Shown: positions 1 to 64,000 of the stretch, piece after piece | How the letters are laid out: the number at the start of each line of letters is the position of its first letter | How positions within the stretch are numbered: position 1 is the stretch's first letter | DNA from: Xestospongia bergquistia | Lineage: Eukaryota > Porifera > Demospongiae > Haplosclerida > Petrosiidae | Direction of reading: 5' to 3' | NCBI GenBank assembly: GCA_963965975.1 | Contig: OZ014412.1 | Location: 808,501-872,500, forward strand | Length of the DNA: 64,000 nt | Position numbers and translations under genes: made by a program | The notes under the pieces: model-generated | Told to the model about the DNA's origin: nothing | What the model saw: the letters and a program-made list of their open reading frames with translations, nothing else | Database searches by the model: none

Positions 1-728
1 TAGCTTACCTCCAATATGATAATATTGTTGTGATGTTCCCTCTCCCTCTCCTACAATATTAACTGCTACTACTATTAGCTCATATCTCTGACATGATATA
101 AAGTTGAGATGACACAATGATATATTAGTAGATGTTGAGTTAGTAGTATAATTGACTACATTTAATTTAGTGTCTATAACAGACACAATATAATGTAGTA
201 TATCTACTCCATCAAGTGTTGGAGGTGGTAACCAACTTAACCATTTGGTAGATATATTGAAATAGAGTTTATTCACAGCTGTTAATAACCCTATATCATG
301 ATAACTAATTGTTCTATGTTATAATAATATTGTTACCTTGAACTTTGAGAAATATTTTATTTGAAATAGTTAGTTGTGGTGTATATACTGTAGCTCTAAT
401 CCCAGCATTGTTATATTTTGGTGATGAAGTAATGACAAGATCAGATCTGATACTACCATTTGTAAGTGTAGTTTGATAAACAGATACATTAACAGACTGA
501 TAGGTAGGTATGTACACCAAATTATTCACAGTCCAATACACTGATCCACTACAGGCAATAGTTGTAAAGTTTACAATAGATCCTTCACTGGTATTTAAAG
601 AGGATGGTTGTAGTAAAAAGGGACACCCATGAACAACTGAGAGACCAGAGACTATATATAATGATATTAAAGACCTATTTAAAAGTAAATACAAACTAAC
701 TTATTATCAACAATATTGTCAACTCCAT
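1..728 (-). CDS. A0: family A Ig-FN3 receptor, 5' part only
   Basis: This is the 5' end of a type I membrane receptor gene that continues past the left edge of the window. The signal-peptide exon begins at 728 (MELTILLII) and ends at a GTTAGT donor. The Ig-like exon covers about 345-650 and reads through HGCPFLLQP, a cysteine after NFTTIA and several N-glycosylation sites. The FN3-like exon runs from about 265 to 9 and ends in a GTAAG donor at the window edge; its core contains WLPPPTLDGVDILHY. The upstream sequence at 700-900 closely matches that of A2, so A0 and A2 share a promoter type. The TM segment and tail are outside the window. The family assignment is firm by comparison with A1-A3; the function is unknown. 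Confidence 0.75.
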
Positions 729-862
729 TGTTTATATACAGCAACTCAATCACACACTTAATAATCATGAAGTAAAGCTCCTTTCTCTTCAATTGCAAAT
801 GTCTCTCAAAAGCTAAACTGAGCTATACCATATATAGGTTTTATAATAACAAAACTAGATAA

Positions 863-875
863 GTTGCTATGCAAT
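863..875. promoter_or_regulatory. X-box-like palindrome upstream of A0
   Basis: GTTGCTATGCAAT is an imperfect palindrome about 135 bp upstream of the A0 start. It resembles the RFX X-box (GTTGC...GCAAC). Perfect GTTGC-TAT-GCAAC versions occur at 2685-2697 and 11230-11242 next to A-type remnants. In each case a GATGAGACCCACC-like or GATCCACCC sequence follows. The role is inferred from motif and position only. Confidence 0.3.
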
Positions 876-1049
876 TAAGATGAGACCCACCTTCCTTCTG
901 TTTTATGTAAACAACTCACAGTTGTTACATAGCAAGTCTTTAACAGCTAATGTAGAAGAATGAGAAAATGAAGAAGAAAAGTCATAAAAGAGGTTATGGC
1001 TTTACTTAGATCTAGTACATTTATTTGACTAAAAAACTGCAGATAATTG

Positions 1050-2500
1050 TTATAAAGTTGACAATAGATTTATGACATACATTGAATGATGTTGCTTTAC
1101 TTTGATTTGATTGATTGTGGTATTGTCTAACAGATGATGGAGTTGATGCTATCCACTATAATGCAAGAATAATGACATCATTATGATGTCATTAATTATC
1201 TTACTGTGTCATGATTAACATGATCATCATCTTCAGGACGTTACATACGTTGATTAGGTAACATATCACATATGTTGCAATGCTAATTAGATGACTAATT
1301 GACATATCTAAGTGTGACAATCTCTTTGATTTCGATAGAAATGCAAAACGTCATGGCAACTTACTTTTCTTCACCTACTGATGTTATTAGTATCATTGAA
1401 AGTATATCCTAATTTATTATTATATAGACTGTATATCTTATAATATGATTATTGTAAGTATCGACTTAACATTAGCTATAGTCATTAGATTAGTTTGTTG
1501 TTATTATTTGTACATTGGTTGTTGCTAGGAGTGGTATTCACAATAAGGAAACAAAGAAGAAAAAGTTAGTAAATGTTGACTAATTGACATATCTATATAC
1601 ACAGTAAGGAACTGCTATTTACAATAATATAGTTATGAAAATTTCTCTTATTATGTATCTTGGTTCTGTCATAGGTTCTTGATAATACTCAAGATTTAAA
1701 ATGCAACAGCTAGTGAACTGTAACCTACTAATAGTGTCACTTTATCATTTCTTAGGATTTACTAACTTTTTCTTCTTTGTTTCCTCATTATTTATACCAC
1801 TCCAAGCAACAATCAATGTAGAAATAATAACAACAGCTAATACAATAACTATAATAGATAGATAAGTACTGTGTTATTAGATGATGTTAAGTTGATACTT
1901 ACAATAATCATATTATAACATATGCAGTCTATATAATAATAAAGTAGGATATACTTTTCAATGATACTAATAACATCAATAGGTAAAGAAGAGTATGTTG
2001 CCATGACAACAGATGTTTTGAAATTTCTATCTAAAGCAAAGTGATTGTCACACTTAGTTGACATAATACTATACCACAAAATGTACTAGTAATAACTGAC
2101 AACACATGATGATTATAATTTCTCACATATAACTTAATTAATACTTCAAGTGTCATGTACCATATAGTGTGTAATATACTGTAATAAATTTATAGAGACT
2201 AATTATAACATAACAGATGTGTTGGTCACTAAGTTGTGTCAATCGACTCAATACCCACATATCTATACCAAATTATTCACAGTCCAAAACACTTGTCCAC
2301 TATGAACAATTGTTGAAAGTCAGCAATAGACCATTCACTGGTGTTTAAAGAGGGTGGTTGTAGTAGAAAGAGATAGCCATGAATACAAATAGAGAGAAGA
2401 AGCTATAAATAGAATAATAATAAAGATATAATATCTAGCTATTTCATGACTAATACTAACCTATTATCAGTAAGACTGTTATTAGCCACCATGTTCTACA
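1050..2500 (-). pseudogene. Decayed A/E-type receptor remnant with internal inverted duplication
   Basis: This stretch upstream of A0 holds receptor pieces but no usable gene. At about 2260-2500 there is a degraded A-type signal-peptide and Ig exon start, recognisable by similarity to A0 and A2. At about 1745-1890 is a transmembrane exon reading NLTSSNNTV, a run of Ile/Val, then a basic KKKKLVNPKK end and a stop. At about 1100-1250 is sequence similar to the E-type tail exons near 40.33-40.48 kb. The order on the minus strand (Ig piece, TM, tail piece) matches a receptor whose FN3 and middle exons have been lost. A second remnant of the same composition lies at 10.07-11.04 kb, so the remnant was duplicated along with the A-B unit. 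Confidence 0.6.
1311..2062. repeat. Inverted repeat, arms ~1311-1575 and ~1745-2062
   Basis: The plus strand at 1311-1575 matches the reverse complement of 1745-2062, with substitutions and small indels. Both arms include the decayed TM exon and its flanks, for example the run from GTGACAATCTCTTTGAT to AAAAAGTTAGTAAATG. The spacer is about 170 bp. This is an inverted duplication of a receptor exon; no transposon ends are evident. Confidence 0.6.
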
Positions 2501-2820
2501 TTGAATTTACAACTATTAGGTGTGTCCACTCTCAATTAATCATCAAAATTACTGCACAATTTATTGAAACAATGAGCTCAACCTGCTCTAGATAACTTAA
2601 TTGGTTAAGCACTTGTGAAAGTACTTATTTAAAATGGAATTAATAACTATATTTAAAGTTTTATAAGAGTCATAACCTTAGCTCGTTGCTATGCAACTTA
2701 AAAGTGATCCACCCATTAATTAAAAATTTACTAACATTTAATAAATTATTATTATATATATGATATGACATAAAATATTATTGATAGATAAAAATATTAT
2801 GTCAAGACAGCAGGATATTG

Positions 2821-5607
2821 TCAAGATAAACTTTCTTTATCAGTTACTGCTGCTTGTGTTAAAGTTGGTGGTTCTAAGGCATCATGTATTTGTGGTACTG
2901 TAGAAAGTACTTGATATATTGGCAAGAAAAATACTGGAGTAGTAGGACTGCCAGGTATAGTAGGTGTTAATAGAAAAGGAGATATTGGAGGAGATGACTG
3001 TATATTAAATACAGGAAGTGATAGAGTTTTAGGAAGTGCCTTAGAACGAGGTATAATCTGATGATTTTGTGGTAAATCTACTGGTAGATTTTTAAGACAG
3101 TCCTCAAATGAATCTTCCTTGATACTATTTTGATCATTTTCATCATTATTAACCTGTTAAAGAGATTTAAGTATTATAGAATGTGTAATAAACTTTACCA
3201 TATCATTTATCTCGGTGTCTTCAATAGTGGTAGCTTCTGGTAGAGCAGGAAGTAATGCTATAGCAGGTGTTATTGGTTCAGGTATAGCCTGTACTAACTG
3301 GACTCTAAAATTACAAGACATTCCAGACAAAGGCATATTGCTATTGAAATTTGTTGACAATTACTGTATGCACATGTGTAGTGTAATAATAATTACATAC
3401 TTTGTATCCAAAATTTGTTCTTCATTATTAACACACACTATATACTGAGATGACGTTTGGAAATATCCTATAAAATATATTGGAATAGTTATTAATTCTT
3501 TAGTGCTAAAATGACAACATTGTTTATTAGTTATATTATGTGTACTTACTTTGACAAATATAATAGAGAAGAAGTATTATTGCAACAATAATAAATAATA
3601 CAATAATTAACAACACAGCAACAGCAATTAATAACTTCTAATCTATATTCAAAACAATTCTTAGAATAACAAATAATAAAATTTACCTTTAAATGGAGAA
3701 AATGAATTGGGAGATTGTGTTGGAATATCTAGTAAATATTATAAGCTATAGATAATAGATATGATTACATGTATTTACCAGTAGATGAAGGAAGTAAACT
3801 TATAGTGGGTAAAGAAGACAGTGTAGGAGATACCCCTAATAATAATAATAATTATCAATTATACACTCATTATAATAACTGATCGTACCTTTTGGTATAT
3901 GAGGAGCTGGTGGTAATATCAATATTCCAACAACAGCTGGTAATACAGAAATCAGAGTATGAACTTGAAGACCAAATGCCCTCCAATGAGAATTGTTCAT
4001 AACATGTTCAATGGCAAAACACTTTATAATGTTCACTTCATGTCTTTGTCTTGAGATATTTAGTTGTAGAGTTATACCATTATTACTACTGGGTATAAGA
4101 ACAACACAACCAGTAACATTTGAACCATATGTAAAATGACAGGTCACACATAATTTACCAAAGTCATTTATTATGTCTATAACCACATTTTGTAGATCAA
4201 AAGAACCTAAATAATGATATAGTTTATTATAAAATATTGCTGACTCAGTTATAAAAGTCCCTGGGAAAATCCCATATGAATATTGTTAAGAGGACACTGT
4301 GTACTACATGTTATACTTACTGAGTATTGTTGATGTTATAGTGACACACCCACCAATGTACAATATGAAACATTGGTAATAAAATGTATATCCTTTGGTA
4401 TTATTATCATATCATCACTCAAGTCTATCAACTGTGGTAATGATAGTACTGGAATGACATAGACTTTGTTAGAATCTATATCAGTCAAGTTGATAAATAC
4501 ATTATCTGGGTAACATCCAGGACAAAGGGGATGATCCTATTATAGGAGTAATAATTATTAATATTACATTTTATTTATTGGAATACCTGTGTATCAAGTA
4601 GTTCTGCTGTAATAGATAGACACGCTTTTCTCTTTTTACAAATCAAAGTTCTTAGTTCTGACCATCCTATTTGTGTCACTACAAAACATGCATTATATCA
4701 AATTGTGAACATTATCACTTACCATTTGGTATAACTATAATACAACTTGATGATTTCCCAATACCACCATTATTAAAAGAGGTCACATTAATGATATATT
4801 CTCTGAACAGATCAATATTGATAGAGTTATTAATAGTTATATTATATGATGTTCCATCAGTTGTAATAGGATATGCTAGACCCTCAGCTTCAATAATATA
4901 ATGAGTTAAAGTTCCATACAAAGTTATGGGAGCAATAAAAGTAACATGTACTGTGTTCTTTTTCACAAAATGACAAGTCAGATTACTCACATGATCTGGA
5001 GGTCCTACACATGAACATGTAACTTATAAATATCATATGTTTCTATATATGGTAGTATTACTTACCTTGTACTCTTAATATAGCTATGTCAGAATAAGTT
5101 GGAAAACTCTCTTCTAAAGCTAGAAATTGTATTTCCTTGTCATCATAAGACAATGGAATATCAGTCAATGTGAACACTGCTTTGATATAACTGCTATTGA
5201 TGTCATATTGTGGAGGATAGAACTGGTATGGTTTTATCAGAGACACACTACTACAGTTAGCAGTAATCACAGTGAATATCACAGTGGAATGTGTTGTAGT
5301 ATTCACTGATAAAGGTTGTAGATCTACTATAAATCCTAAATATAGTTATAGAATATCTAGTATAAGACTTTGAAGAGTTACTATAAAATATAATATAATG
5401 AACATGTCAAAGTGTAGCTAGTTTTAAAATACATAACTGCTACATATGCAGACTATGGAGACAAAACTTACTACAGTGAGGTGATGGCTCCACAAAGAAG
5501 TCAGGTGTATAACGTATTAGCACTATATTGGGAGCACCAGTCACAATAGATTGTCCTTTAAAGAGAAGACAAAACAAAACTGTAGCGATTATATATAGTA
5601 TCTTCAT
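2821..5607 (-). CDS. B1: family B Ig-FN3 receptor, with a frameshift
   Basis: Type I membrane receptor of family B. Translation starts at 5607 with a clear signal peptide (MKILYIIATVLFCLLF); exon 1 ends at 5472 with GTAAGT. The Ig-like exon is about 5063-5335, FN3-like about 4722-5010, and linker exons about 4590-4680 and 4330-4545. The membrane-proximal exon is about 3890-4215 with CVTCHFTYGSN..GC. The TM exon is about 3555-3645. Tail exons run down to the stop at 2821-2823, with proline- and serine-rich sequence and the C-terminus DKESLS. Compared with B2 and B3, one T is missing near 4368 in the linker exon, which shifts the frame and gives an early stop. B1 is therefore either a recent pseudogene or carries a sequence error. 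The start is about 207 bp downstream of the A1 stop. Confidence 0.75.
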
Positions 5608-5814
5608 TTTACCTGTCGATATAATACCTACCATATAGAATACAATACCCGCGATTTATAAACAACTTATAATAATATTCATAGCTACTATGAATAATTA
5701 TACCATACAGGACAAGTGGATTTATTGCACCACTTTTTATGGTCTTAATACATGTAGTATTATTAACAGGATAATTGATATCCTATATTTTGACAATATA
5801 TATATTAATCAATA

Positions 5815-8800
5815 GTTATAATATTTCCATAGTCATCAGTACATGTTCTACTAGGCCTAGGTTGTACTGTTATATATGATGGATTACTCTCTAACTTCAT
5901 TCTTCTATTTCTCATATCAAGTCTATATACTGTAATATAATGATATCATATATAAACAATAATATGTAGTACATACCTTCCTCATATGCAGGATTATCAG
6001 TAATAGCTCGTTGATCAACTACAATATAGTTATATATATATAGTTCATTATTGTTCATACTATTACCTTCAACCTCATATTGTTGAGTTAGTTTCTTTCT
6101 CAAATATACAATAATACTAGTGACAATCACTATTATAGTAATAATAATTATTACTATAATGATTGTACTAGTAATACTAAGTAAAAGAATATTATCATTG
6201 GTAGCTGTGTATTACAAATAAATAATTTATATCATATAATAGTACTTACATGATATCATAATATTAGTTGACACAGATGTCAATATTATACTAGTAGTAC
6301 TAGTAATATCAATGAACTCCTGTAGTGTTGATATAGACACAGTATCTATATACAACATAAACTAGATGACATAATCATAGTAGATTATGATATATATGCC
6401 ATTTATCAACGTATATAAGGTCAACTAATAACAAATAATATAACTCATATATAGTTAACTTTTAATACAATGTATGCTAACTTTCCAACCTGTCTCAATA
6501 CTAATACTGTTAACAACAGGAGGGAGTATGTTAGTGATATTAACAGTCTTCCAGAGCTCTGTCATTACTGATAGCACATGATAATCATTATTTCTCATAC
6601 ACACATTAATTCACAATATATAATGTACTATTATATATAATATACTACTCACAGTACAATGTACTACATATTGTTAATCAATGAATATATAATAATGATT
6701 GTATAACAAATGTATACCTGTAATAGTAATAACACTATCAGTAGGTGAAGGAAAGGATGTTGCCATGACAACAGATGTTGGTATTCCTATATAACTTAGT
6801 TGACATAGTACTACTCTATAAGATGCTGTTATTACTCTCTAGTAATAACTGACAATGCATGATGGTCATTTCTCACAATTATCAAGTGTTATGTACTATA
6901 CAGTGTATAATATACTGCACATGTAAGCTAATGATAACATAACAAATGTGTGTTCACTAACTTGTGTCAACTGGCATAGTACTACTATCAACATGAGGAG
7001 GTGGTAATAGAATAAAATCATCAACAATAGTGATGTTTGCTGTCTCCCTAAACTCTGTAGATATTGTATAATCTCTCTCCCAGTCATGTATTGTGATATT
7101 ATACTCATCAACAGGAAGTGATAGACAGTATGTAGTGTTATCATGATCATAAGGTACATTAACTTCATATATAGAGAGAGTTTTATAAGACATAGCTTTG
7201 ATATTAAATCCTTTAGCATCTGTCACAGTAACATATGTTACATTAACACACACACTACCAGCTACTGTATAGATAATAGCATCTTTAATATCAAAGGTCC
7301 CTATCAGATAATTAAATAATTATTAATAATTATAAGAGGAGAACTTACAGAATTCAAATTCTTGTGAACTAGCCATATCTCCTGTTAATGTATTAACAAT
7401 GAGTTGTCCCATACAATGTGAATTAGAAGGTAGATTATTTGCTATATAGATACCAATAATAGTATCATTTCCTTCATCAGACACTTTAGTATCATTAACA
7501 TGTTCAATACTGTTGTATTTGTAGTCAGTATTGTGAGATAAGTCTTTAGTTTTAGATGTAATATTAACTGGTTTTTGATCTTTACAATCATATGTAACCT
7601 GAATATATATAGTTATCACATAATATCTTTTTTAAATTACAACTTCAAACCTTATAAGTAATGTTAGTACTAATGTTGCCATCACTACTTACAGCTACAT
7701 TAAGAACTTCAACTCCAGGTACTGTTATATATAAAAAGGAAAATGCAAAGAAAATACACAATGTAGTGTGAGATATTCTAGAGCAATATCTTACTTCCAA
7801 TATGATAATAATGGTGTGATGTTCCCTCTCCCTCTCCTACAATATTAACTGCTACTACTATTAGCTCATATCTCTGACATGATATAAAGTTGAGATGACT
7901 CAATGATATATTAGTAGATGTTGAGTTAGTAGTATAACTGACTACATTTAATTTAGTGTCTATAACAGACACAATATAATGTAGTATATCTACTCCATCA
8001 AGTGTTGGAGGTGGTAACCAACTCAACCATTTAGAAGATATATTGAAAATAAGGTTCTTCACAGACTTTAATAATCCTACACATTTATATCTTAATAATA
8101 TAGTTGATATTGTATGAACATTCATACCTTGTACTTTAAGGATTACTTCATTTGATAAAACAGGTTGTGGATTATATACTGTAGCTCTAATCTCAGCATT
8201 GCTATATTTTGGTGATGAAGTAATGACAAGATTAGATTTGATACTACCATTTGTAAGTGTACTTTGATAAACTGATATATTTACAGACTGATAACCAGGT
8301 ATGTAAACGAAATTATTAATGGTCCAATACAACGATCCACTACAGACAATTGCTGTAAAGTTGACAGTAGATCCTTCACTGGTATTTAAAGACTTTGGTT
8401 GTAGCAAGAAGGGACAACCATGAACAACAGAGATAGTAGAGGCTATATAAAGAACATAGAAATATGAGGTAGTATTCATGACTACCGTAAGGGTATAAAT
8501 TTTCGTGGGGGATTTAATTTCGCTGTATTCGTGGGTTGTTGTTTTATCAAGAAATCTAACTTTTGTTCCACCCACGCATAATCACGCAAAGGGATTCGTG
8601 TTGGTCACTTCTTTCTCTTTTACACTGTCTGAAGTACTTCTCCGTCAACTGCCTCCCAGATTTTCTTGTATATATGGTACCCTCTCACCATGGATTTATA
8701 GGAATAGGTAGCCATATTTCGCGAAAATCACGCCTGTGATCACAACACGTGCCAGATACCACACCCATTATTAATACTTCACACCCACTAAACACGAAAA

Positions 8801-8931
8801 TTAATACCCACGAAATTTAAATAATAAAGTAAATTTAAAAAACACGAAAATTTAAACCCTCGAAAATTTGTACCCTTATGGTAATACTAACTAATTATCA
8901 ATATTGGAAACATTGCAAACTCCATCTTCAT
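5815..8931 (-). CDS. A1: family A Ig-FN3 type I membrane receptor
   Basis: Apparently intact receptor. Exon 1 (8892-8931) encodes MKMEFAMFPILII. Intron 1 contains a 397-bp MITE. The Ig exon (8128-8442) has HGCPFLLQP, a central VCSGSLYW and N-glycosylation sites. The FN3 exon (about 7795-8076) has WLPPPTLDGVDILHY and ends GEGEGTS. Linker exons lie at about 7660-7720, 7345-7600 and 6960-7300, the last with YCLSLPVDEYNITIHDW. One or two short exons at about 6300-6790 encode a Ser/Thr/Val-rich stalk. The TM exon (about 6060-6210) is a long Ile/Val helix followed by YLRKKLTQQ. The tail has two NPxY motifs (DNPAYEEG, SNPSYITV) and DDYGNI, a YxN-type site. Stop at 5815-5817. Tyrosine signalling through PTB/SH2 adaptors is inferred from motifs; the ligand is unknown. 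Confidence 0.8.
8485..8881. mobile_element. 397-bp MITE in intron 1 of A1
   Basis: A short element bounded by inverted ends: CCGTAAGGGTATAAATTTTCG on the left, and on the right the reverse complement of CCATAAGGGTACAAATTTTCG. It is flanked by TA on both sides (8483-8484 and 8882-8883). The paralogue A3 has the unoccupied site (GACTAATACTAACC at about 23.80 kb), which confirms both the boundaries and the TA duplication. The insertion lies a few bases inside intron 1, next to the GTTAGT donor. Open frames inside it are short and unconvincing. TA target duplication suggests mobilisation by a Tc1/mariner-like transposase, which is an inference. Confidence 0.85.
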
Positions 8932-9059
8932 GTGGGCTTTCCCTCAATCATATTACATATACTTACAACATTACAATAACAATACTATAACAAATAGGTT
9001 ATTATCACTTGAGTTTGTTAGGTAGTTGGGCAGAGTGCCAACCATCAAATCTGTCAATA

Positions 9060-9480
9060 AACTAAATCAATAATTCCACATATATATGAACTTATTCCAA
9101 AAGATTCAATTTATACATGAAAGTAAGTTATAAAGCATTAAAATGTGTCACATATCACTGTCTAAATCTTCCTCATGTTTTGAAGTTCCAACTAAAAAGA
9201 AAGGTGATGTCTCATTCTCAACATCAGTTGGTGGAACATTGTGAAGTCCTCCTGTTGAGAAGGCTAATGTTAAGAATAAATCCTGAAGAAAATAAAGAAT
9301 TATCTTGTACCTCTTCTGAAGGAATTGTAGATCGTTTATTAATAAGTTCTTGTGTTTCTTCTTCTGCTCCTTTGATAGACCTTTGTGAAGAACGACGTCG
9401 CTGACCCATATATATAATCTTTAAACTTGATGATAATGATGATTCCAAACTTTGTAATCTACCAATATAAACAATATTAA
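9060..9480 (-). pseudogene. Fragment of a C-type cytoplasmic tail
   Basis: The minus strand here matches the last exons of C1 (24.06-24.40 kb), including GQRRxSSQRSIKGAEEETQE, KRSTIPSEEV and a downstream exon with ENETSPFFLVGTSK. No C-type ectodomain or TM exon is found upstream, so this is an orphan 3' end. It sits directly upstream of A1 just as the complete C1 gene sits upstream of A3. The A1 region therefore seems to have been copied from the A3-C1 junction with only the end of C1 included. Confidence 0.65.
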
Positions 9481-9499
9481 TAAAAACTGAGTATAGTAT

Positions 9500-9660
9500 C
9501 TTAATTTATAGTAGTAAAAAGGGACAGGCATGAACACAAATAGAGAGAGAAGAAGCTATAAATAGAATAATTATAAAAGTATAATGTATATATAGTTATT
9601 TCATGACTAATACTAACCTATTATCAGCAAGACCGCTAGCTCCATGTTCTGCCAGTCAGT
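9500..9660 (-). pseudogene. Family A signal-peptide/Ig 5' remnant
   Basis: A short piece resembling the 5' end of a family A gene. Its signal-peptide exon reads MELAVLLII with a GTTAGTATTAG donor near 9620-9645, and a scrap of the next exon follows near 9510-9550. There is no continuing Ig domain because the sequence joins the C-tail fragment at about 9480. It is a relic of rearrangement. Confidence 0.5.
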
Positions 9661-10069
9661 TATTAACTATAAGGTGTGTCAACTATCAATTAATTATCAG
9701 AAATTATTGCACAGTTTACAATGAGCTCCACCCTTCTCTAGTTAGTTGCTTCAACTATATTTATAGAGTTTCATAATGAGAGTCACGAGCTTAGTTGCTA
9801 TGGAGCCTAAAGGAGATCCACCCATTAATTGAAAATTATTAACAGTAAATTAATTAACAATTTAATGAACTAACTGAAGTCACTGCTTTAGAGACCATAT
9901 TAGTATAACAAATATTATCTTCTTCAACCTATAGTACAGTTTAAAAACAATATATTAATATCCTATTAATTTACTTGTTGATAACTGTTTTGTCTTAATA
10001 GTCTAGTCTATAGAAATAGTAAGTAAATATTTTAAGGTAACATGACTCTTATAAAATACCTAATAAACA

Positions 10070-11050
10070 GGTCTATTGTTGTTTTGATTATGGCATTATC
10101 CAATAAATGATGAAGTTGATGCTATCCACTATATTACAAAAATAATGATGTTATTATGATGTCATTAATTTTCTTACTGTGCTATTATTAACATGATCAT
10201 CATCTTCAGGATGTTGCATATGTTGATTAGATGACTAATTGACATATCTATATACACTGTAAGGAGCTGCTGTTTACAATAATACAGTTATGAAAATCCC
10301 TCTTATTATGTACCTTGGTTCTGTCATAGGTTCTTGAGAATACTCAAGACTTAAAACATAACAGCTGGTAAATTGTAACCTACCAATAGAGTCATTTAAT
10401 CATTTCTTAGGATTTACTAACTTTTTCTTCTTTCTTTCCTCATTATTAATACCACTCCTAGCAATAATCAATGTACAAGTAATAACAACAACTAATACAA
10501 TGACTATAGCAACAGATACTGTATTATTAGATGATGTTAAGTTGATATCTACAACATATATAATCTATATAATAATAAATTAGGATATACTTGCAATGAT
10601 ACTAATAACGTAAAGGTGAGTATGTTGCCATGACAACAGACACTGGTATTCCCATATAAAGCAAAGAGATTATCACACTTAGTTGACATAATACTATACC
10701 ACAAAATGTACTAGTACAGCACATGATGATCATAATTTCTCACATATATAACTTAATTAACAAGTATTGTGTACTATACAGTTTGTAATATCAATGCCCA
10801 CATATCTATACCAAATCATTCACAGTCGACATCCAAAACACTTGTTCACTATGAATTATTGTGTAAAGTCAGCAATAGACCCTTCACTGGTGTCTAAAGA
10901 GGTTTGTTGCAGTAAAGAGATAGCCATGAACACAAATAGAGAGAAGCTATAAATAGAATAATAATAATAAAGATATAATATTTAGTTATTTCATGACTAA
11001 TACTAACCTATTATCAGTAAGACTGTTAACCCCCATGTTCTACATTGAAT
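10070..11050 (-). pseudogene. Second decayed A/E-type receptor remnant
   Basis: Same composition as the remnant at 1.05-2.50 kb. A degraded A-type signal-peptide and Ig start lies at about 10.80-11.04 kb. A TM exon at about 10.43-10.55 kb reads NLTSSNNTVSVAIV, then a Val/Ile helix and ARSGINNEERKKKKLVNPKK before a stop. E-tail-like sequence lies at about 10.08-10.24 kb. FN3 and middle exons are missing. The remainder of 9.66-11.37 kb shows nothing else recognisable. Confidence 0.6.
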
Positions 11051-11374
11051 TTACAACTATTAGGTGTGTCTACTCTCAATTAATTATCAGAAATTACTGC
11101 ACAATTTATTGAAACAATGAGCTCAACCCTCTCTAGCTAACTCGTTTAAGCACTTGGGAAAGTACTTCTTTAAAATGGAATTAATAACTATATTTAAAGT
11201 TTTATAATAAGAGTCATGACCCTTAGCTCGTTGCTATGCAACTTAAAAGTGATCCACCCATTAATTAAAAATTCACTAACATTTAAAAACAATAATAAAT
11301 TGTTATTATATTAATAACATGACATAAAATATTATTGATAGATAAAGTGATTATTTCAAGACAGTAGGATTTTG

Positions 11375-14141
11375 TCATGATAAACTTTCTTTATCAGTTA
11401 CTGCTGCTTGTGTTAAAGTTGGTGGTTCTAAGACATCATGTATTTGTGGTACTATAGAAAGTATTTGATACTTGTAAGGAAAATACTGGAGTAGTAGGAC
11501 TGCCAGGAATAGTAGGTGTTAATAGAAAAGGAGATACTGGAGGAGATGACTGTGTATTAAATACAGGAAGTGATAGAGTTTTAGGAAGTGCCTTAGAACG
11601 AGGTATAATCTGATAATTTTGTGGTAAATCTCCTGGTAGATTTTTAAGACAGTCCTCAAATGAGTCTTCCTTGATACTATTTTGATCATTTTCATTATTA
11701 TTAACCTGTAAAGAGATCTAAGTATTATAGAATGTATAATAAAGTTTACCATATCATTTATCTGAGTGTCTTTAGTAGTGGTAGCTTCTGGTAGAGCAGG
11801 AAGTAATGCTATAGCAGGTGTTATTGGTTCAGGTATAGCCTGTACTAACTGAAGTCCAACATTAGAAGACATTCCAGACAAAGGCATATTGCTATTGTAA
11901 TTTATTAACAATTACTGTATGCACATGTGTAGCATAATAATAATTACATACTTTGTATCCAAAATTTGTTCTTCATTATTAACACACACTATATACTGAG
12001 ATGACGTTTGGAAATATCCTATAAAATATATTGGAATAGTTATTAATTCTTTAGTGCTAAAATGACAACATTGTTTATGTGTACTTACTTTGACAAATAT
12101 AATAGAGAAGAAGTATTATTATTGCAACAATAATAAACAATACAATAATTAACAACACAGCAACAGCAATTAATAACTTCCAATCTATATTCAAAACAAT
12201 TCTTAGAATAACAAATAATAAAATTTACCTTTAAATGGAGAAAATGAATTGGGAGATTGTGTTGGAATATCTAGTAAATATTATAATCTATAGATAATAG
12301 ATATGATTACATGTATTTACCAGTAGATGAAGGAAGTAAACTTATAGTGGGTGAAGAAGACAGTGTAGGAGATACCCCTAATAATAATATCAATTATACA
12401 CTCATTATAATAACTGATCGTACCTTTTGGTATATGAGGAGCTGCTGGTAATATCAATATTCCAACAACAGCTGGTAATACAGAAATCAGAGTATGTATG
12501 ATCTTGAAGACCAAATGCCCTCCAATGAGAATTGTTCATAACATGTTTAATGGCAAAACACTTCATAATGTTCACTACATGTCTTTGTCTTGAGATATTT
12601 AGTTGTAGAGTTATACCATTATTACTACTGGGTATAAAAATGACACAACCAGTAGCATTTGAGCCATAGGTAAAATAACAGGTCACACATAATTTACTAA
12701 AGTCATTTATTATGTCTATAACCACATTTTGTAGATCAAAAGAACCTAAATAATGATATAGTTTATTATAAAATATTGCTGACTCAGTTATAAAAGTCCC
12801 TGGGAAAATCCCATATGAATATTGTTAAGAGGACACTGTGTACTACATGTTATACTTACTGAGTATTGTTGATGTTATAGCGACACATCCACCAATGTTA
12901 CAATATGAAACATTGGCAATAAAATGTATATCCTTTGGTATTATTATCATATCATATCTCAAGTCTATAGACTGTGGTAGTGATAATACTGGAATGACAT
13001 AGACTTTGTTAGAATCTATATCAGTCAAGTTGATAAATACATTATCTGGGTAACATCCAGGACAAAGTGGATGATCCTATTATAGGAGTAATAATTATTA
13101 ATATTACATTTTATTTATTGGAATACCTGTGTATTAAGTAGTTCTGCTGTAATAGATAGACATGCTTTTCCTTTTTACAAATCCAAGTGCTTAGTTCTGA
13201 CCATGCTATTTGTGTCACTACAAAACATGTATTATATCAAATTGTGAACATTATCACTTACCATTTGGTATAACTATAATACAACTTGATGATTTCCCAA
13301 TACCACCATTATTAAATGAGGTCACATTAATGATATATTCTCTGAACAGATCAATATTGATAGAGTTATTAATAGTTATATTGTATGATGTTCCATCAGT
13401 TGTAATAGGATATATTAGACCCTCAGCTTCAATAATATAATGAGTTAAAGTTCCATCCAAAGTTATGGGAGCAATAAAAGTAACATGTACTATGTTCTTT
13501 TTCACAAAATGACAAGTCAGATTATTCACATGATCTGGAGGTCCTACACATGAACAAGTCACTTATAAATATCATGTGTTCCTATATATGGTAGTATTAC
13601 TTACCTTGTACTCTTAATATAGCTATGTCAGAATAAGCTGGATAACTCTCTTCTAAAGCTAGAAATTGTATTTCCTTGCCATCATAAGACAATGGAATAT
13701 CAGTCAATGTGAACACTGCTTTGATATAACTGCTATTGATGTCATATTGTGGAGGATAGAACTGGTATGGTTTTATCAGAGACACACTACTACAGTTAGC
13801 AGTAATCACAGTGAATATCACAGTGGAATGTGTTGTAGTATTCACTGATAAAGGTTGTACTATAAATCCTAATGTAGTTAAAGAATATCTAGTATAAGAC
13901 TTTGAAGAGTTACTATAAAATATAATATAATTAACATGTCAAAGTGTAGCTAGTTTTAAAACGCAAAAAACTGCTACATATGCAGACTATGGAGACAAAA
14001 CTTACTACAGTGAGGTGATGGCTCCACAAAGAAGTCAGGTGTATAACGTATTAGCACTATATTTGGAGCACCAATCACAATAGATTGTCGTTTAAAGAGA
14101 AGACAAAACAAAACTGTAGCGACTGTATATAGTATCTTCAT
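11375..14141 (-). CDS. B2: family B Ig-FN3 receptor, with a frameshift
   Basis: Close paralogue of B1 and B3. The signal peptide starts at 14141 (MKILYTVATVLFCLLF). The Ig-like exon is about 13.60-13.87 kb and FN3-like about 13.26-13.55 kb. Linker exons are about 13.13-13.22 and 12.86-13.08 kb. The membrane-proximal exon is about 12.41-12.75 kb (CVTCYFTYGSNATGC). The TM exon (about 12.10-12.19 kb) is a clean Leu/Ile/Val helix flanked by DWK and YYICQ. The tail ends in DKESLS with its stop at 11375-11377. One A/T pair is missing near 13171 (a K-K-R run in B3 becomes out of frame), so the linker exon shifts frame. The lesion differs from that in B1, so the two copies decayed independently or contain separate errors. 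Confidence 0.75.
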
Positions 14142-14339
14142 TTTACCTATCGATATAATACCTACCATATAGAATACAACGGCCCCCATTTATAAACAAC
14201 TTATAATAATATTCATAGCTATCTATGAATAATTATATCATACAGGACAAGTGGATTTATTGTACCACTTTTTATGGTCTTAATACAGGTAGTATCATTA
14301 ACAAGATAATTGATATCCTATATATTGGTAATACATATA

Positions 14340-16661
14340 TTAATCAATAGTTATAATATTTTCATAGTCAGCAGTACATGTCCTACTAGGATGTACTGTT
14401 ATATATGATGGATTAGTCTTTAACTCCACTCTTCTACTTCTTATTTCAAGTCTATGTACTGTAATATAATCATATCATATATGAACAATAATATGTAGTA
14501 CATACCTTCCTCATATGCAGGATTATCAGTAATAACTTGTTGATCAACTACAATATAGTTATATAGTTCATTATTGTTCATACTATTACCTCCAATCTCA
14601 TATTGTTGAGTTAGTTTCTTTCTCAAATATACAATAACACTAGTGACAATCACTATTATAGCAATAATAATTATTACTATAATGATTGTACTAGTAATAC
14701 TAAGTAAAAGAATATTATCATTGGTAGCTGTGTATTAAAAATAAATAATTTATATGATATAATAGTACTTACATGATATCATAATAATAGTTGACACAGA
14801 TGTTGATACAGATGTTAATACGGACATAGTATCTATATACAACATGTCATAATCATAGTAGAGTATGATAGGACATCTATTAATGTATATAAGGTTGACT
14901 AATAACAACATACTATTAACAACAGATGGGAGTATGATAGTGATGTTAGCAGTCTTCTGTCATTAATGATAGCACATGATAATCATTATTTCTCATGCAT
15001 ACATTAATTCATAATATATAATGTACTATATAATATACTACTCACAGTACAATGTACTACATACTGTTAATCAATGTATATATAAGATAACAGATATATT
15101 GTTCACTAACTTGTGTCAACTGGCATGGTAGTACTATCAACATGAGGAGGTGGTAATAGAATAACATCATCAATAACAGTGATGTTTGCTGTTTCCCTAA
15201 ACTCTGTAGATATTGTATAATCTCTCTCCCAGTCATGTATTGTGATATTATACTCATCAACAGGAAGTGATAGACAGTATGTAGTGTTATCATGATCATA
15301 AGGTACATTAACTTCAAATATATCTAGAGTTTTATAAGACATAGCTTTGATATTAAATCCTTTAGCATCTGTCACAGTAACATATGTTACATTAACACAC
15401 ACACTACCAGCTACTGTATAGATAATGGCATCTTTAATATCAAAGGTCCCTATCAGATAATTAAATGATAATTAGTAATTATAAGAGGAGAACTTACAGA
15501 ATTCAAACTCTTGTGAGCTAGCTTCATATGTTAATGCATTATAATCGAGTTGACCCATACAATGTGAATTATTAGGTAGATTATCAACTAAATAGATACC
15601 AATAATAGTATCATTGCCATTATCAACTAGTATAGTGTTGTTAAATTGTTCATGGCTGTAGTATTTGTAGTCAATGTTGTCAGTTAAGTCTTTAATTCTA
15701 GCTGAAATATTAACTGGTCTTTGCTCTCGACAGTTATATGACACCTGAATATATGCAGTTATCACATAACATTATTAATTTTTAATTTCAAACCTTATAA
15801 GTAATGTTAGCATTCACATTGCCATCACTACTTATAATTACATTAAGATTTTCTACTCCAGGTACTGTTATATAGAAACAAGGAAAATGTAAAGAAAATA
15901 TACAAAATAATGTGAAACACTCTGGAATAAATAGCTTACCTCCAATATAATAATATTGTTGTGATGTTCCTTCTCCCTCTCCTACAATATTAACTGGTAC
16001 TACTATTAGCTCATATCTCTGACATGATATAAAGTTGATATGACTCAATGATATATTAGTAGATGTTGAATTAGTAGTATAATTGACTACATTTAATTTA
16101 GTGTCTATAACAGACACAATATAATGTAGTATATCTACTCCATCAAGTGTTGGAGGTGGTAACCAATTTAACCATTTGGTAGATATAGTGAAGTAGATTT
16201 TATTCACAGCTGTTAATAACCCTATAATATAAAGAGTAATTGTTCTATGTTATGATAATATTGTTACCTTGAATTTTGAGGAATACTTTATTTGAAGTAG
16301 TTAGTTGTGGTATATATACTGTGGCAGTAATCTCAGCATTGTTATATTTTGGTGATGAAGTAATGACAAGATCAGATCTGATACTACCATTTGTAAGTGT
16401 AATTTGATAAACTGATATATTAACAGACTGATAACCAGGTATGTATGGAACATAATTAATAGCCCAATACACTGATCCACTACAGACAATAGTTGTAAAA
16501 TTGACAACAGATCCTTCACTGGTGTTTAAAGAATTTGGTTGAAGTAAGAAGGGACACCCATGAACAACAGAGATAGCAGAGACTATACATATAATGATAT
16601 TAGAGATTTATTTAACAGCTAATTCAAACTTACTTATTATCAGCAACATTGCCAACTCCAT
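14340..16661 (-). CDS. A2: family A Ig-FN3 type I membrane receptor
   Basis: Apparently intact. Exon 1 begins at 16661 (MELAMLLII) and splices to ISAISVVHGCPFLLQP, giving a good signal peptide. The Ig exon is about 16.27-16.59 kb, FN3 about 15.94-16.22 kb, and a short linker about 15.79-15.87 kb. Further ectodomain exons are about 15.50-15.75 and 15.12-15.45 kb. A Ser/Thr/Val stalk exon lies at about 14.77-14.85 kb, TM at about 14.57-14.73 kb, then tail exons. The tail keeps both NPxY motifs (DNPAYEEG, TNPSYITV) and ADYENI, and ends at 14340-14342. A2 is shorter than A1 because one stalk exon is missing. B2 starts about 198 bp downstream. Function is unknown; tyrosine-based signalling is inferred. 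Confidence 0.8.
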
Positions 16662-17041
16662 TGTTTATATATATCAACTCAATCACACACTTAATAATCA
16701 TGAAGTAAAGTCCCTTTCTCTTCAATTGTAAATATCTCTCAAAAAAGCTAAATTATCATACTTAGGTATTATAATAACAAAACTAGATATTCTATGCAAT
16801 TAAGATGAGACCCACCTTCCTTTTTTATGTAAACAACTCACTGTTGGTTCTTGTTTTATAGCAAGTCTTTATGTAGAAAATGAAGAAAAGTCATAAAAGA
16901 GGTTATGACATTATTTAGATCTAGTACTTATTTAGTTTTATTCAACTAAAAAACTAGTATTGCAGATAATTGTTGTAAAGTTGACATTAGATTTATGTCA
17001 CACATCAAATGATGTTGTCTTCCTTTGTATTGGATGATGAG

Positions 17042-17971
17042 TTATACCAGGAGCGCATGAGCATCGCAAAGCGACGAGAAGGAGCGTCAAACTCCCTTCA
17101 CCAACATATGTAACATATTCACCAACATATAGAACATATGTCCATATATGGACATAACTGCAAAGTGTTTTGCATTTTAATAGCTTCTGGGCTGTAACCT
17201 CTTAGTTAGTCACTTAGGTGTACTTTAAATAGATAAAATTTAAGAGAAGTCAAGAAGCGACTTTCTGAAGACATGGAAGTCCCTGCTACACGAAAACAGC
17301 GGCTTACTCTGTCAATGGACCCAAGAATGGCTGAACAAATGGGACATTTCAGGCTTACTGTTGGCAAACCTGGGACTTACTCAGGCCCATGTATTATGGC
17401 TTTAAGAACTCGTGTCACTTCTGCTCACCCTGGGTACACAATATATCCAGTACATCTCAATGGTATTGCAGTTGAGACTTTCTTTAGCCAGGTCAAGCAT
17501 GCCATCTCAGGCCAATTATCATCACTGAACTATGCTATTGCCAGAGGTGCAGTAATAACTCTTTATATAAAAACATGATTTGAAACATAAACCATACAAG
17601 TAGTAAATGTTCATTCTATTAATAATGTTATAATATCAGATAATATTATCCATCATAGCAAAAAGGAGGTTTTAATAACAGGTAAATAAAGATATATGCT
17701 GTTCAACTGTTTCCACCTCTTTAATGACAAAAGCCTCCATAAACTACCAGTCTAATTCTTTTAAACGTTTCTCGATGTACATAACTTCTTTCTTTTTTAG
17801 TTTTTTTTCACCGTGATAGTTGTAATAATATTCATTGCTCCGTCACGTACTTAAAAGTACTTATGCTACTTAAGTGTATTTTCCTTATATGGAATAATCC
17901 ATGGCTGCGTTTCGACAATGGTTAGAATACAAATATAATGGCAGTTTGACGCTCATGCGCTCCTGGTTATA
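17042..17971. mobile_element. 920-bp TIR transposon with TTATA duplication
   Basis: Inverted ends CCAGGAGCGCATGAGC lie at 17047-17062 and, as the reverse complement, at 17951-17966. Both are flanked by TTATA (17042-17046 and 17967-17971), consistent with a 5-bp target duplication. The similarity of the ends continues into GCGTCAAACT after a roughly 25-bp insertion in the left arm. The base composition is more GC-rich at the ends than the surrounding DNA. The interior contains a short coding remnant on the plus strand. The superfamily cannot be assigned from these features. Confidence 0.75.
17273..17578 (+). CDS. Possible transposase-derived 3' remnant
   Basis: A 101-residue frame inside the 920-bp TIR element, starting at MEVPATRKQR and ending in IARGAVITLYIKT. 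Its composition is less AT-biased than the neighbourhood. The C-terminal part (HLNGIAVETFFSQVK then LSSLNYAIARGA) has the look of a transposase C-terminal segment. I cannot name the family. Length and location suggest a deletion derivative that is not autonomous. Confidence 0.45.
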   Translation: MEVPATRKQRLTLSMDPRMAEQMGHFRLTVGKPGTYSGPCIMALRTRVTSAHPGYTIYPVHLNGIAVETFFSQVKHAISGQLSSLNYAIARGAVITLYIKT

Positions 17972-18199
17972 CTAGTTATAATATATGATGATTCTATAAT
18001 AGCAACATCTGGCATTGTAATGTGTGCTGGTTCACTATAATAATGAACCTATTATATGAGATAGTTATTGAAGTAATAGAGAGAGATGATGTTACACTCA
18101 CAGCTCCTGTTTTACAAGTGACGTGTTCATGTGTAAATATGAATTTTAAATAAAAACTGATTATAGTACATATTTAAGATAGTAGGATTAATAATATCA

Positions 18200-20952
18200 T
18201 CACAATACACTTTCTTTATCAGTTACTTGTGATAAAGTTGGTGGTTCTAAGGCTTCATGTGATACTTGTGGTAGTATCTCATAAAACAAAAATACTGGAC
18301 CAGTAGGATTACCAGCAGTAATAGGTGTTAATGGAAAAGGAGATACTGGAGGAGATGACTGTGTATTGAATATAGGAAGTGATAGAGATTTTAAAGGTGG
18401 TTTAGATTGAGGTATGATGTAATAATTTTGTGGTAAATCTCCTGGCAGACTTTTAAGAATGTCATCAATTGGATCTTCCTTGTTGTTATTTTGATCATCC
18501 TCCTCATTATTAATCTGTATAGATAAATGTCTACACAGTTCATATTATTATGTGTTAACTCACCATACTGTTAGTCTGAGTGTCTTCAGTAATAGTTATG
18601 TTATTAGTAGGTTCTAGTGGAGCAGGTACAAACACTACAGTAGATGGCATTGGTTGCTGTACTAACTGAACTCCAGGAGACATTTCAGAAATATTACCAC
18701 TAATACTATATCGTTAATAATAATAATAATCACATAACAATCACATACTTTGTCTCAGAGCATTCTTCACTACTAGTACATATATCATACTGAGATGACT
18801 TCTGAAAACACCCTATATATATGATAGGAATATACTTTAGTGCTGCAATGATAACATTGTTAGTATCATACCTTGATTTGTACAGTAGAGGATGAGAACT
18901 ATTAGCATTACAATAATAATTAATACAATAATTATAAACACAACAGCAATAGCAATAACAAATAGCTTCCATTCTATATTTTAGAATATTTTTAGATTAT
19001 TGGCATGCTATAATATTTACTGTTAAATAGAGAGAATGGATTAGTCCGTGAATTGGGAGATTGTGTTGGATTATCTAATAAACAATATAGTATATATATA
19101 ATAGATATGATTATGTGTATTTACCAGTAAATGAAGGAAATAAACTTATAGTGGGTGATGAAGACAGTGTAGGAGATACCCCTAATAATAATATCAATTA
19201 TATACTCATTATAATAACTGATCATACCTTTTGGTATGGGAGGAGCTATTGGTAATATCAATATTCCAACAACAGCTGGTACTCTAGAAATCAGAGTATG
19301 ATCTTGAAGACCAAATGCCCTCCAGTGAGAATTGTTCATAACATGTTCAATAGGAAAACACTTTATAATGTTCAGTACATGTCTTTGTCTTGAGATATTT
19401 AGTTGTAAAGTTATACCATTATTACTACTGGGTATAAGAACAACACAACCAGTAGCATTTGAACCATATGTAAAATGACAGGTCACGCATAATTTACCAA
19501 AGTCATTTATTATGTCTATAACCACATTTTGTAGATCAAAAGAACCTAAATAATGATATAGTTTATTATAAAATATTGCTGACTCAGTTATAAAAGTCCC
19601 TGGGAAAATCCCATATGAATATTGTTAAGAGGACACACATGTACTACAAATGTACATGTTATACTTACTGAGTATTGTTGATGTTATAGCGACACATCCA
19701 CCAATGTTACAATATGAAACATTGGCAATAAAATGTATATCCTTTGGTATTACTATCATATCATTTCTCAAGTCTATAGACTGTGGTAGTGATAATAATG
19801 AAATAACATAGACTTTGTTAGAATCTATATCAGTCAAGTTGATAAATACATTATCTGGGTAACATCCAGGACAAAGCGGATGATCCTATTATAGGAGTAA
19901 TAATTATTAATATTAAATTTTATTTATTGGAATACCTGTGTATCAAGTAGTTCTGCTGTAATAGATAGACATGCTTTTCTCTTTTTACAATTCCAAGTGC
20001 TTAGTTCTGACCATGCTATTTGTGTCACTACAAAACATGTATTATATCAAATTGTGAACATTATCACTTACCATTTGGTATAACTATAATACAACTTGAT
20101 GATTTCCCAATACCACCATTATTAAATGAGGTCACATTAATGATATATTCTCTGAACAGATCAATATTGATAGAGTTATTAATAGTGATATTGTATGATG
20201 TTTCATCAGTTGTAATAGGATATGCTAGACCCTCAGCTTCAATAATATAATGAGTTAAAGTTCCATCCAAAGTTATGGGAGCAATAAAAGTAACATGTAC
20301 TGTGTTCTTTTTCACAAAATGACAAGTCAGATTACTCACATGATCTGGAGGTCCTACACATGAACATGTCATTTATAAATACTATATGTTTCTATATATG
20401 GTAGTACTACTTACCTTGTACTCTTAATATAGCTATGTCAGAATAAGCTGGAAAACTCTCTTCTAAAGCTAGAAATTGTATTTCCTTGCCATCATAAGAC
20501 AATGGAATATCAGTCAATGTGAACACTGCTTTGATATAACTGCTATTGATGTCATATTGTGGAGGATAGAACTGGTATGGTTTTATCAGAGACACACTAC
20601 TACAGTTAGCAGTAATCACAGTGAACGTCACAGTGGAATGTGTTGTAGTATTCACTGATAAAGGTTGTACTATAAATCCTAAATATAGTTATAGAATATC
20701 TAGTATAAGACTTTGAAGAGTTACTATAAAATATAATATAATTAACATGTCAAAGTGTAGCTAGTTTTAAAACGCAAAAAACTGCTACATATGCAGACTA
20801 TGGAGACAAAACTTACTACAGTGAGGTGATGGCTCCACAAAGAAGTCAGGTGTATAACGTATTAGCACTATATTTGGAGCACCAATCACAATAGATTGTC
20901 GTTTAAAGAGAAGACAAAACAAAACTATAGCGACTATATATAGTATCTTCAT
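18200..20952 (-). CDS. B3: family B Ig-FN3 receptor, apparently intact
   Basis: The only family B copy in which I find no frameshift. The signal peptide starts at 20952 (MKILYIVAIVLFCLLF-like). The Ig-like exon is about 20.41-20.68 kb (TANCSSVSLIKPY) and FN3-like about 20.07-20.36 kb (GPPDHVSNLTCHF). Linker exons are about 19.94-20.03 kb and 19.66-19.89 kb (NVSYCNIGGCVAIT). The membrane-proximal exon is about 19.23-19.56 kb with CVTCHFTYGSNATGC. The TM exon is about 18.90-18.97 kb. The proline-rich tail ends DKESVL, with its stop at 18200-18202. The TM sequence and tail differ more from B1/B2 than the ectodomain does. The start is about 199 bp downstream of A3. Confidence 0.8.
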
Positions 20953-21151
20953 TTTTACCTGTCGATATAATACCTACCATACAGAATACAATACCAGCGA
21001 TTTATAAACAACTTATAATAATATTCATAGCTATCTATGAATAATTATATCATACAGGACAAGTGGATTTATTGTACCACTTTTTATGGTCGTAATACAT
21101 GTAGTATTATTAACAGGATAATTGATATTCTATATTTTGACAATATATATA

Positions 21152-23840
21152 TTAATCAATAGTGATAATATTTTCATAGTCATCAGTACATGTCCTACTA
21201 GGTTGTACTGTTATATATGATGGATTAGTCTCTAACTCCACTCTTCTACTTCTTATCTCTAATCTATGTACTGTAATATAATCATATCATATGTGAACAA
21301 TAATATGTAGTACATACCTTCCTCATATGCAGGATTATCAGTAATAACTCGTTGATCAACTACAATATTATTATATGTATATAGTTCATTATTGTTAATA
21401 CTATTACCTTCAACCTCATATTGTTGAGTTAGTTTCTTTCTCAAATACACAATGATACTAGTTACAATCACTATTATAGCAATAATAATTATTACTATAA
21501 TGATTGTACTAGTAATACTAAGTAAAAGAATATTATCATTGGTAGCTGTGTATTACAAATAAATAATTTATATGACATAATAATACTTACATGATATCAT
21601 AATATTAGTTGATACAGATGTCATTATTATACTAGTAGTACTAGTAATATTAATGAACTCCTGTAGTGTTGATGTAGACACTGTATCTATATACAACATA
21701 AACTACATGTCATAACCACAGTAGTGTATGATATGTCCTCTATCGATGTATAAAAGGTCAACCAATAACAACCAACATAACTCATGCATTGTTAACCTTT
21801 AATACAATGTAAGCTAGCCTGTCCAAACTGTCTCAACACTAATAAATACTCTTAACAGATGGGAGTATGTTAACAGTCTTCCTGAGCTCTGTCATTAATG
21901 ATAGCACATGATAATCATCATTTTTCATATTATATATAATATACTACCCACAGTACAATGTACTACATATTGTTAATCAATGAATATATACTAATGATAG
22001 TATAACAAATGTATACCTGTAATAGTAATAATAATATCAGTAGGTGAAGGAAAGGATGTTACCATGACAACAGATGATGGCATTCCTATATAAAGAATAT
22101 ATATTAATTGACATAGTACTACTCTATAAGATGATCTTATTACTCTTTAGTAGTAACTGACAACACATCATGATCATTTCTCACATATAACTCAATTATC
22201 AACTGTTATGTACTATACAGTATATAATATACTGCTAATAAATGTATGTAAGCTAATGTAAGCTATAACTGATGTGTTGTTCACTAACTTGTGCCAACTG
22301 GCATAGTAGTACTATCAACATGAGGAGGTGGTAATAGAGTAACATCATCAATAACAGTGATGTTTGCTGTCTCCCTAAACTCTGTAGATACTGTATAATC
22401 TCTCTCCCAGTCATGTATTGTGATATTATACTCATCAACAGGAAGTGATAGACAGTATGTAGTGTTATCATGATCATAAGGTACATTAACTTCATATATA
22501 GCTAGAGTTTTATAAGATATAGCTTTGATATTAAATCCTTTAGCATCTGTGAGTAACATATGTTACAATAACACACGCACTACCAGCTAATGTATAGATA
22601 ATAGCATCTTTAATATCAAAGGTCCCTATCAGATAATTAAATGATAATTAGTAATTATAAGAGGAGAACTTACAGAATTCAAATTCTTGTGAACTAGCCA
22701 TATCTCCTGTTGATGTATTAACAATGAGCTGTCCCATTAAGTGTGAATTATTAGGTAGATTATCTACTACATAGATACCAATAATAGTATCATTTCCTTC
22801 ATCAAACACTTTAGTATCATTAACACATTCAATACTGTGGTATTTGTAGTCAGTATTGTGAGATAAGTCTTTAGTTTTAGATGTAATATTAACTGGTTTT
22901 TGATCTTTACAATCATATGTAACCTGAATATATATAGTTATCACATAATATCATTTTTTAATTACAACTTCAAACCTTATAAGTAATGTTAGTACTAATG
23001 TTGCCATCACTAGTTACGGCTATATTAAGATCTTCAACTCCAGGTACTGTTATATATTATAATAAGGAAAATGCAAAGAAAATACACAATGTAGTATGAG
23101 ATATTCTAGAGTAAATATCTTACATCCAATATGATAATATTGTTGTGATGTTCCCACTCCCTCTCCTACAATATTAACTGGTACTACTATTAGCTCATAT
23201 CTCTGACATGATATAAAGTTGATATGACTCAATGATATATTAGTAGATGTTGAGTTAGTAGTATAATTGACTACATTTAATTTAGTGTCTATAACAGACA
23301 CAATATAATTTAGTATATCTACTCCATCAAGTGTTGGAGGTGGTAACCAACTTAACCATTTGGTAGATATATTGAAGTAGAGTTTAGCCACAGCTGTAAA
23401 TAACCCTACATCATAATAAGTAATTGTTCTATGTTATGATAATATTACTACCTTGAATTTTGAGGAATACTTTATTTGAAGAATTTAGTTGTGGTGTATA
23501 TACTGTAGCTCTAATCCCAGCATTGTTATATTTTGGTAATGAAGTAATGACAAGATCAGATCTGATACTACCATTTGTAAGTGTAGTTTGATAAACTGAT
23601 ATACCAAAGACTGATAACCAGGTATGAATGGAATATCATTAACAACCCAGTACACTGATCCACTACAGACAATAGTTGTAAAGTTGACAATAGACCCTTC
23701 ACTGGTGTTTAAAGAGGTTGGTTGTAGTAAGAAGGGACAGCCATGAACAATACAGACAGTAAAAGCTATATAAAGAATATACAGATATGAGGTGACTAAT
23801 ACTAACCAATTATCAGGAACACTGCAAACTCCATCTTCAT
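21152..23840 (-). pseudogene. A3: family A receptor with two frameshifts
   Basis: Gene structure as in A1. The signal peptide starts at 23840 (MKMEFAVFLII), the Ig exon is about 23.46-23.77 kb, FN3 about 23.12-23.40 kb, and ectodomain exons about 22.67-22.93 and 22.29-22.65 kb. TM and tail lie at about 21.15-21.55 kb. Two lesions are seen relative to A1 and A2. A 1-nt loss near 23605 in the Ig exon shifts the frame after IPGYQS, and a 2-nt loss near 22550 disrupts the SVCVNVTYVTV region. The tail still has DNPAYEEG and a final DYENIITID. With two independent breaks it is probably a pseudogene, although assembly errors cannot be excluded. Confidence 0.7.
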
Positions 23841-24055
23841 TGTGGCTTTCACTCAATCACATTATGTATAATCACATTACAATAACAATACTATAACAAA
23901 TAGATTATTATCACTAAGTTTGTTGGGTAGTTGGACAGAGTGCTATCAAATCTGGCAATAAATTTGATCAATAATTCCATATATATATATATATATGAAC
24001 TTATTCCAAGAGAATTAATTTATACATGAAAGTAAGTTACAAAACATTAATTCTG

Positions 24056-27000
24056 TCATGTATCACTGTCTAAATCTTCCTCATTTTTTGAAGTTCCAAC
24101 TAAAAAGAAAGGTGATGTCTCATTCTCAACATCAGTTGGTGGAATGTTGTGCATATCAAAGTCCTCCTGTTGAGAGGGCTAATATTAAGAATAAATTCTG
24201 AACAAAATAAAGAATTATATTATACCTCTTCTGAAGGAATTGTAGATGGTTTATTAAGAAGTTCTTGTGTTTCCTCTTCTGCTCCTTTGATAGATCTTTG
24301 TGAAGAAAGACGTCGCTGACCAATTGATATAATCTCCTTGAAACTTGATGATAATGATGATTCCAAACTTTGCAATCTACCAATATAAACAGTATTAATA
24401 AAAACTACTAGAGTATAATATCTTAATTTGTACTTTTCAGATATTGTTGATCCACGTCTTTGTTCTTCATGTCTCTCCTACAATATATACAATACATACA
24501 TACACACATACATACATACATATATATAATACATACATACATACATACATACATGCACACACACAGACATACATATATATATATAATACATATATCTTAA
24601 ATGTGTCAATATAGTATTTATATTACAGCAGCTTAACCTCAGTAAGTATAGTCTCTTTACTTCTAGCATTAAGAGGCCATTTATCTGATTCTCTATATCA
24701 TTGATCATATGATTGTAATATAAATACTTTATATTACTCACTGTTGGCTCTTATTATGTGTTATTACAAGTTCCTATAATATAATATTGTGAATTAATAA
24801 AGAATTATTGTAATGTATAATTACCGATAAATTTTTATTGACTGGCTCAGATTCTTCAGCTAGTTCTACCTCAATACTAGCAGTAGTACTAGTAGTAGTA
24901 GGAATAGCAGTAGTACTAGTAGTAATACTAGTAGTAATGGGAATAGCATCAGTACTACTAGTAGTAGTACTAGTAGTAGTAGTGGTAGTAATAGTAGTAG
25001 GTTGTTGAGATTCAGTTGATTCATCTGGATGTTGAAGAGGTGAGGGATTTTCAGTCTCTTGAATGATTTCATGATCGTTAAGAAAGACATCATCATTTGA
25101 ATGAAGTGAAGCTACATCATTAGTAATCTATATTATATTTACAGAGATGATGACATCATTATGACTATAAAAGTTATCTTACAATTTCAGGACAAGTCTG
25201 ATCCTTCATTTTGGAATTGTCAACTACTACTCTTGGACTAGGAGGTAAATCAATATATCTAAAGACACAATGCAACATACAATATATAAAGTATATGAGA
25301 ACTACCTTGGTTCAGTAGAATCATTAGTTGGTTGAAGAGGTGACATTTCAACTGATGGCACGTTTTTACCTAATATCAATTAAATAGTATTAATTTATTT
25401 TAACGACACTCTCACTTCTTTTTCTTCTCCTTTGTACCATTAACCAAATAACAACAACAAGAACAAGAACAATAACAAGAACAAAAATAACAAAAACAAT
25501 AGAAATTATTGGGACCACAATAGCAACAATTGGTATATTGTTAGGTTTTGAGTTGATACCTGTAATAATCATTCAATTATTTGTTTATTAAAGTTACTTA
25601 CCAATTATTGAAGGATAAAGAGAAAGATGTGTGGAGAGAGAAATTGAACTCGTAGTTGATGACATTGACCTACAGTTGATACCAATTATAGTCACTGTAG
25701 TCTGTGAGATAATATGATTATAATCAAAGGAGCTCTCATTATAGGATTGATATACAGCAACAGTATATACTCCTGGACATAAAGGTAGAATCTCACTAGC
25801 AATAGGAGTTGTTGTATTCTGAAGAGCAGATGAAGTAATTTTATTAGTAGAGCTAATAACTATTATTCCACAACCCCATAGAGTAGAGTGTAGAAGGAAA
25901 TAACATTGATATCTGATACCATTAGTAATAGGAGTTATGTCAACTGTTTGTATCTGAGATGTATCTATATAATATATAGAATATTGAGATAATGACATAT
26001 ATAAGTTATATAGTAATAACTTACTAAAATTATCAATTATTGTTATATTTTGTGATAAGTTCAAATTAGACCAAATGAATTGAGCTGAACAGTTAAACTG
26101 ATCAAGAGGACACACAAGATGTACTCCTTCATTTATTATAATACTTCCATTATTAGTTACAGTAATATTATAATCACTGTAATTAGAGTAATGTTCACAT
26201 GTTATATTAACAGATAAATGAGTAGGATATGATGGAGTACAATCAACATTAATAACCTGTATATAGAGGATAGGATCAATTTAATTATAGGTTACATAAA
26301 ACTAACTTGTGCTTTAAAGATAATGATAGCACTGTCAACATTGGTAGGATCCACTTCAATATGATAATCTGTTAATATTACTTGTGGAGCTAAAGATATA
26401 TAGTCAATCACAGGATTTGACATAGTTATATTTACCTAATGAAGTATTGAAATAGTACGTTGTCTCATTTCCAGTACTAGCTCCATTAGTAGCTGATATA
26501 GTTACTGTATATATCTCATTAGATATAATGATATCACTTAATAGATAATATATACTAGTACTAGTAGTGATGTTAGTAATGTTAAGTTCTAATATAGTAA
26601 TAGTATAATAGAGTATAGGACAACCAGGTAGACTTGGAGGAGGTAACCATGTCAACAGAACACCTGTACAATTTAATGTACTAATTACAAGGGCTGGATC
26701 AGGAGGACCTATAGACAACAACAACAAAGAAATTGTATTATTACTTAATATTAATTTCTTCTTTTTTAGTAAAGACTTATAATATTTTTGTATAATGAGA
26801 AAATTTCGCTACTCACTAGCAATATTCTATTATATTTATTAATATGTCATACACTGACCTTGTACTAGTAGTGTAAAGTTATTTGAACAATAAAGTAATG
26901 TTACATCAATGGTTGATTGGATAAGAACTTGAAGTAAACTATTGTTATAATACAATGGGGCACCGTCGATAGTTAACGTAACATTACAAACTTTAGTATT

Positions 27001-27304
27001 GTTATACTGACAGAACCTCTCCTTAGGATCTAGGACCTTTGTAGTATTGTAGTGATACACATCAACTTTATACGCAAATTTTTCACAATGTTCCAGTCCA
27101 GTAACGTTAAAAGTGATTGATGCAGGATGTCCTTCACAAGATGTGACATCTAACACATGACTGAGATCATGTGAGGGCTCTGTACAAACTGAAATGTGAT
27201 ATTAATTGATAGCTATCATAGTTAACAACACACTTACCAGATAAAGAAGGAGATAAAAGAGAGAATACAATAGCGAGAACATACCACATACTGTTATTTA
27301 ACAT
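24056..27304 (-). CDS. C1: family C Ig-FN3 type I receptor, intact
   Basis: Start at 27304 (MLNNSMWYVLAIVFSLLS), a clear signal peptide with a GTAAGTG donor. The Ig-like exon is 26862-27190 (VTSCEGHPASI to NNFTLLVQG). The FN3 exon is about 26436-26708 (GPPDPALVI, WLPPPSLPGCPILYY). Linker exons are about 26.31-26.40 and 26.03-26.26 kb (CPLDQFNCSAQFIWSN). The membrane-proximal exon is about 25.61-25.97 kb (YQCYF..WGCGIIVI..LCPGVYTV). The TM exon (25.39-25.56 kb) ends in QRRRKR. The tail is Thr/Ser-rich in the middle (24.87-25.01 kb, encoded by an ACT-type repeat), then GQRRLSSQRSIKG and EEDLDSDT at the stop 24056-24058. It is divergently paired with the D0 pseudogene 94 bp away. No enzymatic domain is seen. 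Confidence 0.8.
24485..24600. repeat. ACAT/TA microsatellite in a C1 tail intron
   Basis: Tandem ACAT and CATA tetranucleotides with interspersed TATATA and CACACA runs. It lies between two tail exons of C1 and is non-coding in the gene model. Confidence 0.85.
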
Positions 27305-27398
27305 TTTTATAACCCTAATTCAGCCACACCTCTTGAATAAATTAATTAGAAGACAGCTCGTGTCTGTGAACTATATAGTTAGTATATGTATAATATTA
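27305..27398. promoter_or_regulatory. Divergent promoter C1 / D0 with GCCACACCTC motif
   Basis: Only 94 bp separate the ATG of C1 (minus) from the ATG of the D0 remnant (plus). GCCACACCTC lies at 27323-27332. The same motif recurs in the equivalent gaps at 34307-34316, 53050-53059 and 58928-58937, with close variants at 45410-45420 and 42571-42580. It resembles a CACCC/KLF-type box. The regulatory role is inferred from conservation and position. Confidence 0.55.
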
Positions 27399-27830
27399 AT
27401 GACTGTTGCTACAATATACTGTGTTCTCTTTACAGTAATATGCTGGACATATACAGCAGTTATGTTTGCCGGTATTACTAGAAATATATTTTAATAAATT
27501 GAATTATTTGCATTTTTAGAATTCGAGGAAAACCAACATCAGTTAATGCTACTTAAGGATCAATAGCACTAGTGTTCAATTGTACTAGATACTCTCAATG
27601 GTTTCATTAGTTGGTGAATAATAGATTGCTAGAACACACAAAAATTCACATTGTGGTTTATTTAATATAACAGTAGATCCTACTACAAACTTAAAGATAT
27701 ATCTTTTGCTGAACCAAAGAAGGATGGAGTTAATATTAAATTTTTGGTTTACAATAATGCACAGAATTAGTTATAACTGCTCAGCTATTGTAAGAACCTT
27801 TCAACTGCTTGAAATGACACAATAGTAACA
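27399..27830 (+). pseudogene. D0: 5' remnant of a family D receptor
   Basis: The signal-peptide exon from 27399 is preserved and nearly identical to D1 (MTVATIYCVLFTVICWTYT). The following Ig exon, from about 27530, is broken. A small indel near GAGGAAAACC shifts the frame, a TAA replaces the glutamine codon before GSIA, and the core tryptophan after the FH pair is TAG. Similarity fades near 27.83 kb; no FN3, TM or tail exon follows. This is a dead partner of C1. Confidence 0.75.
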
Positions 27831-27892
27831 ATAGTACACTAAAAATCTTATTCACAAAGTTGATAATGTAAATGTCAACATCATATTTTCAA

Positions 27893-28140
27893 TATATGTG
27901 ACCTGATTTGCAAGAAAGGGACCACTTCTGTCAAAACATTTGTGACCTGATTTGTGAACAAACTACTGTTAAAACATCGCAAACATCTCAGTTTTGTATA
28001 CATACAGTTGGTACATATGCATAACTATTCTATATATGTGCAAAACTGTTTTTTGCTATGTTTTAACAGTGTTTTTTCATAAATTAGGTCACAAATGTTG
28101 TGACAGAAGTGGTCCCTTTTTGCAAATCAGGTCACATATA
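27893..28140. mobile_element. 248-bp fold-back/MITE element
   Basis: Long inverted ends of about 85 bp: TATATGTGACCTGATTTGCA on the left and its near-perfect reverse complement on the right, extending through GGGACCACTTCTGTCA and TGTGACCT repeats. The spacer is about 75 bp. TA-rich flanks would allow a TA target duplication, but it cannot be separated from the TATA ends. No protein is encoded. Downstream, 28.15-28.84 kb contains no gene that I recognise. Confidence 0.7.
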
Positions 28141-30351
28141 TCTGACAATAATTTTTGGAGATCAGCAGACTTCAATCCTCTCCATAGACTTGAAATTAAT
28201 AAAAAACTATTATGGTAACTCACATAATAGTTATAATAAGGCAACTTTGTATTACTTCAAGCTACACCATGATTGGTCAAAATACAACCAGGTGTATAGG
28301 GTCCAAGTGTGGACTAATAAGACACACAATGTGACTGGAGTACTATGATATGCTATTCAGATTACCACAGTCCATAAAGTGGATCTTTACCATCAGCAGT
28401 TCCAACTTTAAGTGATATTTAGGCATCTTTGATGGTATAACTATATATTTGTTTATTAGAATCTGATATTGAAAGATATGTTTGTAATTAAATTTTAACT
28501 AGGAGATGTGTGTCATCATCAATTCCATGGTCACAAATCCAACGAATGTTTGGACTTCATTTAGGAATTTAACTAAAAGAAATTATTAAATAGAGTATAT
28601 GTAGAAGTTGTTTTCTGTTTGTAGTTAGATGAAAAATTTGTTAACTGTGCAAAAACATAGTCCTTTATATAGTACAACTATATATTCAATTGATGAGTAG
28701 CTTTGCAGTCATATATCACATGAGTATAGACAAGGATGGACAATCATATCACAACTCTACAAATTACTAAAGAAACAAGATTCCACACATGAATTGATTA
28801 TAAAAATTAACAAATATAAGTTAAAAATAAGGTATTGTATTGTGTCATATGTCATTATTTAAATATTCATCTTGTCTAATTACAAATACAGGTGAATTAT
28901 TTTCAAACTCATTAGATGGAGCATTTCTCACTGCATAGTTCTAGTCCTCTTGATCGGAAAGCTAATGTTATGATCATAGTAAAAATGACTAAAAATATAT
29001 TTTACCTCATCAGGTTGTGTAGATGGTTTATTTAGAGGCATTTCAGCTTTGTCTTTTATTCTTTTAGTAGGAGAAAAACGTCGCTGACCTGTTGACACTA
29101 TCTTGTTGAAACTTGCCTTTGAGGATTCCACTCTGTCAATATAAACAAGACAATAACATGGTAAGTGACACAATATCTTGAATGTACATTTCAGATAGGG
29201 TTGATCCACGTCTTTGGAGGTCATATATCTCCTGTAATGAATTGACAAAGTGTCAATATAATAATTATATATCTTAATATAACCTCATTGAGTTCATTTG
29301 TAGCACCTAGTATACCAATGGGAGATGGTCTACAATATTGATCATGTGATAACAGGTAGCAAAAGTTATAATAACTCACTGGTTCTTATGGAGAGTTTCA
29401 AGTTTCTACAAAATAATGTAATTACATAGTATGAGTTCAGTTCTATTAACTTACCATTGGATCTTCATTGACCATGTTAGATTCTTGAGCAGATATTGTC
29501 ATGTCATTACTAGTAGGATGTGGCATGTCAATAGATTGAGTTTCCAGACTTAAAGAAGGTGACATAGTTATTTCCTGGTAATTAGAAGGCAAAATAGTTT
29601 CCTTTGTTTTACTTTGACCTACTTCATCACTGATAGAGGATGTTACATTGAGAACTTCTCTTTTCTTTGTAGTAGCTCTAAAGAATAGATACATTTTAAG
29701 TCTCAAATATTAGATCTCATATTATGTTATACAAACTAGTAACAATGCAAATTATACTTTAGCTTGTTAGGATCCTGGGACTCAAGATTGGATGATGAAC
29801 AGAAAGTGGAACTGTTTCACTAGTCGTTTGTTCATTCTATAATATTGAATCATCAGAATATTATAAAAACTATTAATATCTTACAATATTAGGATCAGTT
29901 GGATTTAGGTCATCTAAAGGTATCCCTTATAACATAGACATAATAATATCAATTATGTCATTATGATGGTATTCTTTATCTTACATCATTTCGATGAATA
30001 TGATAATCCTCTTTATGATGTTTAGGCCGTTGAGGAGATATAGTGACATACCTATTGATATTGTAATTGTATTGTAAAGAAGTGAACCAACAGGCAATAT
30101 CAATAACAATGACATTTTATTTAAAGGGAGGGTATCATGAAAAATCACTATTTTTTTGTTTACTTAAAAATAATCATTAGGTGGTATATAGCTCAGAATA
30201 TTTTTTCCAGATTTTTTCTGGCTACCATTAGCTAGAAAAAAATAGTTGTTTCCAGCTATTTTTCCAGGATGTAAAAGCACTTCCTGTTGAGGTTGAAATC
30301 GGGTGGGGCCGTTATGTGATGTCATCAAAGGGAGAGATATAAAGCGTTGCA

Positions 30352-31111
30352 ATGGAAGAAAGCGACAACTCGATCAGTTCTTCTGGCACCAATGATGCTG
30401 ACAGCTATGCAGCTAGTAAAATAAGACTGTCTTGCTCCTTTCCAGTTTTGAGGGAGAAAATCCAGATCCTATAGAGAGCAGTCATGAAGATACAGGCTCA
30501 GAAATCATAGAACCATACAGTTTTGCAAGTGGTGAATACTTCCATCCCACTCTCCAGTGGAATATGAAAGTAAATTCTCCAGGCTTGACAATACAGACTG
30601 GTAAGTCTTTCAAATAATAGAAGTATAGTCCTATTTATAGTACTGTTCTGCCTTTTTGTAGGTGTAAATGTGGACAATGTGAAGTGATGGCAACAGGTCG
30701 TGAATGTGTGTGTTGCTGTGAAATAGACATTGTAAAAGACAAGATGAAAGAGAGTAGCAATGAGATACACTGTATCACAGACCATGAAGGGTTTCAATCT
30801 GTGTGCTTAAATGTATGGGTGCTACAGACAGTCTATTTTAGTTACAGGAGTCGTTATGGGGACACTGGAGAAAAATCTGTTCATGAGTAAGTTTGCCCAC
30901 ACATAATATTATTATACATCGCTTCACGTTGCATTCTTATTTCCTGCAGACGTTACCGCTATATTGCATACTGCCAGCTAACCAGTTGGTGCTGGGGATG
31001 GCTCGGGAAAGAGTAAGAATAATTTTACCAAGTTGTGCAGTAAAGAAGATTAGGAACACTTTTCCATCTGATTTTAGTAACTACACAGGTTTCAAATATC
31101 CACATTTGTGA
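30352..31111 (+). pseudogene. P2X7R C-terminal-like zinc-domain gene inside the transposon
   Basis: The plus-strand coding remnant begins just inside the left inverted repeat (MEESDNSISSSGT). An exon with PYSFASGEY is followed, in another frame, by SRLDNTDW, then an intron of about 58 bp with GTAAGT and TAG borders. Next comes CKCGQCEVM, GRECVCCCEI and CITDHEGFQSVCLNVWVL. A last exon at about 30951-31111 has RYRYIAYCQLTSWCWGW and, one frame off, RIILPSCAVKKIRNTFP and YTGFKYPHL. The spacing of Cys and His residues and the IPSC..IR..FP..G.Y.GF ending match the cytoplasmic P2X7R-type domain known in many animals. At least two frameshifts (near 30540 and 31018) show decay. Confidence 0.65.
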
Positions 31112-31142
31112 AGTTTGTTTGTTATTCATACAATAGTTATTA

Positions 31143-31774
31143 TTATGACAATCTAAATCTACTCTTATGACTTGAAATGGCAGTGTCCTTGTCTGGCCTT
31201 GTGTATTGACTACTTAATGGTGCTAGCTCCTCATCATGTACACTTGCATCCCCTCTACTGCCATCTATACAGAGTTCAAATGTCTTTCTGTTAACATATC
31301 CTGCAGTGGAATTATAGTGAACAATTAACACCTTTAGGCTGTTGACAAGGAACAAAGACTATTGGTATTTAGTTAGCATGTCTTACCATATGTTTGGTCT
31401 ACAGTCACTTTGCAAACAATGTACCCCCCTTTCTTGTATTTTGGAAACACAATGTCAAACTGTTCCTTGCCCTGTTTGGTTACTGCCTGATCATGATTAG
31501 AGTTTTCATTAAAGTGTAGCGATGCCAACTCCAACCTGCAAAATTGTATAATTGGAGGCAATAACAATTATTCTTACAAAAATAACTTGGTAGTAAGCAA
31601 AAGAAACCTTAATTCACAAATTAATACACACCTGCAATGCACCCCTGGATAAGAAAAGGCATTTGACTTTGGTGCGAAGTGGATAACCACACTGTGGTAG
31701 GCCTCTAAAGATGATGTCTGGTATTCTGGAGACAGACATGTCAATTCCTTGCATAGAGAGGTGTTTGTCAGCAA
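31143..31774 (-). pseudogene. C-terminal fragment of an uncharacterised transposon-type protein
   Basis: Three minus-strand pieces inside the transposon read in order. The first is about 31.63-31.77 kb (CKELTCLSPEYQTSSLEAYH, FAPKSNAF). The second is about 31.37-31.54 kb (LELASLHFNENSN, FDIVFPKYKKGGYIV). The third is about 31.14-31.29 kb (GYVNRKTFELC). The pattern LSPEYQTSSLEAYH..FAPK followed by LHFNEN and FPKYKKGGY is familiar from multi-copy uncharacterised proteins in aquatic animals, often with mobile-element character. Only the C-terminal part is present, so this element could not encode a full protein. It converges on the P2X7R-like gene. Confidence 0.5.
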
Positions 31775-32219
31775 AGCATGTTCACACCTTGCTGTGTAAA
31801 AGGTCTATACTTGTATAGATGCGCATGGATTAGCAGAAATCTCTCCCTTTGATGACATCACATAACGGCCCCACCCAATTTCAACCTCAACAGGAAACGT
31901 TTGTAGCTTATTGAAAAATAGCTCTATTTTTTTCTAGCTAATGGTAGCCAGATAAAATCTGAAAAAAATATGCTGAGCTATATATCACCAAAGGATTCTT
32001 TTTAAATTAAAAAAAAATATAGTGATTTTTCATGATACCCTCCCTTTAAAATATAAGTGTTGATTATCAAATTAGAATTTGGTTAAAACTATACCTTTGT
32101 TCAGGAGACTTTATATGATTTTCTCTTTTTGTGTAGTGCCCTGTATTAAATTATATATTACCATTTTATTTTAAACATTTTTTAGTTTCTAACCTTCTTT
32201 TTTACATTGTAGCACTAGA

Positions 32220-32310
32220 AGGCAAATAACAGCAACAATAACAACAACAACGACAACAACAATAACAACAACAACAACAACGACAACAACAATAACAATA
32301 GTAATAACTA
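32220..32310. repeat. AAC/GTT microsatellite coding the C2 TM helix
   Basis: A run of AAC, AAT and GAC triplets on the plus strand, which is GTT/ATT/GTC on the coding strand. In the C2 frame it encodes an almost pure Val/Ile transmembrane helix, preceded by NPKSNN and followed by CLLVLQCKK. C1 and E1 encode the equivalent helix with less repetitive codons. Confidence 0.8.
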
Positions 32311-34263
32311 CCATAATATTTTTCATATGGTTGTTAGATTTTGGGTTGATATCTGCAAATACCAGTAATCATAATTCTATTATTCTGCAAAGAAATATAT
32401 TTACCAGCTACTGAAGGATGAACTGATTGAGAAGAATAAAGAGATGAAGATGATGTCATTGTTCTACAATGTGTACTGATCACATTCACTGTAGTCTGTG
32501 AGATTATGTGGTTATAATCAATGGATGTCTTATTATAGGAGGTAAATATAATAATATTGTATTGTCCTTGACATAGGTTAGTTAAAACTCCAGTAGCAAT
32601 ATGAGTTGTTACATTCTGAGGAGCAGATGAAGTGACTTTACTAGTAGAGCTAGTAGTCATTATTCCACAACCCCATAATATAGAGTATGGAAGGAAATGA
32701 CATTGATATCTGATACCATTAGTAATAGGAGTTATGTCAACAGTTTGTATCTGAGATGTATCTATATAATATCAGAAAATGACACAGATATAGTTATATA
32801 GTAATAACTTACTAAAATTATTAATTATTGTTATATTTTGTGATAAGTTCAAATTAGACCAAATGAAATGGGCTGAACAGTTAAACTGATCAAGAGGACA
32901 CACAAGATGTAGTCCTTCATTTATTGTAATACTTCCATTATTAGTTACAGTAATATTATAATCACTGTAATTAGAGTAATGTTCACATGTTATATTAACA
33001 GATAAATGAGTAGGATATGATGGAGTACAATCAACATTAATAACCTGTACATAGAGGATAGGATCAATTTAATTATAGATTACATAAAACTAACTTGTGC
33101 TTTAAAGAAAATGATAGCACTGTCAACATTGGTAGGATTCACTTCAATATGATAATGTGTTAATATTACTTGTGGAACTAAAGATAAAGTTAATCACAGG
33201 ATGTGACATAGTTATATTTACCTAATGAAGTATTGAAATAGTACATTGTCTCATTTCCAGTACTAGCTCCATTAGTAGCTGATATAGTTACTGTATATAT
33301 CTCATTAGATATAATGATATCACTTAATAGATAATATATACTAGTACTAGTAGTGATGTTAGTAATGTTAAGTTCTAATATAGTAATAGTATAATAGAGT
33401 ATAGGACAATCAGGTAGACTTGGAGGAGGTAACTATGTCAACAGAACACCTGTACAACTTAATGTACTATTTAGAATGACTGGATCAGGAGGACCTATAT
33501 TAACACGAATTATGTATTATTATAAAACATTTATTTTTTATTACTTATCTCACTCATTATATATACCAAAGACTTATAATATACTGTATAGAGAGAAAAA
33601 TTAGGCAGCATTTGATTTGGAGATGAGGCAATTTGCTAAATCTCCAAATTAAACAAACAAAATCTTCACAATTATAACAATATAAATGTCATTAAATAAA
33701 TCATTGAATTTTTACTAAATATTATCATTTTAAAACATTTTGTCAAAGTATCTCTGTCAAAGTAACCCATTATACAGTTTTTCTAATTGTTATTCACTAG
33801 CAATATTCTATTATATTCATTAATATGTCATACCACTGACCTTGTACTAGTAGTGTAAAGTTATTTGAACAATAATATAATGCTGCATCACTGCTTGATT
33901 TGATAAGAACTTGAACTAAACTATCGTTATAATATAATAGGACATTGGTGATAGTTAACGTAACATTACAAACATTGATATCTTTATACTGACAGAACCT
34001 CTCCTGAGGATCTAAATCCATTTTTGTATTATGGCGATACACCTCAACTTTATACTCAAAGTTTGCACAATGTTCCATCCAGTAACGTTAAAAGTGATTG
34101 ATGCAGGATGTGATGTGACATCTAATACATGACTAAGATTATGTGAGGACTCTGTACAAACTGAAATATATTATATTAATTGATAGCTATCATAGTTAAC
34201 AATATACTTACCACATAAAGAAGGATATAAAAGAGAGAATACAATAGCGAGAACATACCACAT

Positions 34264-34378
34264 ATCGTCATCAGCTCACACAAATTTTTTTATAACCTCT
34301 AATTTAGCCACACCTCCTCTATCTTTCGTAGTGATCAGAAGACAGGTAGAGACTGTGGACTAGTATTGATATGATCTA
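34264..34378. promoter_or_regulatory. Divergent promoter C2 / D1
   Basis: A 115-bp gap between the C2 ATG (minus) and the D1 ATG (plus). It contains GCCACACCTC at 34307-34316 and a conserved AGAAGACAG stretch that also occurs in the C1/D0 and C3/D3 gaps. Shared control of the pair is inferred. Confidence 0.55.
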
Positions 34379-36957
34379 ATGGCTATTACTACAATATACT
34401 GTGTTCTCTTTACAGTGATATGCTGGACATATACGGCAGTTACGTTTGCCAGTATAACTAGAGATATATGTTAAATAAATTGAATTATTTGTATTTTTTA
34501 GACTTTGTCGAAAAACCAGTTTCAGTAAATTCCAGTCAAGGATCAATAGCAGTGTTCAATTGTACTGGATACTCTCAGAGTTTTCATTGGTTGGTGAATA
34601 ATAGATTACCAGAACACAAACAAAATGAACATCGTGGTTTAAAAAAGATTAACAAAACAGTAGATCCTGCTACTAACTTAAAAATACATCTTTTACTGAT
34701 ACCAGCTGAACCAAAGAATGATAAAGTTAACATTAAATGTTTGATTTACAATATTTCAGGGAATTCACCTGCTGTTGTAAGTGATCTTGTATACCTTCAA
34801 GTACAAGGTATGTTAATGATTTATTGATATATCAACAAATTAACAGTTGACAGTTTTTAATTTGGATGTTTATGTTCACTTAAAATTAAACAAAATTTCC
34901 CATCAACATTCTAGCCCTGAACCACTATCGCTGACATCATATACATAACTATCATAACATGTACATATTTGGTAACTGTTTACTCTCCTATAGGTTTATT
35001 GAGTGAGGTAACTGATGTTCATTTAACTCAAGTCAACAGTACTACTGTACAGTTATCATATAGTTCTCCTCCTACTTTAATGGGTGTCCCTATATTAAAC
35101 TATTCTATTGAATTATTCTCATCATCTAATAACTTAACATCAGAGATATATTGGACAACAGAGGAGACAATACTAGTGACATTAAATAATCCTTGTATTA
35201 ACTATTCACTACAAATATCAGCTTGGAACAATGTAGGTAAAGGGAATATTACTACATTACCACTGATACTATATCAAGGTTAGTAAGTAGGTGGATGTGG
35301 TAATTAGGGAAATTACCTCTTCTCTTTCATCTTATTATTTACTAGTCCCCACACCTCCTCCCTCTACTCTTAACACTACTGTCAGGTTTATATCTGATAA
35401 TAACTATATTGATGTGTCTGTAGAGAGTATAGTAAGTATATTATATATTACATTAAATTAGTACTGTATTAATATTGAACTATCGATCTTAAACTGTTTA
35501 GATTAGTGCTAGCTGTGTTGGAAGGGTTCCAAATAATGTCACAATATTACTGGTTCCAGTGTATACAGTAACATGTCAGTTAGCTATTAATGGTAGTGAT
35601 TGTAATGAAGTAACAATATCAATACTTAATGAGAAGAGATGGTTGATACATGTTAATATATCAGATCATGTAGTACCACAAAGACATTATCAAATACATC
35701 TAATGTTTGGAAATAAAGCTGGTATAACACCAATGTCAACAGCAATGATCAGTGAGTGAGTCATTTAATAGATTATTTTTAATTGTTTATTTTATTAGGT
35801 ACATTTCAAACACAAAGAGCTACAATTGAATATAGTAATGATTATGTATGTATTAATTGTTATTTTGCTGAAGGGTCAACATCATCTGGTTGTCATGGTA
35901 TCTTTGTTGATATCCATGAAGTATTACATAACCAAACATTTACTGTACCAAGAAGTGACACAACTCCTAATTTTGGACGTAACTGTGAGGTGATGTTATC
36001 AGGTGACTACTGTGTACTGATCTTTGATAGAGATAAGAATGATAATATTGAAAATGAAATAGCATTAAAACTGAGTGCTATTGTAAGCCATCAACTAGAA
36101 ACTACAACAATCAAGACATTATCTTCCTTTATTGGTAAGTAGTTGTATTATCACTGTGTATGTTAGTAGTGTTGTTATTATATTGATGCTGAGTTATTGT
36201 TATTGTTCCCTCAACAGATACTAGTACATCTCAGTTAATAATACCTGTTGTCACTACAACAATAGAACCTTCTGGTCAAAGTAGTACTAATGATATATCT
36301 TTATTACTTATTATATTATTTGTTACTGGAGGAGTACTATTATTAACAATAGTTATTGTTATATCATTAGTGGGTTATTTAATACATACTAAGAAAAAGA
36401 ACAAGAGATTAAAAATATGTAAGAACAATAATTATACTAAATTCCATTAGATTTGACTTTGAAGATTAATCATTAACTATAAATTCCACGACTGCTTTCT
36501 CTTGTTCCTGCAGTTATTATTATAGTAGTATTGATGAAGTGATTGCTATTTTATTTTTAATTCACAATATAAATATATTTGTATAATCTCCAATATTGAA
36601 TCATTTCTGTCTACAAAGTCAAATTAAATGGAGTTTAATAGATGAGTGGATGGTTATACAAATTGATGATCTAATAAACAGACGTGTTTAATGTATTAAG
36701 TAAATTTTATTCTTTATTTTAATAATTTAGCTGTTTGGACAGCTCATGAGCGCCAGAGACACACAGACTTGTTCCTATATACATTAACAGATGGTGTACC
36801 ACCTCCACTACCTCCTAGAACTCCTACCACACAACAGACATCAGATCCAATGTATGATAATATGGAGGAGATCCAGTTCAGATCTACTAATAGACAGGCT
36901 GTAGAGCTCCAAGAGTGTCCAGCTTATACTAAATTACCACTACAATCAACAAAATAA
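34379..36957 (+). CDS. D1: family D Ig-FN3 type I receptor, intact
   Basis: The signal-peptide exon starts at 34379 (MAITTIYCVLFTVICWTYT). The Ig exon (34502-34808) has the classical C..W..C layout: FNCTGYSQSFHWLVNN and later NIKCLIYN. The FN3 exon is 34994-35278. A short linker exon (about 35347-35431) precedes an exon at 35503-35752 with an ISASCVGRVPNN start. The membrane-proximal exon (about 35800-36132) has YVCINCYFAEGSTSSGC and NCEVMLSGDY. The TM exon (about 36219-36419) ends THKKKNKRLK-like. The tail exon (about 36730-36957) has PPPLPPRTP, a PxxPxR SH3-type ligand, then PMYDNM, a YxxM/YxN site, and PAYTKL. An AATAAA at 36990-36995 follows the stop. PI3K/Grb2-type coupling is inferred from motifs. 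No lesion is seen. Confidence 0.85.
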
Positions 36958-36989
36958 TATTGACATATCTACTGTAATATATTGTGTGT

Positions 36990-36995
36990 AATAAA
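36990..36995 (+). terminator. Polyadenylation signal of D1
   Basis: AATAAA lies 33 bp after the D1 stop codon. An equivalent AATAAA follows the duplicated tail exon near 49.30 kb. Confidence 0.65.
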
Positions 36996-38347
36996 GGATA
37001 AGATTTTTTAATCCTCTTTATTTGAAGTTGAAATCTTTGTATACTGAATATATGTAATCAACTATTGTTATAATTTGTTTGATCGTTATTATTTTAACTG
37101 TCAATTATTGTAAATAGTAGTTTGCATTCATAGCTTCATACTTTAAATATCAATTCAATTGAGGACATAATGATATCTGATAGTTATAGAGAAGTCAAAT
37201 CATCTAAACAGTTTTCATTGATATCAGATCTATATAGATGTAAGGATTATATACTGGAAATAAGATTGCTATTATATGAATGTTGTAGTAATGTAGCCTT
37301 TCTTCATCAACACTCCTTATTATTCAGGATATTCTCACTTTATGATATGAAAATCATGTCCTAGTAATAGATCAGATACTATTTTATAAAAGACTGAGTG
37401 ATTGGGAAAGAACATCACATTTGTTTAAATAGTTACAAACTAAATTATATTTAACTAAAACCCAATGAATTTTACTACTAGTTATTGTTTATTTTATGAT
37501 TGACCTCCTTATATGGAATTAGCTGTTTTTCATTGCAATTGTCCTTATTATATTTGGTTATTTTTGAAATTTGCACTGTTAATTTCTTGCATCTAGTGAT
37601 GTGTACTAGTTCAATAGGTTTGTTATTTATTTCTTGTCATTCTATGTATATCCTCACATTACTAATTTCCTTATCCCCTGTGAAGGCTCTTGTGTAGGAG
37701 CTAAAATGTTGTTATTTAACAAAATATGACTTATAGATGGAGCTATTTCAAACAAAATAATGTAACAGATTGTTTTCTATTATTGAAGAGGTTTACAATG
37801 TTTTCGTAGTTCATGAGAGAAGTATCATATTACTGATTTCTCAAATATAACAAGTACATGTATATTAGAGACATTAGGGACAAACATAGTAGATCATCTT
37901 GATTTACCTGGATTTACTCAATGCTTAAGTAATATAGATATTATGATAAAGTGAGTGTTATATTATTAGCTTTCTTTTCTTATTACATATTAAAGTATGT
38001 AATAAGAAAATAAAAGTGTGTGTAAGTATATTAAAGCACAAATGAACAAATAAATAATTGGAAAGATGGATTAAGAGCAAAATAATGTATGGATAGATGA
38101 ATGAATTGATAGACAGAGAAATAGTCAATAGATAAATGAATGAATGGTTAATAAACAGACAGTTAATAATAGACAAAGTAAAAATATTATCTGTTATATT
38201 CTAGTTATTATTGTCAGCTCAATAGTGTGTGCATAATATTAGAATAATGTGTAATTTAATGTTCTTTATTTGATTGAGTTACTAGAGGCTAATCACATTA
38301 TATGGCAACACTTCAGTCAAAGTGGACAGTGAATAAATTCATACCAC

Positions 38348-38396
<49 letters not shown>

Positions 38397-38941
38397 TAAT
38401 ACAATTGAAAGAAGCTTAAGGCTCCCAAATTGTTATTAAATCCACCTGCTATGGTTCCTTAAAGAATTTGGTGCATAATATAGTAGACTTTAGTAGCACT
38501 ATGCTAGAAAATGGTTTCAACCATGTGTAGAAGACACAATATTAGGAAGACTATAGCTATTTGAATGAACATAACATATATTAAAGGTATATACATTATA
38601 GCTATTGCTCAGGCAGATATATTACTGATGTCATCTGAAGGGTTTGAACAATCTGTTGTATTAACCCAAGGTACTAATACAAAAGTGTACTCTGACATAA
38701 TGTGTATGTTTACTTAAAAATTAAAATTGGTACTAATTGTGTTTCATTTCCTACATGTGTAAACTAGAGAAATTGTGATGGTAGTCTCTTCTTATTTATA
38801 CAATTTTATCATTAAAAATGTAATGTCAACATAAAAATAGCAATTCCATCACATAAAAATTATTGCTGGGTATAGAGCTAAAAATATAATTTATATTTTA
38901 ATAAGTAAAGTCTCAGATTATTGATGCCTAGAAATTTTTGT
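36996..38941. other. Convergent 3' intergenic region D1/E1, segmentally duplicated
   Basis: No gene is recognised here between the D1 and E1 3' ends. The same sequence, with moderate divergence and indels, recurs at about 49.30-51.43 kb and, shortened, at 61.62-62.34 kb. Frames inside it are short and not conserved between the copies. A TA microsatellite lies at 38352-38391. Confidence 0.7.
38352..38391. repeat. TA microsatellite
   Basis: About 20 TA units. Its position is shared with the TA tract at 50620-50657 in the duplicated copy of this region, so the repeat predates the duplication. Confidence 0.9.
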
Positions 38942-39755
38942 TCAGAAAACAATATCTCCTTTCTTTCCTGTGTCCGTAGCTGGTTGACCTGTGTCTTCAT
39001 CTTCTATAATTACATCATTATCACCTGTTGTAACAGGATTCTCAGATTTATCGCCACCAATAGTTTCAGCACACTCTAATACTGGATTCTACAGATAGAC
39101 ACAAGGAATCTGGTTACTGAGCAGTAGCTAACAATGTATATATTATTTAATGTAGTTGATACTCCACATGCACACACACACACAAGATGTTTTAATGATA
39201 CTTGAAATATAACTGGTTATATAATTAATAACAAAGTTTGAAGCAGTTGTAATGATAATGGTAATTGAGTAATTAATTAGGGATTTTTGGCACTAATGGT
39301 AATTGTAATGTTAATTGAGTACATCACAAGTAATGGTAATAGTAATTGTTTCATGATTTGGTGATAGTAATGATAATGGTAATATGGTAATTATGATGTA
39401 ATGGTAATTGTTATCATTACATGATAAAGTAATTAACAATATCACTAACATATACACATGTAATTAACTATTATTAAAGTTATGACATACATAGCTGATA
39501 AAGGAAGAGGACAGATAACAACGTGTTACTTACTGTAGATGATATGTTATCATTATGAGATTCATTTTCACTCTAAATATATAATAGTATAAAAAACAAT
39601 TATAATATTGGTATATAATTTGTGACATACTTCATCTAGTCTTTGTTCTGGATGACTTATATTAGATACAACATATAATGACTGTCTATTAGTTGCATCT
39701 GTCATGGTGATCAATTCTGGTTCAATATAACCATGCCCCTATATTAAGATAAAAG

Positions 39756-39786
<31 letters not shown>

Positions 39787-42000
39787 TTATTTATTTATGT
39801 AGAGAGAGAGTGTGTGCGTCATACTCACTTGTGTCATATCATCTTCATCAGTAGGAACATAACTAGATACTGTATAAAATGTTTCATTGGGTAACTGAGA
39901 GGAAATTTCTAAGGAGTCCTATTAAAATAAAACAAAACAACATTTAATAATATTATTATAACATTATTGAATAGCAATTTTATTGAAATTGTTACCATTT
40001 CTTGTTTATTAGGAACTGCACTAGATTTTATCACCATTTGAGAAGTATCATTGGTAGCATTAGGGTTTATTACTTCACTGGGATATGGTACTCTCTATGT
40101 AAAGAATATAATTGATATAAAGCTAGTTATTGAAGAGATATAAAACTAACTGGAATCACATGTTCAGAGACATCATTACTACTACCAGTCTCTAAAGTCT
40201 AATAATATTTAATTATAATAATAATATTTATGTTTAAAATGTTTTACTTGATGGCGGCTGTTCTGTTGTGATGATTGGGTCTAAAATAATTTTAATACTT
40301 CATTATATTTGATAAATAAAACATACCTGATAAACAGGTCTACTATTGTCTTGGTTGTGGTATTGTCCAAAAGATGATAGAGGTGGTACTGCAACCTATA
40401 ATACAAAGATGATGTCACCATGATGTCATTAATGATCTTACTCTGCTATGAGAAACACGATCGTCTTCAGGTTGATATATATCATGACCTGATATATTCC
40501 AATAATGTCATTTCATTACTTTTGAATTCACTAACTTTGTTGTTTTTTGTTCTTATTTACTACACAGAGAATAGCTAAAATTGAACCACCAAGTAGAGCA
40601 ACAATAACAGCAATAACTACTATAGGAGTAACAATTATTAGTGTCTTGTTAGATTTAGGGTTGATATCTGAAAATACCAGTAATCATAATTCTATTAATT
40701 CTGTAGTTAAAGATATTTACCAGCTACTGAAGGATGGACTGAATAAGAAGGATAAAAAGATATTGTATTTGAAGATGATGTCTTTGTCCTACAATGTGTA
40801 CTGATCACATTCACTGTAGTCTGTGAGATAATGTGGTTATAATCAAAGGATGTCTCATTATAGGAGATAAATATAATAATGTTGTATTGTCCTTGACATA
40901 AGTTAGTTAAAACTCCAGTAGCAATATGAGTTGTTACATTCTGAGGAACAGATGAATTCACTTTACCAACAGAGCTAGTAGCCATTATTCCACAACCCCA
41001 TAGTATAGAGTATGGAAGGAAATAACATTGATATCTGATACCATTAGTAACAGGAGTTATGTCAACTGTTTGTATCTGAGATGTATCTATATAATATATA
41101 GAATATTAAGATAATGACATATATAAGTTAGATAGTAATAACTTACTAAAATTGTTAATTATTGTTATATTTGATAATAAGTTCAAATTAGACCAAATGA
41201 AATTAGCTGAACAGTTAAACTGATCAAGAGGACACACAAGATGTACTCCTTCATTTATTGTAATACTTCCATTATTAGTTACAGTAATATTATAATCACT
41301 GTAATTAGAGTAATGTTCACATGTTATATTAACAGATAAATGAGTAGGATATAATGAAGTACAATCAATATCAATAACCTGTATATATAGAGGATAGGAT
41401 CAATTTAATTAGAGTAATGAACACTAACTTGTGCTCTAAAGATAACGACAGTATTATATGGATTATCAGGATCAACTTCAATATGATAATGTGCTAATAT
41501 TACCTGTGGAACTAAGGACAGTATTAATGATATAGTATATAGTGATATTACCTAATGAAGTAATGAAATAATACATTGTGTCATTTCCAGTACTAGCTCC
41601 ATTAGTAGCTGATATAGTTACTGTATACATCTCATTAGATATAATGATATCACTTAATAGATAATATATACTAGTACTAGTAGTGATGTTAGTAATGTTA
41701 AGTTCTAATATAGTAATAGTATAATAGAGTATAGGACAACCAGGTATATATGGAGGAGGTAACCATGTCAACAGAATACCTGTACAATTTAATGTGCTAG
41801 TTACAATGACTGGATCAGGAGGACCTATAACAATGTTATGTAAGACAATTTTGTAAGACATGCTTTTCTCATAAATATAATTAATATTGATTGCTATTTT
41901 GAGTGATAACAAAGCATTGATAAGCATATTTTAATCATTTCATTGAAACTGGTAATATATATAAAACATAGGCAGAACATTATTAATAAATAACACATTC

Positions 42001-42043
<43 letters not shown>

Positions 42044-42564
42044 CACTGACCTTGTACTAATAATGTGAAGTTATTTGAACAGTGAAGAAACCTTCCACCA
42101 CTAAGTGGTATGATAATAATTTGAACTAAACTATCATTATAAGATAATTTGACATTGTTGATAGTTAATGTGACAACACAGACATTGGAAATATTGTACA
42201 GAGGACCCTCCACAGGATTTAGATCTTGCTGACTGTCATGATGATACACTTCAATTTTATATTCATACGGTCCACAAGGATGTAGTCCAGTGATATTAAA
42301 AGTTAATTTGAGAGAAGACCCTTCACAAGATGTGATATCTGGCAAATAACTGATCTGATCTGAGGAATCTGAACAAACTGAGAAAGGAATATTATAGATC
42401 TACTTGTAGTGCTTATTAATTATTAGGAATTCCATTCTTCATATGTATATTCGTGAGGTCATTATTATAGTACATAATGAAGTATGTATTTCCTAAACAA
42501 TACACTTACTATTTAAACAAGGAGATAAAAGAGAAAGTATAAAGGCGACAACAAACCAAAACAT
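38942..42564 (-). CDS. E1: family C/E receptor with KKGDIVF tail, intact
   Basis: The signal peptide starts at 42564 (MFWFVVAFILSLLSPCLN). The Ig-like exon is about 42.05-42.38 kb (ITSCEGSSLKL to NNFTLLVQG). The FN3 exon is about 41.55-41.83 kb, almost identical to C1 over CPILYYTITILELN. Linker exons are about 41.44-41.52 and 41.16-41.38 kb. The membrane-proximal exon is about 40.72-41.09 kb (YQCYF, GCGIM, LCQGQYNI). The TM exon is about 40.55-40.66 kb. At least eight small tail exons follow, rich in Ser, Asp, Glu and Asn, including FYTVSSYVPTDEDD and SLYVVSNISHPE. The C-terminus is GKKGDIVF with its stop at 38942-38944. The tail differs completely from those of C1 and E2. No lesion is found. 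Confidence 0.8.
39240..39420. repeat. TAATGGTAAT-type minisatellite in an E1 tail intron
   Basis: Degenerate repeats of TAATGGTAAT/TAATTG occupy the intron after the last-but-one tail exon of E1. Equivalent arrays occur at 51.73-51.92 kb (C3) and 62.65-62.83 kb (E3), so the array travels with the E-type tail. Confidence 0.7.
42004..42042. repeat. TA microsatellite at the Ig-exon donor side of E1
   Basis: About 19 TA units begin a few bases after the Ig exon of E1, inside the following intron. Confidence 0.9.
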
Positions 42565-42760
42565 TATCAAACCACGCCTCATTCATTAGCTATTTACACC
42601 TCCTCCCGGAAATAAAAATGTAATTAGCTGCAGAATTCCAGGCATGTATGTGAATGATAATACTGGACCATTTTTTCTGTAGACTTTGTCGAATTCATCG
42701 TTTCCTTTTATTAGTCCTTCAGTTAAAAACCATGTTAGCTTGCATTTAATTAAATATTTA
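42565..42760 (+). pseudogene. Trace of a family D gene opposite E1
   Basis: Across from the E1 start there is a CCACGCCTC motif at about 42572-42580. Near 42683 lies TGTAGACTTTGTCGAA, which equals the start of the D1 Ig exon with its acceptor. Nothing further can be aligned. It suggests that E1 once also had a divergent D partner. Confidence 0.4.
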
Positions 42761-42829
42761 TTACAGGCATCAACTCAACATCTAACAACAATACTCCAAT
42801 TATTACTAAAGTAGTCTCACTATCTCGCT

Positions 42830-44450
42830 GTGGTTGGATGTTTTTATTTTGCTGGTTCTTTGTTGTGTTGTATGAGTGGTATTAAAATTCAGGAAGCAAA
42901 AATAAGGAAATTAACAAAAAATGAAAAGAGTTTTTTGATATCATCAAGTCATTATTCTCCACTGTCTAATACACCACATATACAAGAAATAAAATTAAAA
43001 TCACTGTTGTGTTGTACTTTAATATTTGAGTCTAATAATGAAGCTCATGTTAAAAATGTTAAGATTGCCATTCAAATGACAGTAACACAAACAAACTAAG
43101 GATTATATTGACTTGTTATATCAACAAGTGTCCCAGTCCTTATTTAGTAGAGATGCATCAGTGAAACAATCCTTGATAAGATTGAGACTTTAGATGAGAA
43201 AAACAACTTTAATATCTATTGTTCATACATTAGTGTCTTCATACACTAAGATATTGTAACTATTAGGTGCAGTATTGTCCAAGTTTGAGGAGATGACATT
43301 GATAGGTAATCAAATACTTGATATTTATAATAAGAAATAGATAATAATTATTATAGTAAAGCAAGAGCAAGTGTTTTTTTGTTCAGCTCAAAGATTTGCT
43401 AATGAAGTGGAAACAGTTTTTGAAAAGATAGCACAAGGTCATCAGATGAGTATTACTGAAGTAGAGTTCATGAGTTAGTTATATTCTATGCTATCATTAT
43501 GGTGCTTTATCCCAAGATCTTAATCATCCTATTGATGTGGCACAACTTTTTGAGGAGAAGGTGCTTTCTGATATAAACATTAACAATGGACAGTCTAACT
43601 CCGAGAGAAGGTAGTCTTATTAAAAGCTACACGCAGTGCTGTTCGTATCAATCATAATAACCTTGCAGTATTTGCTGATGTACTAAAGAGGTCCATTGAA
43701 AACATACCTATTGAAATGCCATCTTCAATGACTATGGTTAGTATAAATTATGAATTATATTATTTTACATGCCAATTACATTTACAGTTAGAACAGAGAC
43801 AACATCTATTCTCATATCAACAAAGATATTAAAAGTCATCATTATCATGTGTAATCATGTTAGTATTTTATAACTATCACTTCATTAATTTGTCTATTAG
43901 ATTAATTATAGATTTACATGAAAATCCAACTTCTGATATTGAAATAAGCTTAGAAAGATTTTAAACATCATGCTCTGTTACTAGGACAACTGTTATCTTA
44001 TAATTAACTCTGATCCGGCTTTGAATCTGTTTGAATAAGCATCTGTAGATCTGTCATTGTTTATGTTGAATTATCTCCTGTTTTTCGGAAAACCTAAAGA
44101 TATATAGTTTTTGCTCTCTGTTCTGATCTCCTCCTGATATTGGGTCTATGGGATAGCCTTTGCTCAAGTTTGGTTGATGCATCCTTGGGGCCAGTATCAG
44201 AACCAATTGTTTCAAAACAAATTGAACAAACATTGTCAGTTGATAGGGAATTGAAGATTCAAACTGTATTCTGATAACAATGGCTCAATGTAGTTACAAT
44301 ACCCGGTCATAACTTTATTTAAAGTTAAAAGTTTAAGACCTTCTCCTCAACATAGAGTTATTGATACCAATACTGGTGATAGAGATACATTAATTAATGT
44401 TACTCAAATGATCTGACAATCAATGACTTAGTCCTCTGACAGAGAATGTG
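42830..44450 (+). pseudogene. Unrecognised decayed coding region
   Basis: A plus-strand frame of 89 codons at 42830-43099 (SGIKIQEAKIRKLTKNEK region) is followed by scattered coding-like pieces. These are about 43.38-43.48 kb (FCSAQRFANEVETVFEKI), 43.62-43.74 kb (TRSAVRINHNNLAVFADVL) and 43.92-44.00 kb. The acceptor and exon start TTAG-AAAGATTTTAA at about 43.97 kb resembles the start of the exon at 61.5 kb on the other strand. Stops and frame changes separate the pieces. I do not recognise the protein. The rest of this stretch, to 45.30 kb, holds nothing clear. Confidence 0.3.
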
Positions 44451-45299
44451 AACGATGCACTTTCTCCATAAGACATAGTATCAGATATATGAATGATATT
44501 GTTTGAAACTTTTTTATTAACTATAGAATACACACAAGGTAACAATAGAGGGAGGATATTGTATCTTATATGATGTACTATTAAATTTGAAATATTGTTC
44601 CTCCTACATATATTAATTAGAGAAATTCTTATGGCTTCATTGTTCATTCTCTATTAACTGTTAAATTTTATTCAGTTTAGTTACTGCTTCTTTCTTTAAC
44701 AGAATTAAAAACAAAGGGATAATACTTTAATGAAAAATTAGTATGCAGTACTATAAATATTGAGCACATTTATAGTGTTGTCCTCAGACACCCAATCATT
44801 GAACGTAAGAAAGGTTGTCTGGTGACTTTAGTCTAATATCTTGACATTATGACATCATAATACATCACTCATGGTATGATAATGGTTTCAGATAAAGTGA
44901 TTTGCTCCAGATATTACAAAAAGTAGTTATTACCTAACACTTAGTATAGCTCAAAGGACTACCTTCAATACAACTGTACATTTATTCATGATATCATATC
45001 TTATGTTTTATTGTTAACAATTGCACTGCTAATGTCAAAAAATTTAAGCATTCTGATTATTTAACCAAAAAAGAGGTTCAAATGCAAAGGAATTCAAAAG
45101 TCATTTCTGGAAGTAAATCATCAGTCCCTTAACATCAATAAACAAAACTTGTTGAATCAACATGGTCCAAATAATAAGTTTTAACCACACCTCTAATCTT
45201 TTTAAACATGTAAATAATAACCGTATCACTATATAGCTACATTTATTTTTTATTTTTTGTAGTTTTAAACTTTAGAGAATATAAAATACACACCCTATT

Positions 45300-45385
45300 T
45301 AATTTACTTACAAATTTGACGATTATAGGAAGATAATAAAAACATTAAGAGGGCGACAACATTCCTGTTTTTTACAGGGAGAAAG
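45300..45385 (-). pseudogene. Orphan E-type signal-peptide exon remnant
   Basis: The minus strand reads a VVALLMFLLSS-like signal-peptide segment with a GTAAGT-type donor at about 45305, similar to VVAFILSLLSPCLN of E1 and E2. No in-frame start or downstream Ig exon is found. GCCACACCCTC follows at 45410-45420. It is the relic of a divergent partner of D2. Confidence 0.45.
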
Positions 45386-45461
45386 GCGGGCTTGTCCCTA
45401 CAAATATCAGCCACACCCTCATTTTGTATTAAACATAAAAGAGTAGCACTAGAAATTTGAA

Positions 45462-47998
45462 ATGGCTCCAGTACTCACTACAATATGCTGCTTCCTCTAC
45501 ATAGCAATGTCCTGGCAATTTACAGAAGCTGCTCTTGCAGGTACATATTATATATTTTATTATTGCAATAAGAGAATTGAACATTTGCTGCAGAGTTTGT
45601 TGAAAAACCAACTTCAGTTAATACTACTCAAGGCTCCATAGCAGAATTCAATTGTACTGGATATTCTCAAGGATTTCATTGGGTGATTAATAATAGACTA
45701 TCAGATCATGATGATAATTCACATCGTGGTTTAGAAGAGATTAATGAAGTAGTAAATTCTGCTACTAATTTAAATATACATATTTTGCGAGTACCAGCAG
45801 AACCAAAAAATAATGGAGTTAACATAACATGTGTAATTTATAATTTTCTGAATGTTCCCAGTGATCTTGTTTACCTATACATTCAAGGTATGTTTATTTA
45901 ATACAATGTAATAATTTCCTATATAGGTTTGAAAGTTAACATTTAGGCTACTTTGATTTGGAATAAAAAGAAACATGATTTCAATCAACAATTATTGTTA
46001 CATTTCTTGTATACTATACATAGCTATCATAACATGTAGTAAGCAACTGTTTACTCTCCTTTAGGTTTATTGAGTGAAGTAACTGATGTTCATTTAACTC
46101 AAGTCAACAGTACTACTGTACAGTTATCATATAGTTCTCCTCCTACTTTAATGGGTGTCCCTATATTAAACTATTCTATTGAATTATTCTCATCATCTAA
46201 TAACTTAACATCAGAGATATATTGGACAACAGAGGAGACAATACTAGTGACATTAAATAATCCTTGTATTAACTATTCACTACAAATATCAGCTTGGAAC
46301 AATGTAGGTAAAGGGAATATTACTACATTACCACTGATACTATATCAAGGTTAGTATTAGTTATAAGTAGGTGGATGTGGTAATTTAGGTAAATTACCTC
46401 TTCTCTTTCATCTTATTATTACTAGTCCCCACACCTCCTCCTCTTAACACTACTCTCGAGTTTATATCTGATAATAACTATATTGATGTGTCTGTAGAGA
46501 GTATAGTAAGTATATTAACTAGTATATTATATATTATATTAAATTAATAATATATTAATATTGAGCTATTGATCTTAAACTGTTTAGATTAGTGCTAGCT
46601 GTGTTGGAAGGGTTCCAGATAATGTCACAATATCACTGGTTTCAGTGTATACAGTAACATGTCAGTTATCTATTAATGGTAGTGATTGTAATGAAGTAAC
46701 AATATCAATACTTAATGAGAAGAGATGGTTGATACATGTTAATATATCAGATCATGTAGTACCACAAAGACATTATCAAATACATCTAATGTTTGGAAAT
46801 AAAGCTGGTATAACACCAATGTCAACAGCAATGATCAGTGAGTGAGACATTTAATAGATTATTTTTAATTGTTTATTTTATTAGGTACATTTCAAACACA
46901 GAGAGCTACAATTGAAGATAGTAATGATTATGTATGTATTAACTGTTATTTTGCTGAAGGTTCAACATCATCTGGTTGTCATGGTATCTTTGTTGATATC
47001 CATGAAGTATTACATAACCAAACATTTACTGTACCAAGAAGCAAAAGATCTCCTAATTTTGGACATAACTGTGAGGTGTTGTTATCAGGTGAATATCTTG
47101 TACTGATCTTTGATAGAGATAAGAGTAGTTATATTGAAAATGAAATAGCATTAAAACTGAGTGCTATTGTAAGCCATCAACTAGAAACTACAACAATCAA
47201 GACATTATCTTCCTTTATTGGTAAGTAGTTGTATTATCACTGTGTATGTTAGTAATGTTGTTATTATATTGTTGTTGAGTCGTTGTTATTGTTCCCTCAA
47301 CAGATACTAGTACATCATCACAGTTAATAACACCTGTTGTCACTACAACAATAGAACCTTCTAGTCAAAGTAGTACTAATGATATATCTTTATTACTTAT
47401 TATATTATTTGTTACTGGAGGAGTACTTAACAAGTATTATTGTTATATCATTAGTGGGTTGTTTAATACGTACTAAGAAAAAGAACAAGAGATTAAAAAT
47501 ATGTAAGAACAATAACTTATCAAAGTCCATTTGGTTTGACTTCAACGATTGATTTTAACTATAAGTTCTTTTTGACAACCTTCCATTATAAATACATGTA
47601 CATATGTATTATCTCCCATAGTATATCACTTGTGTTTGCAAAGTCAAACGAAATGAAATTCAAATGGATGGATGGATAGACAGTTTGACTGGATGGTTAA
47701 ATTAATGGATGATCTGACAAACACACAATTAATGGATTAAGTATATTATATTCTCTATTTTAATAATCCAGCTATGTTGTCAGCACTTGTTGGCCAAAGA
47801 CATGCAGAGTTGTTCCGGAACACATTATCAGATGGTGCATCATCTCCCCTACCTCCTAGGACTCCTACCACACAACAGATACCAGATCCAATGTATGACA
47901 ATATGGAGGAGATCCAGTTTAGATCTACTAATAGACAGGCTGTAGAGCTTCAAGATTGTCCAGCTTATACTAAATTACCACTACAATCAACAAAATAA
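45462..47998 (+). CDS. D2: family D receptor with frameshifted TM segment
   Basis: Start at 45462 (MAPVLTTICCFLYIAMSW). The Ig exon (about 45.59-45.89 kb) keeps C..W..C (FNCTGYSQGFHWVINN, NITCVIYN) but differs from D1 at roughly 40% of positions. From the FN3 exon (46065-46350) onward it is nearly identical to D1, including the linker, middle and membrane-proximal exons. In the TM exon, near 47425, a 5-nt deletion relative to D1 changes the frame after FVTGGVL and ends translation at GLFNTY. The downstream tail exon (about 47.77-48.00 kb) is still present with LPPRTP, PMYDNM and PAYTKL. As read, D2 would have a shortened membrane anchor and no signalling tail. It could be a decoy receptor, a pseudogene or a sequence error. 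Confidence 0.75.
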
Positions 47999-48000
47999 TG

Positions 48001-48715
48001 TGTGTATATATAACATATATTTTACTATTTGCAATTTTCACTGTATGTAACAATGAACTATTTATTAAAATAATTATAAATAAAAGTTTTGTAATATGTT
48101 TTTTAGAGACAAATTATTTGTTACCTGATTAGTTCAATTTCTTTCCGAATTTTGCCATTTTGGCTATGTTATTTGAAATATCTGGACAGAACATATATCC
48201 CACTGTATTAACACTGCCTATGTAGGATGTCCAATGAAATATATTTGTAGATAACACTATAGCCTTTTGTAAGTGTTATTTGAGTGCTTCAAAAACCTAG
48301 CCATTTGGTAGCACTACTATCTTATTTACATTCTTTGTATTGGACTAATGTTAGTCATCTCTATATTTATATCTTTAGCTTGCCAAATAGCAATTATGAA
48401 AAATATAAACAATTGTGAATATTATATCTCTGATAATAATAGAAGAGACAATGCTACTAATAATCACTCAAGCACTATATACTGACATGTGCATTCTTAA
48501 ATTGAAATGGTACTTGTAGTTACTATATATACAATAGTTGGTCACAAAAGTAGAATATTGACATGCTTCTTTACTATGTACATACATTTAATATAATAAT
48601 GCAAGAAATAAATATAGAACTAAAATATCAGCATTAAAGAAATAAACATGTTATTTTAATAATATTGTGTCAACAAGACTCAACATAAATAAATTATACT
48701 ATACTACAGCTCTTT
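48001..48715. other. 3' intergenic region of D2
   Basis: AT-rich sequence with AATAAA-like signals shortly after the D2 stop. I see no coding, repeat or RNA feature. Confidence 0.5.
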
Positions 48716-49261
48716 GATATCACTAATAATAATAATTATACTAAACTCCATTTGATTTGACTTTGAAGATTAATTATTAACTATAAATTCCACTACTGCT
48801 TTCCCTTATTTCTGGAGTTATTATTATAGTAGTATTGATGAAGTGATTGCTTTTTTATTTTAATTCACAATATAAATATATGTGTATAATCTCCAATATT
48901 GAATCATTTCTGTCTGCAAACTCAAATTAAATGGAGTTTAATAGATGATTGGATGGTTATACAAATTGATGATCTAATAAACATACACTTTTAATGGATT
49001 AAGTATATTTTATTCTCTTTTTTAATAATCCAGCTGTTTTGACAGCTCATGAGTGCCAGAGACACACAGACCTGTTCCTGAATACATTAACAGATGGTGT
49101 ACCACCTCCATTTACCTTCTAGGACTCCTCCCACACAACAGACACCAGATCCAATGTATGACAATATGGAAGAGATCCAGTTTAGAGCTACTAATAGACA
49201 GGCTCTAGAGCTTCAAGAGTGCCTAGCTTATACTAAATTACCACTACAATCAACAAAATAA
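48716..49261 (+). pseudogene. Duplicated family D tail exon
   Basis: This segment copies the end of D1 (36.42-36.96 kb), including the last intron and the tail exon at about 49032-49261. Text such as HECQRHTDLF and LTDGVPPP is readable. An indel in the proline-rich part (CCATTTACCTTCTAG in place of CCACTACCTCCTAG) then gives a stop. The YxxM region (MYDNMEEIQF) remains in another frame. It starts the longer duplicated block that continues to 52.4 kb. Confidence 0.75.
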
Positions 49262-50617
49262 TATTGACATTCCTATTGTAATATATTATGTGTAATAAAG
49301 GATAAGATTTTTTTAATGCTTTTTATTTGAAGTTGATATTTTTGTATACTGAATATATGTAATTAACTTTTGTTATAATTTCTTTAATTGTTATTATGTT
49401 AACTGTCAATTATTCTTATTAGTAGTTAGCATTTGTAGCCTATACTTCAAATATAATTTCAGTTAATGATATCTAATAGTTATAAAGAAGTCAAATCATC
49501 TAAACAATTTCTAATATCAGATATATTAGGTGCAGGGATTATATTAAAATTACAATTATATGAATGCTGTATTAATGAATCTAACTATTCTCTACTAACT
49601 CTTTCCTTATTGTTCAGAATATTCTTATTGTATGATGTGAAATAACATCTTAGTAATGAAATGAGTACTACTTTATAAAAGACTGAGTGATTGGGAAAGA
49701 ACATCACATTTGTTTTAAATAGTTACAACTAAATTATATTTAATTAAAATCCAATGTTTTTTATACTACTAGTTATTGTTTATTTTATAATTGACCTCCT
49801 TATATGGAATTAGCTTTTTTTCATTGCAATTGTCCTAATTGTATTTGGCTAATTTTGAAATTTGCATTAAGTTTTTATCTGTTCAATAAGTTTGTTATTT
49901 ATTTCTTGCTATTCTATGTGTATCCCCACATTACTTATATCCTTATATCCCCTGATGAAGGCTGCTGTATAGGAGCTAAAATGTTGTAATTTAGTAAAAT
50001 ATGACTTATAACTGGAGCTATTTCAAACAAATATAATGGATCATCCCCTATTATTGAAGAGGTTTACAATCTTTTCATATATCTTGAGAGAAGTGTCATA
50101 TTACTGATCTGTCAAATATAAAAAGGACATTCATATTAGAGACATTAGGGACAGAGAATGCAGATCATCTCGATTTTCTTGGTTCATAGATAATATAGAT
50201 ATTAAGATAAAATGAGTCTTACATTACTAGTTTTCTTTTCTTATTACATGCTAAAGTATGTAGTAAGAAAAGAAAAATGTGCGATGATATATTAAAGCAC
50301 AAATGAACAAATAAATAATTGGAAAGAGATAGATTAATAGTAAAAGAATGTATGGATAGATGAATGAATTGATGGATTTGATAGACGACAGAGAAATGGT
50401 CAATAGATGAATGAATGGATGGTTGATGGACAGACAGTTAATAACAGACAAAGTAAAAATATTATCTGTTATATTCTAGTTATATATATTGTTAGCTCAA
50501 TAGTGTCTGCATGATACAGAATAATATGTAATTTAATGTTCTTTATTGATATGAGTTACTAAAGGCAACACTTCAGTCAAAGTGGACTGAATAAATTCAT
50601 ACCACTATGTGTATGTT

Positions 50618-50658
<41 letters not shown>

Positions 50659-51428
50659 TAATACAATTGAAAGAAGCTTAAGGGCCCCAGATTGTTATTA
50701 AATCCACTTGCTAGAAAATACTACACTACAGTGAGACAAATGCAATGTTTCTTTAAAGAATTTGATGCATAATATAGAAGACGTTAGTAGCACTATGCTA
50801 GAAAATGGTTTCAATCATGTTTAGAAGACACAATATTAGGAAGACTATAGCTATTTGAATGAACATAACATATATAAAATGTATATACAATATAGCTATT
50901 GCACAGGCAGATATATTACTGATGTCATCTGAAGGGTTTGAACAATCTGTTGTATTAACCCAAGGCACTAATATAGAAGACGTTAGTAGCACTATGCTAG
51001 AAAATGGTTTCAATCATGTTTAGAAGACACAATATTAGGAAGACTATAGCTATTTGAATGAACATAACATATATAAAATGTATATACAATATAGCTATTG
51101 CACAGGCAGATATATTACTGATGTCATCTGAAGGGTTTGAACAATCTGTTGTATTAACCCAAGGCACTAATATAGAAGTGTATTCTGACATAATGTGTAT
51201 GTGTACTTAAAAATTTTAAATTGGTACTAACTCTGTTTCATTTCCTACATCTGTAAACTAGAGAAATTACAGTGTAGTCTCTTCTTATTTATATAAATAA
51301 ATAATACATAACAATTTGTATAATTAAAAATGCAATGTCAACATAAAAAATAGTAATTTTATTATATAAAAGTTATTGCTGGGTATAGATTTAAAAAAAC
51401 AATATATTTTAATAAGAAAAGACTCAGA
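49262..51428. repeat. Second copy of the D1-E1 intergenic region
   Basis: Aligns along its length with 36.96-38.94 kb, with indels. It contains the TA tract 50620-50657 and a 199-bp tandem duplication. No gene is recognised in either copy. Confidence 0.7.
50770..51167. repeat. Tandem duplication, 199-bp unit, two copies
   Basis: The unit beginning TAATATAGAAGACG at 50770 restarts at 50969, and a third start of the motif occurs at 51168. The two copies look identical or nearly so over their full length. The homologous locus at 38.47-38.69 kb has a single copy, so the duplication is recent. Confidence 0.9.
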
Positions 51429-52261
51429 TTATTGATGCCTAGACATTGTTGTACGGAAAACAATATCTCCTTTCTTTTCTGTGTCCTCAGCAGGTTGACC
51501 TGTGTCTTCATCTTCTACAATTACATCATTATCACCTGTTGTAATAGGATTCTCTGATTTATCGCAACCAATTGTTTCAGCACACTCTAATTCTGGATTC
51601 TACCAGAAAGACATAAGGAGCTGGTTACTGAGCAATAGCTAATAATGTGTATATTATTTAATGTAGTTGATACTCCACACACACACAATATGTTAATTGT
51701 AACTGGTTACATCATTAATAACAAATTTTGAAACAATTGTAATGGTAATGGTAATTGAGTAATTAATTATGATACTAATTTGGAATTTTTGGAACTAATA
51801 GTAATTGTAATAGTAATTGGGTACATTCACAAGTAATGGTAATAGTATTTGTTTTATGATTTAGTGGACAATAATGATAATGGTAATGAGGTAATCATGT
51901 GATGTAATGGTAATTATTATCATTACAAGATAAAATAATTAACAATATCCCTAACATATATATATGTAATTAATTATATGACACACATAGCTGATGAAGG
52001 ATGAGAACAGATGGCAACATGTTACTTACTGTAGATGATATGTTATCATTATGAGGTTCACTTTCACTCTAAATATATAATAATATATAATATAATTAAA
52101 ATAATATTATTATATAATTTATGACATACTTCATCTGGTCTTGTTTCTCTTTGTTCTGGATGACTTATATTAGATACAACATATAATGACTATATTAGTA
52201 ACATCTGTCATGGTGATCAATTCTGGCCCAATATAACCATGGCCCTCTATATTAAGATAAA

Positions 52262-52316
<55 letters not shown>

Positions 52317-53019
52317 AGAGAATTCATGTGTGCATGTGTGTGCATCATTCACTTGTGTTATATCATCTTGGTCAATAGGAACACATAACTAGATATTATA
52401 TAAAATATTTCATTGGTAATTGTGTAAAGGAATATTCTGAGCATTGAAATTTAACCAAATATTATATTTAAAACAATTTGCCAATTTATCCTTCTTAAAG
52501 TAACCCATTATACAGTTTTTCTAATTGTTATTCACTAGCAATATTTTATTATATTTATTAATATGTCATACACTGACCTTGTACTAGTAGTGTAAAATTA
52601 TTTGAACAATAAAGTAATGTTGCATCAATGGTTGATTTGATAAGAACTTGAACTAAACTATCATTATAACATAATAGGACATTGGGGATAGTTAATGTAA
52701 CATTACAAATATTAGTATCATTATACTGATAGAACCTCTCCTGAGGATCTAAATCCAATTTAGTATTATGGTGATACACCTCAACTTTATACTCAAAGTT
52801 TGCATAATATTCTAAGCCAGTAACGTTAAAGGTGATTGATACAGGATAACCTTCACAAAATGTGACATCTAACACATGACTGAGATTTTGTGAGGACTCT
52901 GTACAAACTGAAATATATTATATTAATTGATAGCTATCATAGTTAACAACACACTTACCAGATAAAGAAGGAGATAAAAGAGATAAAAGAGAGAATACAA
53001 TAGCGAGAACACACCACAT
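51429..53019 (-). CDS. C3: C-type Ig ectodomain joined to an E-type tail (deletion chimera)
   Basis: The signal peptide starts at 53019 (MWCVLAIVFSLLSLLSPSLS). The Ig exon (about 52.57-52.91 kb) matches C1/C2 (VTFCEGYPVSI to NNFTLLVQG). The FN3, middle and TM exons are absent. From about 52.40 kb the sequence is E1-type tail. The exons lie between 52.37 and 51.43 kb, including GPELITMTDVTN and a terminal region where the E1 stop codon has become CGT. Reading then continues to a TAA at 51429-51431. The breakpoint is at about 52.40-52.44 kb. As arranged, splicing could give a secreted single-Ig protein with an acidic C-terminus, or nothing. It is opposite D3. Confidence 0.5.
52264..52313. repeat. 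TA microsatellite
   Basis: About 25 TA units in a tail intron of C3. A shorter TA tract is at the same place in E1 (39763-39779). Confidence 0.9.
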
Positions 53020-53131
53020 ATTGTCATCAAAACTTATTACTCTAATTTGGCCACACCTCCTCTATATTGCATTGTGAATAAATTAATCAGAAGACAGATA
53101 GAGACTGTGGACTAGTATTTATATGATCTAA
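53020..53131. promoter_or_regulatory. Divergent promoter C3 / D3
   Basis: A 112-bp gap between opposing start codons, with GCCACACCTC at 53050-53059 and AATTAATCAGAAGACAG shared with the C1/D0 gap. Confidence 0.5.
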
Positions 53132-53910
53132 ATGGCTGTTACTACAATATACTGCGTTCTCTTTACAGTAATGTGCTGGACATATACGGCAGTTATGTTT
53201 GCAGGTATAAATAAATTGAATTATTTGTATTTTTTAGACTTTGTCAAAAAACCAATATCAGTAAATGCCAGTTAAGTTTCAATAGCAATGTTCAATTGTA
53301 CTGGATACTCTCAGAGTTTTCATTGGTTGGTTAATAATAGATTACCAGAACACAAAGAAAATGAAAATCATAGTTTAAAAAATATTAACATAACAGTAGA
53401 TCCTGCTACTAACTTAAAGATACATCTTTTACTGATACCAGCTGAACCAAAGAATGATGGAGTTAACATTAAATGTTTGATTTATAATATTTCAGGGAAT
53501 TCACCAGCTGTTGTAAGTGATTTTGTATACCTTCATGTACAAGGTATGTTACTAATTTACACTAGATATATATATATATCAACAAGTATATAACAGTTGA
53601 TAGTTTTCAATTTGGAAGTTATGTTCACATAAAATTTAAAAATAAATCCTATGAACATTCTAGTCCTAACCACTATTGCTGAGATCATTTTTTACTGTAT
53701 CAGTTGTCACTACAACAATAGAACCTTCTGGTCAAAGTAATACTAATGATATATCTTTATTACTTATTATATTATTAATTTTGTTACTGGAGGAGAACTG
53801 GAGGAGAGCTATTATTAACAAGTACTATTGTTATATCATTAGTGGGTTGTTTAATACATACTAAGAAAAACAACAAGAGATTAAAAATATGTAAGAACAA
53901 TAATTATACT
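53132..53910 (+). pseudogene. D3: family D receptor with nonsense codon and internal deletion
   Basis: The signal-peptide exon at 53132 (MAVTTIYCVLFTVMCW) is intact. The Ig exon (about 53.24-53.54 kb) is close to D1 but has TAA at 53273-53275 where D1 has a glutamine codon. All exons from FN3 to the membrane-proximal domain are missing. The sequence jumps, at about 53.69 kb, to the end of the TM exon (VVTTTIEPSGQSNTND). That exon carries a duplication of GGAGGAGA-type sequence and the same out-of-frame GLFNTY ending as D2. No tail exon follows. Confidence 0.8.
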
Positions 53911-54117
53911 AAACTCCATTTGATTTGACTAAAAAGACTCTTTAAACAAACTTTGTTTTTGTGTCCTGACATGTAATGTAAATTACAAGTAATTTTGTAT
54001 ACTACTGGTATTTAAAGAGAAAGATAATTATTTACAACCTTAGACATTGACTCCATTACATCATGTGCAGTCACGTGAAGTCATTCAAAAATAATAATTT
54101 ATTTTAAAAAAAGAAAT

Positions 54118-54731
54118 AGTAATAAAAAAATTTTCTACAAAAATTAAAAACATGTAGGGATTCTGCTATAAAAACTAAAGAAACAAGAGCATGATAGGGA
54201 TGACACTAGTACGTTATCATCACTACATAGCAGCACAATGAAACAATATCATTTCTAAAGCAATTAAATGTTGTTAACATTTAACGATGTTTCATTCTAT
54301 TGTCTTAAGTTTGACAATTTCATCACATTATTCAAATTAGTTTAAATGAATAGACACAATGATCATTGATGTCAGAATTGCTAGTTCAATAGTTCAAGTT
54401 ACTCCAGTGGTAGTTTCATTTATTTTGCATATGACAAAACTACCAAATTTGGTAATGTTTCATTGCAGTACTGCGAGATGCTGATCTTGATAAGCAGGAT
54501 TAACAATTTCATCACACTTTTCACATTCACTTACAAATAGATCCAACAATCAACATTGTCACCAATTTTTTTTATGTTTTTGATATATTAGTCCAATGGT
54601 ATTGTTTCACTGTGCTGCTATGTAGTGATGATAACCTACTATTGTCATCCTCTTGTTTCTTTAGTTTTTTAGTTTTTTATAGCAGCATCCCTACATGTTT
54701 TTAATTTTTGTAGAAAATTTTTCTATCACTA

Positions 54732-54733
<2 letters not shown>
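54118..54733. mobile_element. Fold-back element with ~130-bp inverted ends
   Basis: The left arm at 54118-54247 and the right arm at 54600-54733 are inverted copies. They share TTTTCTACAAAAATTAAAAA, CATGTAGGGAT and CATCACTACATAGCAGCACA. The interior of about 350 bp has no coding capacity. A long TA tract starts directly at the right end. The element class is unclear. The intergenic DNA on either side (53.91-54.12 and 54.84-55.13 kb) shows no gene. Confidence 0.75.
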
Positions 54734-54821
<88 letters not shown>

Positions 54822-54836
54822 GTATGTATATATATA
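54732..54836. repeat. TA/TATG microsatellite
   Basis: About 38 TA units followed by TATG units. This is the longest simple repeat in the window, directly abutting the fold-back element. Confidence 0.9.
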
Positions 54837-55126
54837 CTAATATGACTGAAAGATGCTTAAGACCTTCAGAATAGTTGATATGTCATTAATCCTATGTACT
54901 AGACAATATTTGCTACAGTGAGCCAATTGCAACGGTTCCTCAAAGAATTTGGTATATAATATAGTAGAAGTTATGATAATATCATTATAGGAATTGATTT
55001 CAACCATGTGTAGAAGATATACATGTAATATTAAGAATACTATAGCTATCAGTGTACTAGTCTAGTCTTCTAATATTAAGACAACACAGTGTTCATATCA
55101 CTATTAATACATGATTATATGATAAA

Positions 55127-58100
55127 TTACTGATACAGTAATGGAAGGTCAGATGCAGTCTTTTCAGAGTTAGCAGTTACTGATTTATTAATTATTCCAG
55201 TTATTTCTCTTCCAATAGGCTTAGTAGATGGTAAATCTTGTCCACCTACAAATTCTCCACCCTCATTAGTGTCTGTAGCAGGAGGGGCATCTTCATATCC
55301 ATCATTTCCCTAAAATATCACATGTAAATTTTACTCTTTTAGTTCATAAGCTCATACTTGTTGAGCATCAGTGGAAGTAACAGTACTTTGTCCTATTAAT
55401 TGTTTTTCATCAGGATGTTGTGATGTTGATAATCTTGATTGAAACTTCTTGCTACTAAAAGTTATAATATCAATTCTCTTAACATTACAAATACATACAT
55501 AGCAGACACTACAGATCCTCTTCTTGACTTTTCTGGTTCCTTTGCTATATTTCTATATAACAAAAATTATGACAATATTTATTTTAGCCTGAGTACTTAC
55601 TGATTGTCTTTTGATTCCTAAAAGGTAATATAAAAGGTGTAATTTATATAATAATTACAAACATGAATGTTAGTAGTATCATTCTCTTTTATTTATAAGT
55701 TCCTACTTGTTGTGTATCATTGGTAGTAGTAGTACTTGTTAAATTGTGTTCTTGTTCTTTCTCATACTCTTGTGGTAATACAAATACTGTTCTACTATAG
55801 AAAAAATAAAAACTTTCTATTATCATAAGTACATACATTGACTCTCTTCTTGTTTTTTCTGGCTCAACTATTTTTCTAAAATGTGGTCATATTAAGTAAA
55901 TGATATGTACACATGTACTTACTGAAAATGTTTTGGCTTAGTATATACCTGAAAAAAGAAGTACAATGACAAATTTATTAAATAATCATACCATCTCATT
56001 TTGACTCAAACTATTAACAGCACTTTCTTCAACTCCTTTTTGTTCAACAGTTCCAGTTTCTTCTTCTCCAATGGGATAATCTCCTGTATCTTCTTTATTT
56101 ACATTTTGTTCATTGAAACTATCTTCAATAACTGCTTGTGACTCCACTTTCTTTGCTTCATTAGTCAGTGTATTACTACTGGAAGATGGTGAAATAATTT
56201 TAGCTTTTTCTGCTCTAAGATTATCCTCTTTATGCTCTTCTTGACTGAAACTATTTTCATTATTTTTCTTAACTGAAAGTGATAACATTTGTTGTTCTGT
56301 TTCAGTAGACAACATATTATTATTGTAAGATAGTGGAATGACTTTACCATCTTCCACTCTATGATTATCTTCTTCTTTAACTCCTTGTAAGGGTTCTGTT
56401 TCAGTAAGTGATATACCACTATTTGAATGTGGTGGAATTTTTGCTTCTTCTGTTTCAATGAGATGATTCTCTTTAATTTCTCTTTGATTGAAGTTATCAC
56501 CAACATTTACTTGACTTTTAACAGCTTGTAATGCCACTTCATTTTGTTCAGTAGACATAACACTAGCACTGGAAGATGATATAATATCATATTTGGCTTC
56601 AAGGAAATACCTGTCTCTGTATTGTTCTTTTTGATTGGAATTATCACCAGCATTTTCATCATTTCCCTTCACTGATATTTTGTCCATTTTATTAGGGAAA
56701 GTATCAAGAACTCTTTGTTCAGTAGAATTAGAAACTGCATCTGTGCCATTGAGAATTGGTTCTCTGTTATCAGTAGCTGTGTTAATAAATTTTATGTAAT
56801 GAGACATCATATATACAATGAAGTACCTGTGGGCTCATCATCATTGTCATGATAACACACATTTTTTAACTCAATCTAAAAAGTGAATAACCAATATAAA
56901 AATTATTTATACAATAATACCATTACATTTCTTTCTTCTTTTGAAGCATTATTTTGTGAATCCATGGATGTCTTAGTGTCATTTTTACGTTTAGATAAGA
57001 CAATAATGATCACCAAGACAACAATACACAATAGTACAATAAGAACAATAGGAATAATTACTATTACTACTATAAAATTATAAACAATATTATTATTATT
57101 ACTAACACTCTGAACATACCAATTAAACCAGTACTCATACTTTTAGTAGTAGTGGAAATGGGACTTCCTAACAGGAAATCCATATATTATATAATAACAT
57201 TTTCACTTACCTATTGGACCTAAAGAATGAGATACAGTAGGGAAAGTTGAAAAGACATGAAATGAAGTAGTTGATCTACAACTATCACCATTTACTATCA
57301 CAACTTTAAAGCTATAATTAGTTCGTGATTGATTAAAAATAGTAAACACTGTTACATTATATATTCCTGGACATAAGTTAGATAGGATACTACTAGCAAT
57401 ATGAGTAGTTGTATTCTGTAAAGTAAAATCTGTTTTTTCACTGATGACCATTATTCCACAACCCCACAGTATAGAGTGTGGAAGGAAATGACATTGATAT
57501 CTGATACCATTAGTAACAGGAGTTATGTCAACTGTTTGTATCTGAGATGTATCTATATAATATATAGAATATTGAGATAATGACATATATAAGTTATATA
57601 GTTATAACTTACTAAAGCGATTTGATAATGTATTCGATGATAAGTTCAAATTAGACCAAATGAAATTAGCTGAACAGTTAAACTGATCAAGAGGACACAC
57701 AAGATGTACTCCTTCATTTATTATAATACTTCCATTATTAGTTACAGTAATATTATAATCACTGTAATTAGAGTAATGTTCACATGTTATATTAACAGAT
57801 AAATGAGTAGGATATGATGGAGTACAATCAACATTAATAACCTGTATATAGAGGATAGGATCAATTTAATTAGAAAAAAGACCACTAACTTGTGCTCTAA
57901 AGATAACAACACCATTATGTGGATTATCAGGATCCACTTCAATATGATAATCTGTTAATATTACCTGTGGAACTAAGGACAGTATTAATGATATAGTATA
58001 TAGTGATATTACCTAATGAAGTATTGAAATAATACATTGTGTCATTTCCAGTACTAGCTCCATTAGTAGCTGATATAGTTACTGTATATATCTCATTAGA

Positions 58101-58921
58101 TATAATGATATCACTTAATAAATAATATATACTAGTACTAGTAGTGATGTTAGTAATGTTAAGTTCTAATATAGTAATATTATAATAGAGTATAGGACAC
58201 TTAGGTAGACTTGAAGAATTTAACCATGTCAACAGAACGCCTGTACAATTTAATGTACTATTTAGAATGACTGGATCAGGAGGACCTATAACAATGTTAT
58301 GTATAAAGTTTTGTAAGACATTGACAAGCATATTTTAATCATTTCATTGAAACTGGTAATATATATAAAACATAGGCAGAGCATTATTTAAATATACAAG
58401 ACTGACCTTGTACTAATAATGTGAAATTATTTGAACAGTAATCAATTCTTCCATTGCTATGCTGTATGATAAGAATTTGAGCTAAACTATCATTATAAGA
58501 TAATTTAATATTATGGACAGTTAATGTGACAACACAGATATTAGATATACTGTTCACAGGACCCTCCACAGGATTTAGATCTTGCTGACTATCATGATGA
58601 TACAATTCAATTTTATATTCATATGGTCCACAAGGATGTAGTCCAGTGATATTAAATGTTAATTTGAGAGAAGATCCTTCACAAGATGTGATATCTGGTA
58701 AATAACTGATCTGATCTGAGGAATTTGGACAAACTGAGAAAAAGATATTATAGATTTACTTGCAGTGACTATAAATATGTCAGAAATTCCATCCTTCGTG
58801 TGTATATTCGTGGGGTCATTATTATAATACATAATAAAGTATGTACTTCCTAAACAATATACTTACTATTTAAACAAGGAGATAAAAGAGAAAGTATAAA
58901 GGCGACAACGACCAAATACAT
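55127..58921 (-). CDS. E2: family C/E receptor with long repeat-containing tail
   Basis: The signal peptide starts at 58921 (MYLVVVAFILSLLSPCLN). The Ig exon is about 58.41-58.74 kb and FN3 about 58.01-58.29 kb. Linker exons are about 57.89-57.97 and 57.61-57.84 kb. The membrane-proximal exon is about 57.21-57.56 kb (YQCHF, GCGIM, LCPGIYNV). A short stalk exon at about 57.13-57.17 kb precedes the TM exon at about 56.93-57.08 kb (LLCIVVLVIIVVLSKRK). The tail has one large exon, about 55.99-56.78 kb, with four imperfect repeats of 40-45 residues (EEAKI/EDGKV, then S-rich, then TETE/TNEA). Small exons follow (SRRGSVVSA, GYEDAPPATD) to the stop 55127-55129. The ectodomain is near-identical to E1 but the tail is unrelated. 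No lesion is found. Confidence 0.8.
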
Positions 58922-59029
58922 TATCAAGCCACACCTCATTTTGTTAGTATGTACACCGCCTTCCGGAAATAAAATTTAATTAGCTGCAGAAGCTACTATG
59001 TATGTTCCGCATGTATACTGAGCTGGACC

Positions 59030-59480
59030 ATATTTTATGTATCGTTGTTAAAAAACAACCATTGTAAATGTCAGTGAAGGATCAATAGCAGTGTTCAATG
59101 TAATGGATACTTTTAATGTTTTAATTGGTTGGCAAATAATAAACTACAAGAACATCCTGATAACTCAGATCATGAACAAAAACTTAATATAGCTGTAAAT
59201 CTTGTTACTAAGCTAAAAATGTATCTTTTACTAGTGCCAGCTGAGCTAAAGAGTGACAGAGTTACTCCATAATATGTTTTATTAATACAATTAACACAGT
59301 CTGTTTCCAGTGATGATGTTGTTTACCTCTATGTTCAAGGTACAGTTACTGAATACAAATATTTGAGACATGATATTTCATTAATGGAGCTGACCCATAT
59401 AGGTTTATTGAGTGAAGTAACTGATGTTCATTAAACTCAAGTCAACAGTACTACTATACAGTTATTATAGTATATATTTA
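59030..59480 (+). pseudogene. Degraded family D gene opposite E2
   Basis: Pieces of a D-type Ig exon (GSIAVFN, then an N-W-L-A-N-N-K run) lie at about 59.05-59.34 kb with frame breaks. The start of a D-type FN3 exon (LLSEVTDVH) is at about 59.40 kb, followed at once by TAA. No signal-peptide exon is recognisable. GCCACACCTC at 58928-58937 marks the former shared promoter with E2. Confidence 0.65.
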
Positions 59481-59929
59481 TTACTTGAGAAGGGAATGGT
59501 GACTGATATTCATACTATGCAAAAGTCTCATTAAAATTAATATAATATTATAGTAAATGAATGTTACAATAATAAAGAAGATCAAAGATGATTAGCTATA
59601 GTCACAGTATTTAAACTGCTAATTGTAAGAGTAGTCAGTAACTGGAAGACACTGTTAAATACAACTTATAAAGATTATGAAGACAAATGTATTGCAATGA
59701 CCTCATGGTTCCACATACAATTCTGTATTATTTGGTCTAAAACAATTAATAATTTATGACAATATAAACACCTGGACTCAATGGTCAAGTAGTACAATAC
59801 TAAAAAGACAGTAACTACCTGTCTAGTCCTTCATTCTATCATTATCAAAACAACATATAACTTGATAACAACCATCTATGACTATAGTATTATAAGTAAG
59901 TTAAAGCTTTAGTAAAGGATTGTCGATGC

Positions 59930-60680
59930 AGTTCATTCAGAACTAACAACTGAAGATTTGATATCTATTCTATATCTATTCCAACTAGTTCTTCTCTTAT
60001 GGTATATATAGTAACTGGTGTCCAGGAAGAACAACTTCTAAATCTCCACTCTCATTTGTGTCTTCATCAGCTGGGGGGACATCTTGATAAGCATGACTTC
60101 CCTAATATAAACATGTTACATGTAAACATTACACTTTTAATTAATAAGTTAATACATGTACTTCACTAGTACTTGATTATCCCATTAGCTGCTTTCCCTC
60201 TTCTTTAGAAAGTTGTGGTAATAAAAACGTTGTAATTATCTTGCCACTGTAAGTAAAAAGGATTAACATTTTCTTCATTATTGCTAGTACATACAAGAGA
60301 GACATTACAGATCCTCTTCTTGACATTACTGCCTCTGTTGCATCTTTTTTTCTGAATAATTAAAGAGAATAAGCTAAGTAGTATTGTTTGAAACGTTGTG
60401 TTCACACTAACTGAATAATAACTTATGATGCATATGTATTGCCTAAAAAGGACAACATTTAAAGATCATTATATGATTTACTTGATTTTACCATTTTCTC
60501 CATCTTCTAGGTTGCTTCAGCTGGTTTTTAAAATAGTTTACTTTAATTCTCAATAGATATCACACAAGTTTGTACAATATGATGAGATTCTGATACATTA
60601 TCTGCTTCTTCTGTTTCAACTCTTTCCTGGACATAGTTGTAATAGGCTCCTGAGAAGCTTTAATAAGAGACAGAGTTAGT
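59930..60680 (-). pseudogene. E2-type tail remnant
   Basis: Minus-strand pieces match the last exons of E2. AYQDVPPADEDTNE at about 60.02-60.10 kb corresponds to GYEDAPPATDTNE, and MSRRGSVMSLL at about 60.27-60.34 kb corresponds to SRRGSVVSA. The reading frame between the pieces is not continuous. It is either the end of a decayed E2-like gene or the tail of the unknown gene just upstream at 60.95-61.5 kb. Confidence 0.5.
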
Positions 60681-60744
60681 ACTAACAATATAACAATATA
60701 CTGATGAATTTAAAAGTATCAAGTGTTATTTATAGTTAAAACAC

Positions 60745-60747
<3 letters not shown>

Positions 60748-60786
<39 letters not shown>
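60748..60786. repeat. TA microsatellite
   Basis: About 19 TA units in non-coding sequence between the E2-type tail remnant and the unknown exon at 61 kb. Confidence 0.9.
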
Positions 60787-60790
<4 letters not shown>

Positions 60791-60955
60791 ACTCTACATT
60801 AGTTTGTTAAACTTTATATAAGGTGGATTTTCTTCAAATTCAATCCCCTATAAACAATATAGTGTGGGTATAATTGTTTGGTACTACATTGTTTACCTTA
60901 TCTGAATCCAAAATGGTTACATGACCCGTAATCAATCTTTTTACTTTTTTAATTT

Positions 60956-61512
60956 TCAATGATTGCATAGTCTCCTGCCTTCAATTATAAATAAATGATA
61001 TTGGTCAAGTGGAAAAGTACAGGTCACAGTAATGGAGTTGCCTTCTCTAATACTCTTTATGGTGATCTTCTTATTCAATCCTTCTAGGAAGATATGAGAC
61101 ATCAGATTTATGATATCTTTTAATGTGCAATTGTCAGGGTCCCAATCAAGGACTGCAGTAATGGTATCATCATCTTTAAGAGGAGGAGATATTGTTACTG
61201 AAAGTGTACGTGTTTCCCCTATAGAGTTACAAACAGACACAGATTGCCAAACTCCTCTAAAGTTTTATTGTAAGATTCAATATATTCTTGAGCTCCTTCT
61301 GTATTTAATTGCATCACTATTGTCTCAAGATAATTGACATCAAGTATTGTACACTTGTCTTGAATGATATTCAACATATCACTGACAGCTTTACAATGAG
61401 ATAAGGAAGGCCTTAAAGAAGTATCATGTTCTTTCAGTGCCTTTCTTATATCTTCCAATAAAGGTGGATCATTTTCAATTATGCTTTTGATGGTGTTAAA
61501 ATCTTTCTAAAC
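60956..61512 (-). pseudogene. Unrecognised ~180-residue module with one frameshift
   Basis: An exon begins after a TTTAG acceptor at about 61512. It reads a helical, Lys/Glu/Leu-rich segment (DFNTIKSIIENDPPLLEDIR, SLSHCKAVSDMLNIIQDK). Near 61235 the frame changes, and the second half continues with SVCNSIGETRTLSVTI, LDWDPDNCTLKDIINLM and EGNSITVTCTFPLDQYH. The two halves overlap with no splice signals at the join, so a 1-nt indel is likely. I do not recognise the family. It is not an Ig, FN3 or TM exon. A related exon start is seen on the plus strand at 43.97 kb. An E2-type tail remnant lies downstream. Confidence 0.4.
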
Positions 61513-61619
61513 TTATTTCTAATATCAGAAGTTGTATTTTTACATAAATCTATAATTAATGTAAATAGATAATTAATAAAGTGATAGTTATAAAACACAA
61601 CCATTAAACAAAAGGAATT

Positions 61620-62341
61620 GTAATACATCTTTAATCTAAAATATAAATTTTATACATCTTTAAATATATAGTAGTTTACATTCTTGATCAAGTATACTTC
61701 AAATATCACTTCAATTTAATTATAATTAAAGAGAATACAAATCATCTAGACAGATTTAATTAATGATGATCAATATTAGATAGATATGATATGTAAAAGA
61801 AAATTTATTGGTATAATAAAGATTGTTGTATCATAAACTTAATATTTAGTAATAATTGTAATTTTCAGGTGTAACACCTTAACAAGCATCCAGCCTTCAT
61901 CAATCCTCACTACTAACACAACCCTCTATAAAAATATTTAAATTACTTCAACAATTAAGGAAGGTCAGATTTAGGGTTAATAATTGAAGATTTGTCATTG
62001 ATTCCAGCTAGTGACTTCTTATCAGAGCTAAACAACCTTATTACATATTATGGAAACTCAATTAATTAGTGCCAAACTATTTAAATAATTATACTTATAT
62101 TGTACTGTTTTAGAAATAGTAGTCACAATAAGTGGTCCATGTGGATGATACAATTTCATGATGATTGTCGCTTCTAAGGTAGTCTGTTCTTTTTATATGA
62201 ATAATACATAACAATTTCATAATTAAAATGCAATGTCAACGTAAAAATATAATTGTATTATATAAAAGTTATTGCTGGGTATAGAGCTAAAAATATAATA
62301 TAATTTAATAAGTAAAGATTATTGTGTCTAGAAATAATTAC
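61620..62341. other. Shortened third copy of the D-E intergenic region
   Basis: The first part (61.66-61.80 kb) resembles D 3' flanking sequence near 37.13-37.25 and 49.43-49.55 kb. The last part (62.2-62.34 kb) resembles the 3' flank of E1 and C3. The middle is deleted or too diverged. No gene is seen. Confidence 0.5.
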
Positions 62342-64000
62342 TCAGAAAACAATATCTCCTTTCTTTCCTGTGTCCTCAGCTGGTTGACCTGCATCTTCAT
62401 CTTTTACAATTACAACATTATTATCACCTGTTGTAACAGGATTCTCTGATTTATCACCACCAATAGCTTCAGCACACTCTAATTCTGGATTCTACAGATA
62501 GACATAAAGAAGCTGGTTACTGAGCAATAGCTAACAATTTATATATTATTTACATTATTTAATGTAGTTGATACTCCACAAACACATGAGATGTTGTAAT
62601 GATAATTGAAATATAACTGGTTACATAATTAATAACAAAGTTTAAAGCAATTGTAATGGTAATGGTAATTGGGTAATTAATTATGTAATTAATTTGGAAT
62701 TTTTTGGCTCTAATGGTAATTGTAATGCTATAATTGGGTAATTGTTTCATGGTTTGGTGAAATTAATGGTAATGGGTAAGGGCAATGAGGTAACCATTAA
62801 GTAATAGTAATTGTAAATCATTACATGATAAAGTAATTAACAACATCCCTACATTAGCTGATAAAGGATGAGGACAAATGACCACATGTTACTTACAGTA
62901 GATGATACATTATCATTTTGAGATTCTCTTTCACTCTAAAAAAATAATAGTATAAAATATAATTATAATATTATTATATAATTTGTGATGTACTTTAGCT
63001 GCTCTTGTTTCTCTTTGTTCTGGATGACTAGATACAACATACGATGACTGACTACCAGCAAGATCTGTAGTGGTGGCAGTTTCTGGTACACTATAATCAT
63101 GGCTCTACATTATAATAAACAATAAAGACAGAGAGTGTGTATACCACATTTACTGGTGCTGTTGTATCTTCTTCAATATAAGTAAATGATGTTATAGTTG
63201 TTTCATTGGGTAACTGAGTGGAAACTTGCGAGGAGTCCTATCAAAATAATATTTTACAACATTAGATTGAAATATTATTGAAAAGAACTTTCATTTGCTA
63301 AAAGTGTTACCATATTTTCTTGTTCATCAGGAGCTGCACTAGATTTTGATGTTACTAATTGAGAAGTAGCATTAAGGTTTGTTGTTCCATTGGAATATGA
63401 TGCTCTCTATGTAATTAATATAAGATATTCATTGAAGAGATTAAAAAAACTAACTAGAATCACAGGTTCAGCATCATCATTACTACTACCAGTCTCTAAA
63501 GTCTGAAAAAACTCAATTGTAATAATAATAATAATGTTAAAATGTTTTACTTGATGATCGCTGTTCTGTTGTGATGATTGGATCAAAAATAATTCTAATA
63601 CTTCATTATATTTGATTAATAAAACATACCTGATTAATAGGTATACTATTGTCTTGGTTGTGGTATTGTATAGTAGATGATGGAGGTGGTACTATCACCT
63701 ATAATTCAAAGATGATGTCACCATGATGTCATAAATGATCTTACAATGCTACGAGAAACACGATCATCTTCAGGTTGATGTATTTCTGAACTAGATGATA
63801 CAAGGACAAACACATATATTATAGAGGCACATAGATTGATAGATATTAAAGAAAAAGTTTAAAAAAGCATAAAGTATAATAAGATACATAATAATAATAA
63901 CAGACTATATACTAGATATATGTCTGACTCATGATTGTGTGTGTCTGCTTCATAACTGATATAGTCTACATTGTTATTAGATAATTCATTATTATTATGA
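62342..64000 (-). CDS. E3: tail of an E-type receptor, 5' part beyond window
   Basis: The cytoplasmic-tail exons match E1 in order. They are the terminal exon with AGQPAEDTGKKGDIVF-type ending and its stop at 62342-62344, exons at about 62.90-63.10 kb, 63.15-63.24 kb, 63.32-63.41 kb and 63.46-63.50 kb, and the exon pair at 63.65-63.78 kb (VIVPPPSSTIQYHNQD region, then EDDRVS). The TA tract of E1 at 39.76 kb is absent here, and the TAATGGTAAT array is kept at 62.65-62.83 kb. I find no TM exon at 63.80-64.00 kb, where E1 would have one, so the 5' part either lies beyond the edge or is missing. Confidence 0.6.

Follow-up and report, generated by a model that had tools for sequence, protein, structure and literature searches.

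A sponge receptor gene cluster with divergent Ig-like heads, near-identical cores and exchanged tails

The 64-kb stretch of contig C2 analysed here (the window) contains four subfamilies of receptor genes, with A, B and C on the minus strand and D on the plus strand. Gene models were built with a home-made exon chainer from genomic sequence alone. All four subfamilies follow a common exon plan, which consists of a signal peptide, an Ig-like exon, an FN3 exon, a D3 domain divided over two exons, a D4 exon, a transmembrane (TM) exon and a tail. Seven models look open and five carry lesions, with the remainder being either fragments or genes that run past the edge of the window. An earlier note described the window as made almost only of Ig-FN3 receptors with a uniform domain plan. 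The four subfamilies and their shared exon order stand, as do the signal peptide, FN3 domain, TM segment and separate tail, but the window also includes non-receptor sequence (the X1/X2 ORFs and two elements with inverted ends), the plan has D3 as an extra domain, and the Ig-like exon is weak by sequence. A search for tRNAs in the window found none. The host is probably a demosponge, given an apparent likeness of its COI to that of demosponges; this gene, on contig C21, contains nine in-frame TGA codons, which are read as Trp (mitochondrial code 4).

Among the A-type genes, A1 (1-700, minus strand) is cut by the window edge, with an Ig-like exon at 335-649, an FN3 exon at 7-291 and further exons at C2:806.9-808.4 kb. 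Open models of 587 and 546 amino acids are present for A2 (5805-8479, minus) and A3 (14340-16661, minus), respectively, and the A2 tail carries NPAY and NPSY sequences. The A3 exons comprise the signal peptide (16661-16634), Ig (16582-16268), FN3 (16221-15940), D3a (15864-15794), D3b (15744-15498), D4 (15449-15111), TM (14727-14590) and a tail that runs to 14340. A4 (21152-23834, minus) is frameshifted by a 1-bp deletion in the Ig exon and a 2-bp deletion in the D4 exon. Of the B-type genes, B1 (2821-5607, minus) has a 1-bp deletion that shifts the frame of the D3b exon, and B2 (11436-14141, minus) has a 4-bp insertion in the D4 exon as well as another insertion in the last tail exon. B3 (18200-20952, minus) is an open model of 656 amino acids whose tail is acidic and proline-rich. 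One of the elements with inverted ends is located at approximately 17.05-17.97 kb.

The C-type and D-type genes are arranged head-to-head. C1, also called C834 (24056-27289, minus), is an open model of 793 amino acids with a head of lineage 2, and it faces a D-type Ig exon fragment (27530-27767, plus). Gene C841 (29006-34263, minus), the second C-type receptor, carries an Ig-exon lesion and a stop codon within FN3, and the other element with inverted ends (approximately 30.10-32.07 kb) sits in its tail region. Its signal-peptide start lies about 116 bp from that of D1 (34379-36957, plus), a D-type receptor whose tail contains PPLPPR, YDNM and PAYTKL. The D1 exons are Ig (34502-34807), FN3 (34994-35278), D3 (35346-35751), D4 (35799-36134), TM (36218-36418) and tail (36731-36957), with a signal-peptide exon (34379-34451) that was picked by hand; the chainer had started at 34468 and split FN3. 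C3, or C850 (38517-42564, minus), is an open model of 713 amino acids with a lineage 1 head. D2 (45462-47998, plus) has a 5-bp deletion in the TM exon, and its FN3 protein sequence is identical to that of D1, with the Ig sequences 64% identical. At C861 (52576-52908, minus), a C-type Ig exon of lineage 2 lacks FN3 through D4 and has sequence like the C3 tail directly downstream. Its partner is a D-type Ig exon interrupted by an in-frame stop (53237-53545, plus). C4, or C866 (55792-58921, minus), is an open model with a lineage 1 head and a long, acidic tail that has no long match to other C tails, and it lies head-to-head with a D-type fragment that covers part of Ig and FN3 (59099-59464, plus). 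The non-Ig ORFs X1/X2 (60965-61500, minus) have a copy, 75-80% identical in protein, located 3ˊ of C884, where it perhaps serves as tail exons. Finally, the modelled tail exons of the C gene C873 occupy 61900-63790 (minus), with the ectodomain just outside the window at C2:873.1-875.0 kb.

Inspection of lesions gene by gene bears out the earlier description of intact, frameshifted and truncated copies as neighbours, with intact, broken and chimeric copies in tandem. The birth-and-death pattern, which that note likened to the Hydractinia Alr complex, is also clear, because there are lesioned copies and fragments, Ig-head lineages, and heads and tails that have changed partners. Tandem duplication enlarges the arrays, which also decay.

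The cluster extends well past the window, as judged from at least 255 D4-like loci on contig C2 versus at least seven elsewhere (fragments included). The window FN3 and D4 profiles also match genes at 0.53, 3.55, 3.58, 3.72 and 4.0 Mb, and the window Ig profile has no match to the genes at 3.5-4.0 Mb. An assembly that placed haplotypes in tandem would create false paralogues and false mosaics, and some copies are indeed very close (the C929 and C943 Ig exons are 99% identical). Certain adjacent copies that are almost identical may be haplotypes put in the wrong place. As an account of the whole cluster, however, such an artefact is very improbable. Two haplotypes cannot account for eleven C units that comprise five head lineages and at least six types of tail, the lesions differ between copies, and the 264 kb joined around the window, for which the best of any overlapping hits was kept, contain no N.

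Domain identities were examined by a Pfam scan of five gene models (A3, B3, C1, C4 and D2, with C4 and D2 scanned without their tails). The fn3 family was matched over the cut-off in D2 (E 7e-7) and below it in B3 (3e-5) and C4 (4e-4), with no fn3 match in A3 or C1. A profile made from 12 window FN3 exons matches titin, NCAM2, contactins, Dscam and other FN3 proteins, and on these sequence grounds the FN3 assignment can be considered firm. For the Ig-like exon, the five scanned models yielded no Pfam Ig recognition at any cut-off beyond a single Ig_GEX2_N line in A3 (E 0.3). When the Ig-exon profile was compared with the PDB, nearly all of the best 60 of 128 matches were antibody light chains (best E 0.004). 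The Cys/Trp/Cys pattern is present only in type D, with A lacking the second Cys and both B and C lacking the Trp. These matches weakly suggest that the head exon encodes an Ig domain. The exons at 53237-53545 and 33220-33495 were excluded from the exon alignments due to stop codons. D3 is an additional extracellular domain divided by a phase-0 intron. The membrane-proximal D4 is predicted to form a seven-strand beta domain (mean pLDDT 69.9), and its sequence search returned a single fibronectin match (E 0.8). Neither D3 nor D4 gave a Pfam match in the scanned models. A common origin of Ig and D4 was also considered, and profile comparison gave it no support.

Heads and cores contrast in divergence. 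For 39 of 40 gene pairs, the Ig exon shows more synonymous divergence than FN3, and for 21 of the 40 the difference reaches Fisher p<0.001, although the pairs are not independent. This set was drawn from six C, five D and six A genes in which both exons were usable, with C841, C884, C892 and C912 left out. For near full-length exons, the median dS values for Ig and FN3 are 0.58 and 0.03 in D, 0.67 and 0.05 in C, and 0.35 and 0.10 in A. The pattern is replicated in the distal array in 6/6 comparable pairs (6 of the 10 Ig pairs there have an FN3 counterpart, with L032 FN3 and L035 D4 left out). In the D genes, the breakpoint is in the intron preceding FN3, and windows across the next introns are 86-97% identical. 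FN3-centred cores are near-identical across copies, and heads persist as discrete lineages.

Trees of the C genes point to mosaic structure. In AU tests, the head-1 clade is rejected by the core (p 0.021) and by D4 (5.7e-4), and the D4 pairing of 841 with 850 is rejected by Ig (1.7e-6), although these groups were chosen after inspecting the identity table and the test requires groups set beforehand. Head 2 is a clade in the core tree as well, and head 3 is not rejected by D4.

For head lineages 2 and 3, all four pairs align without interruption through the C Ig exon, the promoter and the D Ig exon, and the cores on either side of this block are almost the same. The head block at 33839-34809 spans the C841 Ig exon, the intergenic promoter region and the D1 Ig exon. 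The block is not always whole, because none of the six lineage 1 pairs aligns onward into the D Ig exon and pair P850 has its promoter and D head in common with lineage 3.

The inner ends of the C genes also vary. When C tail regions were compared pairwise, 30 of the 36 comparisons gave no blastn match. Most C tails are unrelated, so the same head occurs with different tails and the same tail with different heads; the C834 and C841 tails have one piece in common at the protein level. The heads, cores and tails of the C genes have swapped partners. In six window tails, PxYxx(hydrophobic) motifs number 5 versus 0.44 expected. YxxPhi motifs, counted in one tail per type, number 11 versus 6.1 expected (p 0.028), a count preferred to 31 versus 16.3, which contains near-identical paralogues. 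ITIMs in the same six tails, one per type, are not above chance (2 versus 1.65 expected). In a set of 15 tails there are 9 versus 4.3 (p 0.025), an excess carried by C892 and L032, which are outside the window, and there is no strict ITAM in the 15. With neither an ITIM excess nor a strict ITAM, the ITIM/ITAM receptor label was rejected for the window tails. The A3, B3 and C1 models and the C884 and C892 3ˊ parts gave no match to a kinase or phosphatase catalytic domain. As for a Death-fold tail, the Pfam Death match of an L032 ORF (E 0.012) is below the cut-off and no death-domain structure is evident by sequence. The C884 3ˊ region looked helical, but its Pfam matches all fell below threshold and the PDB gave none.

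An allorecognition role predicts Ig-exon dN/dS above 1, and this sign is absent in A, C and D. Median Ig dN/dS values are 0.35 (A), 0.51 (C) and 0.38 (D), and dN exceeds dS in 0/15, 0/28 and 0/15 Ig pairs, respectively. These values give no support for positive selection on these heads. The B Ig exons give 2.6 by ratio of sums, but their median dS is just 0.008 over three pairs. By sums, dN/dS is higher in FN3 than in Ig in both A (0.55 versus 0.35) and C (0.94 versus 0.49), with dN greater than dS in 13/28 C FN3 pairs at very small divergence. Ig dN/dS is nearer 1 in the distal array, where it exceeds 1 in 1/10 Ig pairs.

Head dN/dS values below 1, with no excess over the core, would suit ordinary adhesion proteins that were multiplied in tandem, with gene conversion as a neutral by-product of the layout. 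Ig-FN3 is a common adhesion architecture, and tandem duplication is reported for a sponge genome in PMC7385117. We nevertheless regard this explanation as unlikely. In three subfamilies, heads separated by dS of 0.35-0.67 stand next to cores at 0.03-0.10, which neutral conversion by itself would not predict, and the same holds for unrelated tails on one type of ectodomain. Outer tips, and in one subfamily also inner tails, that vary between copies around a near-identical middle fit the pattern of self/other receptors.

Several known systems offer comparisons. Vertebrate paired receptors (KIR, LILR and SIRP) combine one ectodomain type with different tails, a tandem cluster and gene conversion, and the window receptors resemble them in the first two respects and probably in the third, with no orthology claimed. 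Unlike them, the window receptors have an FN3-D3-D4 stalk and tails without an ITIM excess or strict ITAMs. Dscam, contactins, RPTPs and NCAM, whose FN3 domains are matched by the window profile, have longer Ig and FN3 arrays, and RPTPs have enzyme domains, whereas the window receptors have one Ig-like domain, one FN3, D3 and D4, with no catalytic domain in the scanned tails. Sponge aggregation factors, an alternative candidate for sponge self/non-self recognition, are secreted proteoglycan-type proteins with Calx-beta/Wreath domains, for which the five scanned models have no Pfam match. To our knowledge, the genes behind the graft responses of sponges have not been established. According to PMC5450542, these responses are specific and repeatable, which suggests an underlying polymorphic genetic system, and a polymorphic aggregation factor is cited there. 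In PMC11067881 and PMC11999971, the 41 Hydractinia Alr loci are a cluster of single-pass receptors of the Ig superfamily that includes pseudogenes and whose members share little identity. Compared by description only, the window receptors would be of this kind, but they differ in having an FN3-D3-D4 stalk, head-to-head C/D pairs and a homogenised core, and in number, with at least 255 D4-like loci on one contig versus the 41 given in those papers.

On balance, the window is probably a slice of a chromosome-scale, diversified self/non-self complex of single-pass receptors that works like Hydractinia Alr or vertebrate paired receptors. Each receptor would carry a membrane-distal Ig-like head above FN3, D3, D4, a TM helix and a cytoplasmic tail. 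The heads presumably bind cell-surface ligands, gene conversion would keep the cores alike, and the varied tails (tyrosine motifs, proline-rich, acidic) might feed different outputs. The complex would then serve as a repertoire of recognition receptors that tell self from other, be it allogeneic cells or microbes.

A rival that we judge to fall somewhat short of an even chance is that receptors of the same anatomy have an immune role directed at microbes or symbionts instead of allogeneic cells, with foreign ligands behind their diversity. Sponges have large expansions of NLR and SRCR genes (PMC12909245, PMC10855680), and the hundreds of loci here outnumber the 22-41 genes reported for the allorecognition complexes of hydroids. 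The gene at 4.0 Mb, with its tyrosine-rich tail and weak Death match (E 0.012), also points this way. However, no known microbial ligand domain was found, and the coupling of two heads head-to-head is unnecessary for microbe sensing.

The self/non-self complex favoured above could, more speculatively and with rather low probability, be a sponge histocompatibility-like chromosome of more than 250 loci. C and D heads with their promoter would be inherited as a block, encoding either a linked receptor pair or a receptor and its ligand, and converted stalks would let heads move between stalks and onto unrelated signalling tails to create new head-tail combinations. No report of a sponge Ig-FN3 receptor complex is present among the matches listed in the CC-licensed PMC literature, which is a weak negative. 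A one-chromosome complex in which heads vary, cores are homogenised and tails are swapped is a concrete, testable candidate for sponge graft recognition. If correct, it would mean that recognition receptors that are paired and switch tails originated, perhaps independently, in a lineage that is among the oldest of animals. Should the ligands turn out to be microbial, this modular evolution is still unusual and readable from sequence alone.

Gene models were built from exon-sized ORFs, splice signals, tblastn searches with exon translations and a small exon chainer, in a window that spans positions 808501-872500 of contig C2, has 27-34% GC and belongs to a genome of 146.5 Mb in 21 contigs. They bear out the earlier note's claim of four related receptor subfamilies, termed A, B, C and D. 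From 1 to 23.8 kb, A and B genes alternate head-to-tail on the minus strand, and from 24 to 64 kb, C genes (minus strand) and D genes (plus strand) are arranged head-to-head. All four subfamilies have the exon order signal peptide, Ig-like (the head), FN3, D3a, D3b, D4, TM and tail; introns that separate domains are in phase 1, and a phase-0 intron splits D3. Seven models are open (A2, A3, B3, C1, C3, C4 and D1, the last with a signal-peptide exon picked by hand), and five genes bear lesions (A4, B1, B2, D2 and the C2 gene, which has a stop in FN3 besides another lesion). Incomplete copies comprise A1, truncated at the edge of the window; C861 and the D copy paired with it, each an Ig exon alone; and two more D fragments. 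Between A3 and A4, an element of ~0.9 kb (17046-17967) has 20-bp inverted ends that are 95% complementary and a plus-strand ORF of 113 amino acids without a Pfam match. Another element of ~2 kb, with long inverted arms that are 82-89% complementary, lies at 30103-32067 in the lesioned C2 gene, within its tail region.

The gene plan claimed earlier holds for the order of signal peptide, Ig-like exon, FN3, TM and separate tail, but the Ig-like call is weak. Consistent, though weak, sequence evidence suggests that the head is Ig-like; Pfam hardly detects this exon in the gene models scanned. The FN3 identification is firm. Neither D3 nor D4 matched any family in the scans made. AlphaFold models of 10 window D4 exons have seven strands (mean pLDDT 69.9, pTM 0.67), and this predicted fold is consistent with an Ig/FN3-type sandwich.

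The copies have been duplicated and have decayed, and near-identical cores stand beside diverged heads. Among copies within C2:698.5-962.5 kb (contig coordinates), median synonymous divergence of neighbouring exons in the same genes differs up to ~19-fold. Median dS is 0.58 for Ig, 0.03 for FN3 and 0.14 for D4 in D; 0.67, 0.05 and 0.43 in C, with 0.07 for D3b; and 0.35, 0.10 and 0.16 in A, with 0.29 for D3b. Ig exceeds FN3 in 39 of 40 gene pairs (C 14/15, D 10/10, A 15/15), and does so at Fisher p<0.001 in 21 of these 40 non-independent pairs (C 9, D 7, A 5). Three comparisons between D copies, in windows that include introns, give 30-81% identity as far as the intron ahead of FN3; over the stretch that begins with FN3 and ends with the TM exon, identity is 86-100%. 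Because identity stays high across introns, homogenisation is indicated rather than protein constraint alone, and gene conversion would be the agent. For the heads of A, C and D, dN/dS falls below 1.

The C heads form five lineages, 85-99% alike within and 56-73% between, and C FN3-D3b cores are 88-98% alike across them. For lineages 2 and 3, alignment takes in the C Ig exon, the promoter and the D Ig exon in 4 of 4 pairs of head-to-head regions (numbered, like the C genes, by kb on contig C2): P841/P861 (1282 bp at 85.5%), P834/P841 (997 bp at 81.7%), P834/P861 (1003 bp at 80.5%) and P873/P884 (2.6 kb at 78% plus 2.2 kb at 87%). Alignment reaches the D Ig exon in none of six lineage 1 pairs, where the D partner has been lost, is a fragment or lies 3 kb off. 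Between lineages, alignment is mostly confined to Ig exons (67-75%), with exceptions. One is P850 of lineage 1, which has promoter sequence and D head, not C head, in common with P873 and P884 of lineage 3.

Tails are likewise exchanged. In the 2.5 kb 3' of D4, 30 of 36 C pairs have no match; long matches join 850-873 (1.9 kb, ~75%) and 929-943 (0.7 kb), and four more pairs have short ones of 73-261 bp. The C834 and C841 tails have a piece in common at the protein level (44%), and C892 has a proline-rich tail resembling that of one gene at 0.53 Mb. Taken with the heads, these comparisons show head 1 joined to three or more different tails, and a single tail occurring with both heads 1 and 3. 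The C trees conflict accordingly: the head 1 grouping is rejected by core (p 0.021) and D4 (5.7e-4) trees; head 2 is rejected by D4 (5.9e-4), yet is a clade in the core tree; head 3 is rejected by core (0.015), not by D4 (0.33); and the D4 pair 841+850 is rejected in the Ig tree (1.7e-6). Intact, broken, truncated and chimeric copies adjoin one another, as had been proposed.

A tails contain NPAY and NPSY, D tails PPLPPR, YDNM and PAYTKL, and B and most C tails are acidic or proline-rich. Across six window tails, PxYxx(hydrophobic) is enriched (5 vs 0.44, p 0.0002) and ITIM is not (2 vs 1.65). At 7367-8097 of a locus at C2:4.0 Mb, a tyrosine-rich tail (YSTV, EEYARL, MYSTL, SQYSTL) and a weak Death-domain match (E 0.012) come after a receptor gene. 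Downstream of C-type genes, a two-ORF module, X1/X2 (window 60965-61500 and C2:881.7-882.2 kb), is helical by eye with sub-threshold Pfam lines only; it may represent C884 tail exons or a separate gene.

Whole-genome tblastn places close A relatives across C2:761-832 kb; C copies at C2:834-944 kb, 2.03 Mb and 2.19-2.42 Mb, with one decayed on contig C1; and close relatives of D at C2:843-945 kb, beyond which lie distant relatives of Ig and D4. A D4 query from the 3.56-Mb gene finds at least 150 places (best 150 of 355 candidates), 147 of them on contig C2, which makes up 16.1 of the 146.5 Mb. From 0.53 Mb, a D4 query finds 134 places (130 on contig C2) and an Ig query 84 (82 on contig C2). The union of D4 searches and known D4 exons gives at least 255 distinct D4-like loci on contig C2, including fragments and weak matches with identity down to ~23%: at least 70 at 0.43-0.98 Mb, 9 at 0.98-1.83 Mb, 18 at 1.83-2.43 Mb, 156 at 2.70-4.36 Mb and 2 at 10.7 Mb. 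At least seven lie elsewhere (five on C9, one on C14 and one, decayed, on contig C1). Among sampled genes, window profiles detect FN3 and D4 at 0.53, 3.55, 3.58, 3.72 and 4.0 Mb, and the window Ig profile matches the 0.53-Mb genes only. The pre-FN3 exon of the 3.5-4.0 Mb genes, without a Pfam match, is called as a putative Ig by its Cys/Trp/Cys pattern. In a related receptor at C2:528-538 kb, the FN3-D3 block is doubled, giving Ig-FN3-D3-FN3-D3-D4, and the tail is proline-rich and repetitive.

On the favoured interpretation, the receptors would serve self/non-self recognition, with heads that would bind allogeneic or microbial ligands and different tails that would give different signals. Presumably, the complex works in like manner to vertebrate paired receptors. 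It may also be likened to Hydractinia Alr in mode of working; published counts are 41 loci for Alr (PMC11067881, PMC11999971) and 22 genes for the Podocoryna complex (PMC13119343). Passages from sponge papers describe SRCR, NLR or general tandem expansions (PMC4772301, PMC12909245, PMC7385117), and a receptor complex of this kind is absent from those passages; one associates SRCR-like domains with FN3 and Ig domains (PMC4772301).

Other dense FN3-exon clusters occur at C5 0.27-0.77 Mb, C7 3.17-3.33 Mb, C10 0.97-1.07 and 4.95-5.33 Mb, C8 1.2 Mb and contig C2 8.0 Mb, some evenly stepped at ~450 bp (C5:326-337 kb); window loci are absent among the 150 places scored in this genome-wide search. The COI gene on contig C21 has nine in-frame TGA codons read as Trp, and its protein appears demosponge-like. 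Six COX1 pieces at C6:3.15-3.20 Mb, several with TAA or TAG stops, lie in a nuclear-size contig and are likely nuclear copies of mtDNA.
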